A stretch of 64,000 nucleotides of DNA from Nereocystis luetkeana (taxonomy: Eukaryota > Sar > Phaeophyceae > Laminariales > Laminariaceae), in contig JARUPZ010000020.1 of NCBI GenBank assembly GCA_031213475.1, positions 5,505,858-5,569,857 of the forward strand, given 5' to 3'. How positions within the stretch are numbered: the stretch's first letter is position 1; each line of letters begins with the position of its first letter. The notes beneath the pieces were generated by a model that did no database searches, had not been told where the DNA came from, and saw nothing but the letters and a program-made list of their open reading frames with translations. Positions 1 to 64,000 of the stretch are shown one piece after another. Made by a program: the position numbers and the translations under genes.

Positions 1-91
1 CTCTCTCCTTCCAACTCGTAACTCAGATCCGGAGTCACATAGCAGGCTCTTCTCCCCCCTTCCCGCTACGGTACGTGCCTTCATTTTTGCC
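1..91 (-). repeat. SINE family B, 3' fragment
   Basis: The first 91 bases are the reverse complement of the tail of the SINE at 33431-33735, sharing CACATAGCAGGCTCTTCT and CGGTACGTGCCTTCATTT. Only the 3' part is inside the window or survives. It lies in the intron before the first visible VTC exon. Confidence 0.75.
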
Positions 92-221
92 ATGCCCATC
101 GGCGTCGTACCGGATACGACATGCAAGAACAAAAAACGTTCAAAATATAAAATAATCCCCTGGTTTTGTTCCTTCGTTTGTTTGTTTCATGTTTTCCTTC
201 CCCCCCCCCCCCCGCCCCCAG

Positions 222-2883
222 GTGGCAGAAGTTAAGGCGATGCTTCTGCGTTACCTGCCCATCCTGGAGCTGCACGCCCCGACCCCTCCGCCAACCATCG
301 ACTTTTTCGAGAACATCGATGTGAGAAAAAAGAGAGAGAGCCATTCCTTTTTTCCCCCGTTTTTTCTGTGTTTTTTGTTTTTTCGGACTTTTTTGGGTCT
401 ACGTGCGAGTACGCGCCCGCTACTGTTGGTAATCATTAAAATAGAGCCGGCGCGACACTTGTGGTAACACAGAGCAGCAGCAGCAGCAGCAGCGTACTTT
501 TTTTCACAACACGACACAAACGATCCGACACTGAATCCAAGTGGTTTGTCCCCTAAAAATTGTATGTGCGTTTCCTTGACTCCCGTTTGGGTTTAATTTA
601 CTTGGAACTATTAATAGAGTGATGTATGTTCAGTATTTCAGCAATACTGCTGTGAGGGTGGAGGGACTACCGGCAAGTTTTTTTTCAAGTACCGGTCGAT
701 TACCGGTAAGTTTTTTTTCAACGATTAATACCGGTTTCGATGGGGGCGGAGGGGACTGCATTTTTGCCCTATTAAGTTATTAACCCTTTTAGAACCGCAG
801 TCCCGTTTTGGGGACACACTACTTAAGAGTTTGAGTGAAATGCCCCCAAAACGGGACTGCAGTGCTAAAAGGGTCAAAGCCTGCTTCGTTACGAGAGGGC
901 CGATACTGAGTTGTAGTATTGCATACTTCCGCACAGAGCGGTATCTACACCTGCAGCCCTACTGCTATACATAGCGGGGCCATAGTGAATAGGACCAAAT
1001 ATGGTTAGTAAAAATAGTCAAATATATAGGTTTTTGTGTTTACCGTAGGTCCTATTTACTATGGTCATCCGGAACAAAAGTGTTGAGTTTTGTTTGCCCG
1101 GCTCGCTTCGTACTCAGTCAGCCTGGGTTTCGGGTGCAACCCGTCCCTAGAATACCAAATACCAGGTTTAAAAATGGCGTATTAATAATTTACTTGTGTA
1201 CGTGATGCAATACATCTGCTTCCTCTTAAACCTGACACGGTCGGTTTTCGGCGCTTTCTGGTGCGCATTCTTCACTTCATTCACACTGCTGTGTTCTGGC
1301 TCGAACAAATCAGACCACGTGTAGTCAACCTCGTGTCGAATATCCGACCCCTTCCGGGGTGCTTTTGCTCGGTCACGTTGCATCTCAGTTTTTTTTTGGG
1401 GGGGGGGAGGGGTAGCCAGCCTCCTGTCCTTTTTTTTTGCTGGCTCGCACAAGCCCGGGTGGTCAGGTGCGGCCGATAAAAAAAAATGTCATCTTCCAGG
1501 AAACCGCGATTTGCCTCTACAGAAGCAGTGGTACAGTCAAATTATATGGTAGCCTTGACGCGTCCCTCAAAGGCCATATTTTCACGGGCTAGTATAATTG
1601 CACTGACCGATGGAGGCCGCTGGATCAAAGCCCACCGGGACTATAATATTTCTATTGAAAAGGTCAACCCGCTTTTTTTCGAGCAACCCGCGACACCTGC
1701 GGAACAACAGACAGTACGCAGCGAACCACCGCTGCTGCTGCTGCTGTATAACGTCAGCATCTCCTGTGGCACTTCGTCGTATTCTTCTTCCGTAGAAACA
1801 TTGTTTCGTACCACGTGTTACGTATACCATGCTGGACGGAAGTACACCCCACCTTGGGGAATCTGGATTTTCGGTATCATGTGGAGGTTGTCTGGTGTGG
1901 GACACCTCTGCTGTGCCTGACCGACCGGTGCTTAACCCCGTTTAGAGCCGCAGTCCCGTTTTGGGGGCAAACTACTTGGAGTTTGAGGGGGGTGTCCCCA
2001 CATTTGGGACTGCGGTTCTAAAAGGGTTACAACTACGAAGATGATCCAACCAGGACCACGGAGCGGCGCGGGAGGCCTCATCCAATCCAATGCTTCCAAT
2101 TAGATGAGATTCACGGTAGAGAGACAAGAGAAGGCGAGAAGAACAATAGGGCAGTGACGAGAAGAACGGACGACGGCTTGGACCGGAATGTCTTTCCCGG
2201 TCGGAGTGGGGTATTGTGAACTTCTTGATAAGCCTATATAGGGGCACTGCACCGGCTGTTGGGAATGACGACCCGCTCAATTTTTGGGCCGCGTGAGCAA
2301 CAGCGTGGTTTGTTCTCTCGCAATCCAGCGGCACTCTTGTTTGCGCTGTCTTTAGAACCACCAAGAGCAGCCACATGCCTGGCGCCTTGGGATCGGTTTT
2401 TGTAGCAGCAGCATGACGGCATGCCTGGTATCTCTTGGCGTGCCGTCTCATAAATCGGGGCATGGCCCACTCACCGCCTGCAGTACCTCTATTCTTACTA
2501 CCGCCACCTCCACTAATACTATTTAAATTACTGTTATGTTGCACAAAACGCTTCCCCCTTGGAACTCCCCCCCCCCCCCCCCCCTCCCACTTTTATTGTC
2601 GCTAGCCACTACTGTTGTGCGGTTCTTCCCACCTCTCCATTTCTCACACCCCGTACGTCATGTGCCTCTCTCTCTCTCTCCACGTCGGTCCGCTTCCAAA
2701 CCGTCCTCGCTCTCGCGATCCCTTCCCTTGCCTGATCGTTCTCATCGGTCGGTGTGGCGTCGACAATGATGGCGGTGCTGACGGGCTATTCGATTATGGA
2801 TGATGGTTGATGGTCGTGATGCTGATGCTGGTGCTGGTGCTGATGGGCTGTTTTGTGTCGCCCTGTGGTGCTGCTGGTTGGGT

Positions 2884-2977
<94 letters not shown>

Positions 2978-5900
2978 CTGGTTGTGATGGCTGTCGGGGT
3001 CGCCGGCGGTGGGGGTCGAACAGGACTACAGCATGACCTTGGGAGCGATCACCTCCCTCTACTTCGACTGCCCCGCCAACAATCTGCCACTCTACCACGA
3101 CCGGGTGGCGCTTAAGGAAGGGGCGAACCTTCTCCGCGTCCGATGGTGAGCACAGCTAGCACAGCACAGACGGCCCCCCACCCTCCCCGCCCCCCCCCCT
3201 CTGTTGCGCTTGAAGGAATGCCGCCAAGATATACTGTAGCAAAACTGGTTTAGTAAAAAGTGTGCGGGAGAATTACTAGTAAGATGGTAGGGCGAAACAA
3301 TCGCGTGCGGTGGTGAGCACAGCGAGGACCCCCCCCCCCACCCCCCACCCGCTCCTCCCTCCCTCCCTTCTGTTGGACTAGAAGGAATACCTGCAGGGTC
3401 TAGCGAAACGTGCACGCCATTTTCGCTGTCGGCAGGTGCGGTTGGCCGCAGCTATGGACCACGCCATCCTTCGCCTGTTGGGGGACCCCTTTGGGGACAA
3501 CGTTCCGCCGGCGCCACACCTCGCTATTTGTGCGCGTAAAAAAAGTTCGTCGCATATCATACTACAAACAGTAAAATCATTCAACACATGATACCAAATC
3601 ATTTCCAACGCGTGATACAAATCATCCACACATGATACAGATCGTTTACAACATATCTAAACCATTGATGAGATTGACATCATACCGCTCTTGTTCGGGG
3701 AACGTGGGGACCGTTTAGACCTTAATATAAAGACCGAGCGGTTCTTCTATTCCAGCCCACAAGTAAATGCTAAGTGACCGTTTTTAACGACAACGTATTT
3801 GGCAAAAACTTGCCGAAAACCTTTGCCAAAACAGCAAGTTTTCGGAAATTTGAATTTGCCAATTCAGCAAGTTTTTGGCCAAGACTTTTCATGGATGTTC
3901 CCCAAAGCCCTGCATTGGGATTTTTTTTTTGGAAATCCCAACTTTCCAAAAACTTGCTATTTTGGCAAAGAAGTTTTCACGGTGTCGTTAAAAACGGCCC
4001 TAAAATCAGATAAATTATTAATAGTATGATCACGTAAAAATCATGAAACAAGCATATGTTTTGACGCACGGCAGGTACGGACGACCGCAGCTAGACCACG
4101 CCATCCTGCAGGGTGCGCCCAGAGACAACGTTCCGCCGCCGCACCTCAAGGACTCCGAGTGCGCCTTCGTGGAACTGAAAACCCACCATGAGGCGTGGAC
4201 CGGAGACAAGAGCGTCAAGCGGCGCTTCAAGCTGCGAAACTCGGAGCTCGTCGGGGTAGGTGCCTGTTCGATTTTATTCGGGGGCGGGGGGGAGGGTTGC
4301 GGGTGCGGGTGGGGGGGGGGAGGGGACGTACTCCTTTGCTGCTAGCCTCAGTCGTTTGACCATTGACCACGCATCCTATTAGAGACGGCGGGGGGGAGGG
4401 GGGGGGGGTACTCTTTGTACCCGTGTCATGCATGGTCGTAGTCGTATGACAACCCTAATGGTATTTTTCACATTCTCCGGACGCGTGTGGAACCAGGTAA
4501 TTACGTATGTCAACCGAGTCGTCGTTCGTCAAACGATGCCCCCAAGCAAAAACCATGCCACTGTTTTCTTTTTAGAAAGACTAGAAACCAACCCACAGGA
4601 GAACTTAAGAATCCTTGCGTTGCTTTATCGCCCCCCAGCCCCCCGCCCTGCTCCCCGTTTTGAAAGGGATGCGTGGGCAATGGTCAAATGACTGAGGCAA
4701 GCAACAAGTGAGTACGCCCCCTGGCCACCGCCCCGTCCCCCGTCCCCTTCCCCCCCCCCCTACCCCCCAGTAGCGTTACGCTTACAATCGCGTCCAAAAA
4801 ACGAGCGCGCCTCTAAGCCTACCCCACCCCCCCCCTCTCAACCGATCTCTCACTGAAAAAAAGTTTTTCGAGGGTAGCAAGTCGGCGAAGATCGAGCTGG
4901 ACGAGGCGGAGGTGGCGGAGCTTCCTTCCCTGCGCGGCCCGCCCAGTCGCCCCCCTGGCGGAGCGGCTGCCGGTGCCAGTGCGCCGCCGCCGCAGCCAGA
5001 TGAGAAGACGGCTAAGACGCGCAAGACGCTGATAGAAAAGCTGGCCCTGGCGCAGGAGGTGCAGAGGCTCGTCCTGGAAAAGCGCATCAGGCCCCTGTTG
5101 ATCACGGAGGTGGGTGGTGGTGGTTTATGGATGTAGGGGGGAGGGGGGGGGGGGGGAGAGGGGTGCTCATGTCGTGCATGGCCGTAGTCACATGGTATTT
5201 TGACTGTAGACCCTCGCATCCCTACAATGCCAGGACGGAGCACGTCGTTTTTTCACCCACCAGGGAAGACGTTGCTTGCACCAAGGTTTGGGTGGAGCGG
5301 GGTTTTTTTTTTGGGGGGGGGGGGAAGGGGGGGGGGGGGGGGGTCCATATACAAAACAAAAGAAACAAGTTTTTTTATTGCATGTTTTGTGTTTGTTCGT
5401 CGTTCATTTACCACCCCACCGCCCTCATTTCACCTCCTCGAAACGAAACGAACCTATCGCCGAAACTTGAACAAAAACTTCTTTTTTTTTCCTTCCCTCC
5501 CTTCCTAACACCTCCCTTTCCCCGCTGTCCCCTGTCCCCTGTGCCCTGTCCCCTCCTTCCACCTGTCTTCCCCTTCCCGCACGAAACGGAAACGGAAACG
5601 AGTAGGTGCACCGAACGGCCTTCCAGCTCTCGTCTAGCAACGAGGTGCGGGTGACGCTGGACGCCCCTCTGGTCGGTTTCGCCATCCCGCCTCCCGGGGG
5701 CGACGCGAGGAATCGTCGGGGGTCGAACGCCCCCCTGGCCGACAAGACGTTCTGGGACTCGTTCCTCGGGCGCGGGCTGTCCCAGCCGAGAGACGGCGAG
5801 GAGTACCACAAGCCTTTTCCGTTCGCCGTCCTGGAGCTCAAGGTGTGCTTCCAACTTTTTTTTTGTATTTTTGTTTGTGTGTAACCGGTAAAACCCCTAT

Positions 5901-7126
5901 TTGAAGTGGGGGGCCCCCACTTTTAGGACCCCTGCTGCATGCATGCAGTCCCTCTGTGGGGACAACAACAAACAACAAAAAACACGTGGAGTTTTATTTA
6001 GACTCAGGTGTATATAGCGTGTGTTTAACGGTAGTGCGGTGGAAAATAAAGGTTGTACCTTACATGGTACCAGCCAGGTTACCAGTTTTTTTAACCTGGG
6101 GACTGTTGCGGGACGTGACCCCAGCCTGCGGGCCGGGCCGGGTCGGGGAGTTTTTTTTTTTTCATCTCACGGGTCGGGTACGCGTAGTTCGATCGGGTCA
6201 GGAGGTTTTCAAGGTCTCTCACGGCCCGGGTCGGGTCGGGTTGCCCTTCCGCTGGGCATGGCCCGACCAGACCGTACCCGCGAACTTTGACCCGGCCCGT
6301 GAAACGTGCATGGTTTTTAGGCCTCTGGCTGCCTGCAGATATGGCACACATGGGACAGATCAGATCAGATAGATCATACCCCAGCTTGATGGTCTAGATC
6401 GTTCGGGGAAGGTGTACATCGCTAGCCCTGATCTGTGCGAGGCCTAGTGCTGTAGCTTGTGTTGGCGGGGGTGGGAGGCGTATGTTCCGCATGGTCTATC
6501 GTAACAAGGGTGTTCATGGGTTGAATCTGTTCCTTGCTTACACAGATCTGCATAGCATGTCATGCCGGCACGTTAGGATCTAGATGATCTGTATAAAAAG
6601 GAAGACCTATCTGTAGGTGGTCTTTCTGCAGATGATATATCTGTACGTAGATTATCTATCTGTAGATAGTCTAGATAGACCATCTACAGATGGTCTTATC
6701 TGTAGGTGATCTTGTACATAGAGTATCTATCTGTAGAAAGACCATCTGTAGATGGTCTAGACCATCTGTAGATAGTCTAGATAGAAGGTCTATCTGTAGG
6801 TGATCTTGTACATAGATTATCTATCTGTAGATAGACCAACTGTAGATAGTCTAGATAGACCATCTACAGATGGTCTATGGTCTATCTGTAGGTGATCTGT
6901 CTGTCCGACACGTGACAAACCTTGACCGCGTCTCTCTTACCCCACCGCCCTCCATCCGCGTGTCACGGTAAAACAGCTCCAGGGAGACCCCCCCCCGTGG
7001 GTGGCAGGGCTGGTCAAGGTCTGGAACGATTGTGGCTACATCCGGTGCATAGAGAAGTACTCCAAGTACCAGCACATCGTCAACCACGCCGTCGCGAGAA
7101 ATCCGAACGCTTTGGCGCCTGTTCCG
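222..7126 (+). CDS. VTC4: VTC tunnel (polymerase) domain exons 1-6
   Basis: Six exons (222-320, 3024-3145, 4075-4255, 4864-5109, 5606-5842, 6977-7126) encode about 345 residues. Seen in order: EVKAMLLRYLPIL; SLYFDCPANNLPLYHDR; a Trp codon split across the 3145/4075 junction giving RVRWYG; AFVELKTHHEAWTGDKSVK; an Ala/Pro-rich insert then RIRPLLITE; HRTAFQLSS and VRVTLDAPL; PFAVLELK; PPPWV and IEKYSKYQH. In yeast Vtc4 the Arg pair in RLRWYG, the Lys residues of the ERKTH and EKSVK segments, the Arg residues of the NRTAFQ and RVRISLD segments, and the Glu of AVLEVK line the catalytic tunnel. Each has a matching residue here, so the enzyme should be active; this is inference from family knowledge. 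Compared with yeast there are extra Gly/Pro-rich inserts in exons 4 and 5. Confidence 0.9.
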
Positions 7127-10100
7127 GTGAGTGGGGGGGGCGGGACGGGACGGGACGGGGGGGAGGTGTGCTCATGCCATATGCCGTGCATGGGCCGTGT
7201 GCAGGAAGGGTCCCTCTATATTGCTGGTTTAATTGCGCCGGTGTCCGATATAATGCCGGTTTGGAATCGCTGGGCACCAGTGTGGCGGTGCGCGGAATAT
7301 TGCCGGTTTCTGCTGTGTATTGTGCCGGTGTAGCATCGGCCTGGCACGTACCCGCGATATAGAGGGACCGACACTACTGCTGTAAAATGATCGTTATGCC
7401 CGTACGCCTCTCGCATCGCTACAATGCCTGGCCGGAGCACGTCGGGGCTCGACCAATCGTGGGGGGGGGGGAAGGGGCCTGGGGGGAGAGTGGGGGGGGT
7501 GGCGTGCTCGTTTGTTGCTTACCTTGGGGCGCGCATCCCTTTCGAGACGGGAGGGGGGGGGGGGGGGGGGCAGCGATAGGAGGGGGGGAAGAGAGATGGG
7601 AACAAAGCGAACGGAGAGAGGGAGGGGGAGAAGAAGACAGGCAGGACGGGGATTCAGGGGGTTTTCCACGAATATTCATACTGCATTTTTTTTTCACCCG
7701 GTGCCCGGTACCAAGTATCCCACCGTATGTCGGGACTGAGAGAAGGGACACGATTGTTTTTATTCACATATTTTACCGGGGGGCCATAGTATATAGGACC
7801 AAGTATTGTTAGTAAAAAATAGGAAAACATAAATGTTTTTTGTGTGTACCGTAGGTCTTATTTACTGTGGTCCCCTGTAATAGCAGGAAGTTGGAACCAG
7901 GTATACCTCAATATAGGTATACATGGTCTACAATGTGTCCCCTCCGGGATGGTCCTTGACTTGAAGTCATCCCGGGCGGTGTCGCAAGCTGAAAAGAGGA
8001 GAGAAAGCAGCAGGCAGCAGGCGTTCAATCCTCGTGCCAACTACCACAGTAGTCGTACGTGTCGCAAGCTGAAAAGGGGAGAGAAAGCAGCAGGCAGCAG
8101 GCGTTCGTTCCTCGTGCCAGCTGCTACAGTAGTCGTACGTTTGCCACCGGGCGAGATCGAATGAGCGTGAAAAACTTTCAAAAAGCTAAAAAAAAAAACA
8201 ATTTGAATACGCAGCCACTTCGCAAGCAACCGGGCAAGCAACACACACCATTACCAGCTTCTTCTTTTTTTTTTTTTCAAAGAGGAAGAGAGACGGGAAA
8301 TTTAGTTTCCCCCTCCTCCTTGCTAAAGTCGACGCGCGTTTTTGGCCGCTGGAATAGCGTGGGGAGGAATCTTTTGGCGCTAGCAAATGGGTCACAAGCT
8401 ATATATATATAGGGGAAGCGAGGGCCAGGAACTGGCTGAAACACTAGACAAAGGGTTAGCAAATGGGTCACAAGCTATATATAGGGGAAGCGAGGGCCAG
8501 GAACTGGCTGAAACACTAGACAAAAAGGGTTGTTGTATATTTCGTATAAGGGATACCAAGATACGAGGATTAATATGTTTTCCTGTTGTATTATATGAGA
8601 AGACAAAAATACAAGGGCTCAAAACCTTTTAGGACCGCAGTCCCGCTTTTGGGGGGCAGCCCAGTCAAATTATAAGTACTTCGTCCCCAAAACGGGGCTG
8701 CGGTTCTAAAAGGGTGGAGATAACGAGGGCTATATGGTAAAAAATCGTTCAGACAAGGCAAGAGGCAAAATACGTCGAGATTCTGGGAAGACGACAAGAG
8801 GCGACGCACGCAGAGCCACCGCCTTACGAATTACTAAACTCTTGGATCTGAATCTTGCAGTGGCCGAAGAAAAGCCACGCTCGCACGCCCAAGCACTGTA
8901 TTCCACCGCACAAGCTTGGAAGCTCTTGGGAAGACTGACTGGCCTTCTCGCTGTCTCCGCGGCCGCGTTATTTTCACGTACGGCAGTGTGGTGTTCGATT
9001 TTCGTTTTTTGTTTTTGTTTTGTTGAAGCGTATAACTTGAGGGGTGGCTGGTATCTTTACAATATATATATATATTTATATATTTATATATTTATAGGTT
9101 ACTAGAGATAATGTACCGCTGGCCTTAGACGCACTCACGACAAAACATATTACGCAGCCTTCGAATCTGAGTGTCGACCACTCGATCGATCGATCGATCG
9201 ATCGCTCATCTCACAGCGGACGTATTTTGTACCCTGGTACCTGGTACTATTTTTTTTGTATTTCTGAGGCCCGAAACACGTCCGCCGATCATACCTCTCA
9301 GGAGGAGAAACAGAAGCCGCGGAAGGTTTCCAAGAAGCACATCAAGCTGGACGAGCAGAATTCTAGGGCAAAGGTTTCCCAGGACGACGGGTACCACGTC
9401 AAGCTTCGCAAGGTGAGGAAACACCCTCTTTTTTCGTTTTTTTGTTCCCCCACGGATCCGGCCGGTTCTCGGTTTTTGGTTTAACTAAAAAAAGGTTTGA
9501 GTCGGGTCTGTTGAGTTCATACTCGTAGTGCGGTTGGACTTTTGGTAAAGTGCGGCCATCTTCTGTTGAGTAGACCCAGTTCGGTTTGATGCGGCCGGGT
9601 TCGGTTGAGTTCGGTTCGGTTCGTTTCGATGCAATCCGTTTCGGGCGGGTTCGGTCAGGTCCGGTTCGTTTCAGTCCGCTCTACGTATGCAGGCAGTGCC
9701 CCGCCGCGACGGGGAACTCCCTCGGCGCCTTGGTTCCTCGGGGAAGAGTGAGCGGCATCCCCCCCCCCCCTGCGTTTCCCTCCCCCCTTCGTAACTACAT
9801 GTGTGGCATCTAAAGAGAGCCCTTGCGGCGTTGATGACTCCATTTTTCGTGTGAAAGGCTGAATAGGCTCTACTCACTCACGTTGGTAGTGTCCTCGCCC
9901 TGCCCCGCTCCTCATCTGAACTTTTTTACATTTGACAACATGATCACCACCGTCACCACACCACCGAAACAACCAAAAACGACCACCGGCACGATACCAC
10001 CACCTCTCCTCCCCCCCCCCTCCCACCCGCATCACCCCACCCCCGCTTACAACCTCCACCACCACCATCATCACCACCCTCCTCCTCCTCCTCCTCCCCA

Positions 10101-13100
10101 GGTGCCCGTCTGGTTCACCGCGCTGGAGACGCACGGACCGTTCCCCGGCCCGCCGCCCGCGCGCAATGCGGACGCCTATCTCGGAGAGGACCACGGGAAC
10201 ATGGGGGGCGGAGGGGTGAGCAGCCCGCGCAGCGTCTACGGCGGGAGCAACCTGAGCTTCACCAAGATGGCGCACAATGCACGATCGCCCGCCCGCGCCG
10301 GCGCCGCGGGGAGCACGAACGGCGGCCACAGGAGGATGCCCTCGGACGTTAGCGTGAAGTCGGGGCTCGGGTTGAACAGGACCGGGGGGACGGCCGCGAT
10401 GCGCTCGAACCAGGGGACGTGAGTGGTGGGGTCCGGGGTGGGGTGGGACGGGGTAGGGGCGGCGGCGGGGTGTGGGTTGGGCGTGTACCCATTTTGTTGC
10501 ATGCCTTGAGTCTTTTATTTGACCCATTTACGGCGCATCCCTTTCGAGACGGAGGGAGCACCGTTCCTACTCCTACGCGTAACGGAGACACCCCCCGGCA
10601 TTTGGACGCTCATAAAAAACTTTTTTGCCGGTCTCATCCTCTTCTTGTTTTGCCGCCTGTGGCCACTCTCTTATCTCCTAGGATAGCGATCGTCTTCTCG
10701 CTGCCATCTACAGGAGTGTACCGGACGGGGGGGGGGGGGGGGCGGGGGGGGGGGTACTCATATCGTGCATGGCCGTAGTCGTATGACCTTAGACCCTCGC
10801 ATCCCTACAATGCCGGGACGCATCGCACGTCGCGTTGGAGGAGGGGGAGGTGGGCCGCGCTTGGTTGGTGTGGTTCGGTTTTTGGGGGTTGTGTTGTTTT
10901 CTCTCGCGTTGTTGCTTTGCTTGCATCCAGCATGGAAGAAAGGAAGGAAGGAAGGAAGTCCCACCGGTGTGCAGCTGCAACATTTACAACCCCTGCGTTA
11001 CAGGCCGCGTTCCAGCCCACTTCATCCCTGAGAGCCTCATGGCTATAAGACCTACCGACTGCTCTAAAGACGTGCCTACGGTTTGGTAGTGCCATGCGTG
11101 TTTCACAACCAAGCATCTCACTTTCTTTCCTGTAACCAGTAAGTACTCTTGTAAACTTATCTACCTTTTTTTTTGCCGTACATGGCGCCATGTTTCTTTT
11201 TTTTTTCCCCAACCATCGAACCTCTTATCCTATCAAGTACACCCGGCATTTTTTTGGTGCCATGTTTTTTCGTTTTTTCGTTTTTTTTTTTTTTTTTTCC
11301 ATTCAAGAAGCCTCGACCTTTTTTTCTCAACACGCACACCCGTTTTTTGGTGTGCTTGTTGCTTGTTTCCCAATCGAGAAGCCTCCATATTTTCCACATT
11401 TTCCACACCACTACACGCCTGTTTTTATCTGGTCCACATGGTTTTTTGTTCTTTCTTTTTTGTTTCTTTCTTTTTCTGCTCTTTCCTGTGCCGTGCTTGT
11501 TTCCCAATCGACAAGCCTCCCGAGCCTCTACATTTTCCAAACCAGTGTATACCTGGTACGCCTGCTTTTCGTCCACTTTTTTTTTTTTTTTTTTTCCCCC
11601 TCTTAATTTCTTTTCTTTTCTTTTGTTTTCTGCTCTTTTCTCTGATGTCGCTTGGTGCTCGCCAGTGGCGGGGGAAGCAAGACTCCGAAAGGTGGGAAGT
11701 TCCTGCAGAGACAGCTTTCCCTCCGCAGCTTCCAGCAGACGGTCAAGAACCACGCCAACACCATCAACAAGGCATCCAACGTGAAGTGAGTTTTGTCAGT
11801 TAATATCCGCTCCAGTTCGTCGAAGAAAGATGAAAGGTATAGGAGTAGGACGGCTTTGGTGTTGTGTTTCTGATCGGTTTTGTTCGTTGTGCTTCTAACG
11901 GATTTGTTGATGTGTTTCTAACGACTTTGTTGTTGGGCTTCTAACGACTCTGTTGTTGGGTTTCTAAGGGCGTTCTTGATATTTTTCTAACGGCTTTGTT
12001 GTTTTGTTCGTATCCGCTTTGGTTGTTTGGGTGACGATTTAGTTTTTTTGTGTTTCCAACTGCTTTGTTGTGCTGTTCACAGCCTCGCTGTTGTGCCTCT
12101 AACGGTGTCGTTGTTGCGCTTCTAACAGCCTTGCTGTTGTGCTTCCAACGGCTCGGTCGCTGTGTTCCTAACTAACGGCTCCGTTGCTGTGATTCTACCA
12201 GCCTTACTGTTGTGTTTCTAACGGCTTTGCTGTGGCGTTCCCGTCCGTTTGCTATCGTGCTCATGATTACTTGCTGTCGAGCTTAGGGTGGAGCCGAAGA
12301 CTTTTTTCGCGAACGAGCGGACGTTCATCCAGTGGATTTCCGCCGCGGTGTTCGTGTGAGTTTTAATACAGTATTAAAAGTGGTACATACTGCAGTATTA
12401 AAAGCGGTCCCTCGACAGCAAGTGCAGGCTTGTCCGCTCTATTGCCTAAGATCGTCTCACTATTACTACTTGCTGCCATATTACTATCACGGGGGACCAT
12501 ATTAAACACCAGGTAGGACCTACGGTAAACACAAAAACCTATATATTTCGCTATTTTTACTGTTGATAACAATATTTGGTCCTATTTACTACCATATGTA
12601 TGGTCCCCCGTAATAGTAGTCCTCTATGGTAACGCTTGGCTACGGTAGTGCCCGGTATTTAGTTCGTAATGCCTGTGGAATCGCGTTGGCACAGATGGGA
12701 GTAGCCAGTGTGGCGGTGTGCGGAGTAGTTAGTGCAGGTTGCCGGTATTGTTGCCTGGCGCATCCATTCCAGTACTGTTAGAGAGGGACCACTGCGCGTA
12801 CTGCGCCATTTTTTATCGCGCAGGTGTATACTTCGTACGAGCGTAACTCCTCCATAACAGTAGAAGTGATGATTTTCTCTGATGGTGATGTTCGCCTTCG
12901 TTCTGGGCATATTTATTTATGAGTGATCAACGTTGAGTGATGAACGCTGAGTGATCAACGTTGAGTGATCAACGCTGTCAACGTTTTGAGTGATGAACGC
13001 TGAGTGATCAACGTTGAGTGATCAACGCTGTCAACGTTGAGTGATGAACGCTGAGTGATCAACGTTGAGTGATCAACGCTGTCAACGTTGAGTGATCAAC

Positions 13101-16100
13101 GTTGAGTGATCAACGTTGAGTGATCAACGTTGAGTGATCAACGTTGAGTGATCAACGTTGTGTGATCAGCGTTGAGTGATCAACGTTGAGTGATCAACGT
13201 TGTGTGATCAGCGTTGAGTGATCAACGTTGAGTGATTAACGTTGAGTGATCCAACGTTGAAGCTCAGCTGGCACGCGCTTTTTTGCAGGACATGGTAGTC
13301 GGGCTGATGGGATCCTCCTCGCTTGAAAACAAAGACACACAAAATCGCTCGTGCACAGTAATGCTACCGTAGTATACCAGGTGTTCTGTGGCTCGCGTAC
13401 TCTCGGCGTCACTCAGTCCGCCACCCGTATACCCCTCCCCCCCCCTTCCCCTTGCCCCCTTTCCCGTTCGTTATTTTTTTGGTGTTTTGAACAGGTACGG
13501 TGTGAGTACAGCGCTGTTTGCGTTCGACGCTAACTCAGACACCAATGGGATCACGATCGCGTCGGCGGCCATCCTTTCTGCGGTCGCCCTTATGATCCTG
13601 GTGTACGGAGCGGTCATCTTCTGTGAGTTTTCGAGGTTTCACAGGCTGTCGTCGGATAATCCTCGCGATGTATTTACTATTAACCCCTCTAGAACTCCAT
13701 TCCCGTTTTGGGGACAAACCACTCTAATTCCAAGTAGTTTGCACCCCCAATTGTCCCCAAAAGGAGACTGCAGGTCCTAAAAGGGTTAATACCTGGTAGA
13801 TATTAGTAGCATGTCTTATGAAGTGGATCCCTCCCTGTGTTCGTTCGCCGCGGTAATATGCCACATTTTTTGTGCCGGGAGGCGTTATTACGGGAGTGTG
13901 TATACACGGATCCCTCATGCACGCAGGCAGCGTTTTTTTTTTTTTCTGTTCCATGCCTCTGCTATAAGTTGGCGTGGAGGTTTCACAAGCCGGACGGACA
14001 GATCGTCGCTTCCTGTGGTTTTTATTATGTCCCTGTAGATCTTTGAAGGCGGATAGATCATCTGTTCCTGATCGGTAGGGATCTATCTATCTATAGCTCA
14101 TGCTGCCGGGTGGGAACCGTAGTGGCGTGCATGATCTGCACGACGTTTTTCCTGGGTCAGATCGGTACTATGTACAGATCCTGCACAACATTTCACAACG
14201 ACAGACCAGGAGCTATTTGTAGATGATCTATCTGTAGATGATCTGTTGGGCGTGTCTTAACATTGCATGCTTTACTCGAACGCCTCCATGGGAAACCATC
14301 CTCGTTTTTTTGCGCGCTTCTAATGTTACTTCGTTTTGCCATGTTGCGCTTTTTTGCACCCCCCCCCCCCCCCCGCCCTTCCCTTCCCCGTTTTTTTTCT
14401 TCTTATTTTTTCTTTCGTTTTCCTTTGGCAGACATGCGGTTGGACAGGCTAAAGAACAGGAAAGACAGCAAGGTTTTCGCGGACAAGGTACGCGACCATC
14501 CTTATTAATAGTGCGGGCTGATCGTGTGTGGTGCACGCTAGCTACCGCGTGCCGGTATGTAGCACGCAAGATTCAAAAGCTTGTGCTCGGTATGGGCTGC
14601 GTGCCAAAGTAGATGTCCCGGGCGGCACTCGCTCTAGAGAGCATTCGGTGTGTTAGCGCTGGACGCTGCAGAATAAATACCCTACCGGAGTATCGTATTC
14701 GTTCAGTTTGGTTCGGTACATCGGTTTCCTACTGTTAGACACTCCCAGCGAGGTTGGGTACGAACTCGATATACCGGTACCTGACACCCGGGTAGATTTT
14801 TCTTGAGCCCGCAACGAAAAATCCCGCGGACGGTATATGCTTTACTACGGAAGACAATATTGCAGAGTATATATATATAGCACACACACACATCTTCTGA
14901 CGAATTTTCCTGGAATTTTCGTTCAACGTGATTTTTCTTTTGACAACGGAGAGACCGGCGCACACGCCCCAGCGAATGCCGTCTGGTTCATGGTTGAAAT
15001 GGTTGAAATACCTCATCGACGAAATCGCTTCAAAGCCACCATTTTATTTTTTATTTTTTTCTGTTGTGTTTCCCGTTTCCCACACTTTCTTTTTCGGGAG
15101 AGTTTTCGGCTCTGGCGTTCGATCCCAGGGTGGTGCGTTTGTTCCCTTGCGTGCGTGTTACACGACCTAGGCGTTTCTGCGCGATTTTTTTTTCTGATCT
15201 TCTCGAACGGCGCTTTTTTTCGTTTCTCTCCTTGCATTTTTTTTATTTTTTTATTTTTTTATTTTTTTATTTTTTTATTTTTTTTCTTCTTGATGTTTTC
15301 CCCCGCTCAGTCGTTCTCCCACGGCGTTTTTTTCTGTCTTTCCTTCTCAGCGATCCCCCCCCCCCCCCCCCGCCCCTCTCTTGTTTTGACATTTTGGCCC
15401 TCGATCGTGCTCAAAACGGCGTTTTTTTGTTGCAGTGGGGACCGGGGATGCTTGCCCTGGGGCTCTTCGCAGCCATCGTTACGGTGCTCGCCATGCAGGT
15501 TAACGACTTCATCGCGGCGAACGACACGCCTTCCGTCAGCACCGCGGGAGTTTCGGAGGCCGTCACCCACGTGCAGAGCTACATCTGTGAGTCCAACATC
15601 GGAACCGACAGGCGGGGACGCAAGAAGTGTGTCCCCGGGGTCGGAGAAAGCCTCCTGGATGTACACTAGTAATAAATATCGCGAGAGACAGACGACACTG
15701 CTTGCATCGTCGGCGACCCTACAGCAGCAGCACGGGCAAAAGACGTGGGGAGCGGCCACCACGAGGGGAAAAGCGTTCGCATCCCAAAGTATACATGCAC
15801 TTGGTACGAGTTGAAGCGACGATGGAATATGGTATCTGGTACCACATAATGTTTTTTCAACCTTACCTCTTTCCGCTGTTTATTTTATTTTTTCCTCTCG
15901 CCACTAAACAGAACCACTTGCGGTTTTCCGTTTATTACGTGACTATCGCGCGGGGGACCATAGTTAATAGGACCAAATATTGTTCGTAAAAATGGGTAAA
16001 TGTATACTGGTAGGTTTTTATGTATACCGTAGGTCCTATTAACTATGGTCCCCCGTAATAGTTACACGTGAAAAACCCTCTTGATATCTTGACTTTTCAT

Positions 16101-19100
16101 CTTTCGTTTTTGCCACTCGTGGTTGATTTTCCATTATTATCATGCTTGCCTTCCGACAACATAGCGTGTAAATGCTATTCCCATAAAAACCGAGTATACT
16201 TCTGTAAATCAGCAGTATTAATTTCGTTGCTGCCTTAATATCACCGGTAATTTCAGAACTACTCGTGGTTTTCCGTTTTTTTTTGTTGTTGCTGCTTAAC
16301 CCTTTTAGGACCGCAGTCCCGTTTTGGGGACAAACTACTTGAAATTCGAGTGGTTTGTCCCCAAAATGAGACTGCAGTTCTAAAAGGGTTGACAATGTCA
16401 CCGCGGGTTCAAATAAAAAAAAAAAAAATGTTGGATGTTCGTTGGCCGTCCGTCCGAGTGCGCAAACATCGTATCTCGATCCAGTGTCATCATCGGCTGA
16501 ATCGATACAAACATACCACAGGTGTACTCTGTTCATGAGTCGCGTTGTCTGCCGGGTGTTGAGTTGGATGTTTGGATTTCGTTTTTGTTTGTTGGATGTT
16601 GGTTTTTGTTTGTTGCTGTTGTTGTTGTTGTTGTTGTTGTTGTTCGTTTCCTTGCTCGCTCTTGGTAGTTACCGCGAATGAAATCGTGCTTCCTCTTCCA
16701 CCCCGTGCTGTTCGTCCGTTGCCCCCCCCCCCCCCGCCCCACCTTCTTGTTGTTCTGTCAGACGACGGTGTGCTTTTCAAGCCTACGGCCACCTCTAGGA
16801 ACTCCGCGCTCGTCCAGATGGTGAGGGGGTGGGGGGAAAAAAAAAACACGAAGCAAAAGAAACACACACCAGTGTACTACTCTATCAGCCGTTCTTTGCC
16901 GTTGTTTTTCGTGGGAGAATAAAACACCACTCAAACTATACACCCAGTTTTTTTATCGATCAGCCTTTTTTTTGCTTTTTTGTTGGTGTTGGTGTTGGTG
17001 CTGGTCTGGTGTTTCTCGTCTCGTTGACCTTCCAGCTCGGCTTGTGGTAGGGGTTTATAGCCCCAGTGTCATTCTGGGCAGGCCGTGGTCACAGCCGCTG
17101 TCTTTTTTGCCTTTGAACCTACGAAATTATCAGGTAAGAAAATACATGGTTGAGAGAGCAACTGCTGTGCATCCCCCTCCTCCTGCCAGCCCCCCCCTCC
17201 CTCCGAGCGCTTAACAAAATGAGTAGTTTCCTATTGTACTTATCCGTAACTGCTGCTGCTACATCGTATTCATCGCAGTTTACATATAGGTTTTTATGTG
17301 TATCATTGGTCCTGTTAACTATGGTCCCCCGTAAGAGTAACCACTGCTGCTGCTGCTGTGATACCTCAGGCGTCCCAGCTGAATGACTTCGAGCCGGACA
17401 AGGCATACGAGTACGAGAACTTGAGCGACGGCAGGCCGAACAAGAAGCTGCGAAGGCGAACCGAGTACGTCATCGCGGCGTCGTCGGCCTCGGACATCAC
17501 GGAGTTGCCTTACGGGGAGGCGGTGCTAGTGACATCGCAGGTGACTTTTATTTTTTCAACCCTTCAGGGATCCCAGGACATCGAACCAACTCTATAGTAG
17601 TACCCGTGCACAACTCTCTTGTCCTTAAATTGTACGGGCTATTTTCATACTACTATTTAATATGAATGCGCGAAATTTTCTTGCGTTGTGGTATACCATA
17701 ACCCAGAAGAAAGCACACCCCCCCTTAGTTAACACCTCCCACCCGAAATGCTCCGCCCCGGCATTGTAGGGATGCGAGGGTCTATTGGTCTTGCGACTAC
17801 AGTAATGCTCATGCATGATATCGCGTACATATCATCCTATCGAGTACACCCCCCCCCACACGCACATGAGCACACCTGGTGATACTGTTTTTTTGTTTCG
17901 TTTTTCTACGGTCGTTTTATATCACCGGGTGCGTTGTTGGATAGCACCCCCCCCCCGCCCCCGCCCACAATAGCACACCCGGTGATGTTAATTTCCAAAA
18001 GGTCGTTTATTTTATCACCGGGATGTGCTTACTCCCGTGCAACAGCAGAGTGCCAAAGTGTCCCTTCAACTGCGATGATCTGTGTTTGTATACTAATAAT
18101 ATACCTGGTACAGTTTAAGAACAACTCAATACGTCTACGTACGATACGATACGATGGTAAATGCACCGAACGTATTACCGAAGGTAACCTGGTGGACGTC
18201 ACGATGTTTTTTTTTTCATTTTTTTTCTTCTTTTTCTCCGTTTTGTTTCGTGCGTTCGTGTGGGCGTTTTTTTGTTTCGTTTTTTTCACGTGTGTGCACG
18301 CACCACTCCTCCGACATAGGACCGATTCCCACTCCACATGGTGCACGAATGTTTTTTTGAGGCAGATATAGATCTATTGCGATCGTGTATGCATGATCTA
18401 TCTGTAGCCCCAAGTTTCCGGGTGGGAGCTGTGTAATCTGCATGATCTGCCGTATAAGCTGCGTGATCTACAGCAGTAGCAGATGTTCCCTGGGTTAGAT
18501 CTGTACTACACAGATAGATAGCTCCTGCACAACCTCTCACAACGGTAGGTTCGGAACTAGACGATCTACAGTAGACAGATAGATCATGATCTGTTCGAGG
18601 TGTACGTGGATGTCTCGGCAGGGTCTCGACCCGACCCTAGCACCTCTACAAACCCCAGACCCCAACGCCGACCTCCGTTCCGTCGCGTCGATGCATTGTC
18701 CGTGTATCACAAAAAAGGAGGAAGTGATGCTGTATCCGGGAGCGGACACGGGCAACTTCGACCTCTCGATGGAGTTTTTCAACACTTCCTCGGTCGATTT
18801 CCGCGGTCCCTACGCAACGGAGGCGTTCTCCGGCAAGGAGAAAACCGCCATCCAGGTGGGGGAAGGGGCATGTGTTGGGCAACCCTCCTGTTGCTTTGCT
18901 GCTGTGGGAGTAGGGAGGTTTCTCTGGTGAAGAAATGAGGGTGGTCATTAGAGGAGTAGTAGAAGGAGGACCAGGAGTATTAATAGCAGTGTTTACAGTA
19001 GTTACAGCAGTAGTAGTATTGCGGAGGGCCATAGTAAATAGGACCAGATATTGTCAGTAAAAATATGTAAATATATAGGTTTTTGTTTGTACCATAGGTC

Positions 19101-21855
19101 CTATTTACTATGGTCCTCCGTAATAGTAAGGGTAGTGCTGTAGTAGTACTCGTGTAGCTTTAGGAGGAAGGGGAAGACGAGCTTTCGATGTTGCTCTCTC
19201 ACGCTACCTTGGTTTATCGCACGATTGTTTTGGACATGGCGTATTTTTTTACTTACTTCGTATTACTTTTTTTTTTTTTTTCAACACTAGGATTTTTTTG
19301 TCTTGCTTTTTTCTGTGCGCCGACTTTTTGTCCTCTTCCTACAGCTGGGCGTCCGGTGCTTCGCCGATGCCGGGGACGAATTCGCCGGCACCCCTACATG
19401 GCTCGCATCTTTGGAAGGAGTCAACGCGTCCGCCCCCACCACTGTAGACGAAAGCCTCCTCAGCGTCTACTTTGAGGTGGGTGATGAGTAGCAGATCGGG
19501 GTCAAGACACTGACGCGCGCGCCGAGGTAGCTACAGCAGCACCGGCAGCAGCACCACCACCACCAGCAGTACCACCAGCAGTCGGTTCTGCTGTCGGTTG
19601 CGGCTGTCGCGAAGAGAGCGACGGATCGAATCGACAGACGGTACGCGTCGTTGTTACATCAGGACTTCAGCCCCGTTAGCGGGAACAATTGCGTGGTTTT
19701 ATCCCTCATATACGGGACGATTTGAAAAAAAAAACACACACACACACAGTTGGCGAGTAAAAACGCGGGACTGCAAACAGCAGGGAAAATATCCCTCTCG
19801 TCATTTCCAGGCAGTTTTTTTCGCTGTAGTTGTATAATTTAAAGTGCAGTTGGAGAGGGGTGATACTGCTGCTGTGAGTACTGTGAATGTACTACGCGTA
19901 TTCTGGGGAGCACCCTATTACGGGGGACCATAGTTGATAGGACCTATGGTATACATAAAATCCTACCAGTATATATTTAACCATTTCTACTAACAATATT
20001 TGGTCCTACCAGGTATGAACTATGGTCCCCCGTAATAGTATGGTGGCGTGGTGTTCGTTCCGGACAAGGCGGCAAAAGCGCGATCAGGCCCCAGCTGATT
20101 GTATTGCTTCTTTTGTTTTTGTTTTCTTCTCTCTGGACCCTTTTTGTTTCCCCTCCTCTCCTCAGAACGTCGACGCGGCGCTGAGCGCCCACCTCGATAC
20201 CGGCAGCTACGAGTTCACCGACGCAGGGACGGTGAGTGCGGCTGACCGACTGACTGCTGCACACTTTCGTCACATTATTTATATGCGTATTGTGTACCTG
20301 GTACGTATTACGGCATGTGTTTTGATGTTGCTTGCAAAAACTGTCTTGAAGATATATTTTTTGTCAACGGGAAAAAACTGTCGGATATACATATATATAT
20401 ATTTTGCGTCAAGCAAAACTGTTAACTTTTTTTTTCAGCGAACCATTTTTTTTTTTTTTTTAGTCGAACAAAAACTGTCAAGTGTTTTTTTTCATCAAAC
20501 AAAAACTGTCAGGTTTTAACAAGACGTGACTATGAAATAAACTAACTACGGTAAGTCACCCGGTATGCAGTAAGACACTCGCGCTCGAATTATTCACACA
20601 CCCAAACTCCGGGACAGAGCCCCATACCTTCTATGGCTGTAGTACAAACTTATCATTGTGAACCCGATTCCACCGCAAAACGCGCATGTTACATGCAACG
20701 TTTGGGCGAAAACCAATTCGGCAGGTCTACGTCTGGTCAGCCGAGTTCGACCTAGAGCTGGGAGGCCTGGACGTAACGTTGCTGTGGGAGGTGGAGTACG
20801 ACTCCGAAGATGCGGTGAGTCCACTTCGAGTCGAGCATGTACAAGTATTATAATAATAGTGGTCTTAATAGTGGTCCCTCTAGATCATACTGGTAGTGCC
20901 GCCTCCTGCCCGGTATAGTGCGGGTGTAGTCGCTTGGTCCATACCAGGTCCGGAACCCTTTTAGGACTGAAGTCCCGCTTTGGGGACAAACTACTTGGAT
21001 TTTGAATGGATTGTCCCCAGAACGGGACTGCGGTACTAAAAGGGGTCAAGCGGTGTGCCGAGTAGGGCTGGTTGCCTCTATACAGGCAGCGCCGGTATTG
21101 CTTGCTGGCGGCATACCGGCACCATAGGGGGACCGCTTGTACTGTGTACGTGTTGTGTGCCTGGTGCCGCTTCGCGCTGTACGTCTGGGAGCAACAATTG
21201 TCGACCGTGTCGGTCAGAGTGCTGGTACCAGCGAGTGCCAGTCGTTTCCGCGTTTGGTACACACACTCTTGGGACTCGCGAGGACTCTAGTCATGTCAGG
21301 TTCTGGTACCTTTGGGACCCGCGAGAAGTCGGCCATCTCAGGTTCTGGTAGCTTGAGACTCGGGAGGACTCGGTCATGTCAGCTTCTGGTACCTCTGGGG
21401 CTCGCGAGGACTCAGCCGGTTCGGCTCCTGGTACCTCCGGGACTCAGTACTCCAAGTAACTCGGACTCGCGAGCCGATGACCGAACCCCTGGCTCGGAAC
21501 TCTTTGCAACTCGTATGGTTTCGCTGGTTCGAGTGACTTGATTAGACTGGCCGGTTTTTGCATGCCGGCTGGACCTGAGTCGATTGAGGGATTGTGATCC
21601 ACTCGATTGGTAAATTGATCGGCATTTGGTTGATTGATTTTGACCTGTCTTTCGTTGGTGTGCTGTCTGTTGCTGCAGGCGGTGGGGACTGGAGACGCGG
21701 ACTTCGACAGCAGCCTGCCCTCGATGCTCTCCCTCGAAGTGCCAGTAACGTCGGGCAGCAACTTCACCTCTTTCGGCCTAGCGGCGGCCGACGCTTTCTT
21801 CGGCCGGATTGCCGACGGTGCCCTAGCTCACGTGTCTGGAAACGAGTGCTTGTAA
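222..21855 (+). CDS. VTC4: VTC4-type polyphosphate polymerase, 5' partial, 20 exons in window
   Basis: VTC proteins polymerise inorganic polyphosphate from ATP at the cytosolic face and pass the chain through the vacuole or acidocalcisome membrane. The exons, all bounded by AG/GT and phase-consistent, are 222-320, 3024-3145, 4075-4255, 4864-5109, 5606-5842, 6977-7126, 9269-9412, 10102-10418, 11666-11785, 12287-12355, 13495-13622, 14432-14487, 15436-15586, 16762-16820, 17370-17540, 18622-18855, 19345-19476, 20166-20231, 20725-20814 and 21679-21855 (stop TAA 21853-21855). They join into 982 codons. The start codon and the SPX phosphate sensor expected in this family lie upstream of the window. 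Motifs RVRWYG, TGDKSVKRRF, HRTAFQL, PFAVLELK and KYSKY match the VTC tunnel, and VEPKTFFANERTF matches the DUF202/VTC1 domain. The part after the third membrane helix has no counterpart I recognise. Family assignment is firm; exact exon ends and the last exon are inferred without transcripts. Confidence 0.9.
780..877. repeat. TTAA hairpin MITE (piggyBac-like)
   Basis: TTAACCCTTTTAGAACCGCA begins a near-perfect palindrome around CAGTCCCGTTTTGGGGACA that closes with CTAAAAGGGTCAA. TTAA at the left end fits a piggyBac-type target; the right copy has mutated. Confidence 0.8.
971..1073. repeat. TA-MITE, degenerate ends
   Basis: Core GGACCAAATATGGTTAG and TACCGTAGGTCCTATTTACT are present; the outer TIR bases have decayed. 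It lies in VTC intron 1. Confidence 0.75.
1932..2029. repeat. TTAA hairpin MITE
   Basis: TTAACCCCGTTTAGAGCCGC at the left and CGGTTCTAAAAGGGTTA at the right form a 98-bp palindrome in VTC intron 1. Confidence 0.8.
2885..2977 (+). repeat. 93-nt uninterrupted poly(T) tract
   Basis: A run of 93 T residues lies 46 bases upstream of the AG acceptor of VTC exon 2 (3022-3023), in sense orientation for the gene. It may act as an extreme polypyrimidine tract, or it may be the tail of an antisense poly(A) retroelement. The exact length is assembly-sensitive. Confidence 0.9.
3297..3527 (+). pseudogene. Decayed tandem copy of VTC exon 2 end, intron and exon 3 start
   Basis: Positions 3431-3527 closely match the acceptor and start of exon 3 at 4071-4165: GGCAGGT, CCGCAGCTA, ACCACGCCATCCT and GACAACGTTCCGCCG recur in order. 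Positions 3297-3400 likewise match the exon 2 donor region at 3137-3235: GGTGAGCACAGC, a C-rich run, CTCTGTTG or TTCTGTTG, and GAAGGAAT. The copy has a 2-base insertion after CAGCTA and a larger insert, so it is out of frame and lacks the conserved ELKTH segment. It looks like a tandem duplication of the exon 2/3 junction that has since degenerated inside intron 2. Confidence 0.75.
3571..3660 (+). repeat. Short tandem repeat, ~25-bp unit
   Basis: About four diverged units built on CACATGATACAAATCATT lie in VTC intron 2. Confidence 0.6.
3776..3999. repeat. Fold-back MITE, ~225 bp
   Basis: The ends are inverted: ACCGTTTTTAACGACA at the left and TGTCGTTAAAAACGG at the right. Internal arms with GCAAGTTTTCGGAAA and CCAAAAACTTGC also pair loosely. 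It lies in VTC intron 2 just before exon 3. No transposase is present. Confidence 0.7.
4283..4480 (+). repeat. G-tract element, modules B and A
   Basis: A G-rich run is followed by module B (GTACTCCTTTGCTGCTAGCC then CGCATCCTATTAGAGACGG), another G run, and module A (GTCATGCATGGTCGTAGTCG). The same modules recur across the window, always next to G or C runs. It lies in VTC intron 3. Confidence 0.65.
4660..4770 (-). repeat. G-tract element, module B, inverted
   Basis: GATGCGTGGGCAATGGTCAA, GACTGAGGCAAGCAACAA and GAGTACGCCCCC form the reverse complement of module B, followed by C-rich DNA. It lies just upstream of VTC exon 4. Confidence 0.6.
5128..5345 (+). repeat. G-tract element, module A, flanked by poly(G)
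   Basis: A G run is followed by GTGCTCATGTCGTGCATGGC, the CCTCGCATCCCTACAATGCC segment, CGGAGCACGTCG, and a second long G run at 5312-5343. It lies in VTC intron 4. Confidence 0.7.
6355..6905. repeat. GATCT-rich repeat and palindromic minisatellite
   Basis: Positions 6355-6600 resemble other GATCT-rich patches in the window. Positions 6590-6900 are a tandem array of TATCTGTAGATAGTCTAGAT and its inverted form, so each unit is nearly self-complementary. It ends about 70 bases before VTC exon 6 and could form large RNA hairpins in the intron. Confidence 0.75.
7205..7372. repeat. MITE with GGTCCCTCTATAT ends
   Basis: The termini GGTCCCTCTATAT and ATATAGAGGGACC are inverted and about 165 bp apart. 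Inside, TATTGCCGGT/GCGCCGGTG motifs repeat. Related copies are at 12627, 20869 and 32315. Confidence 0.65.
7387..7580 (+). repeat. G-tract element, modules A and B
   Basis: Module A end (CTCTCGCATCGCTACAATGC then CCGGAGCACGTCGG), a G run, module B (GTGCTCGTTTGTTGCTTACC, CGCATCCCTTTCGAGACGGG), then a G run of about 18. Confidence 0.65.
7773..7882. repeat. TA-MITE (TTACGGGGG family)
   Basis: About 110 bp with inverted ends TTACCGGGGGGCCATAG and CTGTGGTCCCCTGTAA, and the family core AGGACCAAGTATTGTTAG. It lies in VTC intron 6. Confidence 0.8.
7975..8130 (+). repeat. Tandem duplication, ~75-bp unit
   Basis: GTCGCAAGCTGAAAAGAGGA through GTGCCAACTACCACAGTAGT is repeated immediately as GTCGCAAGCTGAAAAGGGGA through GTGCCAGCTGCTACAGTAGT, about two units. 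A similar two-copy block (ATGGGTCACAAGCTATATAT, AACTGGCTGAAACACTAGAC) lies at 8386-8525. Both are in VTC intron 6. Confidence 0.8.
8623..8715. repeat. TTAA hairpin MITE
   Basis: ACCTTTTAGGACCGCAGTCC is inverted at GGGGCTGCGGTTCTAAAAGG. The flanking TTAA sites have decayed. It lies in VTC intron 6. Confidence 0.8.
9070..9205. repeat. (TA)n and (GATC)n microsatellites
   Basis: TATATATATATATTTATATA lies at about 9062-9100 and a run of CGATCGATCGATCGATCGAT at 9183-9205, upstream of VTC exon 7. Confidence 0.85.
9269..11785 (+). CDS. VTC4: VTC linker exons 7-9, low complexity
   Basis: Exons 9269-9412, 10102-10418 and 11666-11785 encode about 194 residues linking the polymerase to the membrane domain. 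Exon 7 is Lys-rich and charged (KQKPRKVSKKHIKLDEQN). Exon 8 is rich in Gly, Ser, Arg and Pro with many Ser/Arg pairs (GGHRRMPSDVSVKSG). Exon 9 reads GGKFLQRQLSLRSFQQTVKN. The reading frame carries across 10418/11666 (AC+T, Thr) and 11785/12287 (AA+G, Lys). In VTC proteins this segment is a poorly conserved cytosolic linker. The Ser-rich basic stretches could be phosphorylated, but no specific site can be asserted. Confidence 0.8.
10460..10565 (+). repeat. G-tract element, module B
   Basis: GTACCCATTTTGTTGCATGC and GGCGCATCCCTTTCGAGACG follow a G-rich region just after VTC exon 8. Confidence 0.6.
10725..10830 (+). repeat. G-tract element, module A
   Basis: A G run at 10728-10754 is followed by GTACTCATATCGTGCATGGC, CTCGCATCCCTACAATGCCG and GGACGCATCGCACGTCG. 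Confidence 0.7.
11850..12240 (+). repeat. Minisatellite, ~20-23-bp unit, VTC intron 9
   Basis: Roughly 15 diverged units of TTCTAACGGCTTTGTTGTTG fill most of the intron before the DUF202 exon. Confidence 0.75.
12287..15586 (+). CDS. VTC4: VTC DUF202/VTC1-like three-helix membrane domain, exons 10-13
   Basis: Exons 12287-12355, 13495-13622, 14432-14487 and 15436-15586 encode the domain that starts VEPKTFFANERTFIQW, the DUF202/VTC1 signature. Three hydrophobic segments are visible: around WISAAVFVVYGVSTALFAF, around ITIASAAILSAVALMILVYG, and WGPGMLALGLFAAIVTVLAM. Helices 2 and 3 are joined by a charged loop ending KVFADKWGP, like the DKWGP turn of VTC1 proteins. Phases fit: GT+G (Val) at 12355/13495, T+AC (Tyr) at 13622/14432, and phase 0 at 14487/15436. 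With a cytosolic N-terminus and three helices, what follows should face the organelle lumen. Confidence 0.88.
12486..12615. repeat. TA-MITE with a CCAGG-TA insertion
   Basis: Ends TCACGGGGGACCATA and TGGTCCCCCGTAATA. Relative to sister copies, the left arm carries an extra CCAGGTA before GGACCTACGG. Confidence 0.8.
12627..12792. repeat. GGTCCCTCT-type MITE copy
   Basis: Shares GTGGCGGTGTGCGGA and GCCGGTATTG with 7205-7372 and ends TTAGAGAGGGACCA. It lies in VTC intron 10. Confidence 0.5.
12921..13259 (+). repeat. 14-bp minisatellite (~24 units), VTC intron 10
   Basis: The unit GAGTGATCAACGTT, with variants GATGAACGCT and TGTCAACG, is repeated about 24 times. Each unit contains the palindrome TGATCA and AACGTT. 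It lies about 240 bases upstream of exon 11. Confidence 0.9.
13680..13789. repeat. TTAA hairpin MITE with both TTAA copies
   Basis: TTAACCCCTCTAGAACTCCA begins it and CCTAAAAGGGTTAA ends it, so TTAA is kept on both sides. This copy best shows the TTAA target. Confidence 0.88.
14035..14245. repeat. GATCT-rich dispersed repeat
   Basis: Contains CCGGGTGGGA, GCATGATCTGCACGACG, TCCTGCACAACATTTCACAA and GTAGATGATCTATCTGTAGA, shared in order with 18363-18600. It lies in VTC intron 11. Confidence 0.65.
15587..15669 (+). CDS. Alternative short VTC C-terminus by intron read-through
   Basis: If the GTGAGT donor at 15587 is not used, exon 13 reads on for 27 more codons (ESNIGTDRRGRKKCVPG and so on) to a TAG at 15667-15669. 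This would give a VTC protein of conventional architecture ending just after helix 3. The donor is strong and the downstream phase fits, so splicing is the favoured reading. Retention is a plausible isoform that only transcripts can confirm. Confidence 0.3.
15950..16061. repeat. TA-MITE with a CTGG-TA insertion
   Basis: CGGGGGACCATAGTTAATAG to CTATGGTCCCCCGTAATA. The centre reads TATACTGGTAGGTTT where sisters read TATAGGTTT. Confidence 0.85.
16296..16392. repeat. TTAA hairpin MITE
   Basis: TTAACCCTTTTAGGACCGCA to CAGTTCTAAAAGGGTTGA, a near-perfect palindrome in VTC intron 13. Confidence 0.85.
16612..16643 (+). repeat. (TTG)n microsatellite
   Basis: About ten TTG units about 120 bases upstream of VTC exon 14. 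Confidence 0.85.
16762..21855 (+). CDS. VTC C-terminal extension (~340 aa), predicted lumenal, not recognised
   Basis: Exons 16762-16820, 17370-17540, 18622-18855, 19345-19476, 20166-20231, 20725-20814 and 21679-21855 continue the VTC frame: T+AC (Tyr) at 15586/16762, then phase 0 at every later junction. The protein is acidic and beta-rich in appearance, with pieces such as FDLSMEFFNTSSVDFRG, VYVWSAEFDLELGGLDVTLL and MLSLEVPVTSGSNFTSFG. Possible N-glycosylation sequons NTS, NAS, NFT and NDT fit a lumenal location. Cysteines are few (MHCPC, VRCF, NECL). I know of no VTC protein with this domain and do not recognise the fold. Alternatively it is a separate downstream gene, but no start codon or promoter is apparent and the phase match to exon 13 argues for continuity. 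The final exon ends at TAA 21853; a GTAAGG overlapping that stop could be a donor. Confidence 0.72.
17281..17336. repeat. TA-MITE, right half only
   Basis: TATAGGTTTTTATGTG and CTATGGTCCCCCGTAA remain; the left arm is missing. It sits about 30 bases before VTC exon 15. Confidence 0.75.
17725..17850 (-). repeat. G-tract element, module A, inverted
   Basis: GGCATTGTAGGGATGCGAGG and CATGCATGATATCG are followed by GAGTACACCCCCCCCC. Confidence 0.65.
18363..18600. repeat. GATCT-rich dispersed repeat
   Basis: Shares CCGGGTGGGAGCTG, TCTGCATGATCTGC, CTCCTGCACAACCTCTCACA and AGACGATCTACAGTAGACAG with 14035-14245 and 49985-50225. It ends about 20 bases before VTC exon 16. Confidence 0.65.
19018..19126. 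repeat. TA-MITE
   Basis: ATTGCGGAGGGCCATAGTAA to CTATGGTCCTCCGTAATA, 109 bp, in VTC intron 16. Confidence 0.85.
19916..20038. repeat. TA-MITE with two CCAG(G)-TA insertions
   Basis: TATTACGGGGGACCATAGTT to CTATGGTCCCCCGTAATA. One extra CCAGTA lies after CCTA near 19967 and one extra CCAGGTA at 20009-20015, relative to sister copies. Confidence 0.88.
20320..20520 (+). repeat. Diverged tandem repeat around AAAACTGTCAAG
   Basis: About five units containing AAAAACTGTC separated by T runs and ATCAAACA/GTCAAGCA. VTC intron 18. Confidence 0.6.
20869..21135. repeat. GGTCCCTCT-type MITE interrupted by a TTAA MITE
   Basis: GTGGTCCCTCTAGATCATAC begins and GGCACCATAGGGGGACCG ends the element. A TTAA-type hairpin MITE lies inside at 20953-21049, so that copy inserted later. 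Confidence 0.65.
20953..21049. repeat. TTAA hairpin MITE (nested)
   Basis: GAACCCTTTTAGGACTGAAG to CTGCGGTACTAAAAGGGGTC, nested in the element at 20869-21135. Confidence 0.8.
21275..21470 (+). repeat. ~39-bp minisatellite, VTC intron 19
   Basis: Four to five units of GACTCGCGAGGACTC...TCATGTCAGGTTCTGGTACC precede the last VTC exon. Confidence 0.75.
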
Positions 21856-21889
21856 GGGGGGGGGGTGGGTCCAGGCGGCAGCATAAGCT

Positions 21890-22470
21890 GCGTTTATCGC
21901 CTGCACTGCCTGCCTGCCTGCCTTGCCTGTCTTGCCTGTCTCCGAATTGGTGCGGTGTGAGGGGTTAAGTTCGACGGGCCCAAGCCGCAGCGTCAATGTG
22001 CGTGGACTGTCTTGTCTGTCTGTCTGTCTGCCTGCCTGCCTTGCCTGACTCTCAATCGGCGTGGTTTTGGGGGGTGTCAAGTGAGACACTTCTAGGCCGC
22101 ATCATGTTCGCGTCGTCTGTCTTGTCTGTCTGTCTGTCTGCCTGCCTGCCTTGCCTTGCCTGACTCTCAATTGGCGCGGTTTGGGGGCTTAACTGCGACA
22201 GATCCAGGCCGCATCATGTATGAGTCGTCTGTTTTACCTGTCTGCTTGCCTGTCTTGGCGTGTCTCTGGATTGGGGCGATTTGGGTAGATACAGACTTTC
22301 GAGGCTGCACTGTACAGAAGCCTACATCTGAGTCTAGTCTCGAGTGTTTTGGTGCCACAACAGACGCACGGCCCGCAAAGGCTTTTAAGCCAAGTGCGAC
22401 AGGTCCAGGCCGCAGCAATGTATGATGTGAGCCGCCTCTCTGCCTGCCTGTCTCTGGACTGGCACAGTTT
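21890..22470 (+). repeat. ~120-bp tandem repeat downstream of VTC stop
   Basis: About five units, each with a CTGTCTGTCTGCCTGCCTGC stretch, a TCTCAATTGGCGCGGTTTGG-like segment and AGGCCGCATCATGT. It begins about 35 bases after the TAA and may lie in the 3' UTR. Confidence 0.8.
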
Positions 22471-25400
22471 TTTGTGCTGGTGCTGTTGATTGGTTGGTTT
22501 TGGTTGGTTTTGTGGGTGGGTGGTTACGTGGGTGGGTGCTTGATTTGTTCGGTGGTTGGTTGGATCGTTGGTGGGTTATCGCTGTTAGTTCGGCGAGCTG
22601 ACGCGCCTCTTGATTGGCCGAATTTCTTGGTGGTCGTTCCTTCCGCCCATCGATTGGTTCGGTGGGATTATTTGGTCGGTAGCTTAGGTAGGTTAGGTTG
22701 GTTGTTTTTCCCGGTCTCTCCGCTGCCCTGGGTATTTTAGCCTTTTTGAGACGAGCGGTCGTTGGTTGCTCAAGTTGTTTGTTTCTTCGTTGTTTTTTTG
22801 TCTCTCGCGAGCCTCGCTCTTGCCTATCTGTCGTAACCGACCCTCGTCATGATGTGTTCGGGTCGATTCCCGGCTTGTTGTCTCGTGGTATTTTCTTTTC
22901 TTGTTGTGGCCGTGTTGCAGAAGCTCAAAAATGCCCTTTTTTGTATTTTCGGAGCTCTAATAAATAATTTTTTTCTCTCCGTTTTTCTTTTCAAGTTTTT
23001 TTTCGCTTGCTGTATACGGTACAGGCAGCGGTATACACTACACTGTAGCAGGTTACACTTCTTGTGATGGAGCGCTCCTTGGGTTACCAGCTACTGTATT
23101 TTATGATTTGCCGGCGGTGCCGGCTGAACGTAGAAGGGTTTTGATGAGACCACCCTCCGTGTTCGCGTGATCGACCTGGTTTTGGGTGGTTGGTTTGGGC
23201 TTAACTTCATAGCCTGTTAGAGTCCCCGTCGAAACGGACAGGGGGGGTGGGGGGGGTGAAAGCTTGCACAATCATGCGGTGGTATAAGCCGCAGGGCTGA
23301 AGTACGTTCGCTGATTCCCCTGGGGGGGATGCTGACGTTTTTGTAAGATTTAGGTGACAAGTGTGATGCTTGGTTTCGAAGTGTGATGCTCGCTTTCGAG
23401 TATACAGTGTGAGCGAATCGTAATACCTCATAACGTTGACTGTCGAGTGACTGCATACAGCTAGTCGTGCGCTGCTGTGCGCTGTGCAGTGTTTCAAAAG
23501 AGGGAGAGAGGGGGGGGGGGAGGGGGTGTCTTGCACGCGTGGTGGAGATAATTTTTATCAAACTCTGGGGTATATATATTCATGGGTACGCGCGGTGCTT
23601 TGCTTGCTCGCTCGCCGATAATGTTTTTTTTTGTTGTTGTTGTTTGCCCCCCAATGTAGGTTGAGCTGCTCCTCTTAAAACGTGAGGAAGTGGCGGTAGC
23701 GGAGGCAGACCAGGCGGCGCCGTCGCTATTTTGTTAGCGTGTGGCACATCTTGACGCGGGAAATATCAGAAGAACACCCTTCCTGCGCGAGTGTTTGATT
23801 GCCACAGGCAGACGCGCCGCCGAAAAGGCTGTAGAACACGGAAAAAAAATATGCCCAAGTGCTCTGCTGCGGATTATTGTTAGGTGTTGGATGTTGCCGC
23901 CATTTGTTCTGAAGCAAGCCTGTTGCCTGTTGCCAGGTATATATACAGCCTGGTATGACACAAGCCTTGTTTGTGGATGGTCTTGTATCTCTTCCTTCCT
24001 AGAAGTTTCTGGTGGGGTTGTCTTGAGGGAGGGAGGGTTCCGCCGGTGTAACTTTTAGGAGTGCGTGTGTCTGCGTGTGCGCGTTTTCGTTTCTTTGTCA
24101 GGTGATCGATCGATTGAAATTGTGTTCGTACCTCGAAGCGTATGAACGAAAAAAGTGTTTTCGTGTCTCTCACGGAAGAGTTTTTTTGTTTTTTTTTGTT
24201 AGCAAATCGGTTCCGCTAGAAAACGTAGCGCTGTGCCCTTCTGCCCTTGTGCGTGGTTGCTTGCACCGTCGGAGGTCGTGACGTATTTCAGTTGTCTGTC
24301 GTTAGAACCATAATACCACTACTCGTGCGTAAGTACAATATCATCACAGCACGAGCTGGGGGGGCGGGAGGTGGTATTTTTTCGTTTTGTCTTCTAACTT
24401 TGTGTGTGTGTGTGTTGTTTTTATTTATTGGCCTCGGGTCTTGGCTTGCTTGCCTTGCTTGCCTTGCTTGCCTTGCTTGCCTTGCTCGCCTTGCTCGCCT
24501 TGCGTGAAACAGCGGATGAAGATTCGTAGGCTCGTGCCTTTTCGAGTGTGGCACATACCCTTGTTCTATACCCAGACCTACCTCATGCGGCGGCCTTTGA
24601 AGAAGTGCAAGAAAAATAAACCTGCGCACACGCATACACACATTCAGACACTTTCTTGAAAGTGCAAGGCACGTCATGTGAGGGGCGGTGTTGTGTTCAT
24701 TAACCTGGGGGAACCTGTTCCCCAGCAGCTACAGCGGCAGCAGTAGCAGCAGTAAGTAGCGACTCCATCGAATATCACGGTATAGCACTGGGGGGGGGGC
24801 AAGGAGGGGAAGACGACAGAAGAGACGAAACACGAACGAACGAGCAATAGTAGTAGTATGCACTCGTGAACAGGGTTTCATGTCGTAGAAGAGGCGTTTT
24901 TTCCGCTCATCGTGTAGTACCTGGTGGTGTTTATTAGTCGATGTTTTTTTTTTTATATATATATCGTATGTATTACTTGTTCGGTTCCTTTCGAGGGTGG
25001 TGTTGTCTTCTGGTCGGATACACGGCAGCGGCAAAAATACGCACCAGGGTGGTGCAGAAGTAACTGCCACGACGAGAACAATGCGGCGAATGAAACGCGG
25101 ACTAACTGCGAACTGCAACATAGTGCGTATATGCTGGGTAAATACACATGCACATCGTATATATCTCGTTGTGAGTCCGTCACGGTTGTCTGAGCGAGAA
25201 AATGAAAAATAGTTCAACGGAGATCTAAAAAAACCCCAAGGGGAGCGCGCACCTTGTCGTGATGTGATGAGTTGTGTTCGTATTTTTTTTCTGCGCTCGG
25301 CACTACCGTCTTTTCCTGGGGCTCATTTGGCTGAAGTAGGCTTCTACGTACTGTACTGCATGTCAGCCATTGTACTGTTTGTTCTACATGCCGATGCTAC

Positions 25401-25559
25401 GTCCAGAGTTGCCTCATAATATGAACACAACGGTATGTAAATAGTGTGCGAGTACTGGCCGCGAGCGCTACTTACGGGCTGGGTGGGTCGCACATGGACA
25501 GATTTTCGAACGGGCTCTTTTTTTTTCGTCGCGTGTGTACGATATCGTATAGCTTTCAA
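22471..25559. other. Intergenic or 3' UTR, no gene recognised
   Basis: T/G-rich TTGGTTGGTT runs lie at 22480-22700, a (TTGCC)n run at about 24440-24500 and AT-rich stretches elsewhere. An acceptor-like TGTAG at 23659 opens a 25-codon frame ending TAG at 23736, but nothing ties it to a gene. No coding signal that I trust. Confidence 0.6.
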
Positions 25560-25689
25560 GCTTGGAGCTTTTCACAGGAGGAGACGACTACACAAACGGC
25601 ATTCATTCGTGGACTGACCACGGACGTCCCACGGAGTGTCCTTGCACAACCCCACGGTCCACGGCCCGTCTACGGCCTAGACTGACGCA

Positions 25690-26200
25690 AGGCGCCATCC
25701 TCAACGTCACCCCTGCCACGCAAGCCATCCGTTCGCGACATCTTTCGCGAACTCGCCGAAACCCCGATCTTGCGTGTACTCCGACTGGGACGCCGTTGCC
25801 GACAAATCCCGCCCCCTTTTTGAAGCTACTGCGACGCCAGCCTAGCCTCGGTGGCTTCGGCGCCACTCTGGAGCAAGGAGAACTACCCGACCACTCCGTC
25901 CGACCCCATCCTCCACATCACAGCCGCGCCACGCCCCAGACTCGGAACGTTCGTGGGCGCCCCTCGATCTCGAGGCCGGAAGCACCGTCTGGGCCATAAA
26001 ATGACTGCGTAGCCACCTTCGGGCAACCAAATTCCGCGTTTACTCGGACCACAAAGTGCTCGAGAGCATCGCCCAAGGTCGGCGAACACACCGCCCGCGT
26101 CCGGCGCTGGCTCGAGTTCCTTTCGGTGTACACCCTGCACCCTGGAATGCCGCAGAGGCACCTACAACGGTAACGGCGATTTCCTTTCCCCCCTTCCGCA
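25690..26200 (+). pseudogene. Ty3/Gypsy RT-RNase H remnant
   Basis: Across two or three frames one can read GGFGATLEQGE near 25850 (the RNase H start with its GATLEQ motif), LDLEAGS near 25970, an in-frame TGA at about 26002, then KFRVYSDHKVLESIAQ near 26030 and VRRWLEFLSVYTLHPGM near 26100. These follow the usual order for Gypsy RNase H. The conserved YSDHK Asp remains, but frames change at least twice, so the product is dead. Confidence 0.8.
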
Positions 26201-27225
26201 ACCTGCCACCGAAGCCGACCGCACCAGGACCAACCGCCTTATCGGTCCCGACACGGTCGGCTTCTCTCTCACACGACCCTGCGACGTCACGTCGCCACCC
26301 ACGCCGGACATCGGCTTGGATGGGCTCGTATCCCCCCCCTATATCGCCCAATCGCAACCACCCAGCCCCTTCCCCTCGCCACCGGCGGCTTCTTCGATTT
26401 TCGTCTCCTGGGACCGCGTCTGGAACACCCCGGCCCCTCTTCAACCCTCAACACCTTCGTCGAGCCTGTCTCTGCCCATAACGCCGTCGACGGAACGCCT
26501 CCGTACCTCGCGAAAATCGCCATGGACACCGGCGCTACTCCAGGATCGGCTTCCAGGCCGGCCGTCGTCTCCCCGTCATCCACCACTGGCGCCACGATCT
26601 CACCTCCTTCGAATCTGATATCTTCTCGGGCCCGTCATCGCGCCGCCGCCGCCGCCGCGGGAACCCCCCGTGCCGCAATCGACTATAGATTCGGACGTCG
26701 GCCATAATCTGCCGTTTCCAGGCTGTCTGCGTCCACTCGCCGAGCGTCGGCGCCATCAACCAAGGCCCAGACGAGGCTCGTCCAACTGGCATCGCCTTCA
26801 GCCACAGCCCCCGCACTACCTGCGCCGCCGACGCCTCGGACACCGATCCAGCCAACGCCGGCCCCTTCGAAAACGCCTATACCCCACCGACTCCATCACC
26901 GCCGGTCCCGCCCTCGGAGCCCGTCTTCGCGCCCGACGATGCCTCCCTCCTCCTCGCCCGCGTCGAGCGTTGCACTTACAGCAACTGGGCGCGAGAACAA
27001 CGCGTCAAGCCTTTGTAATCTGCCACCGTTCGCTTTATGTCCTTGGGGTCCCCCTCCTCGCCGCTGACCGACCTCCCTAGATTTCACCTTCTCGCCTAGG
27101 CGCCCGCCGCTTGCCGACGTCCTCGCCCCTGCCGCTAAAAGTACACTCCACCGCAAAGACGACGGTACCGCCCTTCTAGTGCAGCGACCGACCAACCTCC
27201 CGTCCGGAATCAGCCCCCGCAAGCA

Positions 27226-27350
27226 ATGTCTGCCTTGTCGGTGAAAACCCGACGTGCTCCGTCCCGACATTGCAGGGGTGGGAGGGTCTATGGTCATACG
27301 ACTACGGCCATGCATGAAATCGAGTACACCCCCCCCCCCCCCCCCCGCGT
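27226..27350 (-). repeat. G-tract element module A nested in the retroelement
   Basis: TCGGTGAAAACCCGACGTGC, the GACATTGCAGGGGTGGGAGG segment and GTACACCCCCCCC form an inverted module A with its C run, inserted where the integrase zinc-binding region would be expected. Confidence 0.7.
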
Positions 27351-27601
27351 CAGCCCCTCCCTCCCCGCGCATCTACGTCCCAACGCCGATGCACCCCAGG
27401 GGGGGCTGCACACATGCCACACTACGACTTATTTATCTACACGCGGGAGATACACGAACGGTTCGCGTGCTGGCACATTTCTTCTGGTAGATCGACATGG
27501 ACGTTTCCGCCAGCTGATTGATACTCCGCTGCCTCAAGTACCAGGCCCGCAAGACATCCCAACAGGCCATCCGCTGGCCCATCCTCTCCCTCCCTTAACC
27601 A

Positions 27602-28036
27602 AACAGCCCTGGCACCACCGGCAGCATGGGCTACTTCGGCCCCCTACCCCTCATACCACGCGGAAACGTCTACGTCCTACTCTTCACCGGCCGCTTCAGC
27701 CGCCGCACCGACATGTTTACCGTCGTAGCGGCTCAGTTCACGGCCGCCGGCACCACCAATAAATTTATCGACCAGCACATCACCCATTGGGGGTGCCCAG
27801 TGACACTCCTCTCCGACAACGGCCTACACTTTACCTCGGAGCTCGCCCGCGCCGTCTACGATCGCCTGGGCGTCAACAAAGTCAACACCAGCGCCTGCCA
27901 CGCCTGCACCAACGGCGGCGTCGAGCGCGTCAACCACGTTTTGGCCCCAAGATGGTATCCCTGGTCGGGAATTAACAGCAAGCCGATTGGGACGTGCTGC
28001 TGCCACGCGTCTCGTCGGCCAATAACAACTCAGTGA
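27602..28036 (+). pseudogene. Ty3/Gypsy integrase catalytic core remnant
   Basis: One open frame of about 136 codons contains GPLPLIPRGNVYVLLFTGRF, PVTLLSDNGLHFTSEL and CTNGGVERVNHV, the integrase core with the second Asp (SDNG) and the Glu (GGVERVNH). The position where the first catalytic Asp is expected, just before YFGPLP, is GGC (Gly) at 27629-27631. A frameshift follows at about 27950, and the rest reads in another frame to 28200. Confidence 0.85.
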
Positions 28037-28269
28037 ACGCCGCTACAAGCCGTGCGCCCAAGGAGACACACATAGGCCGCGTCCCCCGCTTCCCGCCCCC
28101 CATCTTCGAACCCGACAACATCGGCGATCATCAGAGACCGCCGCGCGACCATCTTACCTACATCGTCCTCGCCACCGACCGCCAACAACGCGCCTGCTCC
28201 CTTCGTTCGCGGAGCTCTACCGCATCGCTACCCTCGTGTCTACAACGCCGGAAGTCCCGCATCATGGCC

Positions 28270-29361
28270 GCCCTCTCAGCCTCTCCTCCTTTCACCGTAG
28301 GTGGCTGGACCTGGGTCTACAACCCTTGCCTCCACTATCCGCCAGGGCGCCCGAAAGGACACTGACGCAACCGTGTTGAAGACAAAGCTATCCCTTAACT
28401 GGAGTAAGGCCTTCAAGATTCTCGACGCGGGCCCGGCGCCCGCCTCCGACACCCCCGACAACCGCCCCCTGCACGACAAGCTACTTACTCTTCCTCGACC
28501 TCTAACTTCCGACCTCCCCGAACGGAGCTCCCAAGCCCCGCGTCTCCGCCAAGCGATGCGAGCCTTGCCGGAGCCCCGACGACAGCACCGACCTCCCCAA
28601 ATACCTGCCTGTGGGCGTCATAGCCTGTGTCCTCACCACCTCAACCGGCCAAGTCTCCACCCTACCACGTAGTCGTCGACGATGCCTCATCGCCGCTAGA
28701 GCGCCTCGAGGTCGAGCGTATCACCGGCCACCAGCTCTTACGCGGCCGCAGTGGCGCTATCGTCGTCCTGCACAAGACTCGCTGGGCCAGACGTCTCAGC
28801 CCCTCTTGGGAACGTGGGCGCTCGACCTCCAACACTCCCGACGCCACAGCCTTCTCTACTGGTCCGCCGGAAAGCCGGCGCAACACAGACAGACAAATCG
28901 CCTCTACAGACAAAACGCGCATAGGCGTCGGGCACCGGGAGCTCTCAAGATCGGCCTTCCCTCGCCCCCCGGCTACTTCCTGCGCTCCCGCGACCTCTGG
29001 CTCCGCAACTCCAACACAGACATCCCCCCCCCTCGGGACCCACGTCTGGCACGAGGCGCGCGACGACCTCTGGTGGCTGGGTAAGATTACCCGCCGCGCG
29101 CCCCCGGACCCCTCTCCGGACGCCTCTTTGGACAGCCCCTCAGATACGTCCCCGGACGGCTCCCACATTCACTCGTTTCCTGGACGACCGCGGCCCTATC
29201 GAGATCGACCTGTAGCCTGCCCGCTACACTACCGCCCGGAACGCCATATCTCCGGCTCCTGGTGTTTGCGGCGCCACCGGACTGGAAACCTAGCCCGTGG
29301 GGTACTGCGGAGCGCGGATGCACCCCGAAGAGCCCCCGCCGTTTCCGCCCCGCCCCCCTAG
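28270..29361 (+). pseudogene. Integrase C-terminal region: GPF-like, chromodomain, possible Tudor-like module
   Basis: KTKLSLNWSKAFKILDAGP near 28380 is a degenerate GPY/F module. From 28693 LERLEVERITGHQLL, then SGAIVVLHKTRW and LSPSWERG form a chromodomain-like stretch. Further on, LGTHVWHEARDDLWWLGKI near 29035 looks like a Tudor/PWWP-type barrel strand. The long frame 28627-29361 is open, but homologous segments shift frame near 29180. The chromodomain reading is fairly good; the Tudor-like reading is a guess from the aromatic pattern. Confidence 0.6.
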
Positions 29362-29897
29362 TTAGCCTTCATTTTCCTGGCGTATCCGGTTCTACATAGT
29401 CTTCCCTACCACGACAGAGAGTGCTTCTCCCGTGTGATAGTTTAGTTATTCCGGGCTAGTCTTCAACCACTGTGGCCGTAGTTACCTTTTTGGGCTTTGT
29501 TCCCCGCCTAGTCTATTTCAGGTAGTCGTATCACCGCCTTGGGATCCTAGTAGAGCGATCATGCTTTGCTGGAGCCCACCACAAGAATTGGTGATACTAT
29601 ATACGCCTCCGGGCGTCATTGAGGTTCACTCAGATTCGTCTTCCGAGTTTCTGTTCCTGGAGTTTCTTCCGACCCACCCCTGGTATCACAGCCCCCCGCC
29701 TTACTGCCGGGCCATGACAATGCCCAATTTTAGCTCCTCCTGTGTTTTTTCCTTTCTAGTACCCTCTGGGGTCTCTCCGTTGCCTCGTTCCCCTTACGAG
29801 GCCACCGAACCACCTCACTGCCATCCCCACGGTTGGCGTCCCCTCCGTTACGTTCGCACTATAGCAGTGCGTGGATTACAGTCGACCCTCCTTTCCG

Positions 29898-29928
<31 letters not shown>

Positions 29929-30183
29929 CATCTATCACGTTCTGCCTTCGTGTTTCCAACACGTACCCTACGCGTTCTCCTGCTTCGTGGCGGACGATCC
30001 GGCTACGATGTAGCCCACCGTAAGTAGGATATCGGCACGCCAAGCCGTAGGGACACACCCTGTTGTCTACGTCGGACTAGACACCTTGGGCCCTTCCCGT
30101 CCGAGCGGCTTATTGACGATCTCTTGGGCGTATTCATTCTGGTTGAAGCCACCCTGCTCCGTCTGCTGGTGTTGTTCCCGCTA
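29362..30183. other. Intergenic; possible retroelement flank
   Basis: No coding signal. A (GTT)n run lies at 29898-29929. This may include the remnant untranslated tail of the retroelement. Confidence 0.5.
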
Positions 30184-30298
30184 CTATTACGGGAGACCCT
30201 AGTAAATAGGACCAAATACTGTTGCGTAGTAAAAACAGGTAAATGTATAGGTTTTTGCGTGTATCGTAGGTCCTTCGTATTTACTACGGCCCCCCGTG
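30184..30298. repeat. TA-MITE
   Basis: TATTACGGGAGACCCTAGTA to CTACGGCCCCCCGT, with an extra TTCG before TATTTACT. Confidence 0.8.
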
Positions 30299-30979
30299 GA
30301 AGCTCGCCATTCCAGAGTGGAACATTGTTCGCTCGCCTCACAGGCCCTGGTATGTCCCCTGGCCATAGTCCCAGGAACGTTCTTGACGGTTTCTGTCGTG
30401 CCTCTTCCGCCTTCTGCACTTCGTGTGGTGTTCCCGTTCGCGTGCCTTCATCGTATTCGCCATGGTTCGATAACCGGCCCTGCTCTCGTGTACCCCCGGG
30501 CCCGACAAGGCCCCGGGCTTATGAGCCCTTATGCACTAGGCTATGACCCGTTCTACGATAGAGGTAGCACATTTCCCGCCATTTCGTTTCTGAAAGACGC
30601 CGTTCCTTTACCCCATATCGTCGGAATGTCAAAATCTTGATTTCCAAACAAAAAAAAACGTTTTGTAGACTCGGGCCACGGGGATTATTCGCCGCGCGAT
30701 GCATTTTGATTTTTGCTGAAGTCAGTTTTCGGGTGAGGTATGGAGCTCCTTAAGGTCAAGTGAGGAGCCTCAGATAAATTTAGGGTGAACCTCTGTCGTA
30801 GAACGCCTCCTGCACCCTATTAAGTTCCGCCTTCTTTTTCTGCATTGTCTTGGTATTTCTTTTGCCTACATTTCGGGTTTTCTACATCCATCCTTCTTCT
30901 GCGCTGGTCCTACTGTAGTAGTGTTTTTTGCTGCCTTTATCTCCATCCCTGTTTTTTTTTCTGTTTACGGTTTCGGCCT

Positions 30980-31007
30980 CTTATTATTATTGTTATTGTT
31001 ATTATTA

Positions 31008-31047
<40 letters not shown>

Positions 31048-31050
31048 GCT
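30980..31050. repeat. (ATT)n microsatellite
   Basis: About 22 ATT/GTT units followed by ATGCTCACC. Confidence 0.9.
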
Positions 31051-31970
31051 CACCATCCGACAATCAATGTGTAGTGTTGTTCTAAAAAAAAAGACTAGCG
31101 GAAAGTGAAGAACTCTCCAGAACAAAAAGCGCGGCGGTGTCATACGACCCTTGTTCAGCGGGTGTTTCTGACAACAAAAAGGTCTGTGACACCTATTAGG
31201 CCTCACTACGATGTGCGGGCTAATCTATAGCCTCATTTTGTCGTTTTGAATAGCCGCATCTTCGACCTCCCTTTCCGGTATTTTCGGAGGATCTCCGTTG
31301 TCAACCATCGACCGTCGCGTTGTCTGCATATACGACTATCCAGGGTGGGCTAATTAATGTGAGATGGTGTAGTGTATCGGACTAAAGAAGTGGTTACGAG
31401 ATAGCCCGTAGTATCAAAGCCTGTAACACCCGAAGTTTACTCTCGTGCTCCGAAGTTTCCCTTCGTAAAATAAGAATCGAAGTCCTGAATACCGGGTATT
31501 CCTGGGGCTCCGAAGTTTCTCTCGGTATAGATGTGTTAGGCAGTACTACCAAGTAAGGCATCCGTGAGGACACACGGAAAGTTCCTATTAATAGGACAGA
31601 CCTCCCTTATTAAAGACAAGATTGCCTGTATATTTGGGTTTTTTTAGTAGGTCACAGAAATATCCTAGGGTTTGACTACTCTCTTGGTTGGGATCGCCGA
31701 TAGGAGAAGAGGAGACCAGCACCCGAGGAAAGGTCCTTGGGCAAGTGTCTTTACTCGCCTAGAGGGATAATAAAGGGCGACAGAGTGGGTTAGATACCTA
31801 GAAGAGTCGAGCCCCAACCGAATCACTCTCAAAACTGCTCCCCCTACTTCTCATCATACAGAGGAATAAGACGACAACAAAGAAAGAAGTGTCACGAACA
31901 ACGAAGGAAACTGCCTTGCGAGCCAGTTCCTGCATTTCATTTCCCTTAACTCTACCCCCAGGCTCTTCTA

Positions 31971-32001
31971 CACAGACAGGCAGACAGACGGACGGACAGC
32001 C

Positions 32002-32036
<35 letters not shown>

Positions 32037-32086
32037 TAGACGGGCAGACAGACGGACAGACGGACAGACGGACAGACAGACAGACT

Positions 32087-32134
<48 letters not shown>
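31971..32134. repeat. (GACA)n microsatellite
   Basis: About 40 units of GACA with GACG variants. Long ORFs across it are repeats of one tetramer, not genes. Confidence 0.95.
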
Positions 32135-32314
32135 CCGAAATAACAATGCGCACACGAAGGAGTGCATGCATGCGTATCTATGTACGGAAACCAGGCGAAA
32201 ACACCGAGGTTTGGTTGGAAATCTGGTGGCGCGCCTGCTGGCGGTGTGACGTATGGGCATCATTTGCGTTTAGTTTGTCAACCGCCGAGTGACGTGGATG
32301 TATCTGGTAAGTAT

Positions 32315-32466
32315 AGCAATGGTCCCTCTACAGTATAGTGCCGGCATGATATGCGCCAGCCAACAACACTAATTACTCCGCAAATTGCCACTCTGATTAT
32401 TCCCATCTATGCCAACTATGTCAAGCGAACTCACAGCCGGCAGCCGACACTCGAAAGAGAGACCAC
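32315..32466. repeat. GGTCCCTCT-type MITE copy, diverged
   Basis: ATGGTCCCTCTACAGTATAG begins it and AAGAGAGACCACTA ends it; internal GCGCCAGCC and GCCGGCA resemble the family. Confidence 0.45.
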
Positions 32467-32852
32467 TACGACTGATGTGCTGCAGGTATGCCGGACACAC
32501 ATTTTTGTGTATACATATTGACGTGTGTTTTCGTGAATGCTTTGCCCTCTCTTTCTCTACCAATCTGGTCGTAAATATAAGGAACGCTTAGTAATAATAT
32601 TAGTGTAAAAACTGCCCTTATATTCCCGCTCAGAGTGTGATATGATATACCAGAGGTACCTGGTACTTCGACGATTACAGACAAAAATACAGGTCTCCTG
32701 TGGGGGGCCGCAAGTTTGAGCCCCTACATGTGCAAGTCCCCTCCTCTTTCAAAGTCTTGCCGAGGCTACTTACTGCTTGCTTGCTCTAAAATTGATTTGC
32801 ATGTACATAATGGAGTAGTAGGCTTATTTACTTGGCAGCTTGCGCCGTCACG

Positions 32853-33100
32853 AGTAGGTTTAGCAATCTGGGAGAAGGGATCTTTAGGGATGTTTTTGAC
32901 TTGAAAAATGCGTAGCGTGGTCTGCACTTACTTAGGAATCGTCGTCCGCAACAAACAGAGAAATTTCCTCGTTCGCTGCAGACGCGACTAGAGTCAGGGG
33001 TTTCGGGTTGGGTCTTCGCCCGTACCTTGATCCCAACAGGAACCCAAACACCTGAACAGCCTCTACCAACCTAAAGATCCCTTCTCCCAGATTGAGGTGA
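32853..33100. repeat. TIR element with 24-bp perfect ends
   Basis: AATCTGGGAGAAGGGATCTT at 32865 is exactly inverted at AAGATCCCTTCTCCCAGATT ending 33093 (24 bp in all). The ~230-bp element includes GGGTTGGGTCTTCGCCCGTA and CTAGAGTCAGGGGTTTCG. Two related copies lie at 34860-35090 and 35093-35354 in the opposite orientation. Confidence 0.85.
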
Positions 33101-33313
33101 GGTTGTTGAAGGTCCTCACCGCCACAGCAGTTAAACTGTTGCCAGTTTTTTTGTTGGTTGAATGCCATTTATTTTTGCTGTCTATTTGATGATACCACAT
33201 CAGGTGCTGCCCCGACAAGTTTCAGCTTTCTTTGCCATTGATCGGTGTTGCTACCCCGACAACTTTCAGCTTATTATTTGTCGTTGACCGGCACACACGT
33301 ACGTGTTGGTGTG

Positions 33314-33425
33314 CTATTGCGGAGGACCATAGTTAATAGGATCTACGGTATACACAAACACCTACCTGGTATATATTTCATCATTTTTACTATTACGGGG
33401 GGCCATAGTTAATAGGACCTATCCC
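33314..33425. repeat. TA-MITE left half with nested second MITE start
   Basis: A left half runs from TATTGCGGAGGACCATAGTT to ATTTTTACTA, where a second copy starts (TTACGGGGGGCCATAGTTAA) and is itself cut off. It carries the CCTGG-TA insertion at 33363-33371. Confidence 0.8.
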
Positions 33426-33430
33426 ACACG

Positions 33431-33735
33431 GTCGCCCCGGTGGTTCAGGTGGTTAACCTTGAATTCTACTTGTGTTTGAGTCCTGGGTTCGAGCCCCAGG
33501 TGGGTCGGACATTTGACTTTATTTGCAAAAATAAATAAAAAAGGGATTCAATTGTTGAGAGCGCCTTGCAGCGTGGGTAGGCACAATTCGATGCGAGTCG
33601 ACGAGGGAAGAAAAGGCTGAAATAAATCTGCTCGCGATAAAAATGAAGGCACGTACCGTAGCGGGAAGGGGGTAGAAGAGCCTGCTATGTGACCCCGGAT
33701 CTGAGTTTCAGGTTGGAAGGAGAGAAAGAAAGAAG
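33431..33735 (+). repeat. SINE family B, full-length candidate
   Basis: A tRNA-like head GTCGCCCCGGTGGTTCAGG has an intact T-arm (CTGGG-TTCGAGC-CCCAG), so a box B promoter is present. The core ATTCGATGCGAGTCGACGAG and tail GAAGGCACGTACCGTAGCGG follow, ending in an A/G-rich tail. RNA polymerase III transcription is inferred from the boxes. It is inserted beside a TA-MITE copy. Confidence 0.8.
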
Positions 33736-33762
33736 ATGTGCGAAGATAATGAATGGGATGAG

Positions 33763-33806
<44 letters not shown>
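33763..33806. repeat. (AT)n microsatellite
   Basis: About 22 AT units between SINE B and the next TA-MITE copy. Confidence 0.95.
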
Positions 33807-33809
<3 letters not shown>

Positions 33810-33972
33810 ATAGGACCTACGGTATACATAAACACCTACCTGGTATATATTTAATCATTTTTACTATTGCGGGGGACCATAGTTAATAGGACCTATGGTA
33901 TACATAAGAAACTATATATCTAACCATTTTTACTAACAATATTTGGTCATATTAACTATGGTCCCCCGTAAC
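33806..33972. repeat. Nested TA-MITEs
   Basis: A left-arm fragment (AGTTAATAGGACCTACGG to TTTTTACTA) is followed by a complete copy 33868-33972 (TTGCGGGGGACCATAGTTAA to ATGGTCCCCCGTAA). The fragment repeats the layout of 33314-33392, including its CCTGG-TA insertion. Confidence 0.8.
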
Positions 33973-34073
33973 ACAATTTGTTGACACTTCGTGCCACGGT
34001 CGTGTACTTCTTCTTCTACTTTGTTCCGTCCCATTATTGACGATGTTCGCTCTTCTTGCTCCTGCCTCCTCCT

Positions 34074-34140
34074 ACTATTACGGGGGGCCATAGCAAATAG
34101 GGCCTTTGTTGTTTGTTGTTGTTGCTGTTGTTGTTGTTGT
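34074..34140. repeat. TA-MITE left end fused to (GTT)n
   Basis: TATTACGGGGGGCCATAGCA is truncated after AGGGCC and runs into about ten GTT units. Confidence 0.75.
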
Positions 34141-34855
34141 TCTCACATTAACTCACAATACAATGCAGTCCGTGGTCGCAGGACAGGCTCCAATAACTCT
34201 GGCGTGGAAGAAATACCTCGGTAGTAAAACAGAGGTAAAAACAAAAAACAAGCATACGCGCTCCACCGCTGCAGACACCAGGGAAGCAAAAAGGAGACTA
34301 TTGATAGCAGACAAAAACCTGAAAAAAAAAGAAGATGAAGCGAAGCAAAAAAAACAAAACAAAAACAGAAGCAGATAGCAAAAAAACGCAAAAAAGGCAA
34401 AACGGACCATACTAACAGAGACACAAAGAGGTACAAACGGGAACGAAAGAAAGATGAAAAAAAGAAGGGCAAAAAAAGCTATAATCACGGGCGGGGGGGA
34501 AAGAAAATACGAAAGGCAGGCACTGAAGCATACAGACACGCAAAGTTGCCCAGGTGGCACCATGCTAGTTACTTGGGTCCCAAAGAAGGGAGTGCATCAT
34601 GACGATGATGGCCATAACCAGGCTTCAGTCTGTTGGGCAGACCGCCTCCCCCCCCTCCCCCCCCCCCATTCCCCCTCGTCCCCCTTTCGCCCCCCCCCTC
34701 TTCCCTGCCATTCTGCGCACTCGCGTTGGCGTCAACGGCTGTGGTCGTTGTTGCAGCTATTCTATGCCGTTCTGCCGATGCCTCCTTCTCATCTGTATGC
34801 CGCCCCTTCCTCGACCCGTCGGAACCATCTGCCGGCTTACGGTACGAGGACCTTT
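34141..34855. other. Intergenic, no gene recognised
   Basis: A-rich then C-rich DNA. Frames on both strands are low-complexity (Phe/Leu-rich or Pro-rich) and carry no family motif. Confidence 0.6.
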
Positions 34856-34859
34856 ACCA

Positions 34860-35090
34860 GTCTGGGAGAAGGGATCTTTAGGTTGGTAGGCTGCTAAGGG
34901 GTTTTGGTTCCTGGTGGGATCAAGGTACGGGCGAAGACCCAACCCAACCCCTGACTCTAGCCGCGTCTGCATCGAACGAGGAAATTGCTCAGTTGCGGAC
35001 GACGATTCCTCTAAGTGCAGACCACGCTACGCATTTTTCAGGTCAAACACATCCCTAAAGATCCCTTCTCCCAGATTGCTAAACCTACTT
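34860..35090. repeat. TIR element copy 2
   Basis: GTCTGGGAGAAGGGATCTTT at the left and AAGATCCCTTCTCCCAGATT ending 35076 at the right enclose GTACGGGCGAAGACCCAACC and GCGGACGACGATTCC, as in the element at 32853. Confidence 0.85.
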
Positions 35091-35092
35091 TG

Positions 35093-35354
35093 GGGTCAAG
35101 GTACGGGCGAAGACCCAACCCAACCCCTGACTCTAACCCTAACCCTAACCCTAACCCTAACCCTAACCCCAAAACCCTAACCGCAGCCAAAACGGGCCAA
35201 AACTCGCCATAAACGCGGCTGCGCCGCGTTTGCATCGAACCAGGAAATTTCTCACTTGCGGACGACGATTCCGAAATAAATGCAGACCACGCTACACATT
35301 TTTCAAGTCAAAAACATCCCTGAAGATCCCTTCTCCCAGAGTGCTAAACCCACT
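35093..35354. repeat. TIR element copy 3 with telomere-like insert
   Basis: It restarts at GGGTCAAGGTACGGGCGAAG and ends AAGATCCCTTCTCCCAGAGT without its left TIR. Between CCTGACTCTA and the GCGTTTGCATCG segment it carries (CCCTAA)n and a GCGGCTGCGCCGC hairpin that copies 1 and 2 lack. Confidence 0.8.
35133..35182. repeat. Interstitial telomere-like (CCCTAA)n
   Basis: CTAACCCTAACCCTAACCCT continues for about five units, then a degenerate CCCCAAAACCCTAACC, inside TIR element copy 3. Confidence 0.9.
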
Positions 35355-35731
35355 CCTTACAAGTCGTACTAAAAAAGAGACGAGCGGGCCAGTGCCCAAA
35401 AAAAGCTTGCCTCGGAAGGGGGAGGAGCTCCTTCTTTTTTCTGAGGCAACCCTTTTCGCGTCATGAGGAGAGAGAGCCCTCCTTGCTCAAAAAAAGATGA
35501 CACATACATACGTGCAATCAATCCCATGGGCTGTATACACACTTTTCTTTTTTTTTTCCCTGTTTTTTTTTTTTCTCTATCATCCCATAAAATGTTCCTC
35601 GCCCTACGTGTATACTGTCCCGCTCCCTCCCTCCCACAGTAGTAATTCACTCCAGGGCCACATACATACATACATACCCTGGTATATTAATGTTTTCAGC
35701 GGGCTCTCCTTCATTTTTAACTGTACAACGG

Positions 35732-36117
35732 CGGCGTCCCTGGTGGATACTGAGCATACAAAGCTCAAGTCAAAACTGGCTTGGTAGGTGGTCCGCGTGC
35801 CTATCAAGATCAATTTCGTGGGTTCAAGTCTCACCGAGTGCATGCTCGTACGAGTAGGGGCTTTTTCTTGCTTAAAAAAAAAAGATTAGCGGAAAGCGCG
35901 AGAATAGCGTGTGAGTTAGCTACATCCGATGAGAATCGACGAGCAGTGCGAAATTCTGAATGCTGAATAAACCCTATGCGCGACAAAAAATAAAAAGGCG
36001 CCTACCGGGGGGCAGAAAAAAGGGTAGACACCTGTGACCACGGCTTGTCCAGAAGCTCGTTGAGGGTAAAAACCTCCTACTACGCGAGTGAGGCTGGGCA
36101 GTAAAAGTGACGATTAA
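35732..36117 (+). repeat. SINE family A copy 1, head interrupted
   Basis: Starts CGGCGTCCCTGGTGG, is broken by about 31 bases (35747-35777), then resumes TGGCTTGGTAGGTGGTCCGC with box B GGGTTCAAGTCTCACC. The tail has GCGGAAAGCGCGAGA, CGACGAGCAGTG, CACCTGTGACCACGGCTTGT and ends in poly(A). The box A region is split in this copy. Confidence 0.85.
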
Positions 36118-36214
36118 AAAAAAAAAAAAAACGAAAAACGAAAAACGAAAAATACGGGGGAAACGAAACATGAATAGCATCCCGACGATGTTGGGTAGTA
36201 TTTCCTCCTCAATG

Positions 36215-36545
36215 CTCCCAAACCCTTAAATTTATTGCTGCGGCAGTCCCGATGAACAGGTCAAATTCCGACTATTAAATATTTTTGTCCCCAAAACGGG
36301 ACCGCACAGCTACCAGTTCAGAGTCCCGTTTTTGGGGCAATCTCTACTCGTACTTGATTGGGAATTTTCGCGGTTCGTCCACAAAAACGGGACTGCAGTC
36401 CCAAAAGGGGAAGGGCGCCCCGCCGTCAGTCAGGACTGCACAGTCGGTCCCGTTTTGGGGACAAACCGGGTAAATTCGACGCAGTTTGTCTTCGGCTCTA
36501 TGGCCCCCCATGTCTGTCCCGTTTTTGGGGGCAAACTACTACTAC
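36215..36545. repeat. Cluster of rearranged TTAA hairpin MITE pieces
   Basis: At least three overlapping fragments with ACGGGACTGCAGTCCCAAAA, GTCCCGTTTTGGGGACAAAC and similar arms, none complete. Confidence 0.7.
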
Positions 36546-36671
36546 GGGGGACCATAGTAACTAGGACCAAATATCATTACTAAAAATCGGTAAATATATA
36601 CCTGGTGGTAGTTTTTAGTGAGTACCGTAGGTCCTACCTGGTACCTGGTATTTAATACGGCCCCCCGTAAT
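36540..36671. repeat. TA-MITE with three CCTGG insertions
   Basis: TACTACGGGGGACCATAGTA to TACGGCCCCCCGTAATA. The centre has TACCTGGTGGTA and the right arm carries a tandem double TACCTGGTACCTGGTA at 36635-36650. Confidence 0.85.
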
Positions 36672-36737
36672 ATAGATAGGTTGATGTGGTTTGTACCCAA
36701 AGCGGGACTGCAGAACAGTTTTCCGTCTGACCGCGCC

Positions 36738-36858
36738 TTAACCCCTGTGGCCGTTTTAGGTTAGGGCTGCAGTCCCGTTTATGGTACCAACCACTCAAAT
36801 TCCAAGTATTAATAGTTTTTCCCCGAAAAACGGGACTGCGGTCCCAAAAGGGTTTTAA
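36738..36858. repeat. TTAA hairpin MITE, expanded
   Basis: TTAACCCCTGTGGCCGTTTT to GTCCCAAAAGGGTTTTAA, with internal insertions including TTAATA in the loop arm. Confidence 0.75.
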
Positions 36859-36998
36859 CAAGACAGGTCGACGATACTGTACGTAGGCGGTAGGTGATTT
36901 CATTAGGGCGCGAATGAACGAGAACGAAAACAAAAACAAGAAGAAAAAAAAAATCCTTCCTTATTCTCCTCCGTCTATTAATCGCGTGAGATAAGCTA

Positions 36999-37120
36999 CT
37001 ATTACGGGGGACCATAGTTAATAGGACCAAATATTGTTCGTAAAAATGGTTAAGCATATATATACCTGGTAGGTTTTTATGTGCACCATAGGTCCTATTA
37101 ACTCTGTTCCCCCGTAATAA
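36999..37120. repeat. TA-MITE with a CCTGG insertion
   Basis: TATTACGGGGGACCATAGTT to CTGTTCCCCCGTAATA, with TACCTGGTA at 37063-37071. Confidence 0.88.
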
Positions 37121-38200
37121 TAGCTCTCGTTGCCCGCGTAGGAAATTTGCAGATCTCCGGCGGCATCATCCTCACCACCATCACCAAAGACTTGAGAAAA
37201 AAAAAAAAAAAACTAGGTCGGCGATGAAAAACAGCAACAACCACGCGCTTCGCAAGAAAACATGAAGACAAAAAAAAAATGCAGCACCAGCCGGTGACGA
37301 CGGCGCATCAACTCTCTGTCCGCCTTTTGCCCGGCACACCCAGGCGGAGCGAGGGGCGGAGGCGGCGGGGGGACGGACAGCAGCAAGTCAAGGCGTGTGT
37401 GTGTGTGTGTGTGTGTTTTTTTCCGAGTTTTGGGTGTTTTAGTAGCTCGCCCGCATAAATGTATCATTGATACGTAACAGCATCTCGAGACACGCACGAG
37501 GTGCGATGCTGTTGTCGTGTCGTGGCTGAAAAGTGGCTCCCGCGTCCTAAAGCTTAAGAATACTTAGCGCTTTCCCTTTCGGCGCTTGATATTTCTCTCT
37601 TTTTCTGTGCTCTTTACTCCATTTTTATTTTTCGGGTGTACACGTAAAAGACATTGGATATGTTCCTGGTGTCATTTGTTGCTTGCTCCCAAGTGGTACG
37701 GCATGGTACACCACAGCTCGTTAGCACCATTCCCCTCCACGTGCTGATGACGCCGTGCGCACTATTTCGTGCTTGTTCGTTTTGTGACCACAGGCAGGAT
37801 TTCAGGGGGATGAGCTAATGTGAGGACATCATCATCATGTCATTAACGGGCGGGGGGGGGGGGGGGGGGGGGGTGTTTTCCGCGCAGCGTCTAGTGGCGC
37901 TTCCTCGTTCGGGGCTTGAAATGTCACATTACCAGGGGAAAAAATAGGCACGATAGTCATCAGCCAACAATGCCCGCCTCTCGTTCAAAACCATTTTACT
38001 AGGAAATTGTATCCCACATTAAATCCAAGTAGTTTGTCCCCCTAACCGTGGGTGGAGTTTCTAGAGCGATCTCATTGCGGCGCAATTATCGCCGACCGAA
38101 ATGACACACCGTGGAGGGCCGAACCGGAAGAAAAAAGCGCTATCGAAAACGAGAAGTTTATAAAAAATATCACTCTGTCCCATAATATAAGAATCGTTTT
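37121..38200. other. Intergenic, no gene recognised
   Basis: Contains (GT)n at 37395-37416, a G run at 37851-37873 and a fragment of the TTAA MITE loop (CCAAGTAGTTTGTCCCC) at about 38022. No coding signal. Confidence 0.6.
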
Positions 38201-38404
38201 AACACTAATTGGTATATAAAACGGTGATTATATTTCGGGACAGAGCGGTATATATTTCTAGCCCCCATTGTCCCCCCCCCCCCCCCCACTCCCCCTTCTG
38301 CAAAAGGAAGCTCGTTACACTCCTCCTCTCTCCCATCTTCGACACTGCTTCATCTCTCGAACCAAAAAAAGAAGAGGAAAAAAAAAACACGCAACAAAGT
38401 GTTT

Positions 38405-38480
38405 CCTCCCCCCCCCCCCTATGATCCTACGACTACGGCCATGCATGACACGAGTGCACCCCCTCCCCCCCCCCCCCCTC
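38405..38480 (-). repeat. G-tract element, module A, inverted
   Basis: ATCCTACGACTACGGCCATG then CACGAGTGCACCCCC between two C runs; a long G run follows at 38540-38563. Confidence 0.6.
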
Positions 38481-38610
38481 CCCCATCGGGAAAATAAAAA
38501 ATGCGATAGGACATTCCGCGCAACTCGCATAAAATAAGGCGGGGGGGGGGGGGGGGGGAGGGGGAAGCTCAACTCTTTTTTTTTCAACTGTCGAAAAAAA
38601 CACAACCACA

Positions 38611-38722
38611 ATACTACGGGGGACAATAGTTAATAGGACCTATGGTATACATAAAAACCTATATATTTGACCATTTTTACTGAAAATATTTGGTCCTATT
38701 AACTATGGTCCCCCGCAATACT
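38611..38722. repeat. TA-MITE
   Basis: ATACTACGGGGGACAATAGT to CTATGGTCCCCCGCAATA, near-perfect palindrome of about 112 bp. Confidence 0.88.
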
Positions 38723-38769
38723 AGTATTCAAGAAAGCAGTTGGTGCGTGAAAACGTGGGTACATACTGT

Positions 38770-38965
38770 AGTGCCATGATCTACAGGCAGTAGATGATCT
38801 ACTATACCAGGTATTTCCTATCCTGGGGTGGTATCTATCCGCGCATATAGCACAGATCCAAGCCAGCAAACTCGTGCTACGTACGAGATCATGCTATTTG
38901 TACGGTTCTCACCCATTATATCATGATGAGCTATCGCTCATCCGGAACAGGAAGCTATACATCTG
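38770..38965. repeat. GATCT-rich dispersed repeat, diverged
   Basis: CATGATCTACAGGCAGTAGA, GATCATGCTATTTGT and GGAACAGGAAGCTATACATC resemble the other GATCT-rich patches. Confidence 0.5.
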
Positions 38966-39134
38966 CCCCTGAAAATATCTACCGCACCAATCATTCATCG
39001 AGTATATAGAGGGATCGACGGTAGGGCAGCCGAGGCGCCGCCGCAGTCTACGCCCCTCCCAGCACTACAACGTGGCGGCATGCACCTGCGCCGTACGGTG
39101 GGTTTCAGTGACCACCACAACAGACCTTGCACAC

Positions 39135-39137
<3 letters not shown>

Positions 39138-39177
<40 letters not shown>

Positions 39178-39330
39178 TCTAGCACGAAGAACCAACACCC
39201 CAGACACTTGCTGGTTGTGCTGGATGTTCGATGGGACACCTAGAAATAACGGTTGAACGCGAAAAGAACACGGAGGCAAGCACGCACGCACGCAGGCACG
39301 CAGGCACGCACGCACGCACGCACGCGCGCG
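39138..39330. repeat. (CT)n and (GCAC)n microsatellites
   Basis: CTCTCTCTCTCTCTCTCTCT at 39139-39172 and ACGCACGCACGCAGGCACGC at 39278-39330, just downstream of the tRNase Z stop on its own strand. Confidence 0.9.
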
Positions 39331-39364
39331 CAGCATCTCAAAAAGTTGGCATCCGCAGAATGAA

Positions 39365-42300
39365 TCAACGCTTAGGAGAGCTCGACCCGCTCCGCGCCCC
39401 ACGAGGAGAAGAGGGGGGAGAGCCCGACACCCCCTTTCTCCGCCACGGCGATGACGAGCGCGAGGATGGTGACGCTGGCGGAGACGGCCGCTGTCCTTCC
39501 TCGGCGTCAGGGGACACGGCCGCGTTGATGGCGCCGTAGCTGCTTGGCAACCAGCTGAGGTCGGCGATGCGGACCCTGCGCAGCAGCGGCGGAAATATAG
39601 AGGTAGAGGTGGTGGTGGTGGATGTTGGGATTTAGGGGTGGGGGTAGCTGCAGATGTTGAGGGTGTAATTGTTGTTGTTGGTTGTTGTCAATCATTAAGC
39701 TTGTTTTTCCAACCTTTCCACCGCCACCAGCCGGTCAACTCCGACTCCCAAGCACTCACACGTGAAGCATTTCCTTTCCAAAACAGGGGCAGGGGTGCAG
39801 TAGTCGCCCCAAAAACAGGGGTATGGGTACAACAGCAATCGCCCAAAAAACAGGGGTACGGGTACAGCAGTCGCCCCAAAACAGGGGTACGGGTGAGGTA
39901 GTCGCCCCAAAAACAGGGGTAAGGGTACAGTAGTCGACCCAAAACAGGGGTAGAGGTGGAGTAGTCGCCTCACAACAGGGGTACGGGTATAGCAGTCGCC
40001 CCAACACCTGGCGTAAGGGTACACTAGTCGTGCTAAACAGGGGTAGAGGTACGGTAGCCGCCCCAAAACAGAGGTACGGGTACGGCAGTCGCCTCAAAAC
40101 AGGGGTAAGGGCGCAGCAGTCGCCCCCAAACAGGGGAAGGGGTACAGCAGTCGCCCCAAAACAGGGGTACGGGTACACTAGTCGCCCCCAAACAGGGGAA
40201 GGGGTACAGCAGTCGCCCCAAAACAGGGGTACGGGTACGGCAATCGCCCCCAAACAAGGGTATGGGTACAGCAGTCGCCCCAAAACAGGGGTACGGGTAA
40301 GGTAGTCGCCCCAAAAACAGGGGTACGGGTACGGCAGTCGCCCCCAAACAGGGGTACGGGTACAGCAGTCGCCCCAAAACAGGGGTACGGGTAAGGTAGT
40401 CGCCCCAAAAACAGGGGTAAGGGTACAGTATTACGGGGGACCATAGTTAATAGGACCAAATATAGTTAGTATAAACAGGTAAATATATACCTGGTAGGTT
40501 TTTGTGTATACCATAGGTCCTATTAACTATGGTCCCCCGTAATAGTCGACCCAAAACAGGGGTAGAGGTGGAGCAGTCGCCTCGAAACAGGGGTAAGGGT
40601 ATAGAAGTCGCCCCAACACAGGGGTAAGGGTACACTAGTCGCCCCAAAAACAGGGGTACAACTGCAGTAGTCTACCCAAAACCAGGGGTACGGGTACGCT
40701 AGTCGCTTCGAAACAGGCGTAGGGGTACCGTAGTCGCCCCCAAACAGGGGTAAGGGTGCAGTAGTCGCCCCCAAACAGGGGTAAGGGTGAAGCAGTCGTC
40801 CCCAAACAGGGGTAAGGGTGAAGCAGTCGCCCCAAAACAGGGGTAAGGGTGCAGCAGTCACCCCAAAACAGGGGTAAGGGTGCAGCAGTCGCCCCAAAAC
40901 AGGGGTAAGGGTACAGTAGTCGCCCCAAAAACAGGGGTAGGGGTATACCAATCGCCCCAACTCAGGAGTGCAGCCATCGCTAAAATCTAGTCCGTGGTTA
41001 CGGGGTATACAGGCTGAAAAAAAAAAAAAAAGGAGACTTGTGTGTGCGGCGCGAGAAAAAGAAACGGGGGAGGGCGAGTACCGAGGCGTCAATTGCGCTC
41101 CATTTTTTCTCTGATTTCGCGCATGCATCCCCATGCCAACGCGGCCTGGGTGTGGTCGGAGCCAAGGGGACTCACAAGCCGCCACGAAACAGCCTTCTGC
41201 TTTGCTAGAACGAGTGCTAAGAATCCTCCAAATCAGACGAAGGCATGAACCGTCGACGAGAGCTGTAGACAGCACAGCGGCGTGGCTGACAGCGGAGAAA
41301 GGACGGAGGGGAAACAACAAAAGTTCGAACGCTTCAACTCCAGGATTTTCAACATCAATAGATAGCAGGAAAGCAACAAGAAAGAGACAATGAACAAGCA
41401 AAACAAAACAAAACACCTGGTATACCGAGAACAAAACATTGCAAAGGCAACGACAAAAACGAGGGGAAAAAAAAACAAAGAGGGAGGACAGCAAAAAAGG
41501 GAGAAAAGGAAAAGGAAAAGCAACTGTTGAATCGAAGAACATAAAACGAGAACAAACACAAAAACAACAATATGTTTTACCAATCCGCCGGAGGATAAAA
41601 AACAAACAAACAAACAAACAAAAGAAAGAGCGACAAAACGACCAAAAAAGTTAAATATGTAAAGAGAAAAAAAAAAAACGTCAAAAAACGTCAAAAAACG
41701 TCAAAAAACGTCAAACACACCTGTATGTGGAGGATAGGTTCCGGGAAACTTCCGCAGAATTCTTGTCGCACATGTACCGACGTAAGATACACCAGAAAAT
41801 ACTGTCCTAGCGTAGAATCTTACCCGCAGTCTGACGCTCTCCGGGATAGCAACGCCCAAGAGCAAGAGCCAAGGCAAGTCTTCTCGACTCGCCCGGACTC
41901 TCACTCTTCTCCTCCCCACCTATAGCACGTGGAGGGCTCTCTCCTTGCCTACCTCAAAAAAAGGACCGGGAACTGCAGCCCCCTGGTCACGGATTAAAGC
42001 TACTACCTGGTACGTCACTTACTTGGGACCCTAGGAGATACGGGGCTTCATGTGTACGTGAAAAACAAAATGAAGAAAAGAAGTGTGACAAAAACAACAA
42101 CAACGTAAAATATGCCAAAAAAACAACAGCAACAAGAAACCAAAAGGTGCACGTTACGAGTACACAAGTAAGTCGTACGTAAGTAAAATATGTTGAAAAC
42201 AAAAAAAAAATGCCAGAAAAATATATACTCGTCGTACCGACGGATTGTGGTACAAACCGAAGAGCTATTACGGAGGACCATAGTAAATAGGACCAAATAT

Positions 42301-45300
42301 AGGTAGTAAAAAAAGCGAAATATCTAGGTTTTTGTGTGTACCGTAGGTCCTATTTAATATGGCCCCCCGTAACAGCAAGTGACACCGACCCCGAATCGTG
42401 AAAAGATTAGTTACCGGGTAGGTACCACGTTCAAAAAACAAAAACAAAAAACGAAAGGCACTGCTTGCTGTACGTACGTACCTCATGAAGTCGAACGCCA
42501 AGCAGACGTTTGAGCCCAAGCCCCCCGTCAAAGCCGCCGGCATGTGCGGATAGCGCTGGCTGAAGTGCGTCAGGATCACACGCTCCGCCCCCATACGTTT
42601 ACCAACGCCCAAGGCCTCCTTCATCGTGCAGTGCTCCTTTTCATAGGCCTCCTGCCAAAGGGGTGGGGGCAGGGGCACGGGGGGTGGAGAGGTGGGGGGG
42701 GGGGGGGTGGGGGAGGGTACATATGTCATGCGTTGCCGTAGTCATATGGCCGTACCCTCGCGGGGGGGTTGTACTCATTGTTAAGCATGGCCGTAGTCGT
42801 ATGACCACAGACCCTCGCATCGCTACAATACCGGGACGGAGCACGTCGGGTTTTCACCGACCAGGGCAGACGTTGCTTCCACCCAAGGTGGGGGTCAAGG
42901 GAACTGGGGGGGGGGGGGGGGGGGGGAGGGGCACTCATGGCATACATGGCCCTCGTGGTATGACCACAGACCCTCTCATCCCTACGTGCCGGGACGGAGT
43001 ACGTCCAGTTTAGCCGACCAGGCAGACAATGCTTGTTTACACCAAGCGCGAAGCACCGTGAGGTGGTTGGCGAGTCGCATGAAGGCGCGAGCTGCATCCT
43101 GTTTAGGGGGAGGGGGGGGCGGGGGGGGGGGGGGGGGGGTGGGGTGTACTCGATAGAAGATATGTACTCGATCTCATGCATGGCCGTAGTCGCATGACCA
43201 TAGACCCTCGCATCCCTACGATGCCGGGACGGAGCATGTCGGGCTTTCACCGACCAGGCAGACATTGCTTGCACCAAGCGCGAAGCAGTACGTCGGGTTT
43301 TCACCGACCAGGCAGACACTGCTCGCACCAAGCGCGTAGCGCCGTGAGGTGTCTGGCAAGTCGCATAAATCCTACCAAGAACCGCGTGCGAGGAGGACTT
43401 GCATATGGATGGCAGCTTCAACGAGTGTTGATTCAATTTTCGGTGTGGCCACTTCCAGAGACAGCAATGGAAGTACTATGTAACTGCCTCTTGGGTGCCT
43501 TACCATAAACACTACAGTACGTGATGCGATCATTCCCCTTGTGCGCGGTCAAGACTCTCCACCCCGCAGCAATGATATTAAAACCCTTTTAGGACCGCAG
43601 TCCCGTTTTGGGGACAAACTACTTAGGATTTGACTGGTTTGTCCCCAAAACGGGACTGCGGTTCTAAAAGGGTTAAACTTGATCGCCAGCTGTGACCGAC
43701 CGCCAAAAAAAAAAAAAAAAAAAAAAACGGTACTCTGGTTGTCTAGCTCTTTCCATAGTAAACGGCATGTTTTACTGTGTCGTTGCCAACCGACGCCAAC
43801 CCACGTATGCATCTGTCGGGGGAGAGGGTTGAGGCGTGGGTGGGAGGAGCAGGGGGATGGGCGGGAGGATGTGTGTGGGAGGGAGGCGTGATACGCCGCT
43901 ATCAACGAGGATGCCGAGATCCCCCACGAGTCTGCCCGCGGGAGACTGTTTTTCTTTTGTGGACCTTATCGACAATATCCCAACTTAGGTTTGTCCGTTT
44001 GATTGTTGGGTGTACTGGTGTACTTGTTTGTTTTCATATTTCGGGCGCCCCAGCACCTCTCGCCGTGGAAAATTCCGACGGCGGCGGGAAACTTCCCGAC
44101 AGCGACAGAAAATAATGCTGAAATTAGCTGGGAATTTCCAAAAATGGTAGGGAAATTCCGAAAGCGGGGGGAAACTTCCGAAATCGTCTGGAAAAATCCA
44201 AAAGGGGCTGGAAACTTCCGAAAGCGGCAAGAAACTTCCGACAGCGACAGGAAACGTCTGAATGCGGCAGGAAACTGCCGACAGCGACTGGCAATCTTCG
44301 AAAATCGGCTAGAAAGTTCCGAAATATGCAGGAAAAACTACCCCCACCACCGCCATCTCCACCACCCCCACCCACCTGCTGCTTGCTTTCATCGAAGGTA
44401 GCCTCATGAATAAGAACGGCCGCGCCCTTCCCCTCCCTCACAAGCGCCTCGCTCGGCCTGCAGTCGCCGCTGTAAACAAACTTCCAATCCTTCCCCCCCT
44501 CCCCCTCACCCACCGCCTCCCCATCCCCCAGTCCCCCCTCCCCTCCCACTGGAACCCCCCCGCCTACTGCCCCCCCCCCCTTAGCTGGGGCCACAGTGGG
44601 TGGAACTCCCGTGGAGGCATTTGCCACCGCGGCTGCCGCTTTGGCGGCGGTTGCGGCTACGGTAAGGACTAGGGCGTAGGCGTGGGCGCAGTGGCGGACG
44701 CGGACGCTTGTCGCGCGGAGGACTCCCGCCCGAGCTAGGGCGCGAGTGGCCGCGGCGGCGACGTGGGCGGGAGGGCGCGGGGCGTTGTCGCCGGCCTGCA
44801 TGAGGCTAGCGTCGAGGAAGTCGTAGCCGCCTCGCACGGTGGGATCCACCTTGCCGTACTCCTGGGAGAGAAAGAAAAAAAATAATGGACAGCAATGAAA
44901 ATAATGAAAAACGAGGGAAAAAGAAAAAAAAAAAAAAAAGACACAAAACATACAGAGAAAACGAAGGTGAGCTAAAAGCCAACAAAAAAAACGCAAAGCG
45001 AAGCAAAACAGGGAAGACAAAAGAAAAGAAAAGAAGATTGAACCAGAGCTAATCACTCCACTCCACTCCACTCCACCCCTCCCCACCCGACCCCACCCCA
45101 CTCCACTCCGGGCACAATTCTCAATAATTCTCTACGAAAACTGATCACCTTCAGCCAGGCTGCTACCGGCGCCGGGGCCATGAGCAGCAACTTCGGCAAG
45201 CTCGCTCCGCCGCTACCGCCCCCTCCTGCCGCGGAATTTTTCCCCTTCAGCGCCCGCGCTCCCGCCGCCCCGCCCCCCCCGCCCCCCCCGCCCCCCCCGC

Positions 45301-46036
45301 GCAAGAGCTTGTTCCTCTCCGAGAGGATACGCACGAGGCCGAGGTGATGGTCCGCATGAGGGTGTGAGATCCACACCGCCGATAGGTCGCGAAGCATTTG
45401 CTGCGCTCCGCCGTACGCTGGCGCCGCAGCAGTGGCAGCAGTGGCGGCGGCGGCGGTGCTAGCGTCCGCGATAGTAGTAGCGTCACCGGTAGCGTCAACA
45501 CCCGCGGCCGCAACAGCACCGGTATTAGCATTAGCGGTAGAGAAGTAGGAGGAGGAGGAGGACGGGAAGGAGGTAGAATTGCTGTCCGCGCTGTCTCCGT
45601 ACATCCTCCAGAGCTGACCCATCGTGCCCTCTCCCGCATCAAGAATGATGCTTCCCCCCCCCCGCTCTCCCGCCCCCTCCCCTCCCCCCCCTTTCCCTAT
45701 CCCCTCCTCCACCCCCGCCGCCGGAGTACCCTCCACCACCTCCCCCTCTCCCTCTTCCTCTACTTCCGCCGCTACCAGGGGGTCGGGAGATGGCGACAGC
45801 CGCACCAGCATCCCGGTGACGTTGCGATACTTGGACGGGATCGCCGACCCCGTTCCCAAAAACGCCACCTCCGACTTGGAAGCGCCCGCCGGGGTTAGAA
45901 ACTCCTTTGCATCGCCGCCGTGGCCCGCTTGTTGTTGCCGCTTCTCTTGCCGTGGCGGTGAACGGGAAGGGGAGGAGGGGGAGGAGGAGGGGGGGGAGGG
46001 GGAGGGGGAGGGGGAAGGCGAGCGCTTGCGAGGCAC
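39365..46036 (-). CDS. ELAC2: tRNase Z C-terminal catalytic half, exons 10-13 of window
   Basis: Exon 46036-45149 (296 aa) begins with an Arg/Ser/Pro-rich tract, then FLGTGSAIPSKYRNVTG with the tRNase Z PxKxRN motif, ILDAGEGTMGQLWRMYG, and WISHPHADHHLG, the HxHxDH zinc motif. Exon 44861-44376 holds VRHCAHAYALVL, FVYSGDCRPSEAL and IHEATFDES. Exon 42651-42482 holds ILTHFSQRYPHMP and CLAFDFM. The last exon, joined by AG+G, starts VRIADLSWLPSSYGAINAAV and ends in a Ser/Pro/Arg tail. All metal-binding and acid residues known from ELAC2 have counterparts, so the enzyme should be active. Inserts of 50-70 low-complexity residues interrupt the space between PxKxRN and HxHxDH. Confidence 0.94.
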
Positions 46037-49000
46037 CTGGAGCCGACGGAGCTTGAAAGGTCAAGCGTTGGAGGGGCGGGTGGGGTGGGGTGGGGGGGGG
46101 TGGGGTTGGGGGGGGGGGCGAGGGTGGTGAGAGTGGGGGTGGGGAACGTCGAGGAGGGGAGGGAGGAAGCAGCGGAGGGAAGCGGCGGCATGTCATACAT
46201 TAGATGCCCTCAAGCCTCGTGCCACGGCAATGGTGATGTAGCTGTTCGTGTCGACACCCCCTCCTACCTGATGTAGCCATCGCTTCTACTAACCCTGCCA
46301 AAACACGCCTCCCCGGAAAAAGGAGACGCGCAAGTCCCGCAGCTGCCAATGCTTGTACCACCTCAACATGGACTTACACCATATCACCGTACGTAGCCTC
46401 CCCGAAACGTCTCGCCGTGAACAGGTGGTACCACAGACACGATGGCTGCGCCATGTCATCCCGGATGCCTACCATGCCACCACGACTAACACCATATCAC
46501 CGCGGCCACCTACCCTTGTGTCGCCACGCCCGACCATCCCACCACGACCATATATCAACAGAAGAACGGTGGGCGCCTTGAAGTGGTCAAACTCCTAGCC
46601 CCACTGAACCACTGCGTCGGCGGTTTTTCTATGTTTGCTGGGTTCCAACGACAGCAGTCTTGGGGTCGTATTCGTCACCTTGAACGATGCGCGCCAGCAG
46701 CGAATAAACCTTGTACGGTGGTGGCTGGGTGCGTATGGGCGCGGGGGGGGGTGTGGGTTGCTGGTTGCGTCGGTTGGTACGTGGGGCTGGTTGGCCCCAC
46801 CATCATCACCAACACTACCCACCAACCATTCGATGTTACGCGATGAGCGTCAGCGCAAAAAAAGCCTCCCACGGCGTATGAGTAGGCGGGGGGGGGGCGG
46901 GGGGGGGGGGGGGGGGGTGTTTCCGCCCTCCTTGCTTTCTACCTACCTGGTACCAGGTATATATTACGGGGGACTATAGTTAATAGGACCTATGGTATAC
47001 ATAAAAACCTATATATTTAACCATTTATACTAACAATATCTGGTCCTATTAACTATGGTCCCCCGTAATAGTTAAAACCCTTACCTGGTACGTCGATAGA
47101 GACCGTACGTCGGTAGATTCCATGGCTGTCAGTGAATTTCGGACGGTTGTGGTAACAAAAATCATAAATATTTCCGTGTGGTTGATATCACCGGTACACC
47201 CCACCAAAAGCAGAACAAAAAATCGAGCCGTGTGTGTGTGTGTGGGGGGGGTGTATTGATTCATGTCTTCAGGTGTCGATAGGTACCAGGTCCAGGAAAC
47301 CGCTGCTGCTGTACACCAGTAATAACCACTATATGCCAGCAGTACTATACAGCAGTAGTAGTATGCTAACTGCTTCGGGATCTGATCAGGTGGACATGAA
47401 CTTTTCTAGGTCGTCATTACACGTACGTATCTGAACAGTCCCCGCTTCCCTGATTTGAAGCCAACATATTCATGTGAAGCCCACCGACACCGCGATCTGG
47501 TACGGGCGTGCTCGTTCGGCCCGGAACCGACGAGCAAAGGGACACCACCATCTACTGTACAGAGTCCCGCAAGCTCTACCCTTCGAGGCCTCGGTTCTAT
47601 TTGATGCGGCTGGGAGACCGCGGCTTTGTTCTCGGAGATCTTCCTGCTTGACCGGAGTACCTCGCAAGCCCTGTACGTACTGCTTCTGTGCTTCCTCGTA
47701 CCAGTGCAGTATACGCTTGGGTTCCCACTTGCGAGCGGAACGGTTCCCTATTACGGGGGAACATAGTTAATAGGACCAAATATTGTCAGTAAAAATTGTT
47801 AAATATATAGGTTTTTGTGTATACCATAGGTCCTATTAACTATGGTCCCCCGTATTAGTAGTAGTTCGAGTACCTACCACGACAAATCTCGACGAACTCA
47901 AGTCGACTTCGGACGCGAACGGAGGAGGATTGAGGCGCACGTAAGGGGCCTCCATAGACACCGTCGGTGTCAACTCGGTGGTGCTTCGGTGGCGCGCGAG
48001 GGACAAAGGTCAATCCACACACCAACACAGCAACATCTATCCGAAGAAATAAGAATTCTGGCTAATGTAAGGGGACGCTTCGAGGAACACCGCTCTCAGA
48101 ATGTTCTTTGCACCCACACACAGCAGTCGCGGCCCATTCGATAACGGAGAGACGCCGTCGCTTGCTTCGCTCGCTCCGACGTCTGGCTCCTCGGTAAAAC
48201 AGTTGAAGGAGTGAGAAGCGTGACAGACGCCTTCGAGGCCTTCGAGGTCACACGCTCTTTTCCTGCATTGGGTCGTACTGCGTTGGCTTGTTTGCTATTA
48301 CGGGGGGCCATAGTTAACAGGACCAACTATTGTTAGTAAAAATGGTTAAATATATAGGTTTTTATGTACACCATAGGCCCTGTTAACTAGGGTCCCCCGT
48401 AATAGTGAGAACGAAAAAAATACGCTCCATTTTTGTAAAAAATGTTTCTTCCTATGTACCTACAATATACCAGGGTAACAGTCTATTTTTACAGTGTTCC
48501 AAGCAACAGCGGGTAGTTCGACCATCTGCCACGAACCACGACCTGCTGTAGCTCCGTGAAGACCATCTGCCACGAACCACGACCTGCTGTAGCTCCGTGA
48601 ACTCATGACGGCTTTGGACACGAACAGTCAGAAGATAAAACTGGTCATTAGGGGGCTCCATAGTCATCGCCCGTGTCGAAATCGGTGGTGCTTTGGTCGA
48701 GCACGGTGACAACACGGCACGGAGACAACCGCACGCACACACCAACACACGCGTGAAGAAAGTCGATGAGGCAAACAAAATCGCGCTATGGTTCGATTTT
48801 GGATCAAACCTTTTTCCGTACGTACTGTATGTACACACGCCCCTGGACCCGACTATCAAGTACAGCATTTTTCGTTCAAAATGGAGTAATATGTCGTCGG
48901 GCTGTCGCCTTCCTCGATTTTTTTTAGAATTTCATTGATGGTACCCTCTGCCCGAATTCTTTTCTAGCGCGTTGGCGCTAGAAAGGGCGTCCGGCTCCTC

Positions 49001-51030
49001 AGTTGAAATACCGCCAAGACATTTGAGTGTATCTACAGTATCATGCCATGCCTGCATACCATATCACCATGGCTACACCATCTAACGAACGAGATGAAAA
49101 TGCCCATATACCGTGCTACCCTAGCTACACCACCCCACCAACAAGATGCATACCATACCACAACAAAACCGCTTCACAGATAGTCCATCTACAACTACTG
49201 CGGACAATGCGTGCCGGGTGTGTCATATCACCGTGGCTGACGAGTAAGTACACCATCCCACCAACGCTACACATATCGCATCCCAATAGCTGGAACTGCA
49301 GGCTTTCTTATCCCCGGGGATAGGGAAACAAACACATAAACAACCCCGGTTTTCACTGATAAGCCACCCGCCAGGTTCGTCACCGGCACCTACCTACTGC
49401 TTTAGGTCACTCTATGCCCATCGCTGGTCTCACCATGCCTGCAGAGGTGGCGCGAGATCGTTCCCACGTCAGCGCCTCCGAGATGTCTATCTGAGGCCTC
49501 TTCGTGGTCTGAAGCATCTCGAACCTCATCAGGGCCACCCCCGCAATGACCTGCCAGCCGCCGGGACGCAACACTTCATAGATCAGATCAGATCAGATCA
49601 GATAGATCCCCATTTCACTACTCGCCCTAAGCGCAGGACGGGTAGGCACAAAACTATGTGCAGGATGCAGGTCTCATTGGTCAAGGCCGGCCTGTTTCGG
49701 CCGCCCGAAAGTTTTTTTTTCTTCTTTTTTTCGGAAAAACGCCACCAAAACACGCGGCGTGACTGTCCCTGCCGACCTCAAGCCCCTCCCAAAGGGATGG
49801 ACTTAGAGTTCGGTCAGGCCTGGGGCCGGGTTGGTCTGGGCCGACGTGTAAGGTTGAAATTGACGACCACTTTTCAATATCTCCAGCAGCTCCTTCGGGG
49901 AAGACAGATTCCTGACTATGTTTTCATCCGCAGGATCTGAATCAAGGTATTGTGTATGTAATACATACCTGGTACAATGTTTTTTAGGGCGGGATCTGCG
50001 GCATACAGAGTCCTGATCCATTCGATCTGCGAGATCTGCATCCAAATATCTAGATGTTGTTTTTGCGGGTGGGATCTGTGTAACACAGCTCTTGCGCACG
50101 TGTTTTTCCCGGTGACATCTGCGCGGCACAGCTCTCGTTACACGACAGATCACAACGGGAAAGGTTGGGTCTATAGATGATCTACAGCAGCACGGTAGAT
50201 GGTCTACAGCAGGATCGTGGTTCTCTACAAGGTGTGCAATGTTTTGACACCAGGGGTTGGCAGCAGCAGCACGCGCGGAGGGGACGGGCATGGGGATGGG
50301 GACGGGTAGGCAGAGCCAGTCGTGGCCGAACAAAAGTTACCAGGAGTAGTTGCGAAATAAATACGGAAATTGCCCGAACCAACTACCATTACTGCTACGT
50401 ACTATCACCGCCACCAACAACAACGGCATCAGCAGCAGCAACCACCCCTACCACCACCGCTACAAAATGACCACGGACTCCTTCGTCAGAGAGTTGATGT
50501 GAGAACAACAACAATCACAACCACCTCCGAAAGCATACAAAATATCATCCCTACTATCAACAACCCAACCTAACCGTCAGCCTAACCCACCACCAACACT
50601 ACCAGACCCCCCCACCACCACCATCACCAATACCACCACCACCATCACCACAATCACCATTCCCCTCCCCCTGCCCCCCCCCCCCCTTCAAACTGTAAAT
50701 GCTCCTATGATATGAAAAGCACCGCCCGCTCCGCCTTGCATCACCTTGCCGCCAAAGTCTAGCTCTTCACGCCCGATAAGTCTCAGCTCGGGCGGAAAGC
50801 TAACACCCCCCCCCTTCCCCCTCCCACCACCGCCCCCACCCCCGCCGCCACCGCCACCACCGCCACCACCACCACCGTCACCGACGCTGCTGGCGCTCCT
50901 GCCGAACCCCACCGAATCTTCCACAAACTGCTTCGGAACTGAGAAAGCCGCAGCGCAGGCTCTGTTGAGTTTCGCCGCTTGGTCGTAACCAGCCTGTTCT
51001 CGATAAACACACACACGAAAAGAGAGAGAG

Positions 51031-51095
<65 letters not shown>

Positions 51096-54000
51096 AGGGC
51101 CCATCAGGGCCAAGCTGGGGGCAAGCTACGGCTAAGCAGGGCCAAGCTTCGAGATCAGCTCAGACACAAAGCAGGGCTAGTCAGGGTCGATCAGGGCCGA
51201 CCAGGGCCAACAAGGGCCAAGCAGGACAATAAGGGACAAGCAGAGCCAATCAGAGCTAAGCAGGGCCAAGCAAGACCAAGCTGTGGCCAATCATGGAAAA
51301 GCAGAGCCAACCAGACAAGGCCAATCAGGGCCAAGCTATACTGTAGGGCCAACCACGGCGAACAACAGTCAATCAGGGCCAAAGAGCGTCAATCAATTCA
51401 AGCGAATCAAGACCATTCGCGGCCAACCTTAGGCCAATCAGAGCAAAAGCGGAGTCAATCAGGGTGAACCAAGGCCAATCAGGATAAACAACAGCCAACG
51501 AGGGCCAATGAGGGCCAAGCAGCGCCCAATCAGGGCCAACAAACAGCAGGGTCGACCAAAGCAACCAGGCTCCACAAGGCTCGACCAGGACCGATTACGC
51601 CCGACCTATAGCCGATCAAAAACCAGGGCAACAAGTCCGAGAGCGAAGTGGTTTGAAAAGGGTGCTGCCGCCAAAGGGGAAATACTGGAGGTACGTAAAA
51701 ATAAAACTACTGGCGAATATACTGGCCGACTTAAATCAGTAGATTACTACTGCCAGTAGACTACTACTGCCAGTACATACTACGCCAGTGCCCAGCCCTA
51801 CTGATAAAGGCATATTTTTTCAACTGGGGAGCTACCGGACCCAGCCAGTATCGTTTGTTTTCACACATGTCTCTTACGTTAACCTACTACCTGGTACCGT
51901 ATATGCATATAGGCCATGGACGGGATTTTGCTCGTCGGCTTACTCCTTTTCGGACCGACAAATAGCGACAAAAAACAATGAATAACTCTAGTCTTACCCC
52001 CCGCCGTCTACGAGCGGCGTGAGGGGTCCGCAAGCACGGAGCAGGATCAGGCTGCGGCCGTGCGGTACAATTCCTTTCACCAACCATTGTAACTCGGGAC
52101 ACCAACCATTGCATCATCCCCCGAATCATCACGCGGTGGTCGTCGCTGTATTCGTCCCTTTGGGACCGTCAACCCCCTCCTCCCCCTGCTCATGGCCAAA
52201 CGACTACGGCCATGCCTGATAACGAGTGCACCCCCCCCCCGGGTGGTCGATGGTCAAATGAGACTAAGGCAAGCAACAAAAATGAGTACGCCCCCCCCCT
52301 CCCCCCCTCCCCCGTCTGAACGATGCCCCGAGGGGGTTGATCAAGCGTACACTTTTCCCTTTTTATCCCTTTTAGGACCGCAGTGCCGTTTTGAGGACAA
52401 ACCACTCAAATTATAAGTAATTTGTCTCCAAAACGAGACTGCGGTACTAAAAGTGATGCCGTTTTTTTTTGTGGTGACACTCTGTCCCGATACACATGGC
52501 CTGTTTCATTGAATATAATAGTACAAACGTTCATTACACTAAGGGACATAGTGGTATATAAAGTTTTCGTCACGTGGTGAGCCTCAGGAAAATTGCAGGC
52601 CTCCACCGGAACATGCGTCAGCGGCAGCAGCAATAACAGCAGCAGCAGCGGCAGCAGCAGCAGCAGCAGCGGCGGCAGAAAAAGACGCGTTCTCACCTGA
52701 AATATCGAATGCGACGAACAGAAGGGCTGCGTCGCGACGATATGGGTCGCGCCGGCCCCAAACTTCCGCGCCCACTCCCCGTACTCTCTCGACCGCAGGA
52801 CCTCCGCGGGAGCGAGATGCACAAGGCAAGGCGCCACCCCAACACCTCCCCCCGCCCCACCACCACCACCACCGCCACCGCCACCACCACCACCCCCACC
52901 ACCACCATCACCAGTGGTGTTAGCGCTGTCCTTAGCGTACAGGCGGTCCCAAGCAGGGTGGGACACAAGCGAAGGGGTGAGCTCCACCGACGGACAGCCG
53001 ATGATCAGCACCGGCGCCCCTGATCGAGGCGGCCCAAGGACCTTGGTGTTCGTAGTGCGTGGGGAGGGGAGAGGGTGGAAGAAATCCGTCCCCGGGGGGG
53101 GGAGAAGGGAAGGGGGGGCAGGGAGGGGGGGTAGAAGAGGCGGTAGCAGATAGATTAGCCATTTGAGGGAAAAAATAAATCGGCGCAAGGGTGCGGTGGC
53201 AGCGAAGAGAGCGACCCCAAATGGGGGGTCGGAGATCGATGCATCTAACATCACATTGACCGCCCAGCCGAAACAGACACACAACCAACCGACAAAATTA
53301 TTAACAACCAACCGAGCGACCAATCAACCAACCAATCAAAACGACCAACCGATACGATTAATCGACCGACCAACCAACCAACCAATCAACCAACTAACCA
53401 ACCAACCAATCAATCAACCAACCAATCAACCAACTAGTCTGGCTATGCGGCGTTTTCAAGCAGAGGCGGCGACGCGCACCCACACGCCCGACGGCGGCAA
53501 ACCTCGAGCCAATAAACTAGGAGCTCCCACTATCTTTGCGTGGCTCAAAGAGGCGTTTAACTTTGCACAGGAGTACGACCACTTTTCAGCGCTCGATTTT
53601 TCCTGAACGGCAAGGTTGCCGAACACGAACACCGTTCAACAAGGTGTTCTCGCAAAAAGGGTCTGGTCGAGAGCCTCTCCGGCGGGGAAAAAAAAAAAAA
53701 AAAAAAAAATGTTCCGACTCTAGCACCCCTCTTTACCGTTGTCAACACAAACACGACCGCCGAAATAGACGACCGCACCCCTCTTTAAACTCGAACGCCC
53801 TTTTACATTTACGGTATGTGCCGTCGCACTTTGCATGTAGCAACACGAGCGTGCCACGATATTTGGCACATACCCCTTTAGCACCGCAGTCCCGTTTTGG
53901 GAACAAACTATTTGAAATTTGACTGGTCTGTCCCCAAAACGGGACTGCGGTTCTAAAAACGACCGCTACGCTGCGCCGCTCTGCACGTGGCTCACCTGAG

Positions 54001-57000
54001 ACGGCCTCACAACCGTTCCGTCTTGGAGGGTGATGTCTTCGCCCTTCTGCAGGTTGCCGAACATTGGGCCCTGCCCGACGTAGTACATGCAGCACAAGGG
54101 GATTGAAGAAAAAAAAACGGTCGGTTGGAGATAGTAAGGAGCAGCGACGAAAGCGTTGGAATGTTAGACGAGAAAAAAAAAAGGCAGAACAAAAGAGAAA
54201 CCAAACCAAAAAAATCAAAACAAAGCAAAAACGAACCAAACGGCGTCCCCGGTGGCTTGGTAGGTGGTCCGCGTGCCTATCAAGATCAATTTCGTGGGTT
54301 CAAGTCTCACCGAGTGCATGCCCGTGGTTTTTTCTTGCAAAAAAGAAATTGATTAGCGGAAAGCGCGAGAGCGTGAGTTAGCTACATTCGATGAAAATCG
54401 ACGAGCAGTGGGAATGCTGAACCCTATGCGCGACAAAAACTAAAGGCACGTACCGGGGGGGGGAAGGGATGACACCTGTGACCACGGCTTGTCTAGAAGC
54501 TCGTTGAGGGTAAAACCTCCCACGAGTAAAGCTGGAAAGTAAAAGTAATGTTGGGAAGAAAAAAAAAAAAAAAAAACTTGGAACAATACCAAAACAATGA
54601 CAACTAGACAACATCAACACTATTATAGGCCAAAACCAAACCTGAACAGAACACAACACACAGGACAAAGCAACAGCGAATGACGTGATAAGAAAAGGAG
54701 AGTTGACACCATACAGCACAAAACAACATAACACAACACAAAACAAAACGAAGAACAAAAAAAAAAATCGAGGAAACCAAAAGTGAGCTCCGCGTCGCAT
54801 CTCGTCGCATGGCGGCAAGTTGGCCTGCACAAGCGTGTGCGCACACGCCCACGTATATTCAATACGCCGGTCGGAGACATAAAATAAACGTCAAAAACAC
54901 TATGGCGGCGGTTTCTTCCGCGAGCTGCGGAAAAAGCCGGGGGCGGACGCTCGAAAATCATTTTGTGCTGTACGACAAACACTCGCGGTTGTACCCTGCC
55001 CTAACTTACCACCCTACCAAACCCTACCGCACCGTACCGAACCGAACCGTACCGTATCGTACTCTACTGCTATACCCTACCCTACCGTACTGCGCCCTAC
55101 CCTGCCAAATGGTACCGTACCGCACTACCTTACCTTACCTTACCTTACCTTACCTTACCATACCAACCTACCGTACCTTACCCTACCCTGCACTTCCGCC
55201 CACCCTACCCTACCATAATCGTACCGTACCGTACGACCCTACCCTACCATACTAACCTACCCTACCCTACACTGCACTCCCGCCCCACCTTAACCTAACC
55301 GAACCTTTTACCCTACCCCACCCTGCCCTTACCATACCCTAGCGAACCCTACCTTATCGTGCCGTACCGTACCCTACCCTACCCTACCGTACTAAACTGA
55401 ACCCTACCGTGTGGTACCGTACCCTACTACCCTACCCTACCCTACCAATCAACCATCCGTACCCTTCCACCCCATCCTACCCTACCTACCACCCTACACT
55501 ATGGCACGCGTTAAAAGATAGCACACACCCTGGGACGAAGTTTCAAGCTGATTTACTCTCAACAGCGGAGAGGGTTCAAACGCAGAGCGATACGTCTTTC
55601 GAAATATCTCGGAGGAGAAACTTCCCAACGCCGCAAGTTTTCGCTGTGTGTGTGTGTCCCCGACCCTAGTTTCGGAGAAACTCGCCTCGGAAAAAATCGT
55701 TCGTGCGGGTGTGTTATCTTGCGGTTATACGGTACCCTACCCTACTCTACCCTACTCTACCCTACCCTACCCTACCCTACCCTACCCTACTCTACCCTAC
55801 CCTACCCTACTCTACCCTACCCTACCCTACCCTACCCTACTCTACCCCACCCTACCCTACCCTACTCTACCCTACCCTACCCTACCCTACCCTACCCTAC
55901 CCTACCCAACCGTAGAGTAGCGCATACCACGTGCTTACCTTCGGAACCTTGAGTTCCAAGGCCTTCCGCACGTCAAACTTTCCCGGCAGAGACGGCGCTT
56001 CGCACACATAGCACACGCACCCTACCGGGCCCTTACTCTCAGCGGCGCCCCCTCCCCCCTCCCCTACCGAGACACGCCCATCTTCTCTACGCATACCCCC
56101 TCCCGCGGCGTCTCCGTCCGGCCCCGCAGGGGGGTCTCCTCGGGCGCGCTTGGGGGGAGGGCTACTGCCGGTCGATCCTCGGGGGTGGGTATTGCCTGCC
56201 GTTGAGGCTGCAGAGGCGGTGGTGGCACCGGGGCCGGGCAGACGGATGGGGACCTGGGAGATACGCATCTGATTGTGCTGGTATGTGGTCTCCGTCTGTT
56301 GTCGGAAAGAAGTGGCGGCCGCGTGAGGGAGGAGGGGGGGGAGTGGGTCAGAGAGGGGGGAAAGGGGAGGGGAGGGGGGAGAGGCGGGGGTTCGGCGACG
56401 TTAGTTCGACATGAAGCGGAATAAATAACCCTTTGAGGACTGCAGTCCCGCTTGGGGGACAAACTACTTAAAAATTTGACTGGTTTGTCCTCAAAACGGG
56501 ACTGCAGTCCCTACAAACTCAAAATAATAATCAGAAACGCCAAGCGCCAAACCCAACCAAACCAATCGAACCAACTGAGCAACTAACAAACCACTCTGAT
56601 TGGCTGCGAGCTCCCTGAGGATCGAGTTGGAAACAAGTTACTCCAGGCGAGTTATCCCCTCTAGAACTACATCCACGTTTTCTTTGGGGCAATCGTTTTG
56701 ACAGTAGCACTGTTTAACGATCTACCGAAAACAAACGACCCACCACGCACCAAGGAAAGGCGGGGGGGGGGGGTTCTATCAGTAAAATCTGTCACCTGTA
56801 CGTAATGCCGGGGATCACTATTGAATAGTCACAACACAATACTCGTACGTATTGCACAATGGTCGTACGTACTGCTGTGTGCAGTAGCACAGCAGTAGTA
56901 TATATTCGCACGGCACGCTTACAGCGCATGTTGACCAACTAATTCAACAACCAAATCGAAACCTCAACTCGACAACCCGTCAACAAACCAACCGAACAAT

Positions 57001-60000
57001 CAACGAGCTAAATCAACCAACCACCAAATAAAACCAACGAACTGAATCCAACAAACTAAACCCACCACACAACCTACCAACCCACGAAGGAACGAGCGAG
57101 CGAACGAGCCAACCAACCAGGAACCCAACCAACAAAACAACCAACCAAGAAACCAACCAACCAACCAACCAACAATCAAACACCCCCTACCTCAGCCCCC
57201 CCTCCCCCCCCCCCTCTTTCCCTCCCCCCTCCCATCCCAACCCCCCACACCCCCCACCTCTTCCCAACCTCCAAACCTCGCGCACTCATAAAAACAATGC
57301 AAGTTTCGTGTCACAAAAAGCACACACACACAGCAGACGAAGGGCAACGCGCGGGAGCAAACAAAAAACACTCACCCTAACAGCCTCCACACCGACGCGA
57401 AAATCGTCCCGCCTTATGAAATGCCTCGTGGCCCTATAGAACTCCGACAGCCCCGGAGGACCGTGGAGGGTCAGCGAATGGGAGCCGTCGGTGGTGGCCG
57501 CTTTCTCGCCCCGCCCTCCCTGGGTCGCGTCGTGCGCATTTGGCGCCTTATTTTTTATGTCAGACAGAGTAAGCACTAGACCTTTTTTTTTCGGTCGGGG
57601 TCGGGGAAAGTTCCAGTAAAAATTCCGGCACCGGTCGATCGTCGGGAGGGAGAGAGGGAAGCGGGGGGGGTGCGGCCGGACGGACGGACGGGGGGGGTTG
57701 AGGTATCACTTTCGAATAAGCCACACCTGTTTTTTTTTTCAAGTTGAATAGATAAACCTGGTGTAACCTAAAACAGGACTCGTCTGTCAGGAAGAAACCG
57801 TGAGGGGTGTGAACACCGATGCACCACGATGACAGCTCACGTCGAGGCATGGCACGTCTCGAAAAGCATGTTATGGCGTGCACGCACTGCTGGTGCACAC
57901 CAACATTACTACGAAAAAATACCCTTCCGCAAGCCGTTCTTGCCTCCAACGCGCAGTAAGCTCCCACCAACCCACCCCTGAGAGCCGCTGTGGGCACACG
58001 ACACTCCCAACTCGATCGTTCATTGGCTCAACATATCCTTCCTATCTATTACGCACGGACGGTGTTCATCAGTGCCGCCGTTCAACATCGTGAGATTGAG
58101 ACATCACAAAATTGGACACAACAAGGGGGGGGGGGGCGGGGGTTTGGGTGGGAGATGAGGGGTAGCAGGTGGGGTGGGCTAGGGCTCTCGTTAACAGGCG
58201 CGACGAGAGAAAACGAGAGACCGGCATCGTTCGTGGCTTTCCGGGTAGAGGGTGGCGGGCGCACGGGGGTGGGGAGAGGGTGGAGGGGGGGGGGGCTGGG
58301 TCGACAAGAAACCACTGCATTTGTGTTGCACTGTCCTTGAAAAAAAAAAATGATATTGCCAAAAATCGACAACAAAGACACTGGAACCACGTCTGCCGCC
58401 GTTTTTTTTTTTTCGGGAGCTTTTCGTTTTTGTGCTCCAGCTCCGAACGTTTCCATCGAGCCAAAAATTGGCGGGGCAGACATGAGCTCCTTGGTGCACT
58501 CCCGTGAGTGTGCCAAAGCGACAACACTTTTAGTGTCCTCCTTCATACCGGACCTCTTCGCTGAAGTTTGAAAATGTGGTTCCAGGCGCTTGAACTTTCG
58601 TTTTTTTGTACTGTAGCCAAGTATTATTCGTCTGCTGTAGAACAAGAAGGAGAAACGTACTCGCAGCCTCTGGGTTCTCCTCCTTCGTTTAACAGCAGAA
58701 CAAAAAAAACTGGCGACAGTACAAGAAACTGAAAATTCAAGCGCCTGGAACCACATTTTCAAACTTCAGCGACGAGGTCCGCCCCGAAGGAGGACACCGA
58801 AGGTGTTGTCGCTTTGGCTGTGCACCAAGGCTCATGTCTGCCCTGCCAAATTTAGGCTCGATGGGCACGTTCGGAGCTAGAGGAGACAAACGAAAAGTCC
58901 TCGGAAAAAAAAAAAACGGCGGCAGACGTGCTTTCTTCCAGTGTCTTATGTTGTCGGGACTTTTTTCTGTGTGTTTCGTGGGCAGTGCAACACAGGTGAT
59001 GAGCGGTTCAAGATACGAGAGCGGCTGCTCAAGCTATCAAGGACTTGACTTCGGACACTTGTTTTAATTCGGCTAGCTCTCTGGGCTCCACTCTCGACAA
59101 ACACCTACATATAGCACCAGGGGCGATCCCGAGGTGGTGTTATAATCCTTTTCAATTACCGCAAAACACATCCCACGCAAAATCCCAAGCGGCTTTATCC
59201 CCCCCAGCAAACGTGGGTGTAGGGGAAGCTCTAAAACGAGGGGGGGGGGGTGAAACTAACGGCACGTGGCTTGACAAAGGATGCATACACACGTCGCAAA
59301 AAAAGACTGCTCGACCTCCCACCGATCGTTCGACGCTACTGTGACACGATGTATGGGCACCAACGCTTCGGCCAAGGTATCCCTGGGACTGAGGAATTAT
59401 AGTTGTCCAATGTCACCGGGAATAGCACTTGTGTTTTTGCGTTTGTTTTCGTTGTGCGCCTAGGCCATGCGATACAGACACATAGCTTACCGGGTTGCGC
59501 TATTTTTACGGGGGACCATAGTAAATAGGACCTACGGTACACACAAAAAAACTACATATTTCCCCACTTTTACCAACAATATTTGGTCCTATTTACTATG
59601 GTCCCCCGTAACAACTAGTTTCTCTCAAAGTAAGCTTCTGGGTACAAAGGTACAATGGACCTTCCGAACTGAAAAGCACCGAGAATATATTCTATGGATA
59701 CTACTACGGGGGACCATAGTAAGTAGAACCAAATATCGTTAGTAAAAATAGGGAAATATATAGGTTTTTGTCTAACGTAAGTCCTATTTACTATGGCCCC
59801 CCGTAATAGGTGCCGTCTCCACCGAAGCACCGCCTCATCTACCAATAGGGGGAAGCACTCCGAAAGCGACGACAAGCAAAGAGAGCCACAGCAATGGCAC
59901 CGCATAGCTATATATATATATATATATCTTGGATTGCATAAACAAGTGATACAGACAGATATATACATGGGTACAAAAAACGCCTTTGAAGGGGGAAAGG

Positions 60001-63000
60001 GGATGGCGCGGGGGAGGCTCACCAGGCAAGCCTCCCAAGGTGTCAGAGTTGAGGTGCGTGTAGAAGGCATGCTCCGTCTTTGCAATGCGAATGCCGTGCT
60101 CCATGCAAATCCGCTGGGTGCCTTCGCCAGTGTTGAACAGAAACCTGCGTGTGAAGTATGAATAGTCGTCAGGGAGGCATCCAATTCGGGCAGTCAGCCG
60201 CGAACGCTCGTACTATTAATAGTGCTTGTTGTGACTCGCGCTCGAGAAGGTTTATAATATTGGCGCGAACCAAGGCTAAGGTTGCTGGCTGGCTGGCTGG
60301 AGCCGATAAATAGTTGGCAGTAACGCTCGGTCAGTCGAGAGGGAGGAGAGGTTGGAAGGGGGAGGGGGGGGGAGGGAAGGAGGTAGTGAGGGGGTGAGGG
60401 AGGGAGCGAGGGCGGGAAGGATGGAGGGAGGGACGGAGGGAGGAGGGAGGGCTGGATGAAGGGAAGAAAGGGGGTAGGAAGGGGGGGAGGGGGGAAGAGA
60501 GGGAGGGGGCGAGGGGAGCAGGAGGGAGGGGGGGGTGGAGAGAGAAAGGAGGGAGGGGGAGAGGGAGGGAGGGATCGGGGCACCTTTGCGCTCGAGCGAA
60601 GTTCAACCACAGCAGTACCGTTTAACACGCAAGATCACACACCCTGGGACGATTTTTCAAAGCAAATTTCCCCGAAATAAGGGGGGGGGGGGGTGCACGT
60701 CCAGAGGAAATGGTGGCTTCGGAAATATCCGGTCGAGATGTTCCCATAGACGCATCGCTCGGCGTTTGTTTGCACTCTCCACGTTGTCGATAAAATCAGC
60801 TTGGAAACCCGTCGGCATACTGCTTGCCCCCCTTGGCGTGCACTGGGTTGAGTGATACTGCTGCTGCAATGGACGAGGACGCAGCGCAGCAATGATAGAA
60901 GACAGGCCCACGGGCGGGGCGGCAAAATACACCCACGAACGACGGCGGGCGAGGTCATACGCACCGCCCAGTGGCCAGCAGCGCGTACCAATCTGCCCAG
61001 GCATTATTAAATAGGGCAAGTGTAGTCTTAATGTAAGTACCAAAACGGTCCCTAGGTTTACTGACACAATAATCACGCACGCGGAGGTACCCCTTGGTTG
61101 GTTAATACCGACGTTTCGGGGTGTCTCATTGGTCAACAAAACACACGCGTGTGTGCACCCTGCTCCCCTTCCCACCCCGACCTGATTTCGCTTGGACCTG
61201 TGAGTCCTCCAAGCTGGCCCTGGGTTGTATAATTACGATTAGCCGCCGGAAGGGCCGAACCAAGCACCTTCTGATCCCACTCCGACCAAAGGGTCGAGGG
61301 TCGGCCACAGCGCCACACAGCCAAGCACAGCCAGCAAACAATTCAGTCGAACAAGCTCTGAACTACTCGCGGTTGTCGACTCGTCGACCCTGGTAGCATG
61401 CATGCAGGGGAGTCATCGGCCACTACAGTACAAACTCATCCCGGGGGAAATAATGGAAAACGCGCGGACCGTTATCACGAACTTAGTAAGGTAGAGTATC
61501 GACCGATCGGTTGAACTCACAGCTGACGTGCCTTTTTTTGTTTCTTTATTCTTGAAAAAAAAAAAAATGCCTGTGAAATGGCTTGTTGGCAGAGATGCAG
61601 CGTGGGGAGCACAGCCGTCTGCCGCTCACAGCAGTGCCGTCTGCCGCTCACAGCAGTGCCGGTATGGTCGTCTGGCGCATCATATCATACCGGCAGCACT
61701 ATGCGAGCACAGGGACCAATACTGCTGCACCCTCATTGTCACCGCCATCTGCAACTTGAGACTATTATACACACTTTTAATACCGGTACTCTGTCCACGC
61801 ACAGACACAACCGGTATAATACTACTGCTGGTGCCGTAGTGCAGGCTCGACGACCCGAGAGCTGGTCTGGTAGCACAGCCATGTACGACGGCTGCTCCGG
61901 CGTAAAAGTGCAAGTAGTGGACGGTTCAAAGTGTAAATAAGGTTGATTGACACGATGGGTCGTTGTGGTATGGTCAGAGGGTAGACTGGTTCTGGGGTGC
62001 GGTTGGTTGTGGAAACAGCGATTCGAAACAGAGCCCTCTCTTTGGGTCCACGGCCCAGGTTCTGGGCAGAACACTCTCGATCTCACGTCAGTTGTGGAAT
62101 CGGAGAAAGCACTCGCTACCATTCGACAGAGAAGCGCGTGGGTGGTGGGCTAGAGTCCGAGACAAAGGCACAGGAAATATCCTTGGTCTGTGGAGATATA
62201 GAGCGTTGCCATCATGAGCCAGCACTGCCAATGTGCAACCTGGAGTGAAGAACACAAGGCTGGCGTGCCGTCGTTTGCCTTCGCGTACCTTTCATGGGTT
62301 GTCCCGAGGACCACGCAAGCGGAGGAGTCAGGTGTCTCCACACTAGCGAGCTGAATCCAGGCTGCCATCTCCTACTCCTGTGGCTCTGGCAGGCGCTGGT
62401 CGCTGCTGCTGGGTTGCTCGTTGCTCGCTGGCTTGCTGGAGGGTGGAGGGATTCCGAGAAACGAGAAGAACGCTTCAATACCTCTATAACACCGTGTATC
62501 GGTGTAACGGCAAAATCAGAAGTATTCAAATATTGAACACGACGAGCTCACGAGTCATGGGTACGTACAAGTGTACGGGTACGAGTACAGAAGCAGTGCG
62601 AGTACGTACGTACTGCTGCTGTGCTGCTGTGCACGGCTGTAGGATTTCTCGTACGTGCATAAATAGTGAGGATCGTGATGAGCATAGAACACGCGCGACC
62701 TATATTTTTTACTTTCAGTTTGCACTAAGAAATGAGTAAACTCGTCCAGGCCAGGCGACACGTACGTATGATACACCTGCTGTACGATATTCACGTACGT
62801 ACGGTACACCTCAGCTTGCTGTACGATATTCGATAAAACGAAACCCCTACGTAACTTACGCGCGCGAAAGACGGCTGATTGCTGGGAACAAGCCCAAAAC
62901 AATGATACAGGGTCTCACGTGACAACTACTTACGCGTGCTAGTACCGCATCAGATGAAAGACCCAACCATATACCTTACCTTGAGACATGAAAAGGACGA

Positions 63001-64000
63001 GGGGGGCGACACGGGCTACATACCATGCGTGCGCGTCTGTTTTTTTCGCGTCAACGTTTCTCAATATTAAGTGAAGGCTTCCGCACGCACGCCAACCTTT
63101 CGAGCACGTATAAAACTCATCGCATTGCATCAGCTATATCGATAGGAGTCTTACTCCCCCCCCCCCCCCCCGCCCCGCACATAGTAAACCCATTGCTGTC
63201 TCTGGAAGTGCCCACGCCAGAAATTAAATTAGCCGGCGTCCCCGGTGGCTTGGTAGGTGGTCCGCGTGCCTATCAAGATCAATTTCGTGGGTTCAAGTCC
63301 CACCGAGCGCACATGTTCGCAGGGACTTTTTCTTGCATGAAGAAATTGATTAGCGGAAAGCGCGAAAGCGTGAGTTATAGCTACATTCGATGAAAGTCGA
63401 CGAGCAGTGGGAATGCTGAACCCTATGCGCGAAAAAAAATAAAGGCACGCACCGGGGGGGGAAAGGGTAGACACCTGTGACCACAGCTTGTCCAGAAGAT
63501 CGCCGAGGGTAAAAACCTCCTACGAGCTAGGCTGGAAAGTAAAAGTGATGATAAAAATAAAATAAAAATGATCCTGTCATCCATATGCAAGAAAATCCGC
63601 CTCTAAAGCGATTTTTAGTAGGATGCAGCTCACCCTTCCTGCGACTCGCTGGACACCTCACGGCGCTTCGCGCTTGGTGCAAGCAATGTCTGTCTGGTCG
63701 GTGAAAACCCGACGTGCTCCATCCCGGCATTGTAGGGATGCGAGGGTCTATGTTCATACGACTACGGCCATGCATGATAATGAGTACACCCCCCCCCCCC
63801 GCCCCGCATGGTACATGTAGATGCGCGGGTTGTCGAACGTGTTCTCGCGATGGTGAGAGAGGCAGAACCGCTGTACTGTAGTTCCATTCGTTTCACCGTT
63901 GATAATGTCCCCTTTTGACCGTTACCTTGTTGTTTCGCCTTCCTTGGTAGTCGGCCGCGATTGCAAACATATTGAACTGCTGGTGCTGGAAGGTATTCAG
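39365..64000 (-). CDS. ELAC2: tRNase Z, long form (ELAC2-like), 5' partial, 13 exons in window
   Basis: tRNase Z removes the 3' trailer of precursor tRNAs by a zinc-dependent metallo-beta-lactamase mechanism; long forms fuse a degenerate and an active copy of the fold. Exons in transcript order: 64000-63926 (continues upstream), 62350-62289, 60144-60023, 57575-57376, 56268-55939, 54070-53996, 53041-52697, 50993-50745, 49550-49434, 46036-45149, 44861-44376, 42651-42482 and 39575-39365 (stop TGA at 39367-39365). They give 1109 codons in the window with every phase matching. The first residues visible are LNTFQHQQFNMFAIAADYQG, so the start codon and any targeting peptide are outside. The protein is longer than human ELAC2 because of Gly, Ser/Ala and acidic inserts. 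It converges on the VTC gene. Family assignment is very secure; exon edges are inferred. Confidence 0.93.
39779..40972. repeat. ~31-bp minisatellite in last tRNase Z intron, split by a TA-MITE
   Basis: Roughly 35 units of GTCGCCCCAAAACAGGGGTA plus CGGGTACAGCA. Because the unit length is often a multiple of 3 plus 1, several frames read through it and give repetitive YPYPCFGAT or QNRGTGT peptides. I take these as artefacts. A TA-MITE at 40429-40544 is inserted in one unit. Confidence 0.92.
40429..40544. repeat. TA-MITE inserted in a minisatellite unit
   Basis: The filled site reads ACAGTA then TTACGGGGGACCATAGTTAA, and at the far end CCCCCGTAA then TAGTCGACCC. The neighbouring empty unit reads ACAGTAGTCGACCC. 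So the target is TA, duplicated, and the TIR starts TTACGGGGG. It also contains TACCTGGTA at 40488-40496. Confidence 0.93.
42267..42373. repeat. TA-MITE
   Basis: TATTACGGAGGACCATAGTA to ATATGGCCCCCCGTAA, in the last tRNase Z intron about 110 bases from the exon at 42482. Confidence 0.85.
42664..43380 (+). repeat. Three tandem G-tract elements, module A
   Basis: Three blocks, each a G run followed by CATGCATGGCCGTAGTCG-like, CCTCGCATCCCTACAATGCC-like and GGACGGAGCACGTCGGGTTT sequence, begin at about 42690, 42905 and 43107. The third also has a duplicated CGGGTTTTCACCGACCAGGC segment and an AAGCGCGAAGC end. tRNase Z intron between 42651 and 44376. Confidence 0.75.
43581..43676. repeat. TTAA hairpin MITE, near-perfect
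   Basis: AAACCCTTTTAGGACCGCAG to CTGCGGTTCTAAAAGGGTTA A with TTAA at the right (43673-43676); arms match almost completely. Confidence 0.88.
44080..44335. repeat. ~20-21-bp minisatellite, tRNase Z intron
   Basis: About 12 diverged units of GAAACTTCCGAAAGCGGCAG lie just downstream of exon 44861-44376 on the minus strand. Confidence 0.85.
46963..47070. repeat. TA-MITE beside a double CCWGG scar
   Basis: TATTACGGGGGACTATAGTT to CTATGGTCCCCCGTAATA. Immediately outside, at 46944-46959, is TACCTGGTACCAGGTA. Confidence 0.88.
47749..47857. repeat. TA-MITE
   Basis: TATTACGGGGGAACATAGTT to CTATGGTCCCCCGTATTA, 109 bp. Confidence 0.88.
47930..48790. repeat. Diverged direct repeat pair and a 41-bp perfect tandem duplication
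   Basis: Block 47940-48040 (GGGGCCTCCATAGACACCGT, TCGGTGGTGCTTCGGT, CACACCAACACAGCA) is repeated loosely at 48652-48750 (GGGGGCTCCATAGTCATCGC, TCGGTGGTGCTTTGGT, CACACCAACACACGC). At 48521-48601 the sequence CATCTGCCACGAACCACGAC through GCTCCGTGAA occurs twice in tandem. Confidence 0.75.
48297..48404. repeat. TA-MITE
   Basis: TATTACGGGGGGCCATAGTT to CTAGGGTCCCCCGTAATA, 108 bp. Confidence 0.88.
49434..64000 (-). CDS. ELAC2: tRNase Z N-terminal (degenerate lactamase) half, exons 1-9 of window
   Basis: Key pieces in order: SVETPDSSACVVLGTTHER (62289-62350), joined by AG+G to FLFNTGEGTQRICMEHG (60023-60144); THLNSDTLGGLP, which sits where an active enzyme has HxHxDH; LTLSDI and LTLHGPPGL (57376-57575); a Pro/Gly-rich insert then YVCEAPSLPGKFDVRKA (55939-56268); GPMFGNLQKGEDITLQDG (53996-54070); LGPPRSGAP, CLVHLAPAEV and EYGEWARKFG (52697-53041) with a long Gly run between; YDQAAKLNRA plus another Gly run (50745-50993); and MRFEMLQTTKRPQIDISEAL (49434-49550). 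Loss of the metal ligands here is normal for long tRNase Z, where this half supplies the flexible arm that grips tRNA. Confidence 0.9.
49985..50225. repeat. GATCT-rich dispersed repeat
   Basis: GCGGGATCTGCGGCATACAG, GCGGGTGGGATCTGTGTAAC and ATAGATGATCTACAGCAGCA follow the pattern of 18363-18600. tRNase Z intron. Confidence 0.6.
51019..51093. repeat. (GA)n microsatellite
   Basis: About 35 GA units, 25 bases upstream of the acceptor of exon 50993-50745 on the gene strand, where it reads as a (TC)n polypyrimidine tract. Confidence 0.92.
51094..51640. repeat. ~10-12-bp minisatellite
   Basis: About 45 diverged units of GGGCCAATCA and GGGCCAAGCAG. tRNase Z intron 52696-50994. Confidence 0.85.
52185..52325 (-). 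repeat. G-tract element, modules A and B, inverted
   Basis: GACTACGGCCATGCCTGATA, a C run, then GATGGTCAAATGAGACTAAG and GAGTACGCCCCCCCC, a second C run. Confidence 0.7.
52363..52455. repeat. TTAA hairpin MITE
   Basis: TTATCCCTTTTAGGACCGCA to ACTGCGGTACTAAAAGTGAT. Confidence 0.78.
53275..53437. repeat. (AACC)n microsatellite
   Basis: ACCAACCAACCAATCAACCA-type repeats. A similar tract lies at about 56545-57180. Confidence 0.85.
53870..53960. repeat. TTAA hairpin MITE
   Basis: ACCCCTTTAGCACCGCAGTC to GGGACTGCGGTTCTAAAAAC, ending 36 bases from tRNase Z exon 54070-53996. Confidence 0.78.
54240..54549 (+). repeat. SINE family A copy 2, full-length candidate
   Basis: CGGCGTCCCCGGTGGCTTGG starts a tRNA-like head with T-arm GTGGG-TTCAAGT-CTCAC, followed by GCGGAAAGCGCGAGAGCG, ATTCGATGAAAATCGACGAG, AAAGGCACGTACCG and CACCTGTGACCACGGCTTGT, then poly(A) at 54560. 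It is antisense within a tRNase Z intron. Confidence 0.88.
54995..55910. repeat. (TACCC)n satellite, two blocks
   Basis: Imperfect TACCC/TACCG repeats at 54995-55500 and a cleaner block at 55732-55910, just before the donor of exon 56268-55939. Long YPTLPYPTLP frames across it are artefacts. Confidence 0.9.
55520..55640 (+). repeat. Dispersed repeat, CACCCTGGGACGA family
   Basis: CACACCCTGGGACGAAGTTT, CAAGCTGATTTACTCTCAAC, CAAACGCAGAGCGATACGTC and CGGAGGAGAAACTTCCC. A truncated copy is at 60640-60690 and an inverted copy at 60715-60830. Confidence 0.7.
56426..56514. repeat. TTAA hairpin MITE
   Basis: AATAACCCTTTGAGGACTGC to ACGGGACTGCAGTCCC, right end truncated. Confidence 0.75.
58319..58995. 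repeat. ~680-bp hairpin (long inverted repeat)
   Basis: The left arm starts TTTGTGTTGCACTGTCC and the right arm ends GGCAGTGCAACACA. Arms also pair at GGCAGACATGAGC, TGCACTCC/GTGCACCA, CTGAAGTTTGAAAATGTGGT, CCAGGCGCTTGAA and near the centre at AGAACAAGAAGGAGAA. The loop is about 20-30 bases near 58650. It lies in the tRNase Z intron between 57575 and 60023 and encodes nothing I recognise. Confidence 0.88.
59506..59612. repeat. TA-MITE
   Basis: TTTTTACGGGGGACCATAGT to CTATGGTCCCCCGTAA, 107 bp. Confidence 0.87.
59702..59809. repeat. TA-MITE
   Basis: TACTACGGGGGACCATAGTA to CTATGGCCCCCCGTAATA, only 90 bases from the previous copy and in the other internal orientation. Confidence 0.87.
60335..60590. 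repeat. (GGGA)n polypurine tract
   Basis: About 250 bases almost wholly G and A on the plus strand, with many GGG runs; a candidate G-quadruplex or triplex region inside a tRNase Z intron, where the transcript is C/T-rich. Confidence 0.85.
60715..60830 (-). repeat. Dispersed repeat, CACCCTGGGACGA family, inverted
   Basis: On the minus strand: TTTCCAAGCTGATTTTATCG, AGAGTGCAAACAAACGCCGA and GATGCGTCTATGGGAACATC match 55545-55640. Confidence 0.65.
61575..61720. repeat. Possible GGTCCCTCT-type MITE remnant with a short tandem duplication
   Basis: GTCTGCCGCTCACAGCAGTG occurs twice in tandem, then CCGGTATGGTCGTCTGGCGC, and GCACAGGGACCA closes it. Confidence 0.4.
63234..63551 (+). repeat. SINE family A copy 3, full-length candidate
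   Basis: CGGCGTCCCCGGTGGCTTGG, T-arm GTGGG-TTCAAGT-CCCAC, GCGGAAAGCGCGAAAGCG, CGACGAGCAGTGGGAATGC, AAAGGCACGCACCG and CACCTGTGACCACAGCTTGT, ending in an A-rich tail. Very similar to copy 2, so fairly recent. Confidence 0.88.
63600..63802 (-). repeat. G-tract element, module A, inverted, long copy
   Basis: TGGACACCTCACGGCGCTTC, GCTTGGTGCAAGCAATGTCT, TCGGTGAAAACCCGACGTGC, GGCATTGTAGGGATGCGAGG and GAGTACACCCCCCCC. It is the inverse of the third copy at 43107-43380 and shows the fuller extent of module A. Confidence 0.75.

Follow-up and report, generated by a model that had tools for sequence, protein, structure and literature searches.

The 64,000 nucleotides of the Nereocystis luetkeana genome analysed here (the window) contain the W-centred palindrome TACCWGGTA far too often for a random word, which raises the question of what process writes the same nine bases at so many places. 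An initial annotation of the window had compared these words to the footprints left by Tc1/mariner-type transposons. The evidence presented below makes it likely that each TACCWGGTA indeed marks a place where a DNA transposon of the Tc1/mariner type (Stowaway-like) entered at a TA and, on its later excision, left a footprint. For brevity the word is referred to as a scar.

Over-Representation of the 9-mer

The window holds 20 exact matches to TACCWGGTA, against 0.46 expected from dinucleotide shuffles (none of 100 attains this number) and 0.68 under a third-order Markov model. The excess noted in the initial annotation is therefore borne out, and all 18 of the coordinates listed there are correct; the sites at 11550 and 13790 had been overlooked. 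No single-mismatch neighbour of TACCTGGTA, its own complement excepted, has more than three copies in the window. Exact matches are found on the forward strand at 11550..11558, 13790..13798 (directly adjoining a terminus of a TTAA-type MITE copy), 18102..18110, 20295..20303, 42004..42012, 47082..47090, 49966..49974, and 51888..51896, and on the reverse strand at 38805..38813. Two further forward-strand scars have distinctive neighbours: TACCTGGTA at 9238..9246 is stacked on TACCCTGGTA at 9230, with which it has its left TA in common, and the scar at 32657..32665 adjoins a Stowaway-like copy. The remaining sites are associated with copies of a 109-bp TA-MITE (family A) and are described in the next section.

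The same excess is seen throughout the 465-Mb assembly. The genome-wide count, set beforehand as a refutation test, is far above expectation, at 182,395 (91,155 + 91,240 on the two strands) vs 1,744 (883 + 861) for the reversed control, equivalent to one copy per few kilobases. Because there is no strand bias at this scale, the 17:3 orientation skew of the window is chance. A C on the right flank, present at most unique window sites but in 31 of 93 in a larger sample, was rejected as a scar feature. The word also occurs on contigs binned in two bacterial MAGs (three copies on L002, two on L003, and one each on L008 and L009); these contigs are apparently algal, and the 9-mer may therefore be useful as a marker in comparisons of related genomes. 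A literature search for the 9-mer returned no alga by title among the matches listed, and neither Pfam on ten large ORFs nor Rfam and tRNA scans gave a match.

Could chance combined with repeat bias produce such numbers? Eight of the 20 sites in the window fall within masked repeats, and those at 33363 and 33837 probably represent one duplicated event. However, 12 sites remain against 0.41 expected after masking of tandem repeats and the TA-MITE, and together with the genome-wide count this leaves the explanation with a practically negligible probability, and it is rejected. A functional binding motif under selection would account for the near-uniform sequence and for the deficit of single mutants relative to exact copies (129,460 vs 180,651, both above background). 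This share of single mutants is, however, compatible with simple decay. In MITE copies the word originates by insertion at TA; it also stacks at 7-bp intervals and is flanked by a target motif, all of which makes selection on a binding site extremely improbable. If decayed copies are allowed for, a crude one-age model puts the scar total at about 360,000.

Insertion at TA in MITE Copies

Alignment of family-A copies shows inserts at TA, mostly of 7 bp, at several TAs. The sister alignments given in the initial annotation are real, and the same MITE has two further insertion sites. Among the first 100 listed of 1,814 copies, 85 lack an insert at the best-studied site, which makes the empty form the commoner allele among them; the other 15 carry inserts of 7 (nine copies), 8 (two), 6 (one), 13 (two), and 14 bp (one), as derived from coordinates. 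The insert table was reduced from 149 copies to 117. This insertion polymorphism confirms that the bases are added at TA. A TA stands on both sides of the insert, by definition in the word itself and by observation in the MITE copies, and the proposed resemblance to Tc1/mariner excision footprints is supported.

In the window, site 1 of family A is occupied on the forward strand at 37063..37071 and 40488..40496 and in the part copies at 33363..33371 and 33837..33845. Site 2 (AATA|GGACC) is occupied at 20007..20015 (reverse strand), and site 3 holds the double scar TACCTGGTACCTGGTA at 36635..36650 (forward strand; words at 36635 and 36642). A second double scar, TACCTGGTACCAGGTA at 46944..46959 (words at 46944 and 46951, strand unassigned), adjoins a family-A copy. 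Variant inserts also occur at site 1, namely the long TACCTGGTGGTA at 36599..36610 (forward) and the short TACTGGTA at 16005..16012 (forward) and TACCAGTA at 19964..19971 (reverse), and at site 3, TACCTGGTG at 12507..12515 (reverse). Others are TACCCTGGTA at 35675..35684 (forward) and TACCAGGGTA at 48468..48477 (reverse). The shorter variants described earlier are thus present, but as a class they are hardly enriched over 280 kb (18 vs 14.5 expected).

Scars stack in a 7-bp step, as in the double scars that share a TA, and a regular-expression search for uninterrupted array units gave 0 matches. The step and the stacking suggest that one footprint can seed the next insertion.

Target Motif around Scars

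A palindromic target motif surrounds the scars (p 5e-14 at +6 and 1e-15 at +7). It was derived from 89 of 126 scars after removal of nested, MITE-like, duplicate, and edge cases; a laxer filter leaves 93. The motif has a held-out median percentile of 0.91, and when learned from scars in other DNA it places the MITE insertion hot spot at the top of 17 TAs. Part of it, W-A at -7/-6, is common to scars and a Stowaway-like element family: it precedes 83,995 of 182,395 scars (46.1%), 867 of 2,937 TA-CCACTCTGNCC element ends (29.5%), and 1,800 of 13,730 random TAs (13.1%). On 15 element half-sites, drawn by eye from 12 of 23 element hits with L109 excluded, the scar motif scores 0.19 vs -1.31 for background (p 0.0036); eight of these half-sites have T at +6 and eight have A/T at +7, the latter not above background. 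Family A was considered as a donor and rejected, as its 94 insertion ends lack the scar motif (mean -1.30 vs background -1.33) and just 7 of 71 ends have W-A at -7/-6. Viral contigs scanned for exact matches to this MITE gave none.

Candidate Donor

The element family in question is abundant, flanked by TA, about 80 bp long, and without coding capacity, with CCA...TGG ends of the CCACTCTG...CAGAGTGG type. The assembly contains 2,937 exact TA-CCACTCTGNCC ends vs 30 in the control. The size and lack of coding capacity are those of a Stowaway MITE (<500 bp, no coding capacity), and a TA target duplication of 2 bp is seen in L109, L075, L073, and the window copy at 38168-38250, the TA being decayed in several other copies. 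The ends, however, read CCACTCTGNC and do not match the 10-bp Stowaway terminal consensus, CTCCCTCCRT, and the family is therefore called Stowaway-like rather than assigned to Stowaway.

The window copy at 38168-38250 (forward strand) has termini TCACTCTG...CAGAGCGG; other copies lie at 32559-32638 (reverse, one TA decayed) and 52477-52556 (forward, degenerate, E 4e-6), with a fragment at 3707-3759 (reverse, E 2e-4) and a possible, weak remnant at 60987-61059 (reverse, E 0.3). Because the first three are degenerate copies of such an element, the earlier statement that the responsible transposon is not in the window was wrong for a transposon of this kind, while its prediction of CCW-type termini for the likely donor agrees with the CCA...TGG ends. 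Most known copies of the element have diverged (about 66-79% identity), whereas the scars look younger, which speaks against the footprint reading. Transposase profile PF13358, the single profile searched, gave 0 matches in the assembly (G000) among 30 candidates.

We suggest the following sequence of events. A Stowaway-like element, with the CCACTCTG...CAGAGTGG family or its relatives as the best candidate donors, would insert at TA and duplicate it, and the transposase would later make its cuts a few bases in from the element's ends, so that CCA stays on each flank. Repair would mostly overlap the two ends at one base, where A opposite A becomes A or T, and the product would be TA-CC-W-GG-TA; less often, both ends would be retained in full (CCATGG) or more bases lost (CCGG). 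Each scar would place its two TAs 6-7 bp apart, the spacing favoured by the target preference, and because it may thus supply a good new target, scars could attract more insertions and stack.

The spectrum of joins bears on these ends in two directions. Inserts of the CC...GG, CCATGG, and CCACTGG types fit CCAC...GTGG ends, and among site-1 alleles selected as CCWH (48 found, 41 read) the most frequent join is CCATGG (11 of 41), and CCACTGG occurs twice. Outside this selected set CCATGG is nearly absent, with 0 scars in the unbiased 126 kb (the window, C5, C10, and C1:58040-80000) and 3 in 189 kb, and the overlap product CCWGG is therefore surprisingly dominant. Counts in loci L010-L075 are biased, since these loci were chosen for holding the 9-mer or the MITE-scar pattern. 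The unbiased sample also contains 5 CCAGGG/CCCTGG scars vs 39 CCWGG; this class does not fit CCAC...GTGG ends, is not derivable from CCA...TGG ends, and counts against the proposed donor.

A different, Sleeping Beauty-like element with ends CCAGG(G)...(C)CCTGG would handle this class better. Its 5- or 6-nt overhangs would pair with themselves apart from an A:A mismatch, which accounts for the strong uniformity of CCWGG and, at 6 nt, for CCAGGG/CCCTGG; the CCACTCTG family would then be unrelated and merely similar in target taste. Such an element leaves the CCATGG and CCACTGG joins unpredicted, however. Among 50 TTAAATATATACCWGGV sites read (of 51 found) there is no donor, L127 being ambiguous, and no local element has CCWGG terminal repeats except the scars themselves. 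Short MITEs with two CCWGG termini and a length of about 46-106 bp were likewise rejected as donors (565 vs 650 in the control). Overall, we consider an element of this type unlikely.

The 182,395 scars greatly outnumber the 2,937 exact element ends, and filled MITE hot-spot sites are rare, comprising L109 and perhaps L114 among 41 read and perhaps L127 among 50. Locus L109, the sole clear filled site, initially looked like a fresh donor but was downgraded after comparison with L008; it is probably an old composite that another alga shares. Such scarcity would be expected if the inserts were written by another enzyme, or if TA-bounded sequences were removed in some life stage by an IES-like program that leaves few or no donors in the assembly. 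Yet in letters and in target preference the scars agree with an ordinary TA element family, and a slow build-up of ordinary excisions likewise yields more scars than copies, so that we regard programmed writing or removal as very unlikely. Also improbable is a high-throughput, near-uniform form of excision in place of sporadic transposition, in which elements of low copy number repeatedly insert and leave, perhaps through a dedicated or domesticated pathway, and in which every scar restores a favoured target and the scars thereby ratchet into arrays.

Comparison with Known Systems

If the footprint reading is true, this genome is an unusually rich record of otherwise invisible jumps. One diagnostic 9-mer marks about 180,000 putative footprints in one genome, so that past transposition, target choice, the end-joining spectrum, and the relative age of excisions might all be reconstructed from the sequence by itself.

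The footprint of Sleeping Beauty has the form TACWGTA. The scar resembles it as a W-centred palindrome between two TAs, but is two bases longer, and CCA overhangs would not mutually pair as CAG does. The 3-nt 3' overhangs that mariner and Sleeping Beauty transposases are described as leaving (PMC7827188) are of the length supposed here; in Sleeping Beauty, Tc1, and Mos1 such overhangs are mended by end joining.

Footprints of Stowaway are described as 1-4 bp fragments of the terminal repeat beside TA duplications, and the terminal consensus quoted above is from the same source (PMC1925063). As proposed here, Stowaway and the plant mariner-like Osmar elements leave a TA duplication with 1-4 bp of terminal repeat per side, and several different footprints occur at one site (PMC1925063; PMC4561436). 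In those systems footprints amount to a handful per locus, whereas in this brown alga one form dominates, with about 1.8x10^5 copies and stacked arrays. The element ends differ as well.

Among brown algae, Ectocarpus is described as having 17 families of Mariner-Tc1 MITEs with 11,912 copies, most of them non-autonomous (PMC12477816). The words 'excision' and 'footprint' have 0 occurrences in the main text of that paper. In the footprint studies cited here, cut-and-paste footprints were found by comparing alleles or genomes (PMC1925063; PMC4561436; PMC4423477). Comparisons of rice species likewise provide a genome-wide survey of DNA-transposon excision footprints; there, footprints recovered by two-genome alignment are described as complex and variable (PMC4423477), unlike the uniform word read here from one genome.

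Abundance of TACCWGGTA

The 9-mer TACCWGGTA, read here as the putative excision footprint ("scar") of a Tc1/mariner-type, Stowaway-like element, occurs 20 times in the window, versus 0.46 expected from dinucleotide shuffles, and 12 copies versus 0.41 expected are left once tandem repeats and the TA-MITE family are masked. Each of its single-mismatch neighbours, its own complement excepted, has at most three copies in the window. All 18 positions in the initial annotation were recovered by an exact-match scan, but that list was incomplete, with 11550 and 13790 missed. In the 465-Mb assembly G000, in which the window lies at C20:5505858-5569857, the over-representation first noted locally becomes a strong genome-wide excess (91,155 + 91,240 copies, versus 883 + 861 for the reversed control word), or one copy per 2.5 kb. 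The strand bias seen within the window (17:3) is absent genome-wide and is therefore attributed to chance. None of the literature matches listed (titles and the starts of abstracts) describes the motif from algae, which does not prove absence.

TACCWGGTA is also present in apparently algal contigs filed under two bacterial MAGs (G001 and G002). The algal MITE is carried by L001 and L002, contigs from public MAGs that bear the names Phycisphaera and Flavimaricola; these are probably mis-binned algal DNA, or else, in the case of L001 (65.5% G+C, MITE at the contig end), a chimera.

Putative Scars as Insertions in a MITE Family

Family A is a 109-bp TA-flanked MITE (TA-TTACGGGGGACCATAG...), of which 21 copies or part copies were aligned within the window. 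Their inserts read CCWGGTA, CTGGTA, CCTGGTG, CCTGGTGGTA, or two units, and occupy three different TAs at which the remaining window copies have no insert, in agreement with the earlier proposal that bases are added at a TA, at different positions in different copies. In a wider set (two foreign contigs and ~290 kb from the genome itself), which the fetching route enriches for scars, 117 of 149 copies are near-full; these contain 128 inserts of at least 3 bp, and those of TACC...GG type cluster at a few TAs. The exact flanks of insertion site 1 match 1,814 copies genome-wide; 85 of the first 100 listed have no insert, and the other 15 have inserts with lengths, derived from coordinates, of 7 bp (9), 8 bp (2), 6 bp (1), 13 bp (2), and 14 bp (1). 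Empty is the common state, and the step is 7 bp, the insert size given in the initial annotation.

A family-A MITE (40429-40544) splits a 31-bp tandem array of ~38 copies (39778-40960), with flanks ...GGGTACAGTA and TAGTCGACCC...; the uninterrupted GGGTACAGTAGTCGACCC at 39900 in the same array is an exact empty site for this MITE, with TA duplication.

Target Preference and Stacking

A motif was built from the TA-flanking bases, both sides pooled, of 89 scars outside arrays and outside family-A-like flanks. Position +1 is poor in A, T is preferred at +3 and +6, and A/T at +7 (chi-square p 5e-14 at +6 and 1e-15 at +7), and each side shows the motif separately, with A at -6 in 50/93 scars and T at +6 in 44/93. 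Ranked against the TAs of the window, the median held-out scar stands at percentile 0.91, and the motif places the family-A hot spot first of the 17 TAs of that family (99.9th percentile). Neither chance recurrence of the 9-mer nor its reading as a binding motif predicts such flanks, which are of the kind expected where a dimeric transposase selects its target.

Scar units are also stacked: of the arrays in 189 kb, 106 have one unit, five have two, and one has three, and four units stand together at each of two loci, L074 and L132. TACCAGG with CCTGGTA no more than 60 bp behind it is found 11,856 times versus 568, many of the listed pairs being the 16-mer TACCAGGTACCTGGTA. The two TAs of a scar lie 6-7 bp apart, the spacing preferred by the motif, and we infer that stacking arises because this spacing fits the target preference. 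Single-mutant forms number 129,460 above background versus 180,651 exact copies (ratio 0.72), which on the assumption of a single age for all scars gives roughly 7% per site; this estimate carries additional error from primary join variants and from the control chosen.

Candidate Donor Elements

Joins were tallied by script at 41 of the 48 sites ATGGTTAAATATATACCWH. The commonest are CCATGG (11), CCTTGG (4), and CCTCG (3), followed by CCTAGG, CCACCAGG, CCACTGG, and CCTTG (2 each), and the 15 leftover sites have 15 different sequences. At L109, among these 15, the site holds a Stowaway-like element of 80 bp, TA-CCACTCTGACCC...GGGTGAGAGTGG-TA, and L114 may be a second filled site. The same nested element lies in a family-A-like flank at L008, one of the apparently algal contigs filed under bacterial MAGs, so L109 is probably an inherited composite rather than a fresh insertion. 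The responsible transposon had been thought absent from the window; however, relatives of this candidate donor lie at 38168-38250, 32559-32638, and 52477-52556, with weaker ones at 3707-3759 and 60987-61059, among 23 matches in ~300 kb, window included (E up to 0.3). A PF13358 profile search of G000 gave no transposase match among 30 candidates.

The element end, TA then CCACTCTGNCC, occurs 2,937 times genome-wide, versus 30 in the control. W-A at -7/-6 precedes 867 of these ends (29.5%) and 83,995/182,395 scars (46.1%, somewhat inflated by stacking; arrays were excluded from the 89 motif scars), compared with 13.1% of the TAs in an unbiased sample of 126 kb (the window, C5, C10, and C1:58040-80000), 12.6% of non-scar TACC, and 9.9% of family-A ends. 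These figures indicate a preference common to the element family and the scars, which family A is without. The scar-motif score of 15 element half-sites averages 0.19, versus -1.31 for background and 1.08 for scars (p 0.0036), although +7 alone is not above background (A/T in 8/15); four elements with both flanks, L109 included, fall at percentiles of 0.92-0.999.

The unbiased 126 kb contains 39 TACCWGGTA, 5 TACCAGGGTA or complement, 5 TACCGGTA, 4 TACCSGGTA, no TACCATGGTA, and 13 of the one-base-shorter class TACWGGTA/TACCWGTA. The shorter variants noted initially do occur in MITE copies (e.g., CTGGTA), but as a class TACCAGTA/TACTGGTA are hardly enriched, being close to expectation (18 versus 14.5 in 280 kb). 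CCA...TGG ends would yield CCWGG where they overlap by one base (A facing A, repaired in either direction), CCATGG by joining without overlap, and CCGG when each side loses one base; they would not yield CCAGGG. Donors ending in CCAGG, with self-pairing overhangs, would explain the uniformity of the joins better, but none was found in a local scan or at the 50 sites read of 51, where L127, a family-A site 1 that reads TACCTGGAAAAAG... (near side only), may be an exception, and elements of ~46-106 bp with CCWGG at both ends number 565 versus 650 in the control.

Genes and Other Repeats in the Window

A minus-strand ORF at 45-46 kb resembles ribonuclease Z (37 matches). The named relatives high in the ranking are unnamed proteins from Hapterophycus canaliculatus (48% identity, 75% covered) and from Ectocarpus (55% identity, 33% covered), and this one gene suggests that the genome is that of a brown alga. 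Translation of a read-through frame on the plus strand gives a weak VTC-domain match (E 3.7e-5) at ~5609-5848. Long inverted repeats at 32847-35360 enclose an interstitial telomere-like ACCCTA array (35113-35182).

A second MITE-like family of ~93 bp, AACCCTTTTAG...CTAAAAGGGTT, is represented ten times with an identity of at least 60%, at 782-874, 1935-2027, 8624-8716, 13682-13774, 16298-16390, 20954-21046, 43582-43674, 52365-52457, 53871-53963, and 56427-56519. TTAA-like sequence flanks several of them, and there may be a likeness to piggyBac ends. TACAGTA/TACTGTA is over-represented in the window as well (19 versus 5.2 after masking; 23 TACWGTA sites listed). These sites could be scars of another family, TACWGTA being the form of Sleeping Beauty footprints.
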